DNA from: Gaeumannomyces sp. JS-464
Taxonomy: Eukaryota; Ascomycota; Sordariomycetes; Magnaporthales; Magnaporthaceae
Assembly (NCBI GenBank): GCA_002197995.1
Contig: NGZR01000005.1
Location: forward strand, 682,001 to 746,000
Direction: 5' to 3'
Length of the DNA stretch: 64,000 bases
How positions within the stretch are numbered: the stretch's first letter is position 1; the number at the start of each line of letters is the position of its first letter. Below are positions 1 to 64,000 of the stretch, piece by piece. The notes under the pieces were generated by a model, which saw nothing but the letters and a program-made list of their open reading frames with translations, was not told the origin of the DNA and made no database searches. The translations under genes were made by a program, and so were the position numbers.

Positions 1-840
1 ACCACGGGCATCCAGCCTCGTAGCAGAAATAATGGCAAGAACCAGGCCTTATAAAGGAACCTCAGCAAAGCTGGAGCAGTTTCATGAAACATCGTTGAGC
101 GGGATGTCAGCAGCATACTCTATTTCGATGCTAATGCTTGGGTATAATACACTGCGGGGCTAATGAACGGCAAAGAGACAAGCATCGAAAAAAGAGCAAA
201 CATAGAAAAAGGCGGGGCATGGAAATCAGGAGGGGATGAAGGGTCACAAATGTGGTGTTTGTGCGCTGTATACTCGTCGCTCAGCGTTAGCCCCTTTTTC
301 GTATCCTCTGCAGTTGGTGTCAGAGCCAGGCGAAGGAAAAAAAGAAAAGACAGGAACAATAACAAGCCAGTCATGTATCCCCTGAACCTCCTACCGTTGT
401 CTAATAGATAATAAGAGAGATGAAAAAAAAAGCAGTCCTGTAGAAAAACAGCTCGTGTGCGTCGTCATAAAGATGATATCATGGTCTCCGTCTAAAAGCT
501 GTTTTGCGCTCGGCCTCAAAACGCTTCTCACCTCCCCCTTTCGTGATGCTCATGAAGCCACGGCAGACCGCCGTATTAGAACGAGCCGGGACGCTTCTCG
601 GGGCATGCATAAAGATAGCGTGGTGTGTAGTGGAGTGGTGGAAAACAGTAGAGAGTAAGAAAAGAAGCAAACAATCGCGAATCGCCGCTTCGTTTGGGGC
701 GTCAGGTTGCCATGGCGTTTATAGCCAGCTAAGGCACGTGTAATGGATCAGTCGATGGCGTCCACACGGCGTAACACAATAAAGCATGATGTGGTGCAGT
801 ATCGATGGAAAAAGTTGAGAACAGCGGCGGCGGCGACCGT
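1..840. other. 3' flank of the Ste20 kinase, no gene seen
   Basis: This stretch lies downstream of the minus-strand kinase stop codon at 841-843. Only short, poorly biased open frames occur in it. It probably holds the kinase 3' untranslated region and the edge of the next unit. No RNA gene or repeat was recognised. Confidence 0.5.
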
Positions 841-3414
841 CTACCGCTCCTCCTCCTCGTCGAGCGGCTCGACCCGCACGAGTATCTCCTCTAGCAGGCC
901 CTCGAGGAACGGGCCGACCTCCTTGCCCATACCAACAGGCTCGGCCTTGTCCCAGTGGTCAATCTCCTTGCACACGTGCGCGAGCTTGTAGACCAGCTTT
1001 CGGATCTTCTCGTGCGCCGCCTCGGCCCGCTGCTGCCGCGGCGTCGGCACTGGCGGCAGCGAAGAGCCGCCGCTGCTGTCTAGCGCCAGCGACGTCGACG
1101 ACGATGACGGCGACGACGACTGCATCTGCTGAATCTGCTGCTGGAGGCGGATCTGCCGCCTCTTAAGCGCCTCCTCCAGAGCAGGGAAGATGACATCGTT
1201 GAGCGCGTCCAGGTCGCCGTTGGGCGGCGACGGCGCCGGCGACGGGAACGACGACGGCGCCTGGAGCTGGCTGCTGCTGCTGCTGCTGCCGTGTGGTGGC
1301 GGCTCTGGTGTGGCCGACGACCTGTGCGGCGGCGGCATCGGGAGCGGCAGCGGCTGATGAGCTAATGGCGATAGTGGCGACACCTGGCTGTACCGCTGGT
1401 GCGACTGCCGCGTCGGCGACGGCGGCAGCTGCTGCTGGCTCGACGTCTTCTGCAGCACATGCGGCGGCAGCGCCGGTGGGGCGTGGTGCTGCTGCAGCCC
1501 GCCGCGGAACGGCGGTATCTCGGGCAGCTTCATGGGACCCGGCTTGGACGGCTGTTGTGACCGCTGCTGCTGGCCCTGCTGCTGTTGTTGGTACTGCGGC
1601 GCCTGCGGGCCGAGACCGTACGAGCTGCCCATGCCAACCTTGGACACTATTCCCTGCCGTCCTTCACCAGCCTGGATGACGTTTCCAAGGTTCATGCCGC
1701 CCATGTCGCGCTGCAGTTGCAGCTGCAGCTCTCGGTCGTAATCTGGCGAGTGCCCACCGCTCGGCAGCAGCGGGGTGGGATTTAGTGAGCCGTTGAAGCC
1801 CAGCGCCCTCGGCGTCTCGGGTTCGCGGGGCACCGGCTTGGGTGGAGATGCCGTGATTACGACCCGCGTCGGGGAGGCGGGTCCTTGGGGGATAGGCTTC
1901 CTCTGCGGGCTGACCTGCCTCGATGTGCCCGTTGACGCGGCAGCCTTGACCGTGTCCCGGTCCCTCGACTCGTCGAAGTTGAAACTGTCCTTGGTCGGGC
2001 TGGCGCTGCTGCCGCCGTAACCCCTAGGCGGAGCTGCGCGCGCATTTAATGGCGGAGTCGTCCATGGGGTTGAGCATGCCCGGGCGGTGGATGAGATTGC
2101 CCCTATCGCCGACCAGGCGCACGGTGCCAAAGTCCCACATGTCCTCGTCGACGGCCTGCCTCTCGGCGGCGCGGCGCTGGGCGCTCTGCTGGCGCTGGGC
2201 CTCGTCGTCGTCGTTATCATCGTCGTCGCGGCCGCCGTTCTTATGGTTCGCGCACCAGCGGCTGTGGCGTTCGATCAGCTCTGTTAGGTAGCTGGTCTTC
2301 TTTGCGTGGCGAACAAAGGGGTGGCGCAGCAGCTCGCGGGCGGCTGGGCGGTCGCGAGGGTCGCGCTGCAGGCACGACTCGATGAAGTCCTTGAAGGCCT
2401 TTGTGAAGTTGCCCTCGAGGCGCGGGGGCGGGTTCTTGGGGATCAGGAAGAGCACCTTCATCGGGTGGATGTCGGCGTAGGGCGGCTCGCCGTTGGCCAG
2501 CTCGAGGGCCGTGATGCCCAGGGACCAGATGTCCGCCTTGTGGTCGTAGCCGGACTGCTTAATCACTTCCGGCGCCATCCAGAAGGGGGTACCCACGAAC
2601 GTGTTCTTCTTGGTCATGGTTGCACTCAGCTGGCCCGACACGCCAAAATCGGCGAGCTTGACCTGACCGTTAGCACTCAGGAGGATGTTGGCCGCTGCGG
2701 GAGGGCATCGTCAGCTAGCTGTCCGTTGTGTAGGCTGGCTCGGGACAGCATGACACACCTTTGACGTCCCGATGCAGCTTCTTGTCCGCATGCAGGTAGT
2801 CCAGGCCCAACAGGAGCTCCCGCACAATGATGGCAATGTACTCCTCCCCAATCAGGCCGGGCTTCATGAGGTCGGCGCAGCTGCCGCCGGAGCAGAACTC
2901 CATGACGATCCACAGCTCGGCTCCCTTTGCATAGGACCCGTAGTACTTTGTGACATATGGTGACTGGAGCTCCGACAGGATCGCTATCTCCTGTATGATG
3001 TCCTCAACCTCGTCCTCGGCGCTCTCAATGTCGATGATCTTGATTGCGACCGCCTGGCCTGTCCGCTTGTCGACTCTGCACATGTCCGACCCTCCGTCAG
3101 TCTCGAGCTATTCCCAGCCAAACCCGGGGCGGCCCATACCGCCGAACAGACGGCAGGCTGCGAGCAAGACCACATACCCTTTGTAGACCTTTCCGAAGCT
3201 CCCTCCGCCTATAGCAAGATGCGGCCCCGCCAGTAGGTTAGCAGGCAAGCAAGCCTTACGGGACCGACACGCCGCTGCCACCGCCCGGCCCGGCAAGGCG
3301 GCCTTCGAAGAGCGTGGGGTCAAGCCACGCACCAATGCAGTATTCCTTGGTGTAGAGCCGCTCTGGGTCCAGCGGACCCTCGCCCTCCTCGTAATCCCGC
3401 TCCCTGTCCGCCAT
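841..3414 (-). CDS. Ste20-family (germinal-centre kinase type) protein kinase, one frameshift
   Basis: Serine/threonine kinase of the GCK branch (Kic1/Sps1/MST3-like), which in fungi acts upstream of NDR kinases in polarity and septation. Four exons fit: 3414-3333, 3208-3178, 3075-2759 and 2694-841, with introns of 124, 102 and 64 nt. The catalytic domain starts almost at the N terminus: glycine loop [11 protein letters not shown] across exons 1-3, lysine in [19 protein letters not shown] spanning intron 3, DFGVSGQL and [11 protein letters not shown] conserved [15 protein letters not shown] segment follows, then a long Q/P/S-rich low-complexity region and a C-terminal helical segment. Just after DMWDFG the frame changes at an A3 run (plus 2045-2047, TTT). 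Removing one base gives ...[15 protein letters not shown] and a 2,283-nt CDS (760 aa). The start ATG immediately precedes the conserved YTKEYCIG entry. Which GCK paralogue this is cannot be settled here. Confidence 0.9.
2045..2047 (-). other. Putative 1-nt insertion frameshift in the kinase
   Basis: The minus strand reads ATTAAATGCGCG. Reading AA instead of AAA joins two frames that are each clearly coding on their own side. No GT...AG intron fits between them. Confidence 0.75.
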
Positions 3415-5948
3415 GGTTGGCAGCACGTGTGTGTGTGCGTCCCAGGCCGGGGCGCGGCAGGGACGAATTGGTTTCTGATTTCTCTGGTCTCGAACCCCGG
3501 GGAAGACCTCTCTGGCCGGGGGTGCGGTGTAGAATTCGACCCGAATCCGAATCGGGAAAACAAAAATCGGCGGGGAGGAGCACCGGTTCACGCGTGGGGC
3601 CGTGCAGAGCGAGTGGATGGACGACGGGACAGGCCGGTAGAAACGGCTCGAGGTGGCAAACGGCCGTCGTCGTCGGCGTCGAGGCAGAGGCAGCGGCAGG
3701 GCTGGGGTCGCGTCGAGAGAGGGGGGCCTTGGAGACAGACAGGCAGGCAAGAAAGGAGTGCGGGGAGTGGGTATGGTTTGCGTGCCAATGCTGTTCCGGA
3801 CGCGACACCTGGAGTAGCGTGTAGCCGAGGAATAGGGTCCGGCAGGCTGTCCGAGACTAAGAAAGAGTAAAAAGAAAGAAAAACAACCAGGAAATAAAAA
3901 AGTGAACCGGCCACTCTCGACAGACTCGACGAGACAAGGGTTGCCCGCCAAACTTGGATGTTTGACCGATTGCGGCGCGAAGAAAGTCGCGGGCGTGCAC
4001 CCAATTGTTTTTTTTTTCTTGCTCTCCACACAGCACGGTCCGTGACCCTTTTTTTGCAGCGAAGCACGGACTTCCAAACTGTTGTCCAGTTCATGCACCA
4101 CGCCCTTTCTGATGGCCACCGACAGCTGGACGAGGCGCAGAGCTAGCCCTATCTGGGGAGTGGAGTCGAGAGAGGAGCCTGCGGTTCATAAATGGCACGA
4201 AGCCCGACGCGCGATCCACAGGGACGATTAAATGGGCGCCAGAGGCGGAGGGCGGGCAGGGCAGGGCAGGGAAGGGCAATGGGGGAAAGTTGCAGATGCC
4301 AGCCTACGGAAAACCAATAATTGGGAATTGGAAGCCAAGAGGTTTTTGTTTACTTCCCCTTCGAGGGCCGCCAAACACAAACACCCGACGCTCTGTCTTC
4401 CGACTGGGGCGCCCAGATCAGGAAAGCACACATGGTGCGCACCCGTCGACGGCCGTTTCCCGCGCGCCCCTCATTCGTCAGCCCGCCAAATCCAACAACG
4501 GGGACAGGCCAGGGGTTCGAGCCATGCAGTCATGGTGGGGATGGATGGATGATGGATGGATGGGAGGGTGGCGGACGGGGAGGGGCCAGCCCGGCTGCTG
4601 CTGCTGCGTAACACACGCCACCCAAGGCCGCCCCTGGCCTGGCCCCGAACCCACGGGCCATGGAAAATTGCGTGGGAAAGCGGGAATGGAGATTCTACGG
4701 TTTGGTTACTGTCTATTGTGGACTGCAATGGCAACGGCCGGCAGCGGCATCAGAGATGATGGTCGGAAGGCTACCAAAAGGCAGGCTACGAATCAAGCAT
4801 CAAAAGCTGGTGGCTTGCCAAGCAGGGTCCAGGCTGCATGTGCCATCACCGCCTCTCTAATCCCATATCGTGTCGTCTTAGCGTGCAGGAGCTCGAGATC
4901 TTACTCGACGCTAACGGCTGGTTCCTGGGGCTGAAGTGCGCCAGTATCCAAGCGGTCACATCCATTGACAGCTCAAAGTTCCACACCTTCCCCCATATGC
5001 TGGAGCGCGGGGAGATGCTGATATGGGATGTCGAAAAGTGTCATTTACGTAGTATATCTGTTACCTTGCGATCCATGTCTGGGAGAGGCATGCAGCGATG
5101 CCGGAGATCGGAAAGTGTCTTCCAGAGATTGGGTTTGCCTTGCCGATGCCACCACTCGGCATTGGACACGACTCAGGTACGCCCAATCCACAGCGAGGTC
5201 GTCGCATCCCAGGGCTGGCCGGAGCAGCGGAAGGCTCGGCTTCGCTCAGCTGTCAAGCGCACAGGCAGGAACCCGGATTCGCCCACACAGAACAACATGT
5301 CACGGTGGCTATCAAGACTACCTAGGTAGGTAGGTATCGATTAATATGAATTCATCAATGGTTGGTTACCTACCTGTCCTGTCTATAGCGTGAGGGTCAA
5401 ACCCTAGGAGAAGCAAAGGAAGGGGAAAAAATTACCAGATAGTGGCGTTAGGAGAGCATCATTCATGTGAAGCAAAAAAGAAGAGCCGAAATCAGAAAAC
5501 AAGCTTGCGTTCCTCACTCTTATTTCCCGTCTCTCGACCAGAATGCTATGTGAAGATGCAGGTGGGAAGTAGATGCTTGGATGCGGACCCATAAGAGGAT
5601 GGATCCTGCCACAGACGTCGACAACAGGGAAACACACGCGCAAAGAAAAGTAAACGCCCCAGAAAGTAGCAATGAGCCGGGGCCGAAGTAGAAGAAGGGA
5701 AAAAAGAAGTGAATTCGTGATGAGAGCTGTTTCTCCAGCTTTTTTTCCCCCCGTGTTAAGAAAATACCTGTCAAACATAACGAAAGAAAGCATCGTCGGA
5801 ACATCGTGGCTTCGTGGAGACGGAACCAGCTGTGGACACCCTGCCACGACAAGTAGGCGCTGGTTTCTTCGCGTGAGGGAAGCACACATTGGGTGGAAAG
5901 TGATCAGATGTCGACCGCGGTCGTGTCATTCAGGAGCGAGGTCAACAC
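3415..5948. other. Kinase promoter/leader and UBX-gene 3' flank, no gene seen
   Basis: The segment separates two minus-strand genes. Its left part, with C/T-rich minus-strand runs around 3840-4060, is probably the kinase 5' leader and promoter. Near 5318-5337 there is a TAGGTA-type palindromic repeat. Open frames here are short and overlap in all frames, so none is called. Confidence 0.5.
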
Positions 5949-7743
5949 CTAGCTCTCCACAAACTCGACGGCGAGTGTGGACTGCTTTATGCCCGCCTCC
6001 TCGATCGTCTTGTCCAGGTCCGTGATCAGATCCACGCCCTGCGGCATACGCTTGAGCTCAAACTCAACCCCGGCCCTGGTCTCATCCAGCGGCGACGCCT
6101 TTAGCCACTCGTACACGCGCGAAACCGGATCCGACGTCGCGAACCGCCGCACCACCCTGCCGCCCGGGTGCATGAACTGTATGCGCGTGATGCCGGGTCC
6201 ACCGGGTGCCGGCTCCTCGTGCGGCCTGTCGGATGGTATCCTCGCAAAAGGCGACTGCTCCACCTCCGGAGCAGGTGGCGCTGCGGCCGTGGCGGTATCG
6301 AGGTCGTCAGCAGCTTTACGCTTGCCCTTGTCCACCCTCGTGAGCTCGTCCGGGTCGTGGATGCTAGGTCTTGCCGACGACTCGGACGACTCGCCGTTGG
6401 AGCCCTCGAGGCTGTTCTGCATTGCGAGCTGCAGCATCTCCTCCTCGGTCATGCGGTCCACGTCCACCTTCTTCTTGGGCGGCCGCGTCTGCGCCACCGG
6501 GTTCTTGCCCTGGAACTTGTAGCGCTCCAGAAAATCCTCAAGCTTCTCCGCAAAGTCGGCGGCCTGGGTCGGGCAGTCGACGCCAGCCCAGACCTTCATC
6601 TGCTCGCCCGTCCGCGGGTCCACCACGGAAATGTGAGGATAGTTCTCTGGTATCTTGTGCTGCTCGTTGGGCAGGTACAGCTGGATGTATTGCCTCGCGT
6701 TGACGTGATCCTTGTCGTACTGCAAAAACAGGAAGCGCTCGCGCACCAGCTGCTGCACACGGTCGTCCTTCCATATGTCCCGGTTCAGCAGCTGGCACTG
6801 GAACACAGACATGTCCTGGAGGTTCACCAAGATCCACTTCTTCTGGTCCTTGCCTTCTTCCCTCGTGTCGTCCCAGTCCAGGTGTGTGAGGATCTCCCGT
6901 GGCGGCCTGAAGAGCTCCGCAAGTCGCCGTGTGCTGTTATCTTGGCTCGAGTTCCCCGCCGCTGGAGGGCCATCGTCCCAGACCGACTGAGAAAACACGC
7001 CTGCACCTCTGCTGGCTCTGTACTCTGTAGAACGAATCAAATCCCGGGTGGTCAGAGCGTGTCCAAATCTCGGCGTTGGGGTGAGGTAGAGTTGCTGCCA
7101 CCGCCTGGAAACCTACCATTCCGAGCTTGCCGCTCCCTCCTCATTTCTGCCAGGAAGCGCTCCGCTTCGTCTTCATCCTCGTCCGGGTTGAGCCTTGCGC
7201 CACCGTGAAAGATGCCCGAGTAGTCGGCACCGCCCACCAGCGTCTCTGTGGTGCGAGCAATCGGGGCGCGCACGTCGTCGTCGACAGCTCCAGGCCCCCC
7301 GCCGCCGCCGCCACCAGCCCACCGGCCCCGTAAAGCTCTTCCTGGAGCCGCCGGGCGTAGGCGGCGTCCTCGTCTTCTTGGGCGAACCGGGCGGCAGCCA
7401 CGGCGGCGGCAGCCTCGCCCGTAGCGTCCGCGGCGCTGGCCATATCGACGTCGTCGGCGTCGTCCGAGTCGCTGTCAATGTGGATGACCCCGCTCGCGTC
7501 CTCGCGGCCGCTCGTGCGCGAGAGCTGTGGCGGGTTGCTGGAGGAGGAAGGCTGCGGTCGGGCCGCCGAGGAGAGGGAGTTTATGATGTCTGGGTTGTCG
7601 AACCAGAGGGTGCACGCCGTCTCGACGTCGTTGTGCGTGATCTGGAGCAGCTTCCGGGCGACATCAGCCGAGACCGCGGTAAGGTCCATCAGAAGCTGGG
7701 TGCTCTCGTCGTTGGACGAGGCGCCGCCCGCGGTGTCGGCCAT
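5949..7743 (-). CDS. UBA-UAS-UIM-UBX protein, Cdc48/p97 cofactor (UBXN7/Ubx5-like), one frameshift
   Basis: Adaptor that links ubiquitylated substrates and ligases to the Cdc48/p97 segregase. Two exons fit, 7743-7117 and 7024-5949, with a 92-nt intron (GTAGGT...CTACAG). Order: N-terminal UBA-like helices (LLMDLTAVSADVARKLLQIT), acidic linker, UAS thioredoxin-like domain (HLDWDDTREEGKDQKKWILV to FLERYKF), a UIM-like motif (EEEMLQLAMQNSLEG), a basic KGKRKA patch and a C-terminal UBX domain starting at ITRIQFMHPGGRVVRRF. This order matches UBXN7/Ubx5. The frame is broken in a G6 run (plus C6, 7295-7300). One more G gives AAAAGGPGAVDDDVRAP and a 1,704-nt CDS (567 aa). The start ATG at 7743 sits directly before the UBA-like region. 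Its neighbour Ecm29 also serves the ubiquitin-proteasome system. Confidence 0.9.
7295..7300 (-). other. Putative 1-nt deletion frameshift in the UBX gene
   Basis: The G6 run (C6 on plus) would need to be G7 to keep the acidic linker and the UAS domain in one frame. There is no plausible splice pair here. Confidence 0.75.
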
Positions 7744-9055
7744 GGCGAAGGGTCGTGGGGTGTCGCTGCCGCAAAAGGACAAGGTGGGAAGTGGTCGTGA
7801 GAAGAGAGATGGCGGGGCAGAGCGCCCAGGCAGGGGGTGAGGGAAACGTGTGTCCTGCAGTACTGTGGCTAGAACTCAACTCCAGCGAGAGGTAAAAAAG
7901 GTGGCGCGTGGTCTTCTCGTCAACGAGAAGCCTGGGGTGGTCGTGGAGCGTGCGTGAAGCTTCTTGGACTCGCCTAGTTTGAGTCGAGGTTGGGGATGCG
8001 CCATGGCTGCCGCCTCAGTGGGCTTTCGTGCTCGAGAAAACCCCAGGCCCGTGCTCGGAGCTCCAGGCTGCCTGCCTGTGACGCAACTGATGGCCGTCCA
8101 TAATTGTGGGCTTTTGGTTGGCCGCTGTGGGACCCGCTTGGACGGTTTTGAGCGAATCAGGCGGGAGGTGATCCACGTGATGAAGCCAGCCAGCGGCAGC
8201 AGCGAATTTGAACCTGCCGCTGACATTGATTGCCAGCAGCTGTTAGCTGTTCTGCGTTGACCGTTCAAGGTGGGAGTGCTACCCTGTACCTTTGATATCC
8301 CTACCCTGCACTTTCTGGAGGATCGCATAGCTGAACTGATTTACGAAACTGGACGCGGTATTAAGTAGCCCAGGAGCAGTCAACTGCGGGTTGTCGCTGG
8401 TTGCGCATGTCTATCGTCCCTCGCTAGGTCGGCTTTGTTCCTCCACGAGAAAAGGAGCGCGCTGCCAGTTGGACCCAGGATGATGCGCTAAGGAGGTCCA
8501 GGTCCAGGTCCAGGGCGGCTCTCTCCTTGCCTTTACCCTTGGGGGGTTCTCCAGAGGCTTGTTGGCGGTGGTCAACAACATCAGCTTCTCAGACGCATGA
8601 GGAGCCTCATGGCCTAAGGACTGGTGCCCAAAGTAGTGGGCTGGCAATTTCCGGGTCGCTCCAACTGCGCCGAGTTTGACATCCGGCTGGCGACACAATT
8701 ACAAGCTTATCCGACTGCTCGTCAACTTTGTGGGCGTGAACGGGGCCTGGGCTATCAAAGCCTTGACGTTGGTCCGTCTCCGTCTAAGCAAACTTCAGTG
8801 GAGAGGTCACCACGAAGTCAACGTCCATGTCCAAAGCCGTTCATACCATTAGAAAGCAGCAGCAACCGGGGAAAGGCAGGAAACTGGCAGGCTTGGAATA
8901 AAAATAAACTAAGAAAAATGCACCAAACACAAAAATAAACAAACTCCAAACAAACAAAAGAAAAAAACATTGTAAAATTCCCAGCCCTTCCCAACAACAC
9001 GCCACCCCAACGCGGCCCACGAACAATGTGATTCCTCTTTGCACAAACCCACCCC
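7744..9055. other. UBX-gene promoter and Ecm29 3' flank, no gene seen
   Basis: The only notable structure is a short AGGTCC-type direct repeat near 8490-8515. Open frames up to about 150 codons exist on the minus strand but have no domain or coding bias. Part of the left half is expected to be the UBX promoter and leader. Confidence 0.5.
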
Positions 9056-12000
9056 CTACTCCAGCCCCGCGATGGCCTCTCCCAGCACCTTCCTCACGTC
9101 GGCCGACCGCTCCCGGTCAGCCGCGGCCCGCAGCAGCACCGCCGTCTCCGCCACGACGGGCGCGACGGTGCTGGCCTCGCCGGCCACGACGCCGAAAACC
9201 CCGGCCTTAACCGCCCGCGCCCACTCGCGCGCCGCCTCGGCCCGCGCCGCCCGCTGCGCCTCGGTGCCCACCTCGGCCGCGCCCATGTCCAGCGTGCCCG
9301 CGAACCAGCCAGCGAGGACCCCGCCGTGCCTCCTAGTCGCGTCGGCAAAGTCCTCATCCGGCAGGCGCGCGGCCGCGGCCTCGGCGGCCGCCACGGCGTC
9401 GGCCAGCAGCGACCGCGCCAGGCCGTACCAGACCGAGCGCCGGACGCCGTCGAACTGGGCCGCCGCCGCCAGGTACGGCCTGAGCGCCGTCATGACGCCC
9501 GCCAGTGCCGACGAAGGGGTCAGCCGCATCTTAGGCGCCCAGCACCCGCCCCGCGCCACCAGCTCCAGCGCCGCCTCGGCCGTCTTGGCTATCAGCTCCT
9601 CGCGCGCGCGCCTCTCCGCGCCGCTCCCGCCGTCCACGTCCATGCTGTCGCCGCCGCCGCCGCCACCTCCCTCCACGAGGACGTCGAGGTGCGGCTTGGC
9701 GATGGCCAGGGCGACGGCGGCCACCTCCTGGCCTCGGTCCATGTACTTGTCCATGTCCTCGTGCGCCCTGGCCACGCGCCCGAGCGCCTTGAAGGCCGGG
9801 ATGCGGTAGGCGTCGTTGGTGCGCTTGGCCTCGCGCACCGCGATCTTGGCGATCCGCTCCTCGAGCGCCGCGTCGCCCTTCCAGAAAGCGCCCCCTTCTC
9901 GGCCAGGTCGGCCAGCGCGTCCAGCAGCTTCTCCTTCTTGTCGAACGTCTTGAGCGCCAGGCCCTTGTCCAGCGCGGGCCAGACGGCTTTCAGGCCGGAC
10001 ACGAAGACCTGCCCGCCGCGGTCCGAGGCCTGCAGGATCGAGCTGACGGCGTCGCCGGCCGCGAGCGCCGCGCCGTGCTTGAGCGCCCATTGGGGGGACT
10101 CGAGGCCGCGGTTGGCGAGCTGGGCGATCTCGGTCGCGTACCGCGCCGTAGTGAGGTGGCCGCCGGCGTGGCGAACCCAGACTGCTGTAAACGCCGTGGC
10201 GGCGTACTGGTCGGCGTCGTGCCTAGCGACGTAAGCGAGCGGCAGCAGGCGGGTCTCGAGAGCGGCGAAGTGGTCAGGCGACACCTCTGCTACGGCGCGT
10301 ACTGCGTCTGCGACTCGTTGGCGGCGCGTCTCGTCCTCGGCGGAGAAGTAGAGTCCTTCGAGGTACTCGGCGAACTCGAGCTTGGCACAGTCGTTTGCCA
10401 GCCTGATAACATAGGCGGCAGCGCGAGCGTAAGAAACACTGACTTCGTCGTTGCGATCTAGGATTTGACGGCGCAACAGTTTCAGGAAGCGAGCGGCGTA
10501 GGGCGCGAACACGAGGCCGTGACGGATGGAGAGCGTCTCGAGCAGTTTGCTGCAGCCGATCTTGGTGGGCATGCCGATGGCTTCCTTGATGGTCTGCTCA
10601 ACGCTATCGAGCAGGGCAGGCATAGTCTCGGCGTCGACACAACGGAGACAGTCGTCGACAGTTTGCAAAAGGGGCGATGCCGAGACGAGTGAGCTCCTTA
10701 GCTTGTCGATCTTATCGCGCTTGGCCTCTCCCACTCTTTGGTAATGGTAATTGATGGCCTCGGGCTCGACCGTGCTGAGCAGGTTGAGGAACGCGGGCAC
10801 GATCTCCGCAACGTAGGGCTGTAGTCCGTCGCCTCCATGCTTTGCCATCTCCACCAGAGTAACGATAGTGATCCCTTGAACCTCCTTGACGTTGCTCTGG
10901 ATGCCCTTGTCGGATAGAAGGAAGGGCATGGCCTCGCTTATCATAGACTTGGCGGTCGCGGACGAGTTTGATGCCGTGCCGCCGCCGTCCTCCAGGTGCC
11001 GGACGAGCGTGTTCGAAAGATTGATGCAAAGTCGGAAAGCAGCTTCCCGGACGGTGCCTTTGACGTCGTCGAGAACCTTGGCCGCGGCTTGCCAGACCTG
11101 CTTGTAGAACTTCTCGTACTTGATGAACTTCTGCCCAGATAGCAAGTCGGCAATGGCTGCGCAGCTGGCCTCGCGGGCTCTCCACTCCTTGCCGACAATG
11201 CTCTTGAGCAGGTCGGTCAGGATGGCGTCAAAGTGTGCGTCTATAACGGCGCCAGAATCCTTGACAAGCGCCTTCCATATGTCGTTCATCGACTTTTGTA
11301 CGTTGGGGTTGGGGTCGAAGCGGTATCGGTACAGCTTGGGGTACAGCTTGGGGTCGACCTCGGACTCGGACAGGATGTTGCTAAGACCGAAGCGACCGAA
11401 TGCGGATCTAGTCGACCAGGTGGCGGCGTTGGTGGCGAGCGACATGAAGCGATAGATGAGGCTCTGGTCTCCGACCTCGTTGGCCAGGCTGACGATGTCC
11501 TTGTACGATGTGATGGACTTGCCCTCGCCCGTGGGCAGCGCGCCGGCCTCGAATAGCTCCGTGTCTTGGTCCACCTTGAGCTTAGGTCCGGATCCTGTAA
11601 AGGCAGCGACGAGATCACGCACAAGATCTGCCCTAAGCGCCGCGTCACCCCTCTCGTATGCCAGCGATAGTCCTCTCGAAGCAGTCTCCTGAACAAGCTC
11701 ATCACGCGCGCCGAGCAGCCGCATGAAAGCCGCCTGGCCCTCGCGGAGTCTCGAGTGGATCTCGGGCAGGTGTGAGCAGTGCTGGATGAGACAGAAGAGC
11801 CAGATGCCAGATGCCTTGAGGAGTGACGGCTTGGTTGACTTGCAGTCCTGTAGCAGCTTGTCAAGTACTGCAGAAACGCTCTCGCTGCGCTTGGGGATGC
11901 GGTAAGACGTGTCCTTGGGCTCTACATCGAGTGTGAGCTGTACTACCTCCGCATCCCAGCGAGCCACGGCTGCTGTAATGGCCTCGCCCACTGCGAAGTG

Positions 12001-14797
12001 TACCTCGGCCTGCTTGATCTCGTAGAGGTCATAGAGCTTGGTGAGAATCGAGTTCAAAGTTGCTTCCTCGTCTTCAAGCTTGGTCAGGGCGATAGGAAGG
12101 CGTCCCAAGGCAGTGATTGCTCGCTCGTTGCCCTTCTTCGCCTGAGCAAAGAGCACATCTGTCCAGGAGGAGGTGGATTCGGGTCTTGCCTCACCCTCGG
12201 GCAGAGCAGAGAATCCAGCGGTCCATAGCTGTATAGCTGTGTCGAAAATGGAGTTCTGGAAGGATGAAGAGGTGGTGGACATGTCACCTGGGCTCGGCAG
12301 AACGGTGTGCAGGTCGTTAAAACCACCAGCGGCAGACGTCGAAGTGAAATATGTTGACGAGTAGTACGCTGATCTTGATAGTAGGTGTGCGAGAGACAAA
12401 AAGGCACCTTGGGCGGCATTGAGGTCGCTTCCAACGGCCGACTCCCATCCGCGAGCCGTGTCTTCGAGATACTTCCTCCCCAAAGATGGCAGTCTCTGGG
12501 TTGGCAGGGTGGGCGCCGAGGATGCCATATGCCCTGGCTCCGAGGGCGCGGAGCTCGTCCCGGTTGGACATGGCGAGAGGCAGCAGCTCGCGGGCTCGTT
12601 CGGCAAGGCTCCTGAGCACGGTCTTGGGCGCCAGCGACGCGACGTCCACGAAGCACTGAGCACAGTCGACCGAGATCTGCGGTTTGTCCTCGAGAATGCC
12701 TTCAAAGGCGGCCGTGAGAAGCTCAAGGAGAGCCTGGCCCGTGACGTCGGCCAGGTACTCCCGGACGACCTGGCGGGCGTTGAGGTCGGAGCGGACCTTG
12801 GTCTCCAGCTGGCTCCCCCAGCCTCGCTCGATCTTGAAGTCCTTCTTGAGTGCGGACAGGAACAGCATGCGCGTGCAGTACTTGACCGTCACAGAATAGG
12901 CGTTGAGTCGAGCTCCGTCGAAATTCGCGAAGAAGGTGGAGCCGCGGTGCTCCGAGGGAGGGACATAGTCGCCGTCGGCATGCGAGATCATCTCGGTGAA
13001 GTAGGTCCGCACCATCTGCTTCCAGTCGGGCAGCTCGGGGGACGCGTCGTCGTTGGCGTAGTAGGTCCAGGGGTCCAAGCCCTTCTTTCCCTCCTCGACG
13101 ACGTCGCTGCGCTCGTCCCGCGCGCCGGCGACCGCCAGGATGTCGATCCACCGGGCCGTGATGTCGGACAGCGGGAGGTACCGGTTGGCGCACCGGACGG
13201 CGGCGGGCCGAGCGCTGCGCACGACCTCGGTGCCCTGGCCCACGGGCGTGGTCATGTAGGTGAGCAGGATCGAGTGGACCATCAACAGCTGCTCGGGCGG
13301 GAGGGCGCCGAAGAGGTGGGCCATGCCGGGGAGGGCGCCCTCGACGCTGGGTGCCACGTCGGACGGGTCCTCGGACAGGGAGCGGAAGAGGAAGCTCAGC
13401 AGGACGACGCGCTCGTGCTGGGTCAGCACCGCCGTCTTGGCCAGCAGACCGATGGTCTCGTAAGCGCGCGCCCGCAGCGCCGACTGTTCCAACAACAGCG
13501 GCGCCTGGTGCGGCACTGGCCAGCCCTGCTCCAGCACGAATGCGCGGAGGCGGTCGGCCAGCGGCGCGGCGAGATGAAAGTCGCGCCTGCCGAGGCCGAC
13601 GCGGGCCACCCAGTTGAGGTACTCGAAGAGGGCCTTGTGCAGCTTTGTCTGCTCCAGGCCCAGCGACCTCATGCGCACGGCAGCAGGGCCGCTGTCGATC
13701 TCCATCGGGTCCTGGCCAGGCCCGCGCATGTCCAGCTGGACGACATCCATGATCTCGGGTGCGTACTTCACGGATGCGGCGGACCTGGCCAGGAGCTTCA
13801 GGATCCGTGTGCGGTATGGCGGCGGCAGGCGGGCATGGGCCTCGAAGAGGCTCTCGACGTGCCTGGTGTCTTCGACAGACACCGTTGACCTCTTGAGGAG
13901 GTCCTCGCCCACCGACGAGATCCGGCCGTCCGAGTTGGCCGCGGCGAGGACAGACGGGATGAAGCGCTCGTCGTCCTTGAAGGCGCCACTGGCCAGGAAG
14001 TTGACGGCGCGGACGCGCGTTTCGGCGAGCTTGGAGCCATGTGGCGACGTCCACGTGTCTCGTTTGCCCATGGTGAGGAAATCGATGTCTTCCTTGGACA
14101 AGCCTGCGGAGTCGTCGGTCGTTTGCTTGAGCAGGAGGAACTTGCCGAGCCAGTCGGCGACGTACGTGGCGTCCCTGGGGGCCGTGAGGCCGATCTCATC
14201 CCTGAAAGCGGCATCTTCCTTGGTACCTCTTGGCGGGATCTTGATGTCGGGCAGGATGCGAAGTAGAAGATTGAAGAGCGACGGGCTGCTTAGCGAGGTC
14301 GTACCGATTCCCTTGAGAAGCAAGGCGACAAGCTCGCTGCGCTCCTCAGGCTCGATGCGGCCAATGCTATGCTGAACAAACAGCAAGTCTAGATGCCGTA
14401 CGACTCCATGGTCTGTCGACTTGAACTGGGTCAGGAGATCCTTGACGGGAAGCACGACGCTGCTCGGTTGCGTTAGCAGTAGCTCGACTTAGTTCGAGAA
14501 AAGGGACTGTTACACATACCCTGGGGCTTGGATATATCCCTTCAGTCTCTGGCATATCGCGATGACCTAATGTGCGCTTGGTGTCAGTGACAAGATACTG
14601 CGTCGCTTGCTTCCCCCATCTATCGCGACCCTCACCTTGTTCCTCACAGACACATGCTTGCTTCCAGCCTTTAGCAGTAGAGGCGCCAGGTAGACCTTGA
14701 GGAGCGCTTCCAGCTTCTTCTCATTGTTTGCAACGGCGTGAATCCTGAATTCGACCTTATCGACGAGCTCAAGTTCATCCTTCTCTTCCGAGGACAT
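9056..14797 (-). CDS. ECM29: Ecm29, proteasome core-regulatory particle adaptor (HEAT-repeat), two frameshifts
   Basis: Large HEAT-repeat scaffold that tethers and quality-controls the 26S proteasome. Three exons fit: 14797-14636, 14566-14520 and 14459-9056, with introns of 69 and 60 nt. The N terminus carries the family signature: LELVDKVEFRIHAVANNEKK, YLAPLLLKAGSKHVSVRNK, then VIAICQRLKGYI across intron 1. The rest is helical repeat sequence. Exon 3 has two frame changes: a G4 run (plus C4, 12478-12481), where G3 gives AIFGRKYLEDTARGW, and a G5 run (plus C5, 9891-9895), where G6 gives AEKGGAFWKGDAALE. The shifts cancel, so the spliced length is 5,613 nt (1,870 aa), very close to the known size of Ecm29. 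The ATG at 14797 (MSSEEKDELELV) is preferred over a TTG six bases upstream. Confidence 0.93.
9891..9895 (-). other. Putative 1-nt deletion frameshift in ECM29 (3' part)
   Basis: The G5 run (C5 on plus) would need G6 to join LLDALADLAEKG to AFWKGDAALEERIAK. Both sides are clearly coding in different frames. Confidence 0.75.
12478..12481 (-). other. Putative 1-nt insertion frameshift in ECM29 (middle)
   Basis: The G4 run (C4 on plus) read as G3 joins AHPANPETAIFG to RKYLEDTARGWESAVG. The two indels in this gene cancel over the full length, but about 860 residues between them are out of frame as sequenced. Confidence 0.75.
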
Positions 14798-17700
14798 TGT
14801 CAACAGACCGGCCTGCCGGGAGGACTCGGCAGCGGCTCACGGAGTACCGGTTTGACAGGGCGGTCGGGGACAGCCGTCGCGACTCTGATGGGTGGAGATA
14901 CAAACAATTCAAGATGGGGTGGAAGTATCGATGTATCGATCAGGTGGAGCGGGATATTTGACGATAAAGCTGGAAAACAACAGTGATAATGAATGATGGG
15001 TTTGACCTCGCTCGATCAAAATAGTCCAGTCAACTCTGAATATTTGGAGCTTATAGACATGAAACGAGGGCGCCACCGTTGTTCGTAAGTGCAGGTTGCC
15101 TGGGCATTCCAGTCAGCAGTGCGCTCACGTAGGTCCAGGTCTAGGTCTCCAGTCGCCTCGTGGACCTCGTGGACAGTCAGCTTGCGTGGCGGGGCTTCAG
15201 CTTCAGACCCCTGGTGGCCGGCGTTGCCGCTATCAGCCAGACGCGCCGGTGCTGTGGATTTAGAGTTATCACCACGTGACATGCCACCTGTTCACGTCGA
15301 TGTCTGCTGCTGCATCTCATTGCCATGCTCCTGAGTTGAGTTTACATCACGACGGTCTAGTTGCTGCGATACAATGGTTGGATGTATGCATATGTAAAGC
15401 TTTGAATATTTGTGTACATGCATTCGTCTACGAGGAAGCTTTCAGCCCAGCCCACAGCCGTCGCTGGTATTTTAATCCCGGCAAACCCAGGCGATGGACA
15501 TTGCTTCCTCTCTGTTCCCAGCGAGCCATCGTTGGAGGAGCAAGCTCCCGCACCGTTGCTTGCCTACGATTTCGGCGATGCTTCATCTCGCCAACATCCC
15601 TGGCCATGGCTACCGCTCCGCATGGATCAGCTAGAGCTGCTGGTCGGCGGATTGTGTTTGCCGCTGCCCGATGCCTACCTATCCTCTTGGAGCCTACAAA
15701 ACTTCGTGAGGGAGCTTTCTATATCCACACGAGAGAGACATTTTCCGGCTGTAATCTTTATTTCCATTGCGTCTTTTCTCGTTCGCTTCTTATATACCCG
15801 CCCGCAATCGCTTCGGTACACATCCTTCCCATTCGATAACAACCGGCTAAATACGTCCACAGCGCCGAGGCGGATTCGGCTAGATCCCCGCGTTGAGCAA
15901 AGAGTGGTAGCATTACGCATAGTGTCTGTCAGGTTGCGACAACTACCTGGGCAATGTCCGCGGATTGTTCTACACGCCGAGAACTTTGGAGGACGCATTT
16001 ATGATGCAAGTTTACCTTGCCTGCAGAGACGTGACTATCGCAGGTGCTGACTCTCTTCCCAATAACTGCCCTGTGACCACCATGGCGCCCATTTTCCTGG
16101 CCCAAAAGACTTATCTTGTTGGGACGGCAGATCACAATCGCAGGCCTTCTGGCGGCAGATGGACGTGGCGGGTGTAGCGGGTACCTTGCAGCGCCCATGG
16201 TGCAATTTCCAGCCGGGGACATTGTCGTATCCGGCTGATGAGCTGGAGGCATCTGCGCGTCACCATGAGGGAAAACGTGGTCGCTCTGGCACACATACTG
16301 ATGTCGGCGACGGGTCATACGCTGCCGGATACGGTGTGCTCTGGGCCACGTCGGGCCGGTCGAGGAGCGCTCCCCCATAGGCGAACAGTAAAACCCCGCA
16401 CCCCTCGTCTAGCCGAGAGGCGCAGAAGACAACCTAGCACAGCAGTGCCACTCTCGAAATATTGAAATCACATGCGAAGAAACGCCCGGTCGCAAAATAA
16501 CAGAGCTGGCCTCGATGCTAGCCCATGACGAACCATCAATGGCTGGACGAAAATGACCTTTTCTGGGGGTGCTGTTTTCCCACCATTGGTTCGCGCCACC
16601 TGGTCATCGAAAGCACGCCCCGGATGTCGGGAGGCCGATACGCGGACCTTGGAGGGGCGCCGTCCATCGTTGATCGCCCTCCAAAACCTGGGTTCGGTGA
16701 GATTGCGCGCGCCCGCAACCCCTCATCGCTAGCAAATGCACACACTACTGTGCCGCCGGCGTGCACGCCTAACACCCAGCAGACAAGGCAGCAAGCATGG
16801 AGTGGCCACTATTCCACGCGTGTTGGTGCTTCTGCTGCTGACCACCGCCCACACCCATCCTTCAAGCGCAAACGATGGCGCTGCCCACCACCCCTTTCTC
16901 TAGGGCGGAGGCAGCCTACTTCACGTGTGTCTTCTGCAGCGGCTGGATGGCGCACATGAAGCCAATGTGTCTTTGTGCCGGTGTGCCCTGCTAGTGCGGG
17001 CGACGATGGAGATGAACCTGCCTCATCCGATGATGCAATTGGGCATATCGGCCAGTGGGGCTCCACCAAGGCTTTTTTTTTTCGGTGCCGAGGGTGGACT
17101 GGACGCACCAGGACAAGGATTTGAGGGATACTGTAGAATGGACGGGTGAGAAAGACGAGAAAAAAAAAAAAAAGGGAAGCAGAACGGAGAGAAAAAACGA
17201 GCGCGATCGGCTCCACCTCTGGCGAGAGCTTCAGCTCATGGGCTTCCAGCCACAAATGAAACCGCTTGAACCACGCAATCAAAAACCCTGGATCATTCAT
17301 CCCGATCTGGATGCCCAACCCGCCGAAAGTACCACCGTGGATGATGACCTCGTCCTCACTCCCATCAAGAAGAACATTGTGTTTTTGTTCTTGACCCTGA
17401 GTCTCTTGACTCGGCCGTTGAAATTGTGCGCTATGCAAGGTGTGCGCGATGAGCTCGGCCCTCTCTCATCTTTGCACACAGTGAGCAGGAACTTCGCAAC
17501 GGGAGGGTACCTGCCCTGTACCTGGCGGCCCTCCCTGGCTCGATCGACCCTAAAGGGGGGCGCATGAAAGAGGCCCATTTCGCACCACCCATCAATTACC
17601 CACAGGAGGAGATGGCTGATAGACGCACTCCCCATGCACCATCTGCTGTTCCCGGGTGCGTGCTGCTGCGCCGCCGCGCCATCCCACCATCTTTGTCACG

Positions 17701-20122
17701 AACCCGAGGCAAGGTAATCCCCATCCGAACCTGGCCATTTGCCAACAGTGTAGTCACACACCTTGGGCCATCGCGGAAAACAGCCCTGGGAGGGTCCTTG
17801 GTTGATGGGGAAGCTGACTCGTGCGAAGACCGTTATTTCCTTGACCCGGGGGGCAAAAAGCCAGGGAATGATTTTTCGTCTGGGATATTCCTATATGAGT
17901 CTGGTGTTGAATTCGAGCGCGGCGCGGATGCGCCTGCGGCTGCCTGCTAGCCTAGGTAAGCTGCGAGCGAGCAGGGAGGAGCAGCAAGCAACGCGGCATG
18001 GCGAAACAATGGCGGCAGGGACGCATGCAAGGCAGCTGTGCGAGCTCAGGGGACGGGAGCGCGAGAAGGAAAAAAAAAAAAAAGGAAAGAGAGCCAGGGT
18101 AAGCAAGGAAGATTCGAGAAAAGCAAAGCTAGCCTAAAAGCGGGGGAACCCGCCCAAATTGCGACCATGGCGGCGATTTCGCAATTCCAAAGGAGAAAAG
18201 GAAAAAAGACAAAAGAAGCCTGTCAACGTTAGAGTTAACGGAGTCATTAACGCCAGGGAGATCTCTGGTCGACCCCGGACGATTTCCATTCATGCCTTGG
18301 GGTCTTGGCAGCCAGTCGTGTGCGAACGAGTAAGATCCAAAGGCGAAATGATAGCTTCACTGGAGCGCCTGCCGTTTCTGCCGGCCGCAATGGCGGGGAT
18401 GAGCGAGCGGTTGCACATTGGGAAGATGCACGGGGCACGGGGTACAAACCTCCCACCAGAATGCCTGGTTGCGAGAGCGCGGGGAGGCTGTAGGGTAGGG
18501 GGAGAGAGAGAATGAGTAGGAGGGGTTGGCTGCACGACGGTTCGCCGCCATGGATGGAGGTGGATGGAAGTCTACGGTCTTGCAGCAAACCGGCGAGCGG
18601 CGAGTGACTGCCTTGCTGCTTCCAGCGACCTGGTGGGAAGAGCACAGGTGGGCCGTCGCTCCGGAGCCAGTCGGGCTAGCTGCCATGTTTCCTGTGCCGC
18701 TCTGCTGCGTCTCTGTGTGATGAGGCCTAGAAAAACAGAGGGCGCACAGGTCTGAGCATCACAATGGCTTTTAGACCACCCAGACACAGGGCCATCACAG
18801 CCGGTGCTGTCCCTGCTCCGTCTTGTCCAGAGGGCGGCTGACACATTGCAAGATGCTTTCCGGCTCATTCGCCACAGGGCGATTTTTTTCTTCTTCTTTT
18901 CATCTGTTTGATGAATGTTTGCGATGAACTTGCAACCTAATGTTCAGCCAGGAGTACCGCTGGACTCCGCGAATTTTGCCGTCAAGCCCAGGCTCCACCC
19001 CAGCAGGCATCGCATCTCCCGCGTCGGACCATTTGGGCCGATTCATGTGAGTCAGCGTCGAAATCCTGGTGACTGTTGGAGAAAAACGCGCAGGAGAGAG
19101 AGAGAAAAAAAAAGAGAGTTGTCCATCTCGCCATTTTTAATTCGCAACCTGCGAGCGATGACCCATGGAGTTCTGTGGCGAGAACGTAGCTATTACGTAG
19201 TAGACTCTTTTGCTTACGGCTCTTTTACGATCATGCCAGATCCAAATGTTCCCGCTCCCGTGTTTCGTTGGGGCAGAACAGACACATTGAGCTCTGCTGG
19301 TTCCATGCAGACGTGACAGGAAGAAAAAAAAGCGGGCCAGGGAGGTGACCTGCAAGACAGAGAGCCCTGGCGCTGCGACCCTGCTGCATGTGTTTGTCTC
19401 TTGGGAATTGGAGGGGGAGCATGGGCAGGCACCGTCGTGCGTCTGGCCAACCAAACGCGCCATCATCGATCCGTCGCCGTCCTTCCTTTCCGGCTGCCGT
19501 GGCGTGGCTCGACGACGACATGGATAACGTACTGTGCATCTCGTCAATCCCATCCAGGCAAGCCCTTTCGTATTTCGTCCTTTTTTCCCCTTTGTTCTTT
19601 TTTTACTCGTTTCGTGATCCTTTCCCCGGGAGGTGGAGCCGTAATCCAAGATTTGGGACGGCGCAAGCGCGGTCGATCCGAGCCCTGCCCACCGGGGCTC
19701 GCCTCTCTCTCTTTGGTCAAGTGGTCTTCACATGCCTGGGAGGAGGGAGCACCCGGACGCTAAAGGTGTCTTGCGCGGGACCTGATCGCCAGGAATCTGG
19801 ACGGACGAACGTGAACAACTACCGAGCGCTCCTCCTGCCCCAGGAGCCCAGGAGGGTCCCGCCGGCGCGAGCCACGGTTCTGTCGTGAGCCCAGCAAGCC
19901 GCGACACAGTGGACAGGCCATGCCTGACTCCTCTCGTCACCCTGCAACTGCAACTCGAGCACACAAGGCACTGTGCTTGTCCCGTGCACCGCTGTGTTCC
20001 TGCTGCACGCATCCAGATTTCCCAAAGGCCTTGCTTGCTTGGCCTTTCCCGCAAGCAAATAGAGCTGCCACATCTGGGCGGCATTTCGCAGGCTCAATAA
20101 TACTTGAGCTCCCACCCTCGCA

Positions 20123-20174
20123 CGACCCAGGACAGGGCGGGCGGGCGACGACCCAGGACAGGGCGGGCGGGCGG
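20123..20174. repeat. 26-bp tandem duplication
   Basis: Two adjacent copies of a 26-base unit (CGACCCAGGACAGGGCGGGC plus six more bases). They are identical except at the last base. Confidence 0.85.
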
Positions 20175-21317
20175 AGATTGGGCTGCCGGCTGTGCAACCA
20201 GCGAGCCGATTGTCAATTGGTCTCAAAGGAAAGCCGGCCGTGGCACGACATGCTGGCCTGGGATGTACCAGCGAGAACCCAAGAGAACAGGAGAACACAG
20301 CACAGCACGCACAGCAGGACAGGGCCGGGCGTGTCGGACGGGTGGTGTCAGGCTTGCCCTGCTTTGGTGCTGTTGGCTTGGGGCCATGCATGCTTCTCTT
20401 TCGGCTTCGGACACGCGCCCCTGATGCTCTTGCCCGTCCATGGGTGGGAGACGAAGGCTGTTGGCTTCAGAATAAACAACGGCTTTCTCCGGCCACCGAC
20501 GGACTGCTAACCAAACCAGCGACTTGGAACAGATTAGGAACTTCGTATTGGTATCACGGGAGCGGCCTTGGTCGTTGCGGCGAGGCGGAGAGACTGAGCG
20601 CTCGCCCTGGGCCCCTCCCCGACCATCAAGGCTGCTGGGCGGCCATCTTTGGAGCCCGAGAACAGGATACGCTGGCAATGTTTGGCGAGATCCGACTGCG
20701 CAGAGCATCAAGGCAGGGGGTGTGTGGGCGTTGCCGACGGGTCAACAAACGGGCAAATCCTGACTGATCATTATTGGTATCTTTTTGCATCCTCCCTTCT
20801 CTTGCTTGCACCTTTGATCGCTCGCGCGGCCCGCAGCTGGGAGGCCTTTGAATGAATCGTTGAAACATTGTTTCTGGCCCGTCCCCGAGGACTCCCAGCT
20901 TGCCCAGAGCGGCCGCCCGGGCTGTGGTCTGGGGCAGCTATTCATGCACCCCCCAGCTCCCAATTGCCAGGGGGGCGTGCGACGATGCGATTGGCATGGG
21001 GAGAGCTCGTGGTGAGACTTTGGAGGCAAGCCCGCGCACACACAGGCAAAGGACAGCAATCGCGCGACCGAGACAGGGAGGGAGCGACATGAGCCTTACA
21101 TAGGCGCACACCCCCTACTGGCCCCAACCCCATGCCATGCAGGGCTGGTGTCTCTGGCCGAGGTGCCCACACTGTTTGGCGACGGTGGCTTGGTAATGCG
21201 GTCACTGTCCGGCATGGGAGCGCACACGCAACCACGCCCACAGGACGCAGGACGGGCCACACCCAAGCACGTACGCACGAGATGGTGGGTGTGGGTGGGT
21301 GGGTGCCTCCTGCCCTC

Positions 21318-21340
21318 GCAGCAGCAGCAGCAGCAGCAGC
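21318..21340. repeat. CAG/GCA trinucleotide run
   Basis: About seven consecutive GCA units, not within a supported gene. Confidence 0.85.
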
Positions 21341-21500
21341 ATCGAGAGGGCTGAAGCGGCAGGCGGGCAGGCAGCGCAGGCAGCCAAAAACCCGACAGTG
21401 CGAGCTGGGCCACGCCCCTCCCCACTGGGCGAAAAGGTACTTCGTCGCTACCTCGTGCGTCAGGGGCTTCGTGCCTCCTCTGCGAGGTCGCTTCCTCCGC

Positions 21501-24500
21501 TTTCACGCCTCATCCCCAGCAGTTTCCCTGGCGCACACTGCCCGGTTTTGACTTTTTTCCTCAGTCGCTCCATCTCCACATCCCTCCACAAGCTTCCTGC
21601 CGGCTTCCATCCACCTTGCTCTCCGTCTCACTCTCCTCCCTCTGCCTGCTTGACCTTCTTTCTCTCCTCTCTCTCTTTTTCTTTTTTCTCTTCTCTTCTC
21701 TTCCCTCCCTACCCTCTTCTTACTGTCCCCAACCCCTCTGCCGGTTGCGTTTCTTTTTTTCGTGCCATTGCGATTTCAAGAAGCATCCTTTTTGTTTCGT
21801 TGTCGTGTCCTTTGCTCGTTTTTGCCTGTCGCATCCACCGTCGCCCGCACGTCGCAGCAATTCTTTTTGTCTGTTCCCGACGTCGTGTGATTTCGCGCCC
21901 CACGGTTGCAAAACACAGGCCACAAAATCCCTTCGGTCCACGCACTTTCCCACCTCGCTCTCTGTTCTTGTCCCAGCGAGCAAAATACAAAAAGGAGCAA
22001 CCCCCAGCGTCGCTCGCGGCCCTCGCCTCTTTTCGACCCGATTAATTCGACCCCCCCTCCCTTCCTTCCTGCGCGCTCCTGCTGCATTGGTCTCTCGGTG
22101 GGAGTTTTCGGAGAACACGGCTCTATTGTTTTGTCGCTTCCGCGGATACCGGCGTTCGGAACCCTCGAGGCGACATTGTATGTTTTGCTGCTTTTCGGCG
22201 CCCAAAAAGTGAGTTGATTCCTCGCTCTCTCTCCTTTTACTCGTCCCTGCACTCCCTCGTGAATTGTGATGTGAAAATACTGGACCTGGACCTGGACGAC
22301 CTCGGAAAACTCGGCCTGGAGATTTCGACCCCTGAGGCGCCCCGTATGCCCCTGACGCTCGCCCAGCCGCTGCGGCGCGGGGTGGGCAGACGCTCTCTCA
22401 TTGGGCCGATGTGCGCGCGACCCATCTCTCGAGGACAAGCCATTGGCTGCGACACCAGGAATCGGCTGGGAGGTGCGAGCGATGGACGGCGATGGTGGGC
22501 GTTTGAGTTTCCCTTTGGGTTTGTGGTGGGGGCGGGACCAGCGCGGGAGCGAGATGCGATGGCGCTGGGGCACATTCTGGAGACGATCATCTGGCGGACA
22601 GGACACGATACGCAGCGACCGCCCCCTCCGCTCCCTCAAGCGCCCTCGCAGCCGTCGCATGCGCGCGCATGATAGCTTGCAAAATATTCAAAAGAGTCGG
22701 ATAGAAGTTGCCAAGGCAAATTGCCTGAGCCAGAAAAAAATACAGCGCGCGCGGCGTTGCACGACCACTCGAGCCCCTCTCATCCATTGCGCCCCTGGGC
22801 AGCATTGCGATAGGCCCAATCCGCCATCATCGTCTTCCATCCCCCATCCGAACCACCGATGCGCCCGAATCGGTTCCATCCGACCTGTTCCAAGACGTTT
22901 ACCCTGAACAGAGACGATGTGTTGCACCCTGCCCAGGTGGTTCTTGAGCTCCCAGGGCGACCCCGACCTCGACACTGCCCGGGTCGGGTCGCCACAATCA
23001 CAAGATCTGTTGGGGTTGTGAGTGGCTAGGCAGTTGATGTCGCACCACTCGTCACTATTCGTTCAGGCTTGGTTGCGCTCTTGCTCGCCGCGGGATGCCC
23101 GTCTCGCTCTGGCTCTGGCAGCTACGCTGGGAGTGATCCCTCAAGTCACTGCTACAGGCGCTCGAGTGCGCAGCTCCTGCGTCGCCGCACCTGCGCGGGT
23201 GTCCTATCGCAATCGCCTTAGTAGCCTAGGGGCGTTGTCGCGAATCCTCGACACGGGCATCTTGGATGCTGGAGCTGTCGTCCTGCTTCCCAGTCCCCAT
23301 GGCGTCGGCAACCAAGCCTTCGGCGAAGCCCCTGAAACGCCAGAGGATCCTCTGGTGCTCCAAACTGTTGGCAGCAACCAGCTTCGTGTGGGCGGCTTCA
23401 GGGGATTGTTGCAGCCACCCCGCGCGCCTGTCCACCACAAGGGCCTCGGCATCTCGCTGCGAGTGTTCTACAGCGTGTGCTACCGCATTCGAGTGGGCGC
23501 ACCCTCAATTGCCACCCGCCTGCCGCATCGGTCTGGTTTCATGGCCGAGCATCCGTCCCCGGCTTTTCCTGCCTACCTTCTGCACAGCATCTGGCTGTTT
23601 TGGGCGGTGGCAATGACAAACTGCCTCTCGAGGGTGTGGAGGTCTGATACAGCCTGGCCATCACGCTGGGACCGGTAGCCTGCAGCTGGCCGGTCACTTC
23701 GCCCCAATCTAGGGAGCGCTTTTGCCTCGTGCCAGACGCCCCAGCTATTACTGTCATTCTCTGACTTGCTGGTAGTCGGGCGGCGAGTTCTTTGACTGGA
23801 TTCGACACCTCCCGATGCGGCTGATATACCTGGATTCGACGTCACCACGAACCGCTTCCAGGCCGGAAGCTCGGCCGTTCCTCTTACGGCCTCCAAACTG
23901 CACACATCATCGGACTCAAAGTTTCCCAGAGCGGCTATGTGCAAAATTGCTGACCACCCTTGGAAGCTGCTAGGATAATCGGTCACTCCATACACAATCG
24001 TCTGGGTTATTGAAGCGGTCATTTGACTCTGTTTGGTGAGTTTTGAGCTATCTCCTGTCTTTCACATGCTGCTTTATCCATGCGTTGTCCCAACCTGGAT
24101 TTGCGAACACGCATTCTGGCCGCTCGCCGACGACGCTGCCTTTCCATGGATTCTATGCTGGCCTGCTTGCTTCTGGATTCGCCCAACACTCCTCCTGCTT
24201 TACTCTGGACCAAACACGTGGACTCCTTGTCGACTTGGCGTCCCCGCCTCTCTGCCTGGCCTCAATCTACTTCGACTCATACCGCCTGAGGATGGCGCTA
24301 GTTGAGCCGAAAGCTTGTCCTGCGCCTGAGTGATGGCCACTACTACGGGCCTATCGAGATAACCGCGGAGAACCATCATCAAGATGTCACAGCCGTCGGG
24401 TCACATCGAGCCATGCCTGGTAACTCACTGAGAGTCTGCCGGGCGTGGCGTAGTCTGAGGTCCGCACTTCTGTCATGGCGGAAGCCTCGTCTCCGACAAT

Positions 24501-27500
24501 ACACACGCAGTGCGCCTTTTGGTATGTGTATACTTGGATTTACTTCCTTCCCTTGTCCACGCTCGTCCTCTACTCCTTTCTTGGTGACCATTTGGCTGAC
24601 CTTGTCCAGTCGGTATATGTACTGCACACCAAGTGGTACCTTGTCTTATCGTGGTTAACCCTGGCTCTGCCCGGAAACCCGTCTAACAGGGAAGCCTCAT
24701 TGCCCGACTGCCACATTGCTGCCTTCACACATCACTCATCAGGAAGTCCTCGTGAGCGGTTGGACTTGTCCACGCATTGTTGCGCCCGAATTGGTCTATT
24801 CGTTTGACGCTCTGCAGCCTCCTCGCTCTCGTCTTCAGTAGTCGGGCCCTCACCTCCAACTCGACAACCTCATTGTTCTTACCCCTGATAGCTCGCAAAG
24901 CCGCTGCTGCCGTATTCTCTGCCCAAGCCTCCCCCTCACGCGTTTCCCTCAGGTCGGGTGTATCCGGTCTGGCAAATAACGACCTCGTCCCAAGACTCCA
25001 GTTGGGTGTCTGGCTCAGAGTTTCTATCTCCTGCACACCCTCCTCGAATCGAGTCGCCCCTCAAAAACGAGCCTCGCGGACACATTCACACGTGTACGGC
25101 GTCTGATCCCCAGATATCATGCATACCCATCCGGTGTCTCTTACCCGGGTCTCCCTGCCCAGTTGGTATCTACGTCTCGAACATTCACTTGGGTCATCGC
25201 CAGACCTCGACGACAAGACTTGCTGGGGACAGCGCGGGTGCCCAAATCCAAGTCACGACCACATCACTCCGCGACCCTCCTCTGCCTGCCTCGGGTCTTT
25301 GCCACTCCCTTGTTACATATGGACCTTTGTTACATGTGGACACACCATCGTACTGGCCCACCTATTCAACCACTTCTAACCCGCAACATCTCGTTGCAGG
25401 CGATCCTACCCCCAAAATCAATGGCTTTCCCGCCACGCCACAAAGCAAAGGGTCAGCTTGCTAGCCCAAGTAGGGCACACATTTTTGCGAAGCATATAGC
25501 CCATCCAACCACAATCCCATCCGTGCCACCCTCGACGACTCAACAGTTGGCCACGTCTGGTAGCCTCCTAACACCAGCAAAGGATATCCATCCCACTTAA
25601 ACCAACGGTTCCGTCTTTAAACCAAAATCCACGAAGCCCAACACTTAACCCACATTCCACCACAACCCTAGACTGGAGTGTCAAACCAGAGACAACGTCC
25701 ATCCAACCAAATCTATACCCCATTCCATCTGAGGAACCGAGGCTCAAGTCTAAACATGACCTCCATCGGCTAGCCGCTTGCATCTCGTCGTGTCGACTGG
25801 TGTGGGACTGGGGGACCCCGTCGGGAATCGCTATACCTGTGAACCTCCAAGTGTTGGCCTCGCGTTGACTGGACAAGCAAGGCCTCCGCACCGCTTCTAC
25901 CCGCGCACTGATCCACCCACTCGATCCCTTGGTTGGTCACAAGCACCAATTTCACTCCGTCACACTTAGCCGAAGGCACCTCTTGGTCGAGGAGCTGCCT
26001 TACCAAACCCGCACTCATACTACTCGACGCTCCCGTTCCAACAACAAAACCTCACAACCCCGGACTCATATCCTGCATCCCCACTCGTGCCATTTGAATC
26101 TCCACTCACAAATCACAACACTTCACGAGCAAGGACTTGGGTATATCCTGCTTTCAACTTGTACCACCCAGCTCTCTGATCTCGAACAAGCCTCTTTCAA
26201 CAACGCGATTTCAGCCTGGACTCAACCCATCCAGCAAAACCTCCCATCTGCCTCTTGCAGTCCCATCCCGCTCTTCACTCCCCATACTGAATCACCTCCA
26301 AGCCAGGATCCACGTGGTCCATACACTTCTCCAGGTCTCCGGGTCTCCAGGTCTCCAGTCGTCGCGTTTACGGTCTACCGTCTTCCATCTTCAAACATCC
26401 AGGCCGCCATTCAGGATACTCGGCCCTGTGTCGGCAGAGACTCACAGATCTCTTCTCATCTACGTCTACGACAGTCCGTACTGACGATCGACATCCTAGA
26501 TCACCTATACGATAGAGCCATCGCGCCCTCCATTTAGTGTCTTTCTCGTCCACCCAATCTGTAAGTTGGTGTTATTTATCGCGTCAATTCCGTCTACCTC
26601 TCTACTTCCTTCTCAATATTTCGTCATTATCGAGCTGTTTTTCCTCTGCCTTTATCAAGCAGTCCTCAACCAAATGGCCTGGCTCCATCTCTACCCAACC
26701 ATCATCAGAACCCTGCTCTGCTCCCCTCGGATATTATTTGCAGCCGTACTTGCACCATCCAGTGTAAGTGCCAGCTGTGGCTCTTCCAAAGACCTCCAGC
26801 GAGCGTCTCTGCCCTAGTCCACCATCACAGCCGAACGTTTGGAGCGCATCTTGCTAGTTCACCATGGTTCCAATCTCTGCTTTAAGGGATCGCGAGTGGG
26901 ATCCCAAGACCAACATGCTTTAGCTTCTCGTTTCTGCCTCAAATTTCCTGTTTTGTACTCTACCAGAAATATGATCATCTTGGCTATGCCTTCCTTTCGG
27001 CCAGCCGCTGCTATAGGATGGAATTTCTCGCCTCAGATCCTCATATGAAACGCACCTCACCTGCTTGATTTATTTTTCGCCCCTACACAGCCGCTTCTCT
27101 TCATTACACATCTACTGCTTCCACCCCAACTGGATTCGTTTACCTGCTTCGTTCTCCTTGTTAAATTTCCTGAACCTCCCTGTCTTCCGCCCCTTTGTTT
27201 TTCCCAGTCGCCTCCCACATAGCTTGCAGGCTCTGCTGTGGTGGGTTGGAACTACACCCGTTGGTCGTATTCAACTTGGATGGCCCGCCTACTGGTACGG
27301 CTTTGAAGTTCCTCAAGACACACGTGGGCCGTCCAACAGGGCTAGCTTTGGTCTATGGACTTGGAAACCCACATCTCTTTGCTCCCGTTTTGCTCTTCCT
27401 AACCTTGCCTCTTGCTCTCATTCCCCCCCCGCGGGTCTTTATCCATACAAGCCTCCTACTTCTATACTCTCCGTTGGGATCCAAACTTTGCTATGTACAA

Positions 27501-27896
27501 GCTTGGGGATGTGTTCCTGGAAGTATACCTTGAATCCTTCTATTCCTTTAATCGTCGTTGATTTCTGCCTTGGCTAGTGGCTGTGTGTGAGCCAGGTATC
27601 CCTGGCAAAGTGCCAGGGACATCAGGTTTGCATGTATGGGCGTGGGTCTGGTTACTTGCCCTGGCAGAGGCACACGGTCTAGAGGGAGGTTCCTTCCCGT
27701 TTTCAGGGCAACGCGGCCGTCAAGGACGTCGAGTTGTCGGCGTGGAAGTGCCCCACCCCCATTGAGGCCCCGCTCCCGCTGTCCTATTGGCTGGTCTTTG
27801 AAATAGGTTGCTTCGAGGGCTATATCTTTAACTACACGTCGAGAAACCTCTCTTCGAACACAACATCACACACACCAGCACACCACATCCGCCACA
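21501..27896 (+). other. Long plus-strand C+T-rich interval, no gene supported
   Basis: Most of this interval is visibly pyrimidine-rich on the plus strand, with many TCCTTT, CTCCCT and TTTCTTT runs, like a fungal 5' leader but far longer. At 22208 a GTGAGT donor-like site follows a leader-like segment. No frame keeps coding bias for long and no domain is recognised. The last 60 bases (ending CCACATCCGCCACA) are a typical leader for the gene starting at 27897. It may be a very long leader or promoter, an untranslated transcript, or decayed sequence. Confidence 0.4.
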
Positions 27897-28708
27897 ATGG
27901 CGGGAAACCAGGCTTCGCGTCCACTTTTTGTGGAATCAACTGTGCTGCCCAACCGTACGAACTGTTCCCCCCTTGATCACGAAGTCGTGTCGAGATTGCT
28001 TTCTTTCGCTGCTTGATAACTGCTTTTTATTTATTTACAGCATCGCTAACTCTCATCCTGTACAGACCTGCTGTTCGCCCCGGACGCCGCCGCACCAGGG
28101 AACTGGACCGGCTAAGAGCCCGTGTCCACGACCAGACGCTCCCCCTCTGCCACGTCCAAGTGCTACAACTAGCACTTTACGAGGTCGCAGACCTCGAGCA
28201 CCGCCGTGACGAGCTAACCGCTGGCATCAACTCGGCCTCGGCCTCGATCGCAGAGCTCGAGACCCAAATCGCCGCCACCAGCGGCAGAATTCGCATCCTC
28301 GGCTCATACGCCGAGATCCCAGGCGGCTTCCAGCGCGAGCAAACCGCCGAGAACGTCCGGCTCGTCAACCAGAGCCGCCAGGAGATCGAGACTCTTGGCC
28401 AGACCCTCCCGGCCCTCGAAGCCCACCTGTTCGCCGCAAGAGTCGTGCGTGGCTCTGCCCAGATCGAACTCGACCAGGACGTCTTGGTCCGACTTCCTGG
28501 CCTCCGCAGCAACGTGCTCAGTGCAGCAGACGATCTTGCCTGGCACAGCCGCCCGTTGCCTGTCGCCCAGGTCACGTTACCTCTCTCGCCGCCTGACACC
28601 CCACCCCACAACCCACACCCTCCAAGCTTCCCTCCCCCGCCTCCCCCGCCTCCTCCACCTCCTCCCGCCGCTTATCTTCCACCTCATCCCACCGGCACGT
28701 CTGCCTAA
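27897..28708 (+). CDS. Coiled-coil protein of unknown function with a polyproline tail
   Basis: I do not recognise this family. Two exons fit: 27897-27954 and 28041-28708, with an 86-nt intron (GTACGA...TTTACAG, branch-like TGATAAC). They join in phase to give 241 aa. The ATG has a good context (CCACAATGG) after an A/C-rich leader. The N terminus reads MAGNQASRPLFVESTVLPN, followed by a basic RPGRRRTRELDRLRARV helix, a long heptad-like helical region (about residues 60-150, for example SASIAELETQIAATSGRI) and a run of about 12 prolines near the C terminus. Third positions are strongly C/G, which supports real coding. The TAA at 28706-28708 is 12 nt before the ATG of the RNA-binding protein gene. 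Part of the proline-coding, pyrimidine-rich end could be an intron, ending at AAGCAG (28707-28712), in a longer transcript. Confidence 0.6.
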
Positions 28709-28720
28709 GCAGCTTCCGCA

Positions 28721-30155
28721 ATGTCGAACTTCTCGGGCGCTTCTCAGCCGGGCAATGGCCACGGCGAGAACGGTGGCAACATGAACGGTTCTGGCGCTCC
28801 CGCGATTGAGAACTATTCGGGTGCCCCGACGGCCAACAATGATGCTAAGACCCTCTGGTAAGACCTCCGCCCACGTCTCTGTTACGCGCCCCGCGCCCGT
28901 TGCTCACACCAGCTCTACGTTTAGGATGGGCGAGCTTGAGCCCTGGATGGACGAGAATTTTGTTAAGCAGGTGTGGCAGACGGTCTGTGGTGAGGCCGTC
29001 AATGTCAAAGTCATTCGCGATCGTCAGTCCGGTAATGCCGGCTACTGTTTTGTCGAGTTCAATTCCCCCGAGGCCGCCAACAAGGCGCTCCAACTCAACG
29101 GTTCTCCTGTCCCCAACTCTCAACGTGTTTTCAAACTCAACTGGGCCTCTGGCGGCGGTCTTGTGGACCGACGGTATGTTTTCCCCGCCCAACCTGTCTT
29201 GCCTGATCATCGAACTGACACGAGATGCTTTCATCCTCAATAGCGATGAGCGTGGTCCCGAGTTCTCTATCTTCGTCGGCGACCTTGGACCTGAGGTCAA
29301 CGAGTTCGTCCTGGTTTCTCTGTTCCAGGCTCGCTTCCCGTCCTGCAAGTCAGCTAAGATCATGACGGACGCTATGACCGGCCAGTCTCGTGGCTATGGC
29401 TTCGTGCGCTTCACGGACGAGTCTGACCAGCAGCGTGCGCTGGTTGAGATGCAGGGTGTCTACTGCGGCAACCGCCCCATGCGCATCTCGACTGCCACCC
29501 CCAAGACTCGCTCTCATCAGCAATACAGCTCTCAGAACCAGCATGGTGGCCCGATGCCCATGGCCGCCCCGGCTCAGCAGCAGAACATGAACTGGGGAAT
29601 GCCCTATGGATTCAACCAGCAGGCGCCTCCTGCAGCTAACAACTTCAACGCCGCCATGCAGCCCATGAACCAATTCACTGATCCCAACAACACGACCGTC
29701 TTTGTCGGCGGCTTATCTGGCTATGTCACCGAGGACGAGCTTCGCTCCTTCTTCCAGGGCTTTGGCGACATTACGTATGTCAAGATTCCCCCGGGCAAGG
29801 GCTGCGGCTTCGTCCAGTTCGTCCACCGTCATGCTGCCGAGATGGCCATCAACCAGATGCAAGGCTACCCCATTGGCAACTCTCGTGTTCGTCTTTCTTG
29901 GGGTCGTTCGCAGAACAACTCGGGCGTCGGTACCCCGTACCGTCCGGCTCCTCCTCCTCCCCACTGGGGCGGCGGCATGCCTCCTCCGGGTGGTCCTGGC
30001 GGCCCTGGTCCTTTCGGTCCCTTCGGTGGCAACCCTCCTCAGGGTCCTCCCCCCGGCGGTCTTCAGGTTCGTGTCCCCGACGAGAAGGCCCTAGTGCCGA
30101 TGATATTCTTATCAGGAATGCATGGTTGACTAACTCGGACCACACTTTGCAGTAA
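28721..30155 (+). CDS. Three-RRM RNA-binding protein of the Nam8/Csx1/Ngr1 type
   Basis: Cytoplasmic or nuclear mRNA-binding regulator; relatives act in splicing (Nam8) or stress-mRNA stability (Csx1). Exons: 28721-28857, 28925-29173, 29244-30066 and 30153-30155, with introns of 67, 70 and 86 nt. RRM1 spans intron 1 (KTLW/MGELEPWMDE, then GYCFVEF). RRM2 has RNP2 FSIFVGDLG and RNP1 SRGYGFVRF. RRM3 has TTVFVGGLSG and GKGCGFVQF. RRM2 and RRM3 are separated by a Q/N/M-rich linker, and the tail is G/P-rich. The last intron (branch GACTAAC, acceptor TTTGCAG) ends directly on a TAA, so the spliced protein ends ...PPPGGLQ (403 aa). If it is retained, translation runs 20 codons further to a TGA at 30127-30129. 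All splice phases agree. Confidence 0.88.
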
Positions 30156-31780
30156 TTTTCATGCACTTCTTCGCCCTTAGTTGTGTCCCGCGAAATTATT
30201 CTCCGTCATAGCAACGGCGTTTGGTGGGACCTATTCAGGGACGGCGTCTGGGATTGCTTCTGACGACACACCCCATGAGCACTATCATGAATTTCCTGTT
30301 TCCTTCTTTTTCCTTGCGCGAAGTCTTCTTTCCTTACAAAATTCTGTACCATAGTCTCGGCTTTTACCCCATCTGATTAGAACAAGAATCCAATGAATGG
30401 GGTTGACGTGGGATATTATCCCTTGACTGCCTTGAGTTATACTCGCTATCTCTTCATTCCATACACTCACTGGTCATGTGTGTCCACGCAAATACACAGC
30501 ACTGCCTGTGATCTATCGAGAACCCTTCTGGCTCATCGGCAAGAAGATGGCCGTTCAGGATGCAGCTGGGAGGAGGTCCAAGATGCCTGAAAGTCAGCAG
30601 TAGGAAAGAAGGCCACTACGAGCAAGAAGGTCGCCGCCGACAAGAGAACGGAGGAGGCACAAGATCGGGACATCCTTAATGCTTGACGCTGAGGAAGGCG
30701 GCCTCGGAAATCTTGGATTTCGATGCATGTATGATGACCACTTCCTTACCAAGTCTAGAGGGAGCTAGGTTACCTGAAGATACGCGGGATATCCGAAACA
30801 CCACCAAAGGAAGCTCTAGAGCTCATCACAGCGGCGAAGAGTCAAATCGGTGATGGGTTGACACAAGAAACACGCCAACTAATAGTTACTACAGCGGTCC
30901 GATATGCCTCGACGCGGACTTTGCGGTGCGAGGCTGTTCCAATCCCTGGAGCTCCGTCGTGGAGACGAACTTTGAGGGACAGGGGGCTACGGTCCTGCTG
31001 GAAGGGCGCGATTGCACAAATGTATCTGGGGTCGACCTAAATGGCTCGCATACGGCCACGCCTTTGATCCATGTTCCTGGCCCTTTCTGCCGCTCGGCTC
31101 GTGTTCAAGTCTGCCCCCGTGCCGTAAAGGAGGGGAGGACTCCTGGGGGCCGCCACGTGGCGAACGCCAAAGCCTCGCCGTGACGGATAGCGGAAGATCG
31201 GTGTCTATAACTGGTCGTGGAACATCCGTCTCGCGCCCTGGGAGGGATTATTTAGGAACCGTGAGCCTCGTGCCTGGACCGCACGAACCTGCGCCTGTGG
31301 GTCATGGTGTCAGGGAGGATGCGTGGGCAGGCTGAGGTGTAGAGCGGGTGGTTGGTCCACGTTGAGGTTGCAGTATGGGCCGAATGGGCCAGTTCTGCGC
31401 AGATCTAATGTTGTGGTCTTGGCTGAGCCCTTCTAAAGCGAGGCTGCGTGATCCAAACAGATGGAGGAAGAAATGAGGAGGGAGAGCCGACGAGAGATTT
31501 GAGAAGTGCGGCCCGAAGAGCCAGAGCTGCCTTAGTAATGTCAGCTATTGGGCCTGACACTCGGGGACTGGGTGGCGGCTCGGGCGGGAAGCTGGCACTG
31601 GGCTAGGTGCCTATAGACGTTAGGCCTGCCGGGGCAGAAAAAGATCCAGACATCTTATTGCCACGTTAAGGGACTTGTAGAATAGCCCATAGGATGGAGG
31701 GAGGGATGAAACAAAAAGCAGGAAAGGAGACCAGGCGGTTATTCACGGTCCCCCATAGAACGAGGGAGAAAAAAAGAAAT

Positions 31781-31913
31781 GCCCGCTCCCGGATTCGAAC
31801 CGGTGCTTCCGTTTGCCGGCTGGAGGCCAGTGTGCCTGCACCGTCGCCAGACGGCGGCCAGACACTAGCACCCCAGAAGCAGACGACGTCCTGAACCACT
31901 AGACCACGCGGGC
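31781..31913 (-). tRNA. tRNA-like Pol III gene with an oversized middle, anticodon unassigned
   Basis: On the minus strand the ends pair as an acceptor stem (5' GCCCGC with 3' GCGGGC). There is an A box (TGGTCTAGTGG) in a good D arm, a B box (GGTTCGAATCC) in a T arm with one mismatch, and a T7 terminator just downstream (complement of plus 31770-31776). The total is 133 nt. The part between the D and T arms is about 40-50 nt too long for an ordinary tRNA. One possible anticodon stem (GTCGT with GCGAC) would hold a GCT-like loop interrupted by an intron, but a long extra arm would remain. The D arm resembles Glu/Gln tRNAs. It may be an intron-containing tRNA, a tRNA pseudogene or a tRNA-derived element. 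Confidence 0.55.
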
Positions 31914-34900
31914 TTTTTTTTTGTTGAGGACCATGGCTCCCTTTTCGGTTTATAACCCACCCTCCCTCCGGGATGGAGATTTTCTTTTTGTGGGCGGGAA
32001 ATCGGCGAGGTTTGGCGAAAGCTGGTGGTGAAAGGACGGAACAGGATGCATTTACTGGAAATATTCACTTCCTTGGCAAACCCCACCAGTCTCCCCTCCT
32101 CCGCTGGCCTGACTGATGCTTGTCAATGGCCTTCGATTCCACACCTTCACTGCTCTCCATACCCGCCTGTGCTATCTCCGTACATCCTATTGCATGAGCA
32201 CGACGCTAACAACATCTTGCTAGTTCCACAGTTCAAAACTACCATACTAGCCTTCTGCCGATACCCCCATCCCTCCCAAAGCCTCCTGCCCACGGCAACA
32301 CGGCAGTTAAACAGTACCAAACCACCGTCGCAGCCCTTCGAGAAGCAATCGAAACATGCTGGGGAGTCGGGGGACAGAAAGGGGACGCCGACACGTTTGA
32401 TGTCCTCCTGCTCTTACCAGCCTCGGCCCTTCTCTCAAAAATGCCAGCGCGGAAGTCATAATAAGCGCTAGTGGCAGCGCGCGAAGTTCCTCCGGATATT
32501 TGGGAGCGGCAGGCGTAAGCTATGACAAAGCAAGAGGGCATACAAGCGGGCAAAAAGACTGATCTGTACATCTACTATATTAAACCGAGTCTGGTAGAGG
32601 GTGGGAGAGCCTCTGGGCCTATATTTACGACTTTGCTGGAGGATGGGATCTACTACAGGGCAGCCCTGGTATTCTGCAACTGTTTGGACGCCTGTGTGAC
32701 GTAGGGCCAAGCCAGGAAGACTGACCCGTGGCTAATCAGCCTTTGGGTATCCCCCTCCTTTGTGACATGCGGCTTGTAGAAGGCTAGGCATGTCCCAACT
32801 TGTCTAGCGCGAGCCTCTCACCACTGGCTTTGAGGCTCCGCCCTTGCGGCGCTTGGTGCTGTCTTTAACTGGCTTGATGGTCATGAGAATGTTGGGAGGG
32901 TATTCTTGGCCGTGCATATTCTAAACTCGAGGGGGAGGAGGCGTGTTTGGTCTGCAAGCTGTGCCGTGTTAGAAGAGGAACTGCGCAGTCAGCATTATCT
33001 GGTGGGAGAGACGGAAAGGGGTTAATTAATCAGCGTTTTCCGGAATTACTGGCATGACAAAGCTTGGGGCTCGGAAGGAAAATTATGTGTTCTTTCAGCC
33101 TCGTATATGATGGGTGACCTCACCCTCCCAAAGCCGTCTCTCTTGATACTGGAGGTAGTGGTGGCCTAGCATGTCCCGATCATTTCTGGCGAGACCTGGA
33201 ATTTCGTGACCAGTTCCCCGTCGACCGACTGGCCGGGCGGTCTTACTCCTCTGCTTGCATGGGCCCTGCTGACAGTTAGCAAAGAGCACAGCTCAACCCT
33301 CGTGGAAGGGTCCGTTAGCTGACATATGCAGGGGATTCATTGGGAATCTCTAGGAAGGGACGTGAGGCAGAAGTCTCGCGTCTAGTGGTTCAATGCAGCC
33401 GGGGCTTTGCGGATTGCTGGTCAGGGATATTGTCTATTATTGCGCCGTAATCAGGTTCTCGGGGAGGAAATATTCTCCAAGGGGCCAATCTGGCGGTGCT
33501 AGGTTATGCTCGAGGCGTTTGCGAACTCGGATTCTTATGCCACAGACGCTGGGCAGAGGAGGGCATCAAGTAACTGCTAGCAGCCATCTCCTGGATGTAT
33601 TGAGCCTCGAAAATAATGCGGGAGCGGTACTCGATGCCTTCCAACGACGGGAGAGAGGGGCGGGTGCGCTCCTGGCTTCACTGCTTGAACGATGCCCTGT
33701 TTACCGGAGCTTTGCCTCAACGTCAACTTCAAGATAGAAGAAGGGAATTAGCCACCGGCTTTGAGGGAGGTCCAAAGGAGTGGAAGCTCGGGCCTGGGGG
33801 TGCACGATAGACCAATGACTACTCAGCTTGAAGGCTTGAGGCTAATATCTGGGAAGCGAGATGTGGGAGGCATCGGCTGACTTCTCTTCCGTTCTGGTGC
33901 GAACACTGGGCTCTGAGCGAGCCGGAGCGGGCGGATATGGAATCATGGGCTGACCAAAGATAGAAACAATGATTAGGAAGACGGCTGAGCACCGACAAGA
34001 CGGAGCCTGAAACGACGAGTGTAGATGGAAGGCGGCCAATATGTTCTGTCAAAGGATCGTGCTACGCGCAAAGAAAGGGGCTTCCTCAAGGAACTGCCTG
34101 CTGCGTCGAGTGGCACGAGGCTGCGCATTGGGCAACGGCTGAGATGGCCAATGAGGATTGGGTGTTCCAACTTTCGAAGCGGGGCCTGGCTCTCAATGCG
34201 CCAAGTGGAACCCCCGTGTGGAATCTCAGGACTGCAGCCTCGCAAACTCCCGACGTCAGTGCGGCGGGTGATTTCTTTAGAGGATGAGCAAAGAAGGTGG
34301 GGCCAAAGAACAGAGCCTCGCCCAACCACGGAGGTAGGTGGGCACATAATCAGGACTTCAGAACAACATGAAAGCTAAAAATAGGCACACAGCCTTGAGA
34401 TGGAAGATGGAGTTGCATGCAATCAGTTCAACGCCAAATAGAATTCTGTGAAGATAGCCAAACATGTTTTGCGCGCATTCCCTGTGTCTCTTCTGTCAAT
34501 TTCATGTATCAAATGCTTAATGAGTTTGACTGCACAGGCCCTTGACTAGAATCGAGGCTTGCAGCGTCGCCCTCTCTGCCGCCAGATACCAGCAATAGAT
34601 CCCAGCAATGGACCGCAGTCCCAACAGATCTCAGGACGTGTAGGAGGGGTCCGTCACGCCAATGCCGCGCGTTGTGCACAGGAATCATGATCCCCCAGCC
34701 GCCGAGGCAAGAGCTTCCGTAGATATTAGACACCCTTTCGGATACACCTTTTAGAATGGCACGCCCCTGCTCTCTAATCTAGACTAGGTGTGGCACTAGC
34801 ACAGTGACCAGGTGGAATCTCCCAGCACGCTTTCTCGACCCTGGATACCCAATCAGCAGAGCAGACCGGACAACTTGGTCCGACCAGCCTCCTCTGGAGC

Positions 34901-35047
34901 ATGGGTCTCCTGCCCTTGGAGCGGCTCTACCGGCTGACCTCACTGGGCACGTGAGAAACGTCCTGGCAGAATCGAAAAGGCGGAGAGACCGAATCGGGAA
35001 CAGAAAGTGTTTGCAGCACGCACGGATCACTTCGCCTGGCCCCGAGG

Positions 35048-35057
35048 GGATATATAA
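35048..35057 (+). promoter_or_regulatory. TATA-like box without an assigned gene
   Basis: GATATATAAAG is followed by a C/T-rich stretch, as at many fungal start sites. No downstream gene is supported, so its use is unknown. Confidence 0.25.
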
Positions 35058-35111
35058 AGCCATCCTCTCCTCCATCTGGCTCGACCTTTTGCTCTCTTTC
35101 TTCTCCAATGT

Positions 35112-35262
35112 GCCAAATTTTTGGAATACGGCTGTGCCCTCATACTACACTACCTTGAGGCTGCATGTGCCATTTGATGCCAACAATTTTTGGAACCTGG
35201 CTGCGCCCTCATCCTACACTGCCTTGAGGCCGCGCGTGCCATCATGCCAACAATTTGGAACC
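35112..35262. repeat. Degenerate tandem duplication, about 67-bp unit, 2.3 copies
   Basis: Copy 1 is 35112-35178, copy 2 is 35179-35245 and a partial third copy is 35246-35262. Copies 1 and 2 share GCC...TTTTTGGAA, GCCCTCAT and CTTGAGG blocks. Most differences in the central part are T in copy 1 for C in copy 2, or A for G. Confidence 0.75.
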
Positions 35263-36643
35263 AAACCATCTCCTCTGGAGATCACAACCTTTTTTTTCAT
35301 TTCTGTCTGGGGCTTGCCCTTGCTGTGAAGAAGAAAACGGCATCAAGGCCTGCAGCTGTTTGGTTCTGGTCTCCGGACCCCGCTTCGAGTTTGACGTGTA
35401 TGTGGGATATGGGTCTCAGTTCCGGCCACTGGGCCTGACCGCGTAGATGCTCGTGCTCGTGATTCCGCGCTTTTGGCGCTGGCGCTGTCTGTCCAGGCTA
35501 TAGCAAGCGGGTGTGGGAGTCTCCGTCGTTGCTGTTGGCGTGGATCATGGCTTTGAGAAGGTAAACTAGACGCTGGGGGCATATGGGGAGTCCATAGAAA
35601 CGACGCCGCTGGGAATCGAGTTTTTACAAGAGGGCAAAATCTAGCGGGAGACCTCGCGAGAGCCTGATTACGTACTGCGAGGTGACAGCGTGTGTGCCCA
35701 CACGTACGTGCCCTTGCTACCTAAGTCCATACCCCCAAACTGGCGTACTAGCCACCGTACCACAATCGAGCTTCAGTTGGGCAAGGAGTCTTTGATCCCA
35801 CGCTTCGGCCCCCGCAGCCTTGCTCTTCGCAGCTCTCTACTCGGTCTCGCTCGCCCTCTGACCCAAAGGCGGTTTTTGGGTGTGGGAGGAACAACGCGGT
35901 GCCTGACCTCAGCTCCAGACGTGCAGACGCGCCCACCAGCGGCCTGGTCCTTGCAAGTCGCCATCTAGTTTCTCACGTCGTTAATTGCCCGGCAACTCCG
36001 AGTCTGACACATGAAGCCGTTCTACAACCCAGGCTAGCAGCAGTAGACCAGGCGGGCACGTGGCTCTTTAGGCGCTCTTCCGGCTTGCCCTTGTGCTTCT
36101 CCCCGCTGTCGACAGGCTGGTGCCTTGCCACCGGCACCCGGTTTCTCGCACGTTCCGACCGGGAGATGAATGCAGAGTGGTACCAGAACTTACCCATCCC
36201 AGGTTTCCTATCCTCGGGGACATACACGGAGTCCCCCCGCCGCCCGTGTTTCCTCGGGCCACCAAGTGAATACATCGGAGAACGAAAGCTAACGTTTAAC
36301 AGTGCATACATAGCAGGATCGCGATGGGCTACGAGAAAACTTGGTGCGAACCATGGAGAATCGCCCCGTACCAGAACTGATCCTTCGATTCCGGATGTCA
36401 TCGCTCTATACTCTCGGAGTCTACTACCACTCCCCTCCCGGCCTCGGCACAGACAAGCGCGCGGCGACCCTGGATCGCCGGCCGCAGCGTCCCGTCTTGC
36501 TATACGTATCTCCAAGACCTGAACACCAAGATCCCCACATAAGCTCTCTCTGTCAAGAGGTACATTGGTGGAAGCACAGGAAAGTCGGAGCTCGGTTGTC
36601 CCCACGTGCGGTCACAAGCCCAGGTTCCATAAGGTTGGGGCGC

Positions 36644-36747
<104 letters not shown>

Positions 36748-37299
36748 TTTACCAACGAGGGGCCTTTGAATAGGAGCAAGGCAGACAGACATATATCTAG
36801 ACAGCAAAGAGGCTGCTCAGCTTCAACAAGAGCGCTTGGGGTGGGGAGTCTTCATCTGCGTCAACCCGGACAGGATGAGGATGGGCTCAGCTGCAGCCCT
36901 GAGCATCCTGCAATGGCCCTCCGAGGGATGAAAAAAGCTCGGGTGGCCCAGTTTATGCCCAGGGAAATCTTTAAAAGCGCAGGCTGACCTGCTTCCGACA
37001 TACGAACGAGGCTTGGCTGTCTATCCTCGTGTCAGACACTCGCCAGAGGGCTGGGCAGGAGTCCCCTGCCGCAAGAGCACGGTAATTGGGCTTTCTATAC
37101 ACTCGCAACACTATACACCTTGGTAGCACAGAGCCGGCCAGCAACGGCTACGGTTTTTCGAGAGAGATCTCCTATGTTCTGCTTTACTAGAACCATTCTG
37201 CGCCGCTCGATGGAAGGTAGGGAGAGGTTTAGAAGTCGAAGAGCTTAATAGCTCCTGATTTAGGCAATGTGAAAGCGAAATAATCCCCGTAGACTGTCT

Positions 37300-40124
37300 C
37301 TAGTGCCCCTCGCTATGCTCTCCCTGGCTCGAGGCGCAGTCAGAGTCGGAGCCTGCCTCGGACTCTGTCCCCCATTCCGAGCTCGAGTCTTCCACCTCTT
37401 CGACACAACCTTTGCGGCCGCTGCACCACGGCCCATCATAACCTTCCCCGATGATGGTGACTTTACCCTCTCCGGCTGAAATGACCTGGTCATAATATGG
37501 ACATAGATCCTCAATTCCCTCCCATAGATCCCTAAATTCTGTCAGCCTGTATGATGTGGGGGCTCTGTAGTTCCGTAATGCGTGCAGGCTGGCCCAGAAC
37601 CGCGGTGAATGTGGTTGCTGCTCTCGTCTCCTGAACTCCTCAACGTCATGACCTGTCGCCGCTAGTGCTGCGTCCCAGACGTCCCCGATGTAACTCGAGG
37701 TGTCGTCGTCCCGCCCATATGCCATCGCGGAACAGCTGTAACCGTTCCACGTCGCGTTAACATCGGCTCCTTTCTCTATAAGGTACTTGATGGTCTTCAC
37801 CGCGTCGTTGCCTAGAAGGCAGGTACGGTAGCATCCCCGCGTTTTAATCAAAACTCTGAGTATGAGAACAAGGGGAGGTGGCTCGTGGCTGAATACACCG
37901 TTGACACTGGCTCCTGCTTCCACCAAAAGACGGAACACCGCGAGGTTCGTTGGGTTTAAAGCCGAGCAAGCAAGTGAGAATAGGCTTTCCCCGTCGATAA
38001 GGTGCTGGCTGATATCTGTCGTCAAATGTGCGGCGCGAAGGATAACTCGGAGAAGATTCTGTGACAGGGAAGGTTTAGTCTCAATGAAACCTGTAGGAAA
38101 AAGAAGCGCTAGTGGCACGATACAACTCAGCGAACATCTGGTATGAACTTACCTCCTCAAATGCGCACCGCAAAGACTCCCTGAGGAAGAAATCACCTAC
38201 AAATTCCACCCCACTATTGAACAGGTATCTGGAGCACACCGCTGATGGATGGTTATAATTATTTTCCTCGCCATCATTCCAGAGCATACCAAAAGGACTA
38301 TTATGGGTGCTTTACCATTAATACAGTTCATACACAGGCTGGCTGAGAAAATAACGGGTGACAATACTTACGTGCTCATGCGTTCTTCAATGGTAGGGTA
38401 AACTTGCTGCATCATGTCCTGGATATTGGCATCATCATCAGGATCTGCTCCGTGTTCCAGGAGGAATTTGCAAATCTCTGGCTCCTGCTTCCAACACGCG
38501 TACTTGACAAAGGAGATGAAGCGTTAATAGTGCCATCTAATTATATCCGAGTACTTTTCGAAGCAAACGCTTACGTGAAGCAACGACGCCCCCTGCTCGT
38601 CCCTGTCCCTGAGAGATGCCTTTCCCTCACTGATGAGACTAACAAGTTTATCCAGCCGCCCATCTCGGATCGACTGGAAGACGTCGGAAGAGCTCGGAAC
38701 GATGCGGTAGACGGCTACCATCGGCGCCAACGTGGCTCGGGCCCCGGTAAGGTTGTTCAGGGCTTCCACAACCGTCGCTTTGAACAGGAAGCCACCGGTT
38801 GACTGTCTCTGACGGCTCCAGATGGCCAGGTCTGATCGTATCTCGGCGTCGTGATGACCCACTAGTCGCTGTGTTTTTTGGGCGTCGTGGCCCCGAATTT
38901 CGCGTGTTTCGTTGGAAGTGGACGTAAACTGCCGTCTTGTGATGTAAAAGGCTGTCTGTTGCGTGTTAAAGTCCATCGACATGCTGTCCGCCCGGATTCG
39001 TTTTTCTCCGATGAGTGATGGCGTGCGCGTGGCTGATGTGTGATGGTGAGCAAAGAGTGTAGACGATGTCGAGGGCACAAAACCGCCAACTCACATGAAG
39101 GGTTGAGGTTTATCAGGGTATCCAATGCAAAGTGGCCTTCCAGCTGCCTCAAAATTCGCGTCGCGTCTTTGGACTGAGCCTGGTGAAAATCACAGAAGCC
39201 ATGCGACTGCGCCTTCAGCTCCTTGATTAAAAATTGCAGAATGCCTGTTAGAGCCTCCTTGATCGAGCCAGTCCCGTCGCCCGGGACTAGCCGACCTCTT
39301 TTGCCGACAAGGGATTTCAACACGGTGATCCTGCCTAGTAGCTCAGCGTGAGCCTGCGCATCTTCGCGGCTGTTGGAAGTAGACAAGGCGGCAAGAGCCG
39401 GCATCAGGGCAGACAGCTTGTCCAATACCGCGCTAGCTCCTGCAGTGTCCGACTGAAGCAGCTCAAGGTCTCGCAAAAGTTTGTTCTCGAACGCTTCCCG
39501 CCGCGATGCGGACTCGGCGAGGGATGCTTGCTGTTGGCCCAGGGTTGCTTGAGTTGTGGTCTGGCGCGAGGCGATGTCCGTAAGGATGCTTGTGTTCCCA
39601 GTGATCGCGTCGTGGATCGTGATTTGGCGCGAGGACATCTCAGTGATATCTGCTGACTGCTTGTTGAGAGTGGTCTTGTTCTCCTTGTGGAACTCCGACT
39701 GACGAGCGTGAATTTCGGTAATGGTGGTGGACTGCGCCATAGCGACGTAGACTCCGATCGTGGCTGTCTGAGACGACACTTTGGCAAGAATGTGCCCAAT
39801 GTCTTTCTCGTTGAGGGCGGGCTTCATCCTTTTCCAGATGCGTTTCAGCTTCCCATCCTTGTCCGAGACGCACAGCTTCTGGACGTCAATCTTGACCTGG
39901 TCCAGGTCGTCGCGGCACTTTTTGATGATCGCAGCGTCCTTCTCTGGCACCAGAGACGGGTCGCCCTCCAGGTAGCCCAGCTGCTTGACCAGATGGCCGA
40001 GTGCCGATTCCAGGTCACGGACCTTTTGCGGCCCCTCTTTGATCGCTGACACGACATCGTAGGCAAGCTTGGCGGATTGCAAGCCCGCTGTGACGAATGC
40101 GAGGATCGATGCGCCGGCGTCCAT
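37300..40124 (-). CDS. Helo-like N-terminal domain protein with ankyrin-type C terminus
   Basis: The architecture resembles fungal NLR/STAND-associated proteins, which take part in non-self recognition and cell-death signalling, but no NACHT or NB-ARC domain is visible. Exons: 40124-39095, 39032-38575, 38502-38372, 38309-38153 and 38090-37300; introns 62-72 nt with good splice sites (GTGAGT, GTAAGC, GTAAGT). The N terminus (MDAGASILAFVTAGLQSAKL) matches the fungal STAND N-terminal (Helo-like) family. A long helical region with repeated SRQ motifs follows, then ankyrin-like units (DEQGASLLH/YACWKQEPEICKFLLEHGAD, LLVEAGASVNGV, YLIEKGADVNATW) and an acidic Ser/Glu-rich tail. The last splice joins out of phase by one base. 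Either a G is missing at the acceptor (CAG-GTTTC should read CAG-GGTTTC), or the donor is the GTGATT about 50 nt upstream. Corrected length is about 855 aa. Confidence 0.75.
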
Positions 40125-41084
40125 TGTCTTGGGCTTGTCAGAAACGGTTTAGGGACTCAGGGGCTCGAGGTGTTGATGTGACACGCTGAAAAACCGGGTG
40201 AAGGCGAGTGTTGAAAGAACAGGTAGTCAAAGAGGGGCGGGAGGGAGGGGCAGAAGGGCAATCGAGGGGCTCCCAGAGCCTTACCTCTTCGTCTGCACGT
40301 GCTGGGATCGGGGCTGTGATGTGGACAGGCGTCAGGCAGGCAGCGCGGCGGACCAATGGCGCGCCCGAGGCGGCATCGCAGGAAACGAATGGCCGCGAGG
40401 CGTCCACGCCACTCGCATGCATGCACTCGTAGGGCAGTTCTGATGCAGGCTGAACTTGGCATGGAGGGTAGCTGGGCGCTCATGGTGGGAGATATCTGGT
40501 ACCTAGTATGGGCTGATGTTGTAGTTAGTTGCAAGGGGAGGGGAAGCTCTGCCGCGAAAAGCAAGGGTGCTCCCTGAACGGGCATTGTGCCGGATCTATT
40601 CCAATTTGTTTGGAACTTCTCAATCTGCTAAAACACAGGTAAAATTTTGGACCACACATCTCCCTGTGTTTTCTTTTGCCTGGACTGTCCATGCTCTGCT
40701 AGATTTGCCCCTCTCTGCGGCTTAGAAGCTCCCCCTGCCTGCAGCAAAGAAATATGCGGCTCCAACCCATCGTCCAACACTAGCTGCTGACATCCGCAGC
40801 AGTCAACACAACGTTTTCCCCCTCCTCAGCTGAAAGCCCGCATGTAAGCCGCATTATCGGCATCCCCGCTAGAGGCTAGAGCGGCGCCATCCCATGCATG
40901 CTGCAGCCACAATCCCTCAGCCCCTCCTCCGCCCGAAGCTGGCCCAAAGGCCCAGAACGCGCCCAACGTGTGTTCCCCTTCTTAGACGGGCGATATATGT
41001 TAACCATCTTGGGCGCCGACGATGGCTACATCTGTGAGTCTACTATCGAGATCTCCAAGCCTATAGCCCTTTCTATGCGATAAT
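40125..41084. other. Divergent promoter region between Helo/ankyrin and GH13 genes
   Basis: The two flanking genes are transcribed away from each other, so this 960-bp stretch should hold both promoters. No conserved site could be assigned by eye. Confidence 0.5.
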
Positions 41085-43152
41085 ATGGCATACCCGGCTG
41101 ACTTCCTGAACCGCAGATCCTCGGCCTTCTCGCTGTGGACGCCGGGGCGCGACTTCGGCTCCAACCCACCCCAGCTCGTCCTCGGGAGATACGATGCAAG
41201 CGCCCCTGGCTCCTTCGTTCAGCTCGGCCACCGGCCCCTCGCGCCCGCCGCCGACGGCAAGAAGGACCTGTGGGAGCTGAGCCCTCGCTCGCTGTCGCTG
41301 GCCGAGGACGCCGTGTACCACTACTGGTTCGAGCTGGACGATACCTCCCCGGAGCGCCGGGGCAAGATGCTGGTCACCGACCCCTTCGCCTTCACCGTCG
41401 ACTACCGCCTGAAGCGCGGCGTCGTGGCCGGCGACGCCCACCCAAGCCAGCCCGCGTCCGTGATCAAGCACCGCGCCGGCGCCCTGCACGCCTGCGACGT
41501 CGACGGCGCCGAGCCGCGCCGCGTCCGCACCCCGCCGCAGGCCTCCCTGCCGGCCAACAACCACCTCGTCATCTACGAGCTGCCCGTGACGTGGGCCCGC
41601 GCCGGCGTCGAGGGCGGCGTCGTGGTCGACAAGGGCACCTTTGCCGACGTGCGCGCGCTCCTCGACGCCGACGCCGACCCCGCCGACAGCAACACCAGGC
41701 CCGGCTTCGCCGCCTCCATCCCCGCCCTCGGCCGCGGCCGCGCCCTGCTCGCGGAGCTGGGCGTCAACGCGCTCGAGCTGCTCCCCGCGGCCGACGCCGC
41801 GCCGCGCGGCGAGTGGGGGTACGCGACGGCCAACTACCTCTCGCCCGACGCCGATATGGGCAGCGCGTCGGACATGGCCTCCCTCATCGAGACGATCCAC
41901 GCCCGCAAGGTCCGCCTCTTCGCCGACGTCGTCATGGCCTTCGGGCACGATCCCTACCAGTACGTCGACTTCCCCAAGTTCCACATCCGCGCCGACGCCG
42001 AGCCGCACAATCCGGACGCGTACCAGTCGCACGCCGACGGCCAGAAGCGCGAGGGCTGGGGAGGGCAGCTGTGGCGGTACATAGCCGAGACCAAGGGCAC
42101 GTACAACCCGGGGACGGGCGACGGCGGGCTCGACACATCTAAGGGGCTGCAGCCGGCCTGGGAGTTTCACAAGCTGGCCCTGGCGCGCTGGATGGCCGAC
42201 TTTGGCGTCTGCGGCCTGCGCCTCGACAGCGTCAACAACATCGGCAGCTGGGACTTTGTGCGTGCCTACAAGGACCGCGCCTGGCAGCTGTACAAAGACC
42301 GCTACGGCGACGGCCACGCCCCGGACGACAGGTTCCTCGTCATCGGCGAGGAGCTCAGCATGCCCGTCGACATGGTCCGCACCGGCGTGCTGGACGCGCT
42401 GTGGAACGAGCCGTGGCAGGAGCGCGCGCGCGCCCTGCTGCTCGGCCAGCCGGGCCCGCACGACGGCGGCAGCTTCGAGGCGACGGTGCGGCGCGTCGCC
42501 GACTGCACATCGGCCGACACGCTCTCGCCGCGCTTCGCCGACGGCGCCCAGGCCGTCAACTACCTGACCAGCCACGACGTCGAGGGGTACCGCAAGGAGC
42601 GCCTGTTCGACTTCCTGTCGTCGTCGGGCGGTGTGGGACGTCGGCGCCCGCGCCAAGCTGGCCTTTGTGCTGCTGCTGACCAGCGTCGGCGTGCCCATGA
42701 TCTTTGCGGGCGAGGAGTTTGCCGACCAGATGGACCGGAGCCGCAACGACATGCGGTACAAGCAGACGGACCCGGTCAACTACGAGCGCGTCGACGAGAG
42801 CGAGTGGAGGCGCGACCTGTTCGCCTACGTGGCTCGGCTGGTCAAGTTCCGCACTCAGTGCCCGGCCCTGGGCGTCGACGATACGGACTTCATCCACGTC
42901 GATCAGAGCCGCGGCGGCAAGGTCCTCGCCTGGAAGAGAGGAGGGGTCCAGGGCGGCCAGGCGCCCGTGGTTGTTGTAGCCAACTTCACCGACAGCGCCA
43001 CGCCTGGGGCCGAGTATGTTGTCCCCAACTGGCCTGGAAGGGGTGAGCCGGGCTGGAGAGAGGTCACGCAGTCACGAGATGTGCCCAACGAATGGGTGGG
43101 GAGGGAGCCGCTGATGGCATGGGAGGCAAAGGTGTACACGCGGTGGAAATAA
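41085..43152 (+). CDS. GH13 alpha-amylase-superfamily enzyme, intracellular, intronless, one frameshift
   Basis: Alpha-glucan-active TIM-barrel enzyme with an N-terminal beta-sandwich region and no signal peptide. GH13 regions are visible: I DVVMAFGHD (near residue 280), II GLRLDSVNN with nucleophile D381, III VIGEEL with acid/base E422, and IV NYLTSHDVEG with H497-D498. Residues near the end (GVPMIFAGEEFADQMDR) match the typical late-barrel IPMxxxGEE segment. The frame changes at 42626-42631 (GGG or GG). Removing one G gives FLSSSGVWDVGARAKLAF and 688 aa. The GC content is very high and there is no intron in 2 kb, unlike most neighbours. The N-terminal layout is more like bacterial maltooligosyl or debranching-type GH13 than secreted fungal amylases. 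Exact substrate is not assignable. Confidence 0.85.
42626..42631 (+). other. Putative 1-nt insertion frameshift in the GH13 gene
   Basis: GGGCGG has one G too many for the frame to continue from FLSSSG to WDVGARAKLAF. Both sides are clearly GH13 sequence. Confidence 0.75.
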
Positions 43153-43602
43153 CCTTGGGATAAAAGGCAGAGCTATAAGTTCTAGAGCTACCCGTCGAGA
43201 ATGGAAGTGGTTGTAACAGGAATAAACGGGGAAATGCCGGTGTACTAGCCCCTGGCTAACAAAGATTCTCCTCGAAGAGGCCAGGGAGCCAGGCGGACGA
43301 TGGAGAAAGAGTTGCGCATCTAGGAAAGAGAAACAGGCAGGTAGAATGAACGGTAAAGCCTCCCAGCCCATTGCTAGGAACCAGGCCCAAGACGGCACAT
43401 TCCCGTCGAAGCGGCCAGAACATTCGCCAGTACCTTAGATCCCAGAGTCGACACATACGCCGGGATTTCGCTTGTCCTTTTGCAGCACGGAGAACGCATC
43501 TTGGGATCGAGCTCAGCGCGCTTCTGGAGCATCTCGAGCCTGGTAGGGCTGTCAAGTACAGCCCCTTCACAAGGTCCAGTTATGGAAGGCAGACTAGGTC
43601 TT
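43153..43602. other. Convergent 3' flanks of GH13 and monooxygenase genes
   Basis: The genes on both sides point toward this 450-bp stretch. It should contain both 3' untranslated regions. No gene seen. Confidence 0.5.
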
Positions 43603-46130
43603 CTAGACCCTGTTCTCGCTGCGCTGCTCGGGGAAGACCCTCTTGTACACGCCCGTCGTCGTGTAGTCCTTGCGCGGCCCCTTGACGGCGACGTCCAGGG
43701 TCCAGTCGTCCATCTTGACCGAGTTGAACTTGAAGTTGTAGTGGCTGGTGTAGTAGTCCTGCTCGCACAGGTGGCCGCCACTGGCCTCGCACACGGCAGC
43801 CTTTCCGGCGCCGTCGGCTTGCTGCTGCCCGCCCCCGGATGGCACGGGGAAGTCGAGCTCGTGGAACAGCTTCTCGGCCCGCGTGTTGTCGTTAGGCAGC
43901 ACGAACCAGACGCTGATCTTGTCCTTGGCCTCGTCGTACCGCCAGATGTACCGCCTCGTGGTCTGGAACTGGAACCCGGTAGCGAGCGTGAACTTGCCCT
44001 CTTCGATGAGGAGGTACTCGAGGCCGAGGTCAGTGTCCGCGGAGGGCGATGTCTTGTATGGGGCACGACCGTCGGCGGTGCCCTCTCTGAGATGGAAGAT
44101 CACCTTGCCCTGGAAGCGCCCGTTCTGGTCTGGGTACTTGGGGCTGGAGTGCGTCCGCTCGAGGCGCCACTCGCCGTGGAGGGAGCGGAAGACGGCGTGG
44201 GCGAGGAACTTGCGTTGCGTGAGGCCGCCGACGATGGCCTCCTGGGTCTGGCGGAGGGCCTCTTGTGCCTCGGCGATCTGCTCCATGGTTGCGTCTGGGG
44301 AGATGTACCGGGCCGGGGTGAGGACGTCTATGGGCAGGTTGGTGGGTGGTGTGGGTGGCATTGGCTTGTCAGCAGCCGGCTGGAAGATTTGGATGTTCAA
44401 GGCTTCGGCGAACTGGTGCATCAGCCAGACGTAGTCACCCATGGGAAACTGCGTGATGCGTGGGTCCCTTCGCAAGGCAGTCGTGTAAGCTTCTGACGTG
44501 TCATCAGCAAGAGCAGACTGGAGAGAATCCGGCAGGGGCTCTCCGAAAAGCGACCTGGAGAACATGGTGGCCAGGAACCGAGCTTGCATCTCCATCACTC
44601 CCCAGTATGGCGAGCGGTAGAAGCCCACGAATCCCAGGCCAGGGGCTCCGGGGTGGAAGGTGGAGTGGAAGGCCAGGGAAAGGACATGTCCACGGTTCTT
44701 GGACAAGGCAGCCGGATCTTGGTACCCCAGCCGAGCCTTGACTTCCTCCGTAAGGAAGGAGAGTGACACACTAGCACTGAAGCCAGTGGCCAAAACAATA
44801 GCAGTGACATCCCCGAGAGCGTGATCTAGTCTTTCCTCGCTGTATTCCGAGGGAGCAACTGTGCCCTGTTTGCCAGAGAAACCTGCGACTCTTGCCCTGA
44901 TGGGATGGATTCGGCCGAGGCGCACAAATTCGTTGTAGTGCTCGCTCATGGCTAGCAGAGGGGGTTGGTCGAACAGGTTCTTCTTTCTCATGTCAAGCAC
45001 ACTTCCAAAGTCCTCCTGCGCTCCTCCCAGTGTACGGCAAAAGATGTCGTTGAGGCCCTTAGCCCCCTCTACAGACAACGAACCTTGGGTATTAGTAAGG
45101 GGCTTGGGACGGTTGGTGAGGTTGTACGACGTGAGGTCGCAGGGGAGGAAAGGCGGAGATGTCTCCGAGGGCTGCCGAAAAGGGCGGGTTAGTATCTCCA
45201 CGCCGAAAATGGCAGCTTGGACGATGTTCTCATCACTTACCGCAGGTGTTGTAAATAATGGGAAGATCCAGGCAGGCTGCTCGGCGATGTGGATAATGCT
45301 GAACCTGCTTGCGTTGGGGATTACGCGTTCTTTGGGAGAGTAGGCTGCGGAAGACAGGTGGGTGGCGATCGATGCAGCTATCTCGACTCCAGACATCTGG
45401 CCGCCGACGACGAGGATCTTGGGGTTCGGTGCAGGCTCGGCCCTGAGCTTCGCGTCGATGGATGTGTTGTCGAGTCCAGGCCCGAATAGGCTGTTTAGAT
45501 CCCGGTACGCTGTGCTCGTGATGACGGGGACGGCGGCTGACTTGAACCGGGTGGGCACAAGGGGCTTCCCGAAGTAGCCGGAGCCAACAATGACGCAGTC
45601 GAAGAGCTTCCTTTCTGTTTTCTCATCACTAGTGCGGGTGGTGACGGCCCACTGGCCAGGAAGACCGTCAGGCTCGACGGGGGCTGTCTCGTCGACTCTT
45701 TGGTTCAGCTTGAGCTCGGCACCACTGCAGTAGCGCTCGTAGTACCGCTTGAGATACTGGCCGACCTGCCAGGCATAGGGGAACTCGGGGATCTCGGGTC
45801 CCCAGGCGAGATCGCTGTACTGGACGGTGTGCTTGCTTTGGTTGGTTCGCATCAGGGGGTGGATGTCGCCGCCCGTGTCATCTTTGGTGAGCGGCCATAG
45901 GCCCCCGATCCTACCCTTGCTCTCGTAGATGGTGACTTTGAACCTTGGAGGTCCAAGTTGGCCCGGCGGCGCAGGAAATCGCTGCTCAAGAAGGTACTTG
46001 GCGGCAACGAGACCTGACGGGCCGGCACCTGTAGGGGAAGGAGTCGCGTCAGCGGAGACTTGCATGCCGATTCCTCCGCAGTATATGCCTTGGACGTACC
46101 TATGATGCATGCTGCTTTGGGAGGGGGCAT
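43603..46130 (-). CDS. FAD-dependent monooxygenase fused to a DUF6314-like domain
   Basis: Flavin-containing monooxygenase-like oxidoreductase expected to use FAD and NAD(P)H. Exon 1 (46130-46100) encodes only MPPPKAACIIG. A 71-nt intron (GTACGT...CCTACAG) splits the FAD-binding GAGPSG motif, and exon 2 starts at 46028. Other sites: GRIGGLWP, a second Rossmann motif ILVVGGQMSGVEIA, and ALGDVTAIVLATGFSAS. From about residue 620 a separate domain begins (FRSLHGEWRLERT, GRFQGKVIFHL, ATGFQFQTTRRYIWRYD, YYTSHYNFKFNSVKMDDW, VKGPRKDYTTTGVYKR), matching the DUF6314 pattern. A second intron (45240-45172: GTAAGT, branch ACTAAC, CGGCAG) has perfect signals but is 69 nt and free of stops. The protein is therefore 795 aa spliced or 818 aa unspliced. 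Substrate unknown; fungal homologues occur in both primary and secondary metabolism. Confidence 0.85.
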
Positions 46131-48708
46131 GTTGGGCTTGCTTGGTGCTGGGGACTTCTCCTTCTCAGGGGACGGCGACCCGATATTCGTGGCTCCTGAA
46201 CAGGTGCGAAAAGCCCGTGGATTGGTCGGCTAGCACGGCGAGAACAGGGCTGGCTGTCTGTGGCGCAATATGCGTGCCCGGATAGCTAGTCGGAGGGGCC
46301 CGCAGCTGAGGCGGGCGACTGGGAGTGTGAGGCGACGGGGCCCCCTTTTGCAGGCGAGACAAGCGCGCGCGGCGCAACAGGGTGAGCAGGCCGTCTAGCG
46401 GAGAAAGGGGCAAATTCCCGATTTAGCGAAGGGCGTCCGGGGCCTTGTGAAGATCGGCAAAAGACGGACGGAGATCCCAAAGCCCAGTCAAATGGTTCAT
46501 AAAAGGCGTAGAGAATGGAGCGGCACTTAAAGCATCTCAGGGGCTGGATGGTGTGCTCCAGGTTTCATGGTGCGAATGCGACTGTCAGGATGGCGGGGGA
46601 AAGATGATCGCGGCAAAAATGGCTGACAGGCGCAAAGTGGGGCAGCGGGATTTGCACGACCGCCGTTGCTGACTGACGCCCAAAGCTGCGGGGGTTAGGG
46701 CTGGCTAGTCACTCGCCCGCCAACCTTGGAACCCAACCAGGCAGTCTTGCCCAAGAGTAACAACTATAGCAGCATACTGGCACTCGCGTAGCTACGGTAG
46801 GGAGAAGCGGCGGGTGCGAGGAGTCGCCGAGAAAATTCGGTAAGCAAATCTACCCCTATCTGCCTATGCAGGCAGCCGGATGAGATGAAGGGGCTTCTTG
46901 CTAACTATCGTCAATGTGCAAAAGCATCCAGGGCGGTCTTTCTCGATAGCCGAACACGAGATAGGGCATAAAGAATACAATAAAAAGCCACGAGGCTAAT
47001 AGAGCGCTCTACGAAATTTACGCTTTCCACCACACGAAAGTTACTGCAGCTTCTGAGGAACCTTGGCACAAGCTCCAATCTGACCATCAGGACCACCAGG
47101 CTGGATTTCTAGGCGAGGGTTTCTAAGATCAAGGTCCAGACGAAGTTGAGGTTGCAGCCGCTGGGCAGAGCAGCCGCAAGTGCTGCGAGGAACCGTGCCT
47201 TTACGCCGGGCTTCCGGGGGCTGCTGGGTGGGCGAGAAGGCCAAATCACCGCTGCATAAAACCCCAAGCTAGTCTCCCCGAAGGGGCCAGAGGGCGTCGC
47301 ATGAGAATATCGGGGACAGCGAGCAAGCTGCAGCACTGCTCGCAAGACAATCGGCCCCTATGTGGCAGCCAGTTCCCCGGACAAGCAGCTCTTGCGCCTT
47401 TCCAAGCAGAGAAGTGTGAAAATCTATGAGGGTCACCCAAGGTTGTAAGCCACAGATTCCAGCGCGCCGACACCGCCGAGGTGAAGAGTCCATCGGGCCC
47501 AGGCACGCTCCTGGCGCAGGATAGCACCAGCTAGGGATCCCTGAGCAACAGGCTTGTTGGCAGCTCATGGACGAGGGCCCTGAGCAGCTTTGAAGTTGGA
47601 GGAGACATGGATGCTTCCCGCAGCGAGCGGAGAGTGGCTGCAAGGAAGGGGACTAACAAGCGTAGAGGAATCATCTAGGAACGCGCACACATTTATACGT
47701 TGTCCCGGGCAAACTAGTAGAAGTCATAAGGATCTCCAGAAACCCAAGGCGGCCATCCAAGCGCGGGGCGGAGGAAAGACAACAACCCGGACGTATTGAA
47801 ATAAAGATGGGATAGGGGCGGCATCTCCGACCCAGAGTGCGCCCAGCCACATCTATATCCAGGCAAGGGATCATGAGGATGTTGATACTGGAAGACGGAT
47901 CTCCTTGCCGTGGCGCGGTGACGCAAGAAACGGCTCTCCCTTAGCCTTTAACCTTCGTCTCCATCTCCAGAAGGACTAGTCCTCCAGGAGGGCTACAAAG
48001 TGATACTACACATTAATAGAACCAGGGGGTTTTGGAAGGGCGAGGAAACATCCACGTCTGTCCGCAAAGAAAAGGAGTAACACCCCCGAGTGTGGTGAGG
48101 AAAGCTAGGGCGTCTCTATCATCAGGACCTTGCTTGGTTTGAGAGAAGAGAAGGCATCAGTCTCTGACAACACACACTATTCCCACACGCGGAGAAAAGG
48201 GGTACCATGAATATAGTTCCCTATACTACTTTTTGGGTTCAAGCTAAAGCCACAACATTACAGAATAGTTGAGTATAACTACCTCTTTTCGCCGAGCCAA
48301 GCTCTTAGCTCCTCGCAGGATGACAGAAATACATCTGCTCTTCACCAGCAGACTGGAGCAGTTGGGAACAGGCCCCGCACCACAGTACTCAGAATAGCAG
48401 AGTCAAGGTCACTCAGGAACTATAGGATCTTGGTTAGAGAGAAGATTCTTGGGATAATTAACTTCTGTCTAGCAGTGCAGAGGTGGAGAGTTCCACAGGT
48501 TTAAAAACCGGAGCTTTAAAACGGTCAAGACGCAGTAGAGGAAGATAGGAGAGAAAGATGTATCCAGGACCCCCCGTCCATACCGAGAGAAATTCCATGC
48601 ACTCATCCACAATCGGGGAAAAAGAACCATGTCTAGAGAAGAGGAAGAGTATTCAAGACGCCCCTTGCCGCTACGCGAGCTTTTAGAAAGGAAAAAAAAA
48701 AGAAACCA
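46131..48708. other. Monooxygenase promoter and accessory interval, no gene supported
   Basis: The left end should hold the monooxygenase promoter. Several overlapping minus-strand open frames at 47.0-47.6 kb are cysteine- or arginine-rich. None has a domain or a start with splice support, so none is called. The right end is the 3' flank of the dehydrogenase. Confidence 0.4.
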
Positions 48709-49760
48709 TCAGATCCGGTGGGGGATCGAATCCCTCCTCGCAATGGTCTTCTTGCACAGCAGCGAGTTCTTGCACTCGCGCTTGTTGACAAAGTCGTCGA
48801 GGTTGCGCAGCGTGCACTCTGCGATCTCGATCAGGGCCTCCTCGGTGAAGAAGGCCTGGTGGCCGCAGACGACGACGTTGGGGAAGGTCATGAGGCGCAT
48901 GAGCTCGTCGTCCTGGATGATGTCTGCCGAGTGGTCGTTATAGAAGAGCGCGCCCTCGCCCTCGTAGACGTCCAGGGCCAGGCCGCCCAGCTTATGGGAC
49001 TTGAGGGCCTCGATGACGGCCTTTGTGTCGATGAGGCCGCCGCGCGACGTGTTGACGAGCAGGGCGCCCTGCTTCATCTTGCCGAGCGTCTCGGCGTTGA
49101 TCAGGTGGCGCGTCTTGTCCATGAGCGGGCAGTGCAGCGACACGACGTCGGAGCGGGAGAGCAGCTCGTCCAGGGCGACGTACTCGCCGTAGGCGCGGAA
49201 GTCGTCGCTCTTGAAGACGTCGTAGGCCAGCAGGGTGCAGCCGAAGCCGTGCATGATGCGGGCGAGCGCGAGCCCGATGCGGCCGACGCCGACGATGCCG
49301 ACCGTCTTGCCCGTCAGGGTGCGGCCCAGCAGGCCGTCGAGCGAGAAGTTGCCTTCGCGCACGCGGTTGTAGGCCCGGTGCGTCTTGCGGTTGACCGTCT
49401 GGATCAGCGCGACGGCGAACTCGGCCACGGCCTCGGGCGAGTACGACGGCACGTTTGCGACCTGCAGGCCCAGCTCCTCGGCCGCGTCCAGGTCGACATT
49501 ATTGTACCCGCGCACCGGAGCAGCACGGCGCGGACGCCGAACCTGTGCAGGCCCTCGAGCACGGGCCGCGAGAGGTTGTCGTTGACGAAGGCGCACACGG
49601 CGTCGGCGCCCTGGGCCAGCGACATGGTCTCCGGGCTAAGCGGCAGGTTGTGGAAGGTGATGTCGACATTGGCGTGCGACGAGTCGGCCTGGTGCGCCTT
49701 GTGCACCTGGCGGATGTACTGCTTGTCGTAGGACTTGGCGCTGAAGACGGCGAGCTTCAT
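48709..49760 (-). CDS. D-2-hydroxyacid dehydrogenase, D-lactate dehydrogenase type, one frameshift
   Basis: NAD-dependent enzyme reducing 2-keto acids such as pyruvate to D-2-hydroxyacids in the cytosol. The N-terminal catalytic half begins MKLAVFSAKSYDKQYI and continues to LSRPVLEGLHRFGVRAVLLR. The NAD-binding domain has VGIVGVGRIGLALARI followed by LLAYD. Catalytic positions are Arg in LLVNTSRGGLID, Glu in LDVYEGEG and His in VVCGHQAFFTEEA. The frame is broken in a G3 run (plus CCC, 49507-49509). One more G gives RCAGYNNVDLDAAEE, the conserved AGYNNVD motif of D-lactate dehydrogenases, and 1,053 nt (350 aa), the usual family size. It is intronless. The ATG at 49760 is the only start that keeps the full N-terminal strand. 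Confidence 0.92.
49507..49509 (-). other. Putative 1-nt deletion frameshift in the dehydrogenase
   Basis: GCGGGTACAATAATG read with four Gs restores AGYNNVD, one of the best-conserved motifs in this family. Confidence 0.85.
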
Positions 49761-51245
49761 TGTGGCAGGCGGGGTAGGCGAAGCTGCTGTGGATGGTGGT
49801 TTAGGGGGGTTAAATGTGTTGAAAATGATGAGAGGGTTGGGAAGAGCAGAGTCTTTAGGTGTTAGTCTAGGTTCTAGGGACGAGCTGGCGATGCCCGGCG
49901 AGAATGGGCTCTTGATGATGAATCATTTATGATGGTTTATCTGCTATGTGTGCGCGGTCTCTTGGTTCCTGAGAAGGGCGACAACTTTCAAGATAAAGGT
50001 GGCGGGCGGACTGCACAGGATGATGGTGGGGGTGCTTGCCAAGCAGCGCGCTCGCCATACTGTCGGGTGGCGGTGGTGCTGCTTCCCTGGCCCCGCGACG
50101 CTAAACCCACGTGCAGAAACGGTGCTTTTCGCTGGAGCGGCGTTGCGGCGGCTTCTGGGTGACATCATGGCGCCACAAATCCCAGCATGGCACGCGCTCT
50201 CGCCCGTTCCGTCCAGACCCGGCTTATGGGTGCACAAGCCATTTTTAGCTGCCTTCGGAAGCCTCCATCGTTGCATGTTTCTGACATTCCGGCGCTGTAA
50301 GGGATAAGACGAAAATTGTCACATCATGCTGCTCGGTTTCTTTGCCCGATCCTAATTGATAGGCTCAATTCTCGGTCGTGTTAATCTTACAACCCGCGTT
50401 TGCCACTGCGATAAACTCCCCGTTGACAGCGCAGCGCCTGGGCCCAACGGCAAGTCGCCTGATCCATCGGTGCTGCGGCAGTGTCACAGTGGCCTGCCTT
50501 TTGTCAAATATTTATCGCAACCTACCAGTGTCCGAGGAAAATTCGACATTTACCGACCAGATGAATCGAGGTTTTTCTCGTGCGACAAGGAAATGGGAAG
50601 AAAACAATCGAAATTGCATGACAGGGGCAGCCTGGGCGACCTGCACAACTGGAAGCGTCCCCTTCTGGGCGACCGGAGTGTCTCCTTTGCATTCGCGCCA
50701 GGGACTGGATGGACAAACGACTGCTTGAATAGCCCTAGTCCCACAACCGCAAACAGCGCAGTCGCTGTCATCGACCCAATGCATCCACATTACACTATGG
50801 GGCGGACCATTCTGTCTTCCATCCGCCGACAGCCCCTCGCCTGCTGACAGCGGGCGGGCCGCAAACTTCGAAGACGGATGGGGAGCCATGTGGAAGCGGG
50901 AAGCAATCAGAGTGCAGGGACACAATACTGCAGGGCACGGAGCCTGCAGCCGCTGTCAACGTCTTCCCAGCGGCGTGGCTCAACGGCCTGCAGCTTCAAA
51001 CCTTTCCCGTCGACCTTGGACCGATGGTGACCGAGCCTTGTGCACCCGCGGCGAGAACATGGCTGGCGACAAACGTGGATACAGGGGGAGTCTTATTTTG
51101 CAGATTGGAAATACAAAGCTAATTATCTAGAAGGAAAAACTGGGACTGTGGTGATGTATACTTGCGTTACAACAACGTAGCTGTGGGTGGCATTACAAAC
51201 AGTGCAAACGACAGGAATCTTGGCAAATGTCTATCTACAACGAGG
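49761..51245. other. Dehydrogenase promoter and intergenic region, no gene seen
   Basis: The left part should contain the dehydrogenase promoter. Open frames up to about 160 codons (50356-50847 plus) have no coding bias or known domain. Confidence 0.4.
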
Positions 51246-51855
51246 CTACACCCACGCCACGACGGTCGGGGATGCCACAAACAAGGCAGAGGGCGACTGT
51301 GCTGGACGCGGGCCGCCTGAATGCTCGGACGGCGTGCAGGGAGGAGACGGAGGCGGTGAATGGGCAGCTATGGGGACAGCAGGAGCTGCACTAGGCGCAG
51401 CAATACTGACGACTGCAGGGGTGTTCACGGACTCTATAAAGCTCTTTCGACGAGCCGAGTAGTTGGTATATAGACCCAGTGAGAGTGGCGATGCCACAGA
51501 GGTCTCGCCGAGGTTCGCTCTACTTGCTTGAGCGCATGCGCCGTAGTGTGTCGTTCCAGCGGTCGGCTGCCACCACGAGCTAATTTGCTCTCGCGGCACC
51601 ACCTCGGACAGGCTTTCCGGCGCAGCTGTCACAATCCCAGATCGTATATCCTCAGCGCCCGGCCGATACCCGCCACCAGCTTGCCCTGGAGCGGCAGCAG
51701 AGCCACGGTGGGCTCTTCGACTTGGTCTTGTGGATGAACTCAAGTTCCTACCCAGTGACGCTGAGCAACTGAACGATATCTGGGCCAGTGAGGCTGTTCA
51801 GCCGCATCCTTGGGGAAGAATTTTGCGTGATGGTCGCGTACGTGAGCTTGACCAT
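51246..51855 (-). CDS. Tentative small Ala/Pro/Ser-rich protein, frameshifted
   Basis: Unknown and uncertain. An ATG at 51855 opens [20 protein letters not shown] and continues to LLSVTG, then stops. One base fewer in the following GGG (plus CCC, 51751-51753) continues as [16 protein letters not shown] and runs to 51246, giving 202 aa with a Pro/Ala-rich end ([16 protein letters not shown]). It is included because the same type of indel occurs in clear genes of this window. There is no domain and no splice evidence. It may well be non-coding. Confidence 0.25.
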
Positions 51856-52271
51856 GCAAGCATAAGCGAGGGGGAGGGCGGGATGGTGAAGGTCTGGATG
51901 TGAAGCTCTAGCGGCACTGCGCGCACGTGGCGGCTGAGGTTGTAGATACCGTGATGTTTTGCGGTTGTCCGACAGGGCATGTCGCGAAGCTACCATTTGC
52001 AGGATAACGGCCGAACGCCTCCATGTCGCGCGCATCGGTGAGAGACACGTTCAGCTGATGAGAAAACGAGAATCACCGATTCTCCCCAGGGGGCAAGGGT
52101 ATCTGCGCATCATACCGAAGCAGAATTCAGTAAGCGCTGGATTGTTCACCCACTAATAGAGAGCGTCAGCTGGCTTTAGACCGGCGTGAGGCGGGTCAGT
52201 CTAGCCTGTGAAGTGAAAGCTCGGGATGGATTCCTTGGTGGGTCTGAGGCTTGGGTTCAGCAGAGTACTTC

Positions 52272-53266
52272 TCACGGACAGCGACACCGGCGGCATTTCC
52301 GGTTGCCGTACCACGGCCCGAACCTGGCCGTACGGCTTCTTCTTATGCGGAGAGGTCTACCGGCTTGGCCCTTGGTCGATGCTATGCCCGGGCGGGTCCC
52401 CTCCCCAGGACGGGGCGGCATGGTCGCGTGAAGATAGGCATCATAGTCGGGCGACTTGAGCCTCCATTCCTCCATCCACGCCCGCAGAACCTCAACGGCA
52501 GCACGGAAGAGCCTCTCTTCAGTCGGCGGCGCCTGGACCCGGTCGAGCTTCTTAAGCTCGCGCCCAAGGCCGGCAGCCGTGGTGGACTTGAAGAAGTCTG
52601 CGCAGTCGTCTCTTGCCTTTTTGGGCGGCAGAGCATCGCACAGCGGGTTCCACACGCGGTGGGGGCCTGCGCCGTGCAGCAGCTCAAAGCAGAACCGCAG
52701 CGCGTGGTCGTCGGCTGTGAAGCCGGTCTTGTCGGCGCTGCCGAGGACGTGACAGGGCTTGAGCTCCATGTCTGCGATCTCATCCGGGCACGGGAGCCGG
52801 GGGCTCTTGCAGATTGAGAGTGCATGGGATGAGGAAGTCGGTCTGGTACTCTAGGAAAGCGGTCTCGGCATGACGGCCAAAGGCCCACTCTCGAAGACAA
52901 TATCTCCAGGTATCTTTGCTTGGGAGATCGAAATCGACGGCGAGGATATCTAGGGTCGTTTGCTCGCGGAGGTTTCGCTTGGAGTCCAGGCTCGTTAGCG
53001 GTGCAACCATGTTCTGGGACGAGGGCAAAGTCTTGTTGTTTGACAATGTGAGGATGGCTTGATGCTGGTTTGGGTCTTTTGGGCAGTGGATATTGCAAAT
53101 ATTCTATCAGGAGGTGAGACTTCGCAGTCAGATTGCTTACCTGCTGGAGCTCGGCAACTGGCAAACACCCTTTTATGAAATTCTCGTGGCGACGAGAAGT
53201 AGCCTCGTGGAGGACAAAGAAACGAGATATTAATAGATGAAAGGCTGGTTTTTGGATTCTATTCAT
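52272..53266 (-). CDS. Hypothetical two-exon protein, one frameshift
   Basis: I do not recognise a domain. Exon 1 (53266-53141) starts MNRIQKPAFHLLISRFFVLH and ends VAELQQ at a good GTAAGC donor. The 76-nt intron contains CTGAC and ends CAAACCAG, and exon 2 (from 53064) continues HQAILTLSNNKTLPSSQNM. The frame breaks in a C5 run (plus G5, 52799-52803). With C4 it reads CTLNLQEPRLPCPDEIADME and goes on with well-biased codons (LRFCFELLHGAGPHRVWNP, LFRAAVEVLRAWMEEWRL). Corrected spliced length is divisible by three (305 aa). The upstream end is less sure; more exons could lie before 53266. The acidic and helical composition suggests a soluble intracellular protein. Confidence 0.55.
52799..52803 (-). 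other. Putative 1-nt insertion frameshift in the hypothetical gene
   Basis: C5 (G5 on plus) read as C4 joins the two coding halves. No intron signal fits here. Confidence 0.55.
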
Positions 53267-54673
53267 CGTCAATGGCAGAAAACAGGCGTTTCTAAAGGGA
53301 AATTCGCGGGTGATCCAAAGAACAATGCAGAAAAGACAAAAGGCTAGCATGGAAATCATTGAGGCTGCCCCTCGGTGAGACCTCGGCCAACAATGCCCTG
53401 CCAAGCTGAAGGGCTGGGTTGCTGACTGTTCAGTGCCGCCTGGAAACGGCTTCCAGCCTGTTCTGTGCCACCGGCCGGGTGTCCTGGGGAGCTCCTTCTC
53501 TTTTTGCAGTTCATGTACCTTGAGGCGCTTGGGGCCCCCGCCGTACATGATTTCAACCCCTCCTAGGGCCAGCCCACCCTCTCCCAAACTCTTCCACAAC
53601 CAACACCATTACCACTCCAAGCATATTTCAGCTCGAAAGCAGATCGCCAAGGTTCGTTCCCATCTTCCTCCTTCCCATCCAGCGTGATGCAAGATCATGC
53701 GATTATGGATCCATTATCTTCTGTTCCTGCACTCCAATCTCTTCTACCTGCCTCTCGCGCGACAAGACTGACCATTCGGACAAGAGCAGAGAAGACTCTC
53801 TGTCTCTGTACATACCAGTGAGCAGTAGGAGTAAAGAGCCTCCCTCGGCGACGCCGATAGCTATATAGCTCGTTAGCGAGTACCTGCGACGATGGCGAGG
53901 GCCGTGATACCTGTCCCTGACAAAGGATCGCCGGCGATATCTACTCTTAGTAAGAACAGTCCCCAAAACTTGACACCCGCTAGAAAGATGCACCAGGCTA
54001 ACATTCTGGGTGATATTTTCACAGTCGCCAAGATGGCGAACCGACATTGGGAGCAGAATAAGGGGGCGACCATCTAATTATGTGGGGAACCTAGACGAGT
54101 GGTTTGGCGAGGTGCCGCCCACTATTGATCTGTATTTTCCAGAAACAGGCACTGGGAGCAGAATAAGGAAGCAGAAGAAGGAAGCAACCATCTAGGTGGG
54201 GAACCTGAACAAGCGGCTCGGCGAGGCGCTCGTATGGGGGACTTAGAAAAGATATTGGTATTCTTTGGTGTGTACACCTATCACCCGGGAACAAGAAGGC
54301 GACCATCTACGTGGGAAGTCAGGAAAAATAATTAACAGGTTGATCTTTCTCTCTGACAAAGCGAACGTGGTAGAGGCAGGAAGCCCTGTAATTGTATATA
54401 CACGAGTGTGCCCAGTGATCGAGATCTAGCGCGCCTAGAAGAGAACGCCCTAGTGATCTGTGCCTGCCCGTTCAAAGGCATCCGTGACGTAGACGAAATT
54501 AGAAATCCCGACCCAAGGTTAGCACAAGCTTGAGAAATCCACTTCCTTCGTGACACCCAGCACATCCTGTCTGCCGTTTTGACATCCAATCCATCGATTA
54601 CCTCAAGAGAGCAGCTCAGCGCTGTCAATGTCTGCACAGACGCCCCAAGATCCTGCCAAGAACAATCTTCAAG
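53267..54673. other. Intergenic region with degenerate repeats
   Basis: No gene is supported. The stretch 54046-54320 contains partial copies of one sequence, listed separately. Confidence 0.4.
54046..54320. repeat. Degenerate direct repeats, about 100-bp spacing
   Basis: Copy 1 (about 54046-54117) and copy 2 (about 54150-54231) share GGGAGCAGAATAAGG, ACCATCTA, TGGGGAACCT and GGCGAGG blocks in order. A third fragment near 54289-54315 has the ACCATCTA-GTGGGAA part. Differences are mostly C/T and G/A. Confidence 0.65.
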
Positions 54674-55064
54674 ATGCGGCCACCGGCTCGTCATCCGCCT
54701 CCTCCGCCGTACCCGCCCAAGCCCCGTCCGATCAGCACCACGCCGGACTACACGCCGCCCAGCACGCCTCAGATCGGCGATTGAACGCGCATTGCCGCTT
54801 TCTTGCTCCCATTGCCTCCGGAACATCTCCTCTCGCGCCAAAGATGACGGATTCGGATGCCGTCTGCTCCCACCGGACAGCTTCCATGTCCCTAGCCCGC
54901 TCAACATCCATGCCTCCGAGGTGCCACCGAGGCACACGACTTGTCGCTTCTACGTCCCCAAGAAACAACCCAATGCCCCTCCTACGACGGCGACACCGGT
55001 GAAGCAAGCTCGCACTCCCCATCAAACACCCGGCTTAGCCTTCGTCCTCTCACCTCGGCTCTGA
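54674..55064 (+). CDS. Tentative proline-rich, CxxC-containing small protein, frameshifted
   Basis: Unknown family. An ATG at 54674 opens a strongly G/C-third-biased, proline-rich frame (HPPPPPYPPKPRPISTTPDY, TPPSTPQIG) that stops at once. One base fewer in the GG at 54776-54777 continues as AIERALPLSCSHCLRNISSR, then DDGFGCRLLPPDSFHVPSPL, to a TGA at 55062-55064 (129 aa). The last 83 bp overlap, antisense, the end of the C2H2 gene on the minus strand. It could be a real convergent gene or a chance pair of frames. Confidence 0.35.
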
Positions 55065-55401
55065 ACGTCCTGACTTCGTCCATGGCGGTGGGAGACTCGG
55101 CAGCGAAGCTGTTGCTCCGACGGCGGGGGAGGCCGTCGATGTTCTCAAGCTCGTCGCTTATCATGCTGATGCGGGTGTGTCTCTTGGAGCTCTTGGGGTC
55201 CCAGGAGTCGGAGAAGAACCCCTTGAGCAGGCGGGCGCGCTCGTCGCAGGTGGCCGGGGACCGGGCCTGGTGCATGGCGTCCTCGTGCTGGCGCAGATCT
55301 TGTTCGTTTTGGAAGGGGATGAAGCGAGGGCAGCGGCGGCAGTGGTAGGCCGAGTACTCGCGGACAGAGTACCGCCTGATGGGCGTGGCTGGACGCTCCA
55401 T
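54982..55401 (-). CDS. Small single C2H2 zinc-finger protein
   Basis: Protein of 139 aa beginning MERPATPIRRYSVREYSAYH. Residues 20-45 form one C2H2-type finger (CRRCPRFIPFQNEQDLRQH followed by four residues and a second His). It is followed by a basic/acidic linker (ISMISDELENIDGLPRRRSN) and a short tail. With a single finger it could bind nucleic acid or protein; no pathway can be named. It is intronless and has good third-position bias. Its 3' end overlaps the tentative plus-strand gene. A C-terminal extension through a missed intron is possible. Confidence 0.55.
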   Translation of the reverse strand: MERPATPIRRYSVREYSAYHCRRCPRFIPFQNEQDLRQHEDAMHQARSPATCDERARLLKGFFSDSWDPKSSKRHTRISMISDELENIDGLPRRRSNSFAAESPTAMDEVRTFRAEVRGRRLSRVFDGECELASPVSPS

Positions 55402-58162
55402 CGTTTCTCAACTACGGAATTGGCAATGTTTGGTCAGGGATGAGAGCGTATCAGGAGAGCAGAGAGCTGGCCTGCTTGGAGACGGAGACGAGACAAGACA
55501 GAGCAGAGAATGGCGTTGCCGGCTCGTCCTTGAAATACCTACGTTCGCAGCACTTTACTATCAGTCAAACCCTTCATCTTCAACAATAGTATACCATTCC
55601 CACACTGCCGTTGAGCAACCAACGCACACGTCAATGATTGGATGCGGCGCGCTTGGCATCAAGCACGGGAGGGGACTAGCCGCATCAAAGGAGCCCAACG
55701 GCGCTGCCCCACGAGCGGTCCGCGCAAGGGACAGAAGCTCCAATGCGCGATCAAGAAACCTCAAAGATTGTGCCATGATTGGATGGATCGCCCTCGCTCC
55801 TCCGTGACAGCTAAAGTTGGGTGCCCGAGACTAGCCTAGCTTCTCCACGACATTTGCAGCCCAAAGCCCAAAGTTTGCGTGCCTGGCTCCATAGTGTCGG
55901 GATGGACGGGTTGCTGCCAAGCTCAGGCACTCGCGTGGCCGAGTGGGATTCAGCCATGCAGACACCTTACCCAGTAAAGATATGCTCCCCGGACGAAGCT
56001 ATCTACAAATATCAGCGTCGACATGGACACTCGAGTCAAAGGCGGAGACGTGGCCGCCAGGTAGCGTCGTCACGCGCCCGTTGCATCAACAACGCAGGCA
56101 CATCGGGTTTTTTTGGATGAGGCGACCTGTCCGAGAGCATGCAGGAGCAGACCATAGCTTGAGGGGGTGCCAACAAACAAGTAAAATGGAAACTAGAGAC
56201 GTCTGCATTGCATATGAGCGGGACTCGACCAGCAAATACACCCGCGACGACGTGCTGGTATTGCATCGGGCCCACGTAGGCCATGCACCACACTATCCAT
56301 TGCGCTAGTGATCCAGATGAAGCCGTGTTTAACCGCTGTCCAGCGTGGAGGAATCCGCACGAGTTATTGGGGGCCACTTCTCGATGCTGCGAGATTATCA
56401 CGTGACAGTCGTATCAGGTGGAATTCGACATGTATCTGGTCGCCAGGCAAAAAGAGAAATGTCACAAATATTGGATAATAGAACGAGCTATTAAGCCCAA
56501 AAAAGAAGCAGAATTAATCTCGGTGGGCCAGGCATGAGCAAATTCAGGACCGCCGCGCTTACAAGCAGCTAGTGGCATACAGAAGGCAAAACACAACACG
56601 CTTGCTCACCGTCCAAGTTCAGGTGCAAAGCCATAAGCGAAGAGAGCAGGACTGAGGAGAGCGGCGCCATCAAGGAAAAAGCCGTAACTTACAATCTGGA
56701 TGATAAAAAGAGCTCCTCGTGGCGTCTACAAGGGCGCAGTGCTGTAATCATCGTCCGTTCCATCGTCCCTCAAACGCTCTCACGTGGCATTTTGCAAAAG
56801 TCCCTGATGTCCGAGAGGGGATGTGCAAGGGTGGGGCCAAGCTCCTCCCTCCGCGGTGGTGGATGGCCATGCTCAAGGGTGGGAGCCCAGTCCAGCAATG
56901 GAGGGGAACCTAGCTCCGAGAACTACCAGACAGGAAGGGGCGCGCCTGACATGGGGGATGCAGACAGCCCGGCAACATGCAGATCTGATCTTGCAAGCAC
57001 AACACGTGCCGCTGATAGAGGAAGGCTGCTCCTCCTCGGTGTACTTGTGTAGCAGCCTCCTGCACAGCTAGGTAGTTCTCGGCGATATTTGGGCAGCGGC
57101 TTGAGGTCAACGATGTCTACAACTAGTTTCATCCCAGCATGCAAAGACATAGAAAGGCCCCGCCCAGGTACTGGGAAGCCACAGAATGTGGTGACGGGGC
57201 GCACCGGACAGATTGGATCTCTGTCATTGACCCGTCTGGGTCGACTCTTGTCATGCTATCTAGGCGGAAGCGAGCCTCCAGGCATGTCATTCACGTGTCA
57301 GCCTGTCTACCATGTTTTGTAGCATGTGCTTTTGTTGGGTGGAGCAGTGCGAGCCGGCTAGAGGGATCTTCTACTGCAGGCTCAGGAACCCGCGCGGCCG
57401 AGCTACGCGTGACGAACCGTAAATCCCCAACACCTGTCAGCGCTCAGGGTGGCTTGAGCACAGTCATTCCTTCCTTTCTGAGCCTGGGACAGCCTCAAGT
57501 GATAACAACACGGGATCTACCAGACGCTGACCGGCCCCTCCTCAACCTGCTATGACGTGCTCCTGCTCCAACAAACCCTTACAGAGACCTCAAACCACCA
57601 TCCCTGGGGAGGAGGATCGTAAGATCGCCCGTGATTAGGGGTTGGAAGAAAGGCTCTTTCCTGCTTCAGCGCATGCGTCTTCCTAGGCTGTGCTCACTGT
57701 CCCGTGCATGGATGGGCTTGTCCACCCATCCGTCTCACGTAGATTCCGTCCCAGCGAGATCATGACAGCCTGGGATGTGTACACGCAAGAGTCGCCAGCG
57801 TAGTGGCGGCTGAGTAAGGGTCTATTGGCCGCTGCCGTGTCTCATGCGTGGTTGGAATGTTGCGTCCACACGACCTGGAATGGGTCCATCACGCTCCTTC
57901 CTTCCCGTGCTTTCCGTTTTCCGGTGCTCTCTAGGTCCGAGCCAGCTGTGAAAATGTCTCTCTGTGCATGAGCAGTTCTTTTCCCGTCTCTGATCTTCAC
58001 TTCACTCTTCTGCTTCCCGACTTTGTGGTTTCCAGTGTCTTATCTCCATTTTTAGAGCATTCCTTGATAGTTACTTTCATCTTTAAATTTTTTATTCCTT
58101 GCTAGCTGATTTACTTTCCGCCCGGCCTACTACATACAGCTCTACTTTGCACGGGCCGCAGT

Positions 58163-58196
<34 letters not shown>

Positions 58197-58467
58197 TGGT
58201 CCCTGCTCCTCCTCGTTCAGCCTCGTCTTGTGGAAAATATTCTCCTTTCTATTCCTTTACTTTTCTGGTTCCCAACCTGGAAACCTCTTACCACTTATAG
58301 TTGAGATCCGTGTTTGTCCATCTCGTCCTCAAATATCGAACTTCGTTCTAGTTCGGCCTGTGTCACAGTGCTGTTCTCTTCGCCGTCGACGAGCTTTCCT
58401 TGGGCGGGCTCCGTGTTGAGGATGTGCTCGGGGGCGGATTCGGGACTGGTCAACGCCGACCCAATGA
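55402..58467. other. Gene-poor interval with a poly-C tract
   Basis: No gene is supported. A tRNA-like stretch near 56210-56315 is too degenerate to call. Around 57900-58300 the plus strand is pyrimidine-rich and contains a C33 run. Confidence 0.4.
58164..58196. repeat. Poly-C tract of 33 bases
   Basis: An uninterrupted C33 (G33 on minus) within a C/T-rich stretch. Its exact length is unlikely to be reliable. Confidence 0.95.
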
Positions 58468-58706
58468 TCAGTAGAATCCAGGGCTGGAGCCGCCATATTT
58501 TATTGAATGGAGCCTTGGGTTGCTCCCGCCGCAGCCGGCGTAGCAGCTGCCCTTGTCGAAGCACTTGATGACTATGCCGCAGTCGGACAGCATCCTCTCG
58601 CCGTCGCAGAACCCCAGAGCCCGTTAGGGGTGTCGACGCGACAGTGCCAGCCGCGGACGGCCTCCCGGGCCATGTGGCCCAGGAACGCCACGGTCGTGGG
58701 CGGGAA
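58468..58706 (-). CDS. Cysteine-rich small protein exon, frameshifted; start not found
   Basis: Unrecognised family. After a good acceptor (TTTTCGTCCACAG) the minus strand reads FPPTTVAFLGHMAREAVRGW, HCRVDTPNGLWG. With one more G in a G4 run (plus C4, 58613-58616) it continues FCDGERMLSDCGIVIKC, FDKGSCYAGCGGSNPRLHS, to a TGA at 58470-58468. The joined 79 residues hold six cysteines, as in many secreted fungal small proteins. Codons are strongly G/C-third before and after the break. No convincing upstream exon with a signal peptide was found within 600 bp. It may be partial, decayed or dependent on further sequence errors. Confidence 0.4.
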
Positions 58707-59396
58707 CTGTGGACGAAAAGCCCTAGAGCACGACGCCACGTCTTGTTTTCATGTTTCCTCCACCTAGATACGGCCACCAGCGCTTCCTGGGTCGCATTCG
58801 CGCGTCCTTGAGTGTGCAACATCCTTTGTTTCCTCCCTCGCGGCGCGACACAAGTCCCATGCATCTGGCCAGGCGACTCGCCCATTATGCAGGATCAGGC
58901 TCGGTTGAAGGAATGCATTCAATGTGTCGGGGGTGGTGGGGTCACTTGTGGCCAAACACTGTCGAGGTACCTCGGGTACCTAGGTTCAAGGCGAGGACGT
59001 GTCGGGTACCGGCCCAGAGCTGGCGCCGTCTGGCGCTTAGCAACTGCCAGGTAAGTAAGTAGGTACCTAGGTAGGTACCTAGTGTTGGACAGCGACCAAG
59101 GTACTGTTGAGCCGTTCGCTTTGCGGCCCCAACACCGCACATGCCTGTCTGCGCCATATCAATATGGAACCCCAGCCACCGACGGTGGTACCTGGAGACC
59201 GAACCGAGTCCATGCGGATTCGGCATTCGTCGATGAGCTCTTCCGGCAACCACCAGACGCTGAGGGCAGGACTTCTATCGGGGAGGGAGCGCAAAGGCCG
59301 AACAGTTGGTAAAATCAAAGATTCTTGAAGCCAGTCGGATAATAATGTCTAAACACAGTCCCGGCAAAACGTTTGCAGATAATTCCAAAGCCTCCT
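58707..59396. other. Intergenic region with TAGGTA palindromic repeats
   Basis: The stretch lies between the cysteine-rich exon and the GT61 gene. It contains GGTACCTAGGTA-type repeats at about 58966-58984 and 59050-59082. An upstream exon of the cysteine-rich gene may lie here. Confidence 0.4.
59050..59082. repeat. GGTACCTAGGTA palindromic microsatellite
   Basis: Overlapping GTAAGT, GTACCTAG and GGTAGGTACCTAG units. Similar tracts lie at 58966-58984 and 5318-5337. Confidence 0.8.
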
Positions 59397-60998
59397 CTAG
59401 CGATACCTCTTATTGCGCTGGTTCCGTACGGCCGCGTCCACCCAGCCGAGGAAGTCCTCCTCTATCAGATATGCGTATTCACGAGACTGCCAGTGCTCAT
59501 CGTCCGACCCCGCCTGCCAGCCGGCAGGGAGCGGCGTGCCGTGCACTATGTGCTCGTAGTCAGGCGCTTCGAGGCAATCGGCCTCGAAATGGGCGATGCC
59601 GCGCATGCGGGTGATGGACCGGAACTTGCGTACCGATTTGGACGTAATTTCGATTACGGCCGCGTCTGGGGGGAGGAAAAAAAGGTGCATCATGCCCGCG
59701 CCGTGGTGTCCGATAAAAACGTCGGTGTTGACGGCTAGCTCGACCTGTTCGCGCAGGTTAAGCTTGGCGAAATCAACGACGTTAACTTTGGAATTTGGGT
59801 ATTTGTCGCGAACTTTGGCCATTAGGTTATCTGCGTCGTAAAGTTTGCGATTGTGCGTACGGTTTACCAGCGTAATAACGGGGTCGAGGTTAGGTACCGC
59901 GGTGGAAGCCCGAGGAACAATGTCGAGGTGGCGGAAAACACGCGTCCGGAACGCGTTGATCATGAATTGCTCCTGGCAGGGCTCGTGGTAAACATTTTCG
60001 GTTAGGGCTGCCCAGAACGGGCTGCTGGAACCGGCCAGCGGGATAAGGACGTTGGCGTAACAACTGCCAGGAGCAAGCGTCGACACTTTACCTGGCTCCT
60101 GGCCGTTCAACATCTTCCACCAGTCGTCAAGCGGGTCTGTACCGAGGTCATCGTCGTAAACAATACGCATCGTTTCGACATCCTCCTTGGTCATCCACGG
60201 CTTGCCGGTGGCCGGGTTCCTGGCGACTTGCATCGCGTCCAACGTAATCATAGCCTGCCAAAGGCCCATGAGTTTGTGCCAAAAATTTGGCGTATCCTCT
60301 CGACGGATGACGTAAAGCCACCCCCCATTATCATTCACGTCCTTGTTGCAGCCCGGAACGGACGCGCCGAAGTCCCAATTCGCCTGGAACTCGCCACCAA
60401 CACCGCTGCCTCCCCAGTATACGTCGAGGTCGGCGAGGTTCGGAACGCCCTTGATGTCGGTCGAGGGGTCGGTCGGGTTGGGCTTGGGCTTGGTGTCGTC
60501 TCCCGTGGGCGACGACAAGCTCGCGAACTCGGCGGCAAAGTCGCGGGCGTTGCAATGCGCTTTGAAATGCTTTTCGCTGCCCGGGTCGAAAGAAACGCCC
60601 TTGGCGATGCAAATAGGGTCGCCCCTTTCGTGGCTCCACATGGACGCCCATGGGAAAGGCAGCCTTGGGGCTGAAAAGCAGTGCAAAAAACTGGACGAGG
60701 AGGACTCGCAGTAAGGGTGCTGGTGGTTTTCGATGTGTTTGAAGTAGCCAGGGCCGAACATGCGGTCGCACATCTCCTGGTCATTGCTGCGATCGTAATC
60801 GCTTGGGAAATGCACGGGCTCTGGGGACGGCGCCGGCGCTGGCGGCGGCGCGGCGGCACCGGGCAGTCTCGACCTCCATGGCAAGGAGTCGTTGTTGGAC
60901 AGATGCCAGTACCAAATCGGAGTGGTGACGATTATCGCTGCGGCCAAGACGTACAGCGCAAGGACGGGCCGCTGCCTGCTGTTGCCATAAATCGACAT
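59397..60998 (-). CDS. GT61-family glycosyltransferase, type II membrane protein
   Basis: Secretory-pathway glycosyltransferase of the DUF563/GT61 group, which includes EOGT and plant xylosyltransferases. The protein is 533 aa from the ATG at 60998 (MSIYGNSRQRPVLALYVLAA). Residues about 12-31 are a signal anchor (LALYVLAAAIIVTTPIWYW), giving a short cytosolic N terminus and a lumenal catalytic part, with a Pro/Ala-rich stem. The C-terminal half has the GT61 core: ITLVNRTHNRKLYDADNLMA, VNVVDFAKLNLREQVELA, then VFIGHHGAGMMHLFFLPPDA. It is intronless and intact, one of few long genes here without a frameshift. An in-frame upstream extension (to 61181) is serine/proline-rich and looks like leader. 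It is divergent from the pepsin-fold gene. The sugar donor cannot be told. Confidence 0.88.
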   Translation of the reverse strand: MSIYGNSRQRPVLALYVLAAAIIVTTPIWYWHLSNNDSLPWRSRLPGAAAPPPAPAPSPEPVHFPSDYDRSNDQEMCDRMFGPGYFKHIENHQHPYCESSSSSFLHCFSAPRLPFPWASMWSHERGDPICIAKGVSFDPGSEKHFKAHCNARDFAAEFASLSSPTGDDTKPKPNPTDPSTDIKGVPNLADLDVYWGGSGVGGEFQANWDFGASVPGCNKDVNDNGGWLYVIRREDTPNFWHKLMGLWQAMITLDAMQVARNPATGKPWMTKEDVETMRIVYDDDLGTDPLDDWWKMLNGQEPGKVSTLAPGSCYANVLIPLAGSSSPFWAALTENVYHEPCQEQFMINAFRTRVFRHLDIVPRASTAVPNLDPVITLVNRTHNRKLYDADNLMAKVRDKYPNSKVNVVDFAKLNLREQVELAVNTDVFIGHHGAGMMHLFFLPPDAAVIEITSKSVRKFRSITRMRGIAHFEADCLEAPDYEHIVHGTPLPAGWQAGSDDEHWQSREYAYLIEEDFLGWVDAAVRNQRNKRYR

Positions 60999-62580
60999 GA
61001 TGGCCCAAAAGGAATGGCACGGAATGCGAAGTGAGGGACAGAAGAGAGAGACCGACGAGGGAAGAGGAATTAGGTTGACGCTGGAGAAAATGGCCCAGGT
61101 CGGTCGTGCGGATGGATGGATGCGTGAGGGGCGAAAGGGGCTGGGTCGAATATGGATCGCAAACATGGGAAGAACCAACAAGCAAGCACATGCAGCATTC
61201 GCGCCCAGGCGGGTCAGTGACTGGCGGCGGCGAACAATGGAGGGAGCGGAGACATGGTCGCCAAGCCAGGGAGGGCTTGGGTGGACCTATCAGATTCCTC
61301 TGAGTGGAGGGGCGCGGGCGGTTGGTTGCTGAAGAGGTGTGATTGTGAATGGCCGGACGGCCACCACTCCCCATGTCGGGAATGCCCAAGGGAGGTTTTT
61401 GTTGCAGGCTGGCATGACCCAAGCCTCCCACGGGCGCGCAAGAGCCCAAGGCCGTGTATCAGAACCTGACTGAGGGAGAAGGAGAATAAGAAGAGCTCAA
61501 ACATGATACTTCTAACAAGGCTGAAAGCTGGGTCTTTCCAACCGGGACGAACCGACGGAGGTAGTTATCGGCGAGGGTTTGCATTTGACCAGCGTCAAAA
61601 TCAGGCATGCCCCTGCCGCCCGGTCCCGCACCCCTGTTGCCGCTAGGGTCACGACGAAGATGGGAGGGTCACATTGGATGGAGGACAATCCCGTAATCTC
61701 GCGCGGAAATAAGCCCCGCAGCCCGCGATTCGTCAGTGGACGGGATGCAGGCCACTGGAAACGACGAAGGATCCCCATTGCAAAGCGCGGGAGTTTCGGC
61801 GGCTAATGATATGGTTGTACCTATGGAGGAATGGATGAAAGAAGAAAAAAATGGTCGGGCTCCAGATGGTCAGCAGCTAAAATTAGTGACCCCGCCCCAA
61901 CCAAGATCAGGGTCAACGTCAACCCATCCCAGCGACGTTGGATCTGATCCAGCGACATTTACACTTTAAATTATTGCATCGCGGGCGAAGCACATTTGCT
62001 TCGATGGCTTGATCGTCGCGCTGCAGGTTGAGGTGGCTATTTCCTCCTGTATTTGTGCCGGTTGCGTCGCAAGCCCTCCCCTGGGTGTTCGTCCCTATTG
62101 GGGAAGAACGTGGCCGGCCGGAGGGCAACCGGGGTCATTGCTTTCGACAAAGAATTTCCATTGTCACCTCCCCTCTACAGTCGTCGGCAGGGGTGAGAAC
62201 GCGTGATTCGCTCCATGCTAGCGCGAGCCGGGGGAGGAGGCTGTTGGTTCTGTCTGTGACTGCTTTGGTAGGTGGATGCCGTGGATGCCCACTATGCCCT
62301 GCTGCCGCTGGAACAGGGCCTTGGATCCTTGGGTCGCTGTCGGTGTGGCCCGTCTCGCCTGACGCCCAGCCTGCCACCGCATATCATCTGCGTCTCGTCT
62401 GTATTTCCTATGCCTGCCCTGTTTGTTTCCCCAACTCTCCTCCCCTCTCCTTCTCGAACACACGGGCTGCTGCCAGGTCGGTTTCCCGCTCCGGCTCGTT
62501 GAACGCTCGTGTTGACCGTCGAGCCACGACCGCATGCCTGCCATCTTAATCATCACCCATTCCCTCCCGTCATTTGCACA
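60999..62580. other. Divergent promoter region between GT61 and pepsin-fold genes
   Basis: Both neighbours are transcribed outward. No gene or assignable element was seen. C/T-rich leader sequence precedes the ATG at 62581. Confidence 0.5.
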
Positions 62581-64000
62581 ATGAAGGTGCTCGCCTACCT
62601 CTGCCTTGCGCTCCTCTCCGCGCTTTGCTCCTCCGCCCAAATCGCCCAGCCATGGCCTGTGCGATGGTCCAAGAGCTACGGGCCTGACGGCCCTTGGAAC
62701 GCGGTGCGGATTGCCTTTGGGACTCCCGCCCAGGAACTCGACGCCTACCCGGGCGGTCAATGGACATCCTGGATTCTCAGGAAGGACATTTGCAATAGCG
62801 TCGATCCTTCTGCGCCCTGTCCCGCCCGTGATGCCGGCCTTTACGACCCGTTTCGGTCGAAGACATACATCAACACCAGCAGGATTTACATGTCCAAGTC
62901 GAATGTCTTTCTCGACGGGATTGAGTCGACCTTCGGCACCTATGAGGCCGCGCTCGACCAGCTGACCGTCTTCCCTGCCCGCGAGGAGTTCAAGGACGTA
63001 CGCGTCAGAAACCACTCGACCTTTATCGTTAAGGAGGCCTTCCGCATCCTCCCTGACGGCACCCGCTACGCCGCATCCGTCAGCACCCTGGCGCTGGGTG
63101 GCCCCGATCCATTCCAGAACTGGATGGTCGACGGCATCCGCCACGATGGCATGCTTACCACCAACGACGTTTTCAACCAGAGCCTGATCGAGTCCAACTC
63201 GTATGGCCTGCATATTGGCTCTCCGACCGTCAAGCTGGGAGGGTCCCTGTTCTTCGGCGGCTACGACCGCAACCGCGTCGTCGGGCCCACCTCGTCGCAG
63301 CCGTACGCAATCAACACCCTGCCCATCGACCTCGTCGATATCGGCATCGGCGTCGCCACCGGCTCGTCTCCCTTCGACTTCACCTCCAAGAAGGGCCTGC
63401 TCGCCGAGGGAAACAGCACGATGGCGAGCATGCCCGCCCTGCAGGTCGAGGTTGACCCCAAAGATCCTTACATCTACCTGCCCCAGAGCACCTGCGAGGC
63501 CGTCTCCAAGCTGCTCCCCGTGCGCTTCGCGCCGAACTTGGGGCTCTACCTGTGGCAAACAGACGACCCCGCGTACAAGCGCATCGTCTTCTCGCCCGCC
63601 TACATGTCCTTCAGCTTCAGGGCCAACAACACGGGCTCGCAAACTCTCACCATCAAGGTCCCCTTCCGCCTTCTCAGCCTGACCCTGACCCAGCCCATCG
63701 TCAGCTCCGCCACGCAATACTTTCCCTGCAGCACACCCCGCGTGCTAGGCTATCGGCTTGGCCGCGCTTTCCTGCAGGCTGCATTCGTCGGCGTGAACTG
63801 GGGCGAAAACTACAAGGGCTCGTGGATTCTGGCCCAGGCACCCGGGCCCAACATCCCCGGCGCTGCGGATCCGACTTCGATCAAGCCGCAGGACACGGTG
63901 CTCCGTGCTTCGGGCGACTCCTGGGAGAACAGCTGGAATGGCATCTGGTCCCCGATCGCGGCAAACGGCACCCAGGAAGACATCAAGCCGCTGCCAAACA
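62581..64000 (+). CDS. Secreted pepsin-fold (A1-like) protein lacking catalytic aspartates, 3' truncated by the window
   Basis: The protein starts with a signal peptide (MKVLAYLCLALLSALCSSAQ) and reads open for 473 codons to the window edge. The fold is recognisable: WNAVRIAFGTPAQELDAYPG marks the first pepsin lobe, SYGLHIGSPTVKLGGSLFFG is the typical SLxLGG/YD block, and YIYLPQSTCEAVSKLLPV follows the place of the second active-site loop. The usual DTG/DSG triads are absent: lobe 1 has AYPGGQWTSW and lobe 2 has VEVDPKDPYI. It is therefore probably not a working protease. Several N-glycosylation sequons (NHS, NQS, NST, NNT) fit a secreted or cell-surface protein. Homologues in fungi often carry a C-terminal membrane segment, which would lie beyond the edge. 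Confidence 0.85.
   Translation, partial: MKVLAYLCLALLSALCSSAQIAQPWPVRWSKSYGPDGPWNAVRIAFGTPAQELDAYPGGQWTSWILRKDICNSVDPSAPCPARDAGLYDPFRSKTYINTSRIYMSKSNVFLDGIESTFGTYEAALDQLTVFPAREEFKDVRVRNHSTFIVKEAFRILPDGTRYAASVSTLALGGPDPFQNWMVDGIRHDGMLTTNDVFNQSLIESNSYGLHIGSPTVKLGGSLFFGGYDRNRVVGPTSSQPYAINTLPIDLVDIGIGVATGSSPFDFTSKKGLLAEGNSTMASMPALQVEVDPKDPYIYLPQSTCEAVSKLLPVRFAPNLGLYLWQTDDPAYKRIVFSPAYMSFSFRANNTGSQTLTIKVPFRLLSLTLTQPIVSSATQYFPCSTPRVLGYRLGRAFLQAAFVGVNWGENYKGSWILAQAPGPNIPGAADPTSIKPQDTVLRASGDSWENSWNGIWSPIAANGTQEDIKPLPN

What the first reader, a model, noticed from the sequence alone, without database searches (positions are those of the whole stretch)
841..58706. Systematic single-base indels in short G/C runs break most long genes
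I located one-base frame changes in the kinase (2045-2047), UBX gene (7295-7300), ECM29 (9891-9895 and 12478-12481), GH13 gene (42626-42631), dehydrogenase (49507-49509), hypothetical gene (52799-52803), cysteine-rich exon (58613-58616) and probably the Helo/ankyrin gene (acceptor at 38090-38091). All but the kinase site are in G/C runs of 2-6. In each case one base gained or lost gives a CDS divisible by three. Conserved housekeeping genes are hit, so decay is unlikely; homopolymer miscalling is the simpler reading. GT61, the RRM gene and the monooxygenase are intact.
Basis: partly seen in the sequence, partly recalled or inferred. Interest (0 to 1): 0.75.

Follow-up and report, generated by a model that had tools for sequence, protein, structure and literature searches.

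The report
Sequencing-error frameshifts in a fungal assembly
Several housekeeping genes of this fungus look broken by one- or two-base slips of the reading frame, but the slips are almost certainly mistakes in the genome assembly rather than something the fungus carries.

Summary
The frame changes are in the sequence, but most likely not in the organism. Comparison with relatives confirms five breaks in four genes (a STE20/YSK-type kinase, a UBX gene, ECM29 twice, a D-lactate-dehydrogenase-like gene); a sixth, in a GH13 gene, is supported less tightly. Three claimed sites (hypothetical gene, cysteine-rich exon, Helo/ankyrin gene) were not confirmed. The window is not special: in three families where every candidate was scored, 11 intron-free frame breaks occur in 31.9 kb of CCT chaperonin, HSP70 and tRNA-synthetase matches. 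Two contigs of the same assembly share 17.46 kb with at most 2 substitutions but 16 indels; 10 of the 14 single-base ones lie in G/C runs of 3 or more. A coding model finds 8 frame breaks in one copy, each within 50 bases of such an indel, and 1 in the other. By size and N50 the assembly matches Gaeumannomyces sp. JS-464 (PacBio RS II/FALCON merged with SOAPdenovo2; no polishing step named).

The parts
841..3414 (-). STE20/YSK-type kinase gene; frame changes near 2047
   Evidence: Pfam Pkinase; 4 of 4 relatives change frame; coding model 2027
5949..7743 (-). UBX-domain gene; frame changes within about 7294-7327
   Evidence: Pfam Thioredoxin_7 and UBX; 4 of 4 relatives change frame; coding model 7285
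9056..14797 (-). ECM29 gene; frame changes near 9892 and near 12480
   Evidence: Pfam ECM29_N and HEAT_ECM29; 5 of 5 relatives in three segments; coding model 9887 and 12474; no second copy found
41085..43152 (+). GH13 gene; frame change near 42636, less firmly placed
48709..49761 (-). D-lactate-dehydrogenase-like gene; frame change between 49506 and 49515
   Evidence: chain 3wx0 residues 17-94 in one frame and 92-344 in the other; Pfam; coding model 49518
27704..29880 (+). RRM gene, no slip called
43603..46065 (-). FMO-like gene with DUF6314, no slip called
59397..61286 (-). GT61 open frame, no slip called
37303..40148 (-). Helo/ankyrin region; claimed break not confirmed
52361..53103 (-). 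hypothetical gene region; claimed break not confirmed
58298..58894 (-). cysteine-rich exon region; claimed break not confirmed

Best explanation
The frame changes are residual one- and two-base consensus errors in a long-read fungal assembly, mostly lost bases and, where two copies can be compared, mostly in short G/C runs. They are spread through the assembly at roughly 0.3 per kb of coding sequence, so long genes carry them most often. Shown: the breaks, their occurrence in essential-type genes on several contigs, and near indel-only differences between two copies in the assembly. Inferred: that the organism's own DNA is intact at these sites, that the assembly is that of Gaeumannomyces sp. 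JS-464, and that unpolished PacBio RS II consensus is the source.
For: Six breaks in five window genes with no intron room at four of the five (GH13 looser). 11 breaks in 31.9 kb of fully scored families, with CCT epsilon residues 45-115 and 116-154 in overlapping different frames. 10 of the 14 Pfam-found breaks are net one base short. C2/C34: 17,457 bases, 2 mismatches, 16 indels; 10 of 14 single-base indels in G/C runs of 3 or more against 9.6% of bases, P 4.7e-8; 8 model breaks in the C34 copy, all within 50 bases of an indel, against 1 in C2. Source paper names FALCON, SOAPdenovo2 and HaploMerger2 and no polishing.
Against: No reads were seen. The 14 Pfam-found breaks are not near longer G/C runs than chance (P 0.185). 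The kinase break is in an A/T run and of the one-base-extra class. The random-stretch scan only doubles its null (0.23 against 0.11 per kb). The coding model missed several Pfam-supported breaks (none called in L025, L027, L029 and L032). Families where only top candidates were scored gave 0 breaks in 35.1 kb and 3 in 67.9 kb, which selection of intact copies may explain.
Confidence: 0.95

Rival explanations
1. Real gene decay: the strain carries pseudogenised copies of these genes.
For: Frames are really interrupted in the sequence.
Against: CCT, HSP70 and tRNA-synthetase genes are hit too; coding bias and similarity continue on both sides; the C2/C34 copies differ by indels, not substitutions. 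That these genes are essential is recalled knowledge.
Confidence: 0.02
2. Unrecognised introns or alternative splicing bridge the frame changes.
For: The genes do contain ordinary introns; the GH13 break is bounded only loosely by homology.
Against: At ECM29, kinase, UBX and dehydrogenase the two frames overlap or lie within about 10 to 45 bases, and no sequence is left over.
Confidence: 0.02
3. Programmed translational frameshifting or another decoding peculiarity.
For: Many conserved genes are affected.
Against: Shifts are of mixed sign and size; the relatives aligned encode each protein in one piece; a second copy in the same assembly lacks the 8 breaks of the other.
Confidence: 0.01

Closest known systems
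Homopolymer indel errors in long-read-only assemblies of Drechmeria coniospora (PMC7500977; passages seen)
   Same: A filamentous ascomycete whose conserved genes are interrupted by one-base indels, mostly in homopolymers, left in the consensus.
   Different: Nanopore reads there; PacBio RS II is inferred here. There the errors were corrected with Illumina reads; no reads were seen here, and after polishing that paper reports more insertions than deletions, whereas lost bases dominate here.
Indels in nanopore ascomycete assemblies at low coverage (PMC9453082; passages seen)
   Same: Small indels in and outside homopolymers that shift frames of conserved genes.
   Different: Nanopore data and a coverage effect; coverage here is unknown to me apart from the 454-fold stated in the probable source paper.
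Gene-fragmenting errors addressed by Kastor (PMC12007338) and Homopolish (PMC8011154); search listing and start of abstract only
   Same: Frameshifts in long-read consensus recognised by comparison with relatives.
   Different: Described for small or microbial genomes; here a 53-Mb fungus.

Membership tests
Long-read consensus indel artefact | Frame changes without room for an intron while similarity continues | tested here: met
   GH13 only loosely
Long-read consensus indel artefact | Spread over the assembly, also in genes the cell cannot lose | tested here: met
   11 breaks in 31.9 kb of CCT, HSP70 and tRNA-synthetase matches; essentiality recalled
Long-read consensus indel artefact | Redundant copies differ by indels, not substitutions | tested here: met
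   16 indels, 2 mismatches in 17,457 bases
Long-read consensus indel artefact | Indels concentrated in homopolymers | tested here: inconclusive
   Strong in C2/C34 (P 4.7e-8), moderate for five window intervals (P 0.0036), not significant for 14 Pfam-found breaks (P 0.185)
Long-read consensus indel artefact | Accurate reads disagree with the consensus | not testable with these tools
   No reads held
Pseudogene | Confined to dispensable or duplicated genes, with substitutions and further decay | tested here: not met
Spliceosomal intron | A stretch of intron length left out between the two frames | tested here: not met
   not settled for GH13
Programmed frameshift | Shift of one kind, shared by relatives | tested here: not met
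   Mixed classes; relatives tried are in one frame

The most novel reading that the evidence does not exclude
A minority of the breaks, most plausibly the kinase one (A/T run, one-base-extra class, same place against 4 of 4 relatives tried), are true strain-specific mutations or sites of translational frameshifting hidden among assembly errors.
Probability: 0.03. Interest if true: 0.5.

Novelty: not a real feature. Interest (0 to 1): 0.15.

Why it matters
It is a data-quality result. At about 0.3 breaks per kb of coding sequence (0.27 in the window by the model; 0.35 in fully scored families), roughly a third of 1.5-kb genes in this assembly would carry one if errors fall at random (inference). 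Gene-loss, pseudogene or gene-inventory claims drawn from this assembly would be unreliable until it is checked with accurate reads.

Tried and rejected
Gene decay, hidden introns and programmed frameshifting were considered and rejected as stated under the rivals. The G/C-run claim was tested three ways with unequal results. The coding-model scan of 20 stretches was too noisy for a clean genome-wide rate: 19 slips in 82.5 kb at penalty 12 and 27 in 83.4 kb at penalty 10, against 46 in 411.6 kb and 79 in 413.9 kb of null sequence. PDB searches with the two ECM29 segments found nothing. A DNA search with L001 gave seven short matches and did not list its own place, so it tells nothing about duplicates. 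Pfam scans of eight further open frames of the window gave one weak match. Paper searches with Gaeumannomyces + nanopore, Magnaporthiopsis + genome assembly, and Magnaporthales/nanopore/34 contigs did not point to the assembly; Gaeumannomyces + PacBio did.

Full report
What was checked. The window is C30:682001-746000 of a 53.0-Mb, 34-contig fungal assembly. Its ECM29, kinase and UBX proteins are closest to Gaeumannomyces proteins: 89% to G. avenae, 90% to G. tritici, and 92% to G. tritici (95% to an unnamed sequence).

Sites confirmed. For ECM29, tblastn with five relatives (5 of the 120 listed) gives three collinear segments in frames -1, -2 and -1 in 5 of 5; for the closest they cover residues 1-727, 731-1592 and 1586-1870, meeting near 12480 and 9892 with no space for an intron. 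For the kinase, four relatives (of 120 listed) change frame around 2047; for UBX, four (of 120 listed) change frame within about 7294-7327, before an ordinary intron. For the kinase relative P0122 one gapped alignment also runs on in the first frame as far as 1211. A frame-tolerant local alignment places the kinase break at 2047 in 4 of 4, UBX at 7313-7316 in 3 of 3, one ECM29 break at 9890-9902 in 5 of 5 and the other at 12481-12493 in 4 of 5; P0002 puts it at 12460 and gains only 3 points. By class the kinase break is one base extra (4 of 4), UBX one base short (2 of 3; the third two bases extra, the same modulo 3), the first ECM29 break one base short (4 of 5; the fifth two extra) and the second two bases short (5 of 5). 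Events listed at the end of a tested piece are edge effects. The dehydrogenase lies on the minus strand: D-lactate-dehydrogenase chain 3wx0 matches residues 17-94 in one frame and 92-344 in the other, and Pfam 2-Hacid_dh runs 8-72 and then 71-132. For GH13 the first frame matches alpha-amylases, the second isoamylases, and the coding model switches at 42636.

Sites not confirmed. The coding model calls no frame change at 52799, 58613 or 38090, and fragments of the hypothetical and Helo/ankyrin genes gave no Pfam match. These sites stay open.

An independent coding model. A periodic model with introns and frame slips was trained on 73 long open frames of the window and 20 stretches of 10 kb. 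In the 20 stretches it finds 19 slips in 82.5 kb of coding sequence at penalty 12 (0.23 per kb; the window has 5 in 22.2 kb), against 46 in 411.6 kb (0.11 per kb) in sequence redrawn without slips. The null keeps unmodelled real sequence and so is conservative. The window looks typical of the assembly, but this scan alone is weak.

Other genes. Neighbouring matches to one Pfam family in different frames, with no intron room, were counted. In families whose candidates were all scored there are 8 in Cpn60/TCP1 (13.4 kb, in five genes), 2 in HSP70 (12.1 kb) and 1 in tRNA-synt_1 (6.4 kb). One of the 8 has an odd 19-base gap and is less sure. At CCT epsilon the first frame matches chain residues 45-115 and the second, overlapping it by 4 bases, 116-154; the short middle piece of a mitochondrial-type HSP70 also matches HSP70 chains. 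Families in which only top candidates were scored gave 0 in 35.1 kb (AMP-binding 14 of 80 candidates scored, MFS 9 of 355, sugar transporters 9 of 260) and 3 in 67.9 kb (kinases, 123 of 243); such lists favour unbroken copies. Ten of the 14 breaks are net one base short. Around these 14 the longest G/C run is not longer than chance (sum 44 against 40.7, P 0.185). The coding model missed several of them.

Two copies in one assembly. Contig C2 (144 kb) repeats part of C34. Over 17,457 bases BLAST gives 2 mismatches and 16 gap openings; a further 1,589 bases are identical. My aligner turns the 2 mismatches into two compensating one-base gaps. Of the 14 single-base indels, 13 are G or C (P 0.012), 10 lie in G/C runs of 3 or more (9.6% of bases do; P 4.7e-8), and 11 are missing from C34. 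The model finds 8 slips and four extra introns in the C34 copy, the slips all within 50 bases of an indel difference, and 1 slip in the C2 copy. Indels almost without substitutions are what consensus errors give, not divergence. Whether C2 is assembly redundancy or a very young duplication was not tested separately.

Probable source. Gaeumannomyces sp. JS-464 was published at 53,151,282 bp in 80 scaffolds with N50 7.46 Mb (whole text seen; taxid 1938905). Here there are 53,005,781 bases in 34 contigs, and C23 with 7,462,253 bases is the N50 contig by the contig lengths seen. This is a match by numbers, not proof. The published G+C is 53.1%; my 20 stretches average 57.1%, two of them 39% and 43%. 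The paper used PacBio RS II and HiSeq 2000 reads with FALCON, SOAPdenovo2 and HaploMerger2 and names no polishing step.

Verdict. It is an ordinary, known kind of error, comparable to that described in another fungus with nanopore reads (PMC7500977, passages seen).

Noticed in passing
C2:47001-64457 against C34 (L021-L024): A 144-kb contig repeats part of a larger contig almost without substitutions, so the assembly holds redundant sequence or a very young duplication.
   Followed up: partly
window 841-14797: Kinase, UBX and ECM29 lie side by side; consecutive locus tags of their relatives in Thermocarpiscus (7221-7223) and Chaetomium olivicolor (5070-5072) suggest a conserved gene order.
   Followed up: no
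window 48637-49731 (+): The 364-aa plus-strand open frame is the antisense of the dehydrogenase gene, not a gene by any match found.
   Followed up: partly
window 43603-46164 (-): One open frame joins an FMO-like part and a DUF6314 part.
   Followed up: no
window and L001-L020: G/C runs of 5 or more are rarer and A/T runs of 5 or more commoner than a first-order expectation; no control genome was available, so the cause is open.
   Followed up: partly
L011, L012: Two of the 20 sampled stretches are AT-rich (39% and 43% G+C), perhaps repeat islands.
   Followed up: no
window 62503-64000 (+): An open frame running off the window has a weak aspartyl-protease match below Pfam's cut-off.
   Followed up: no
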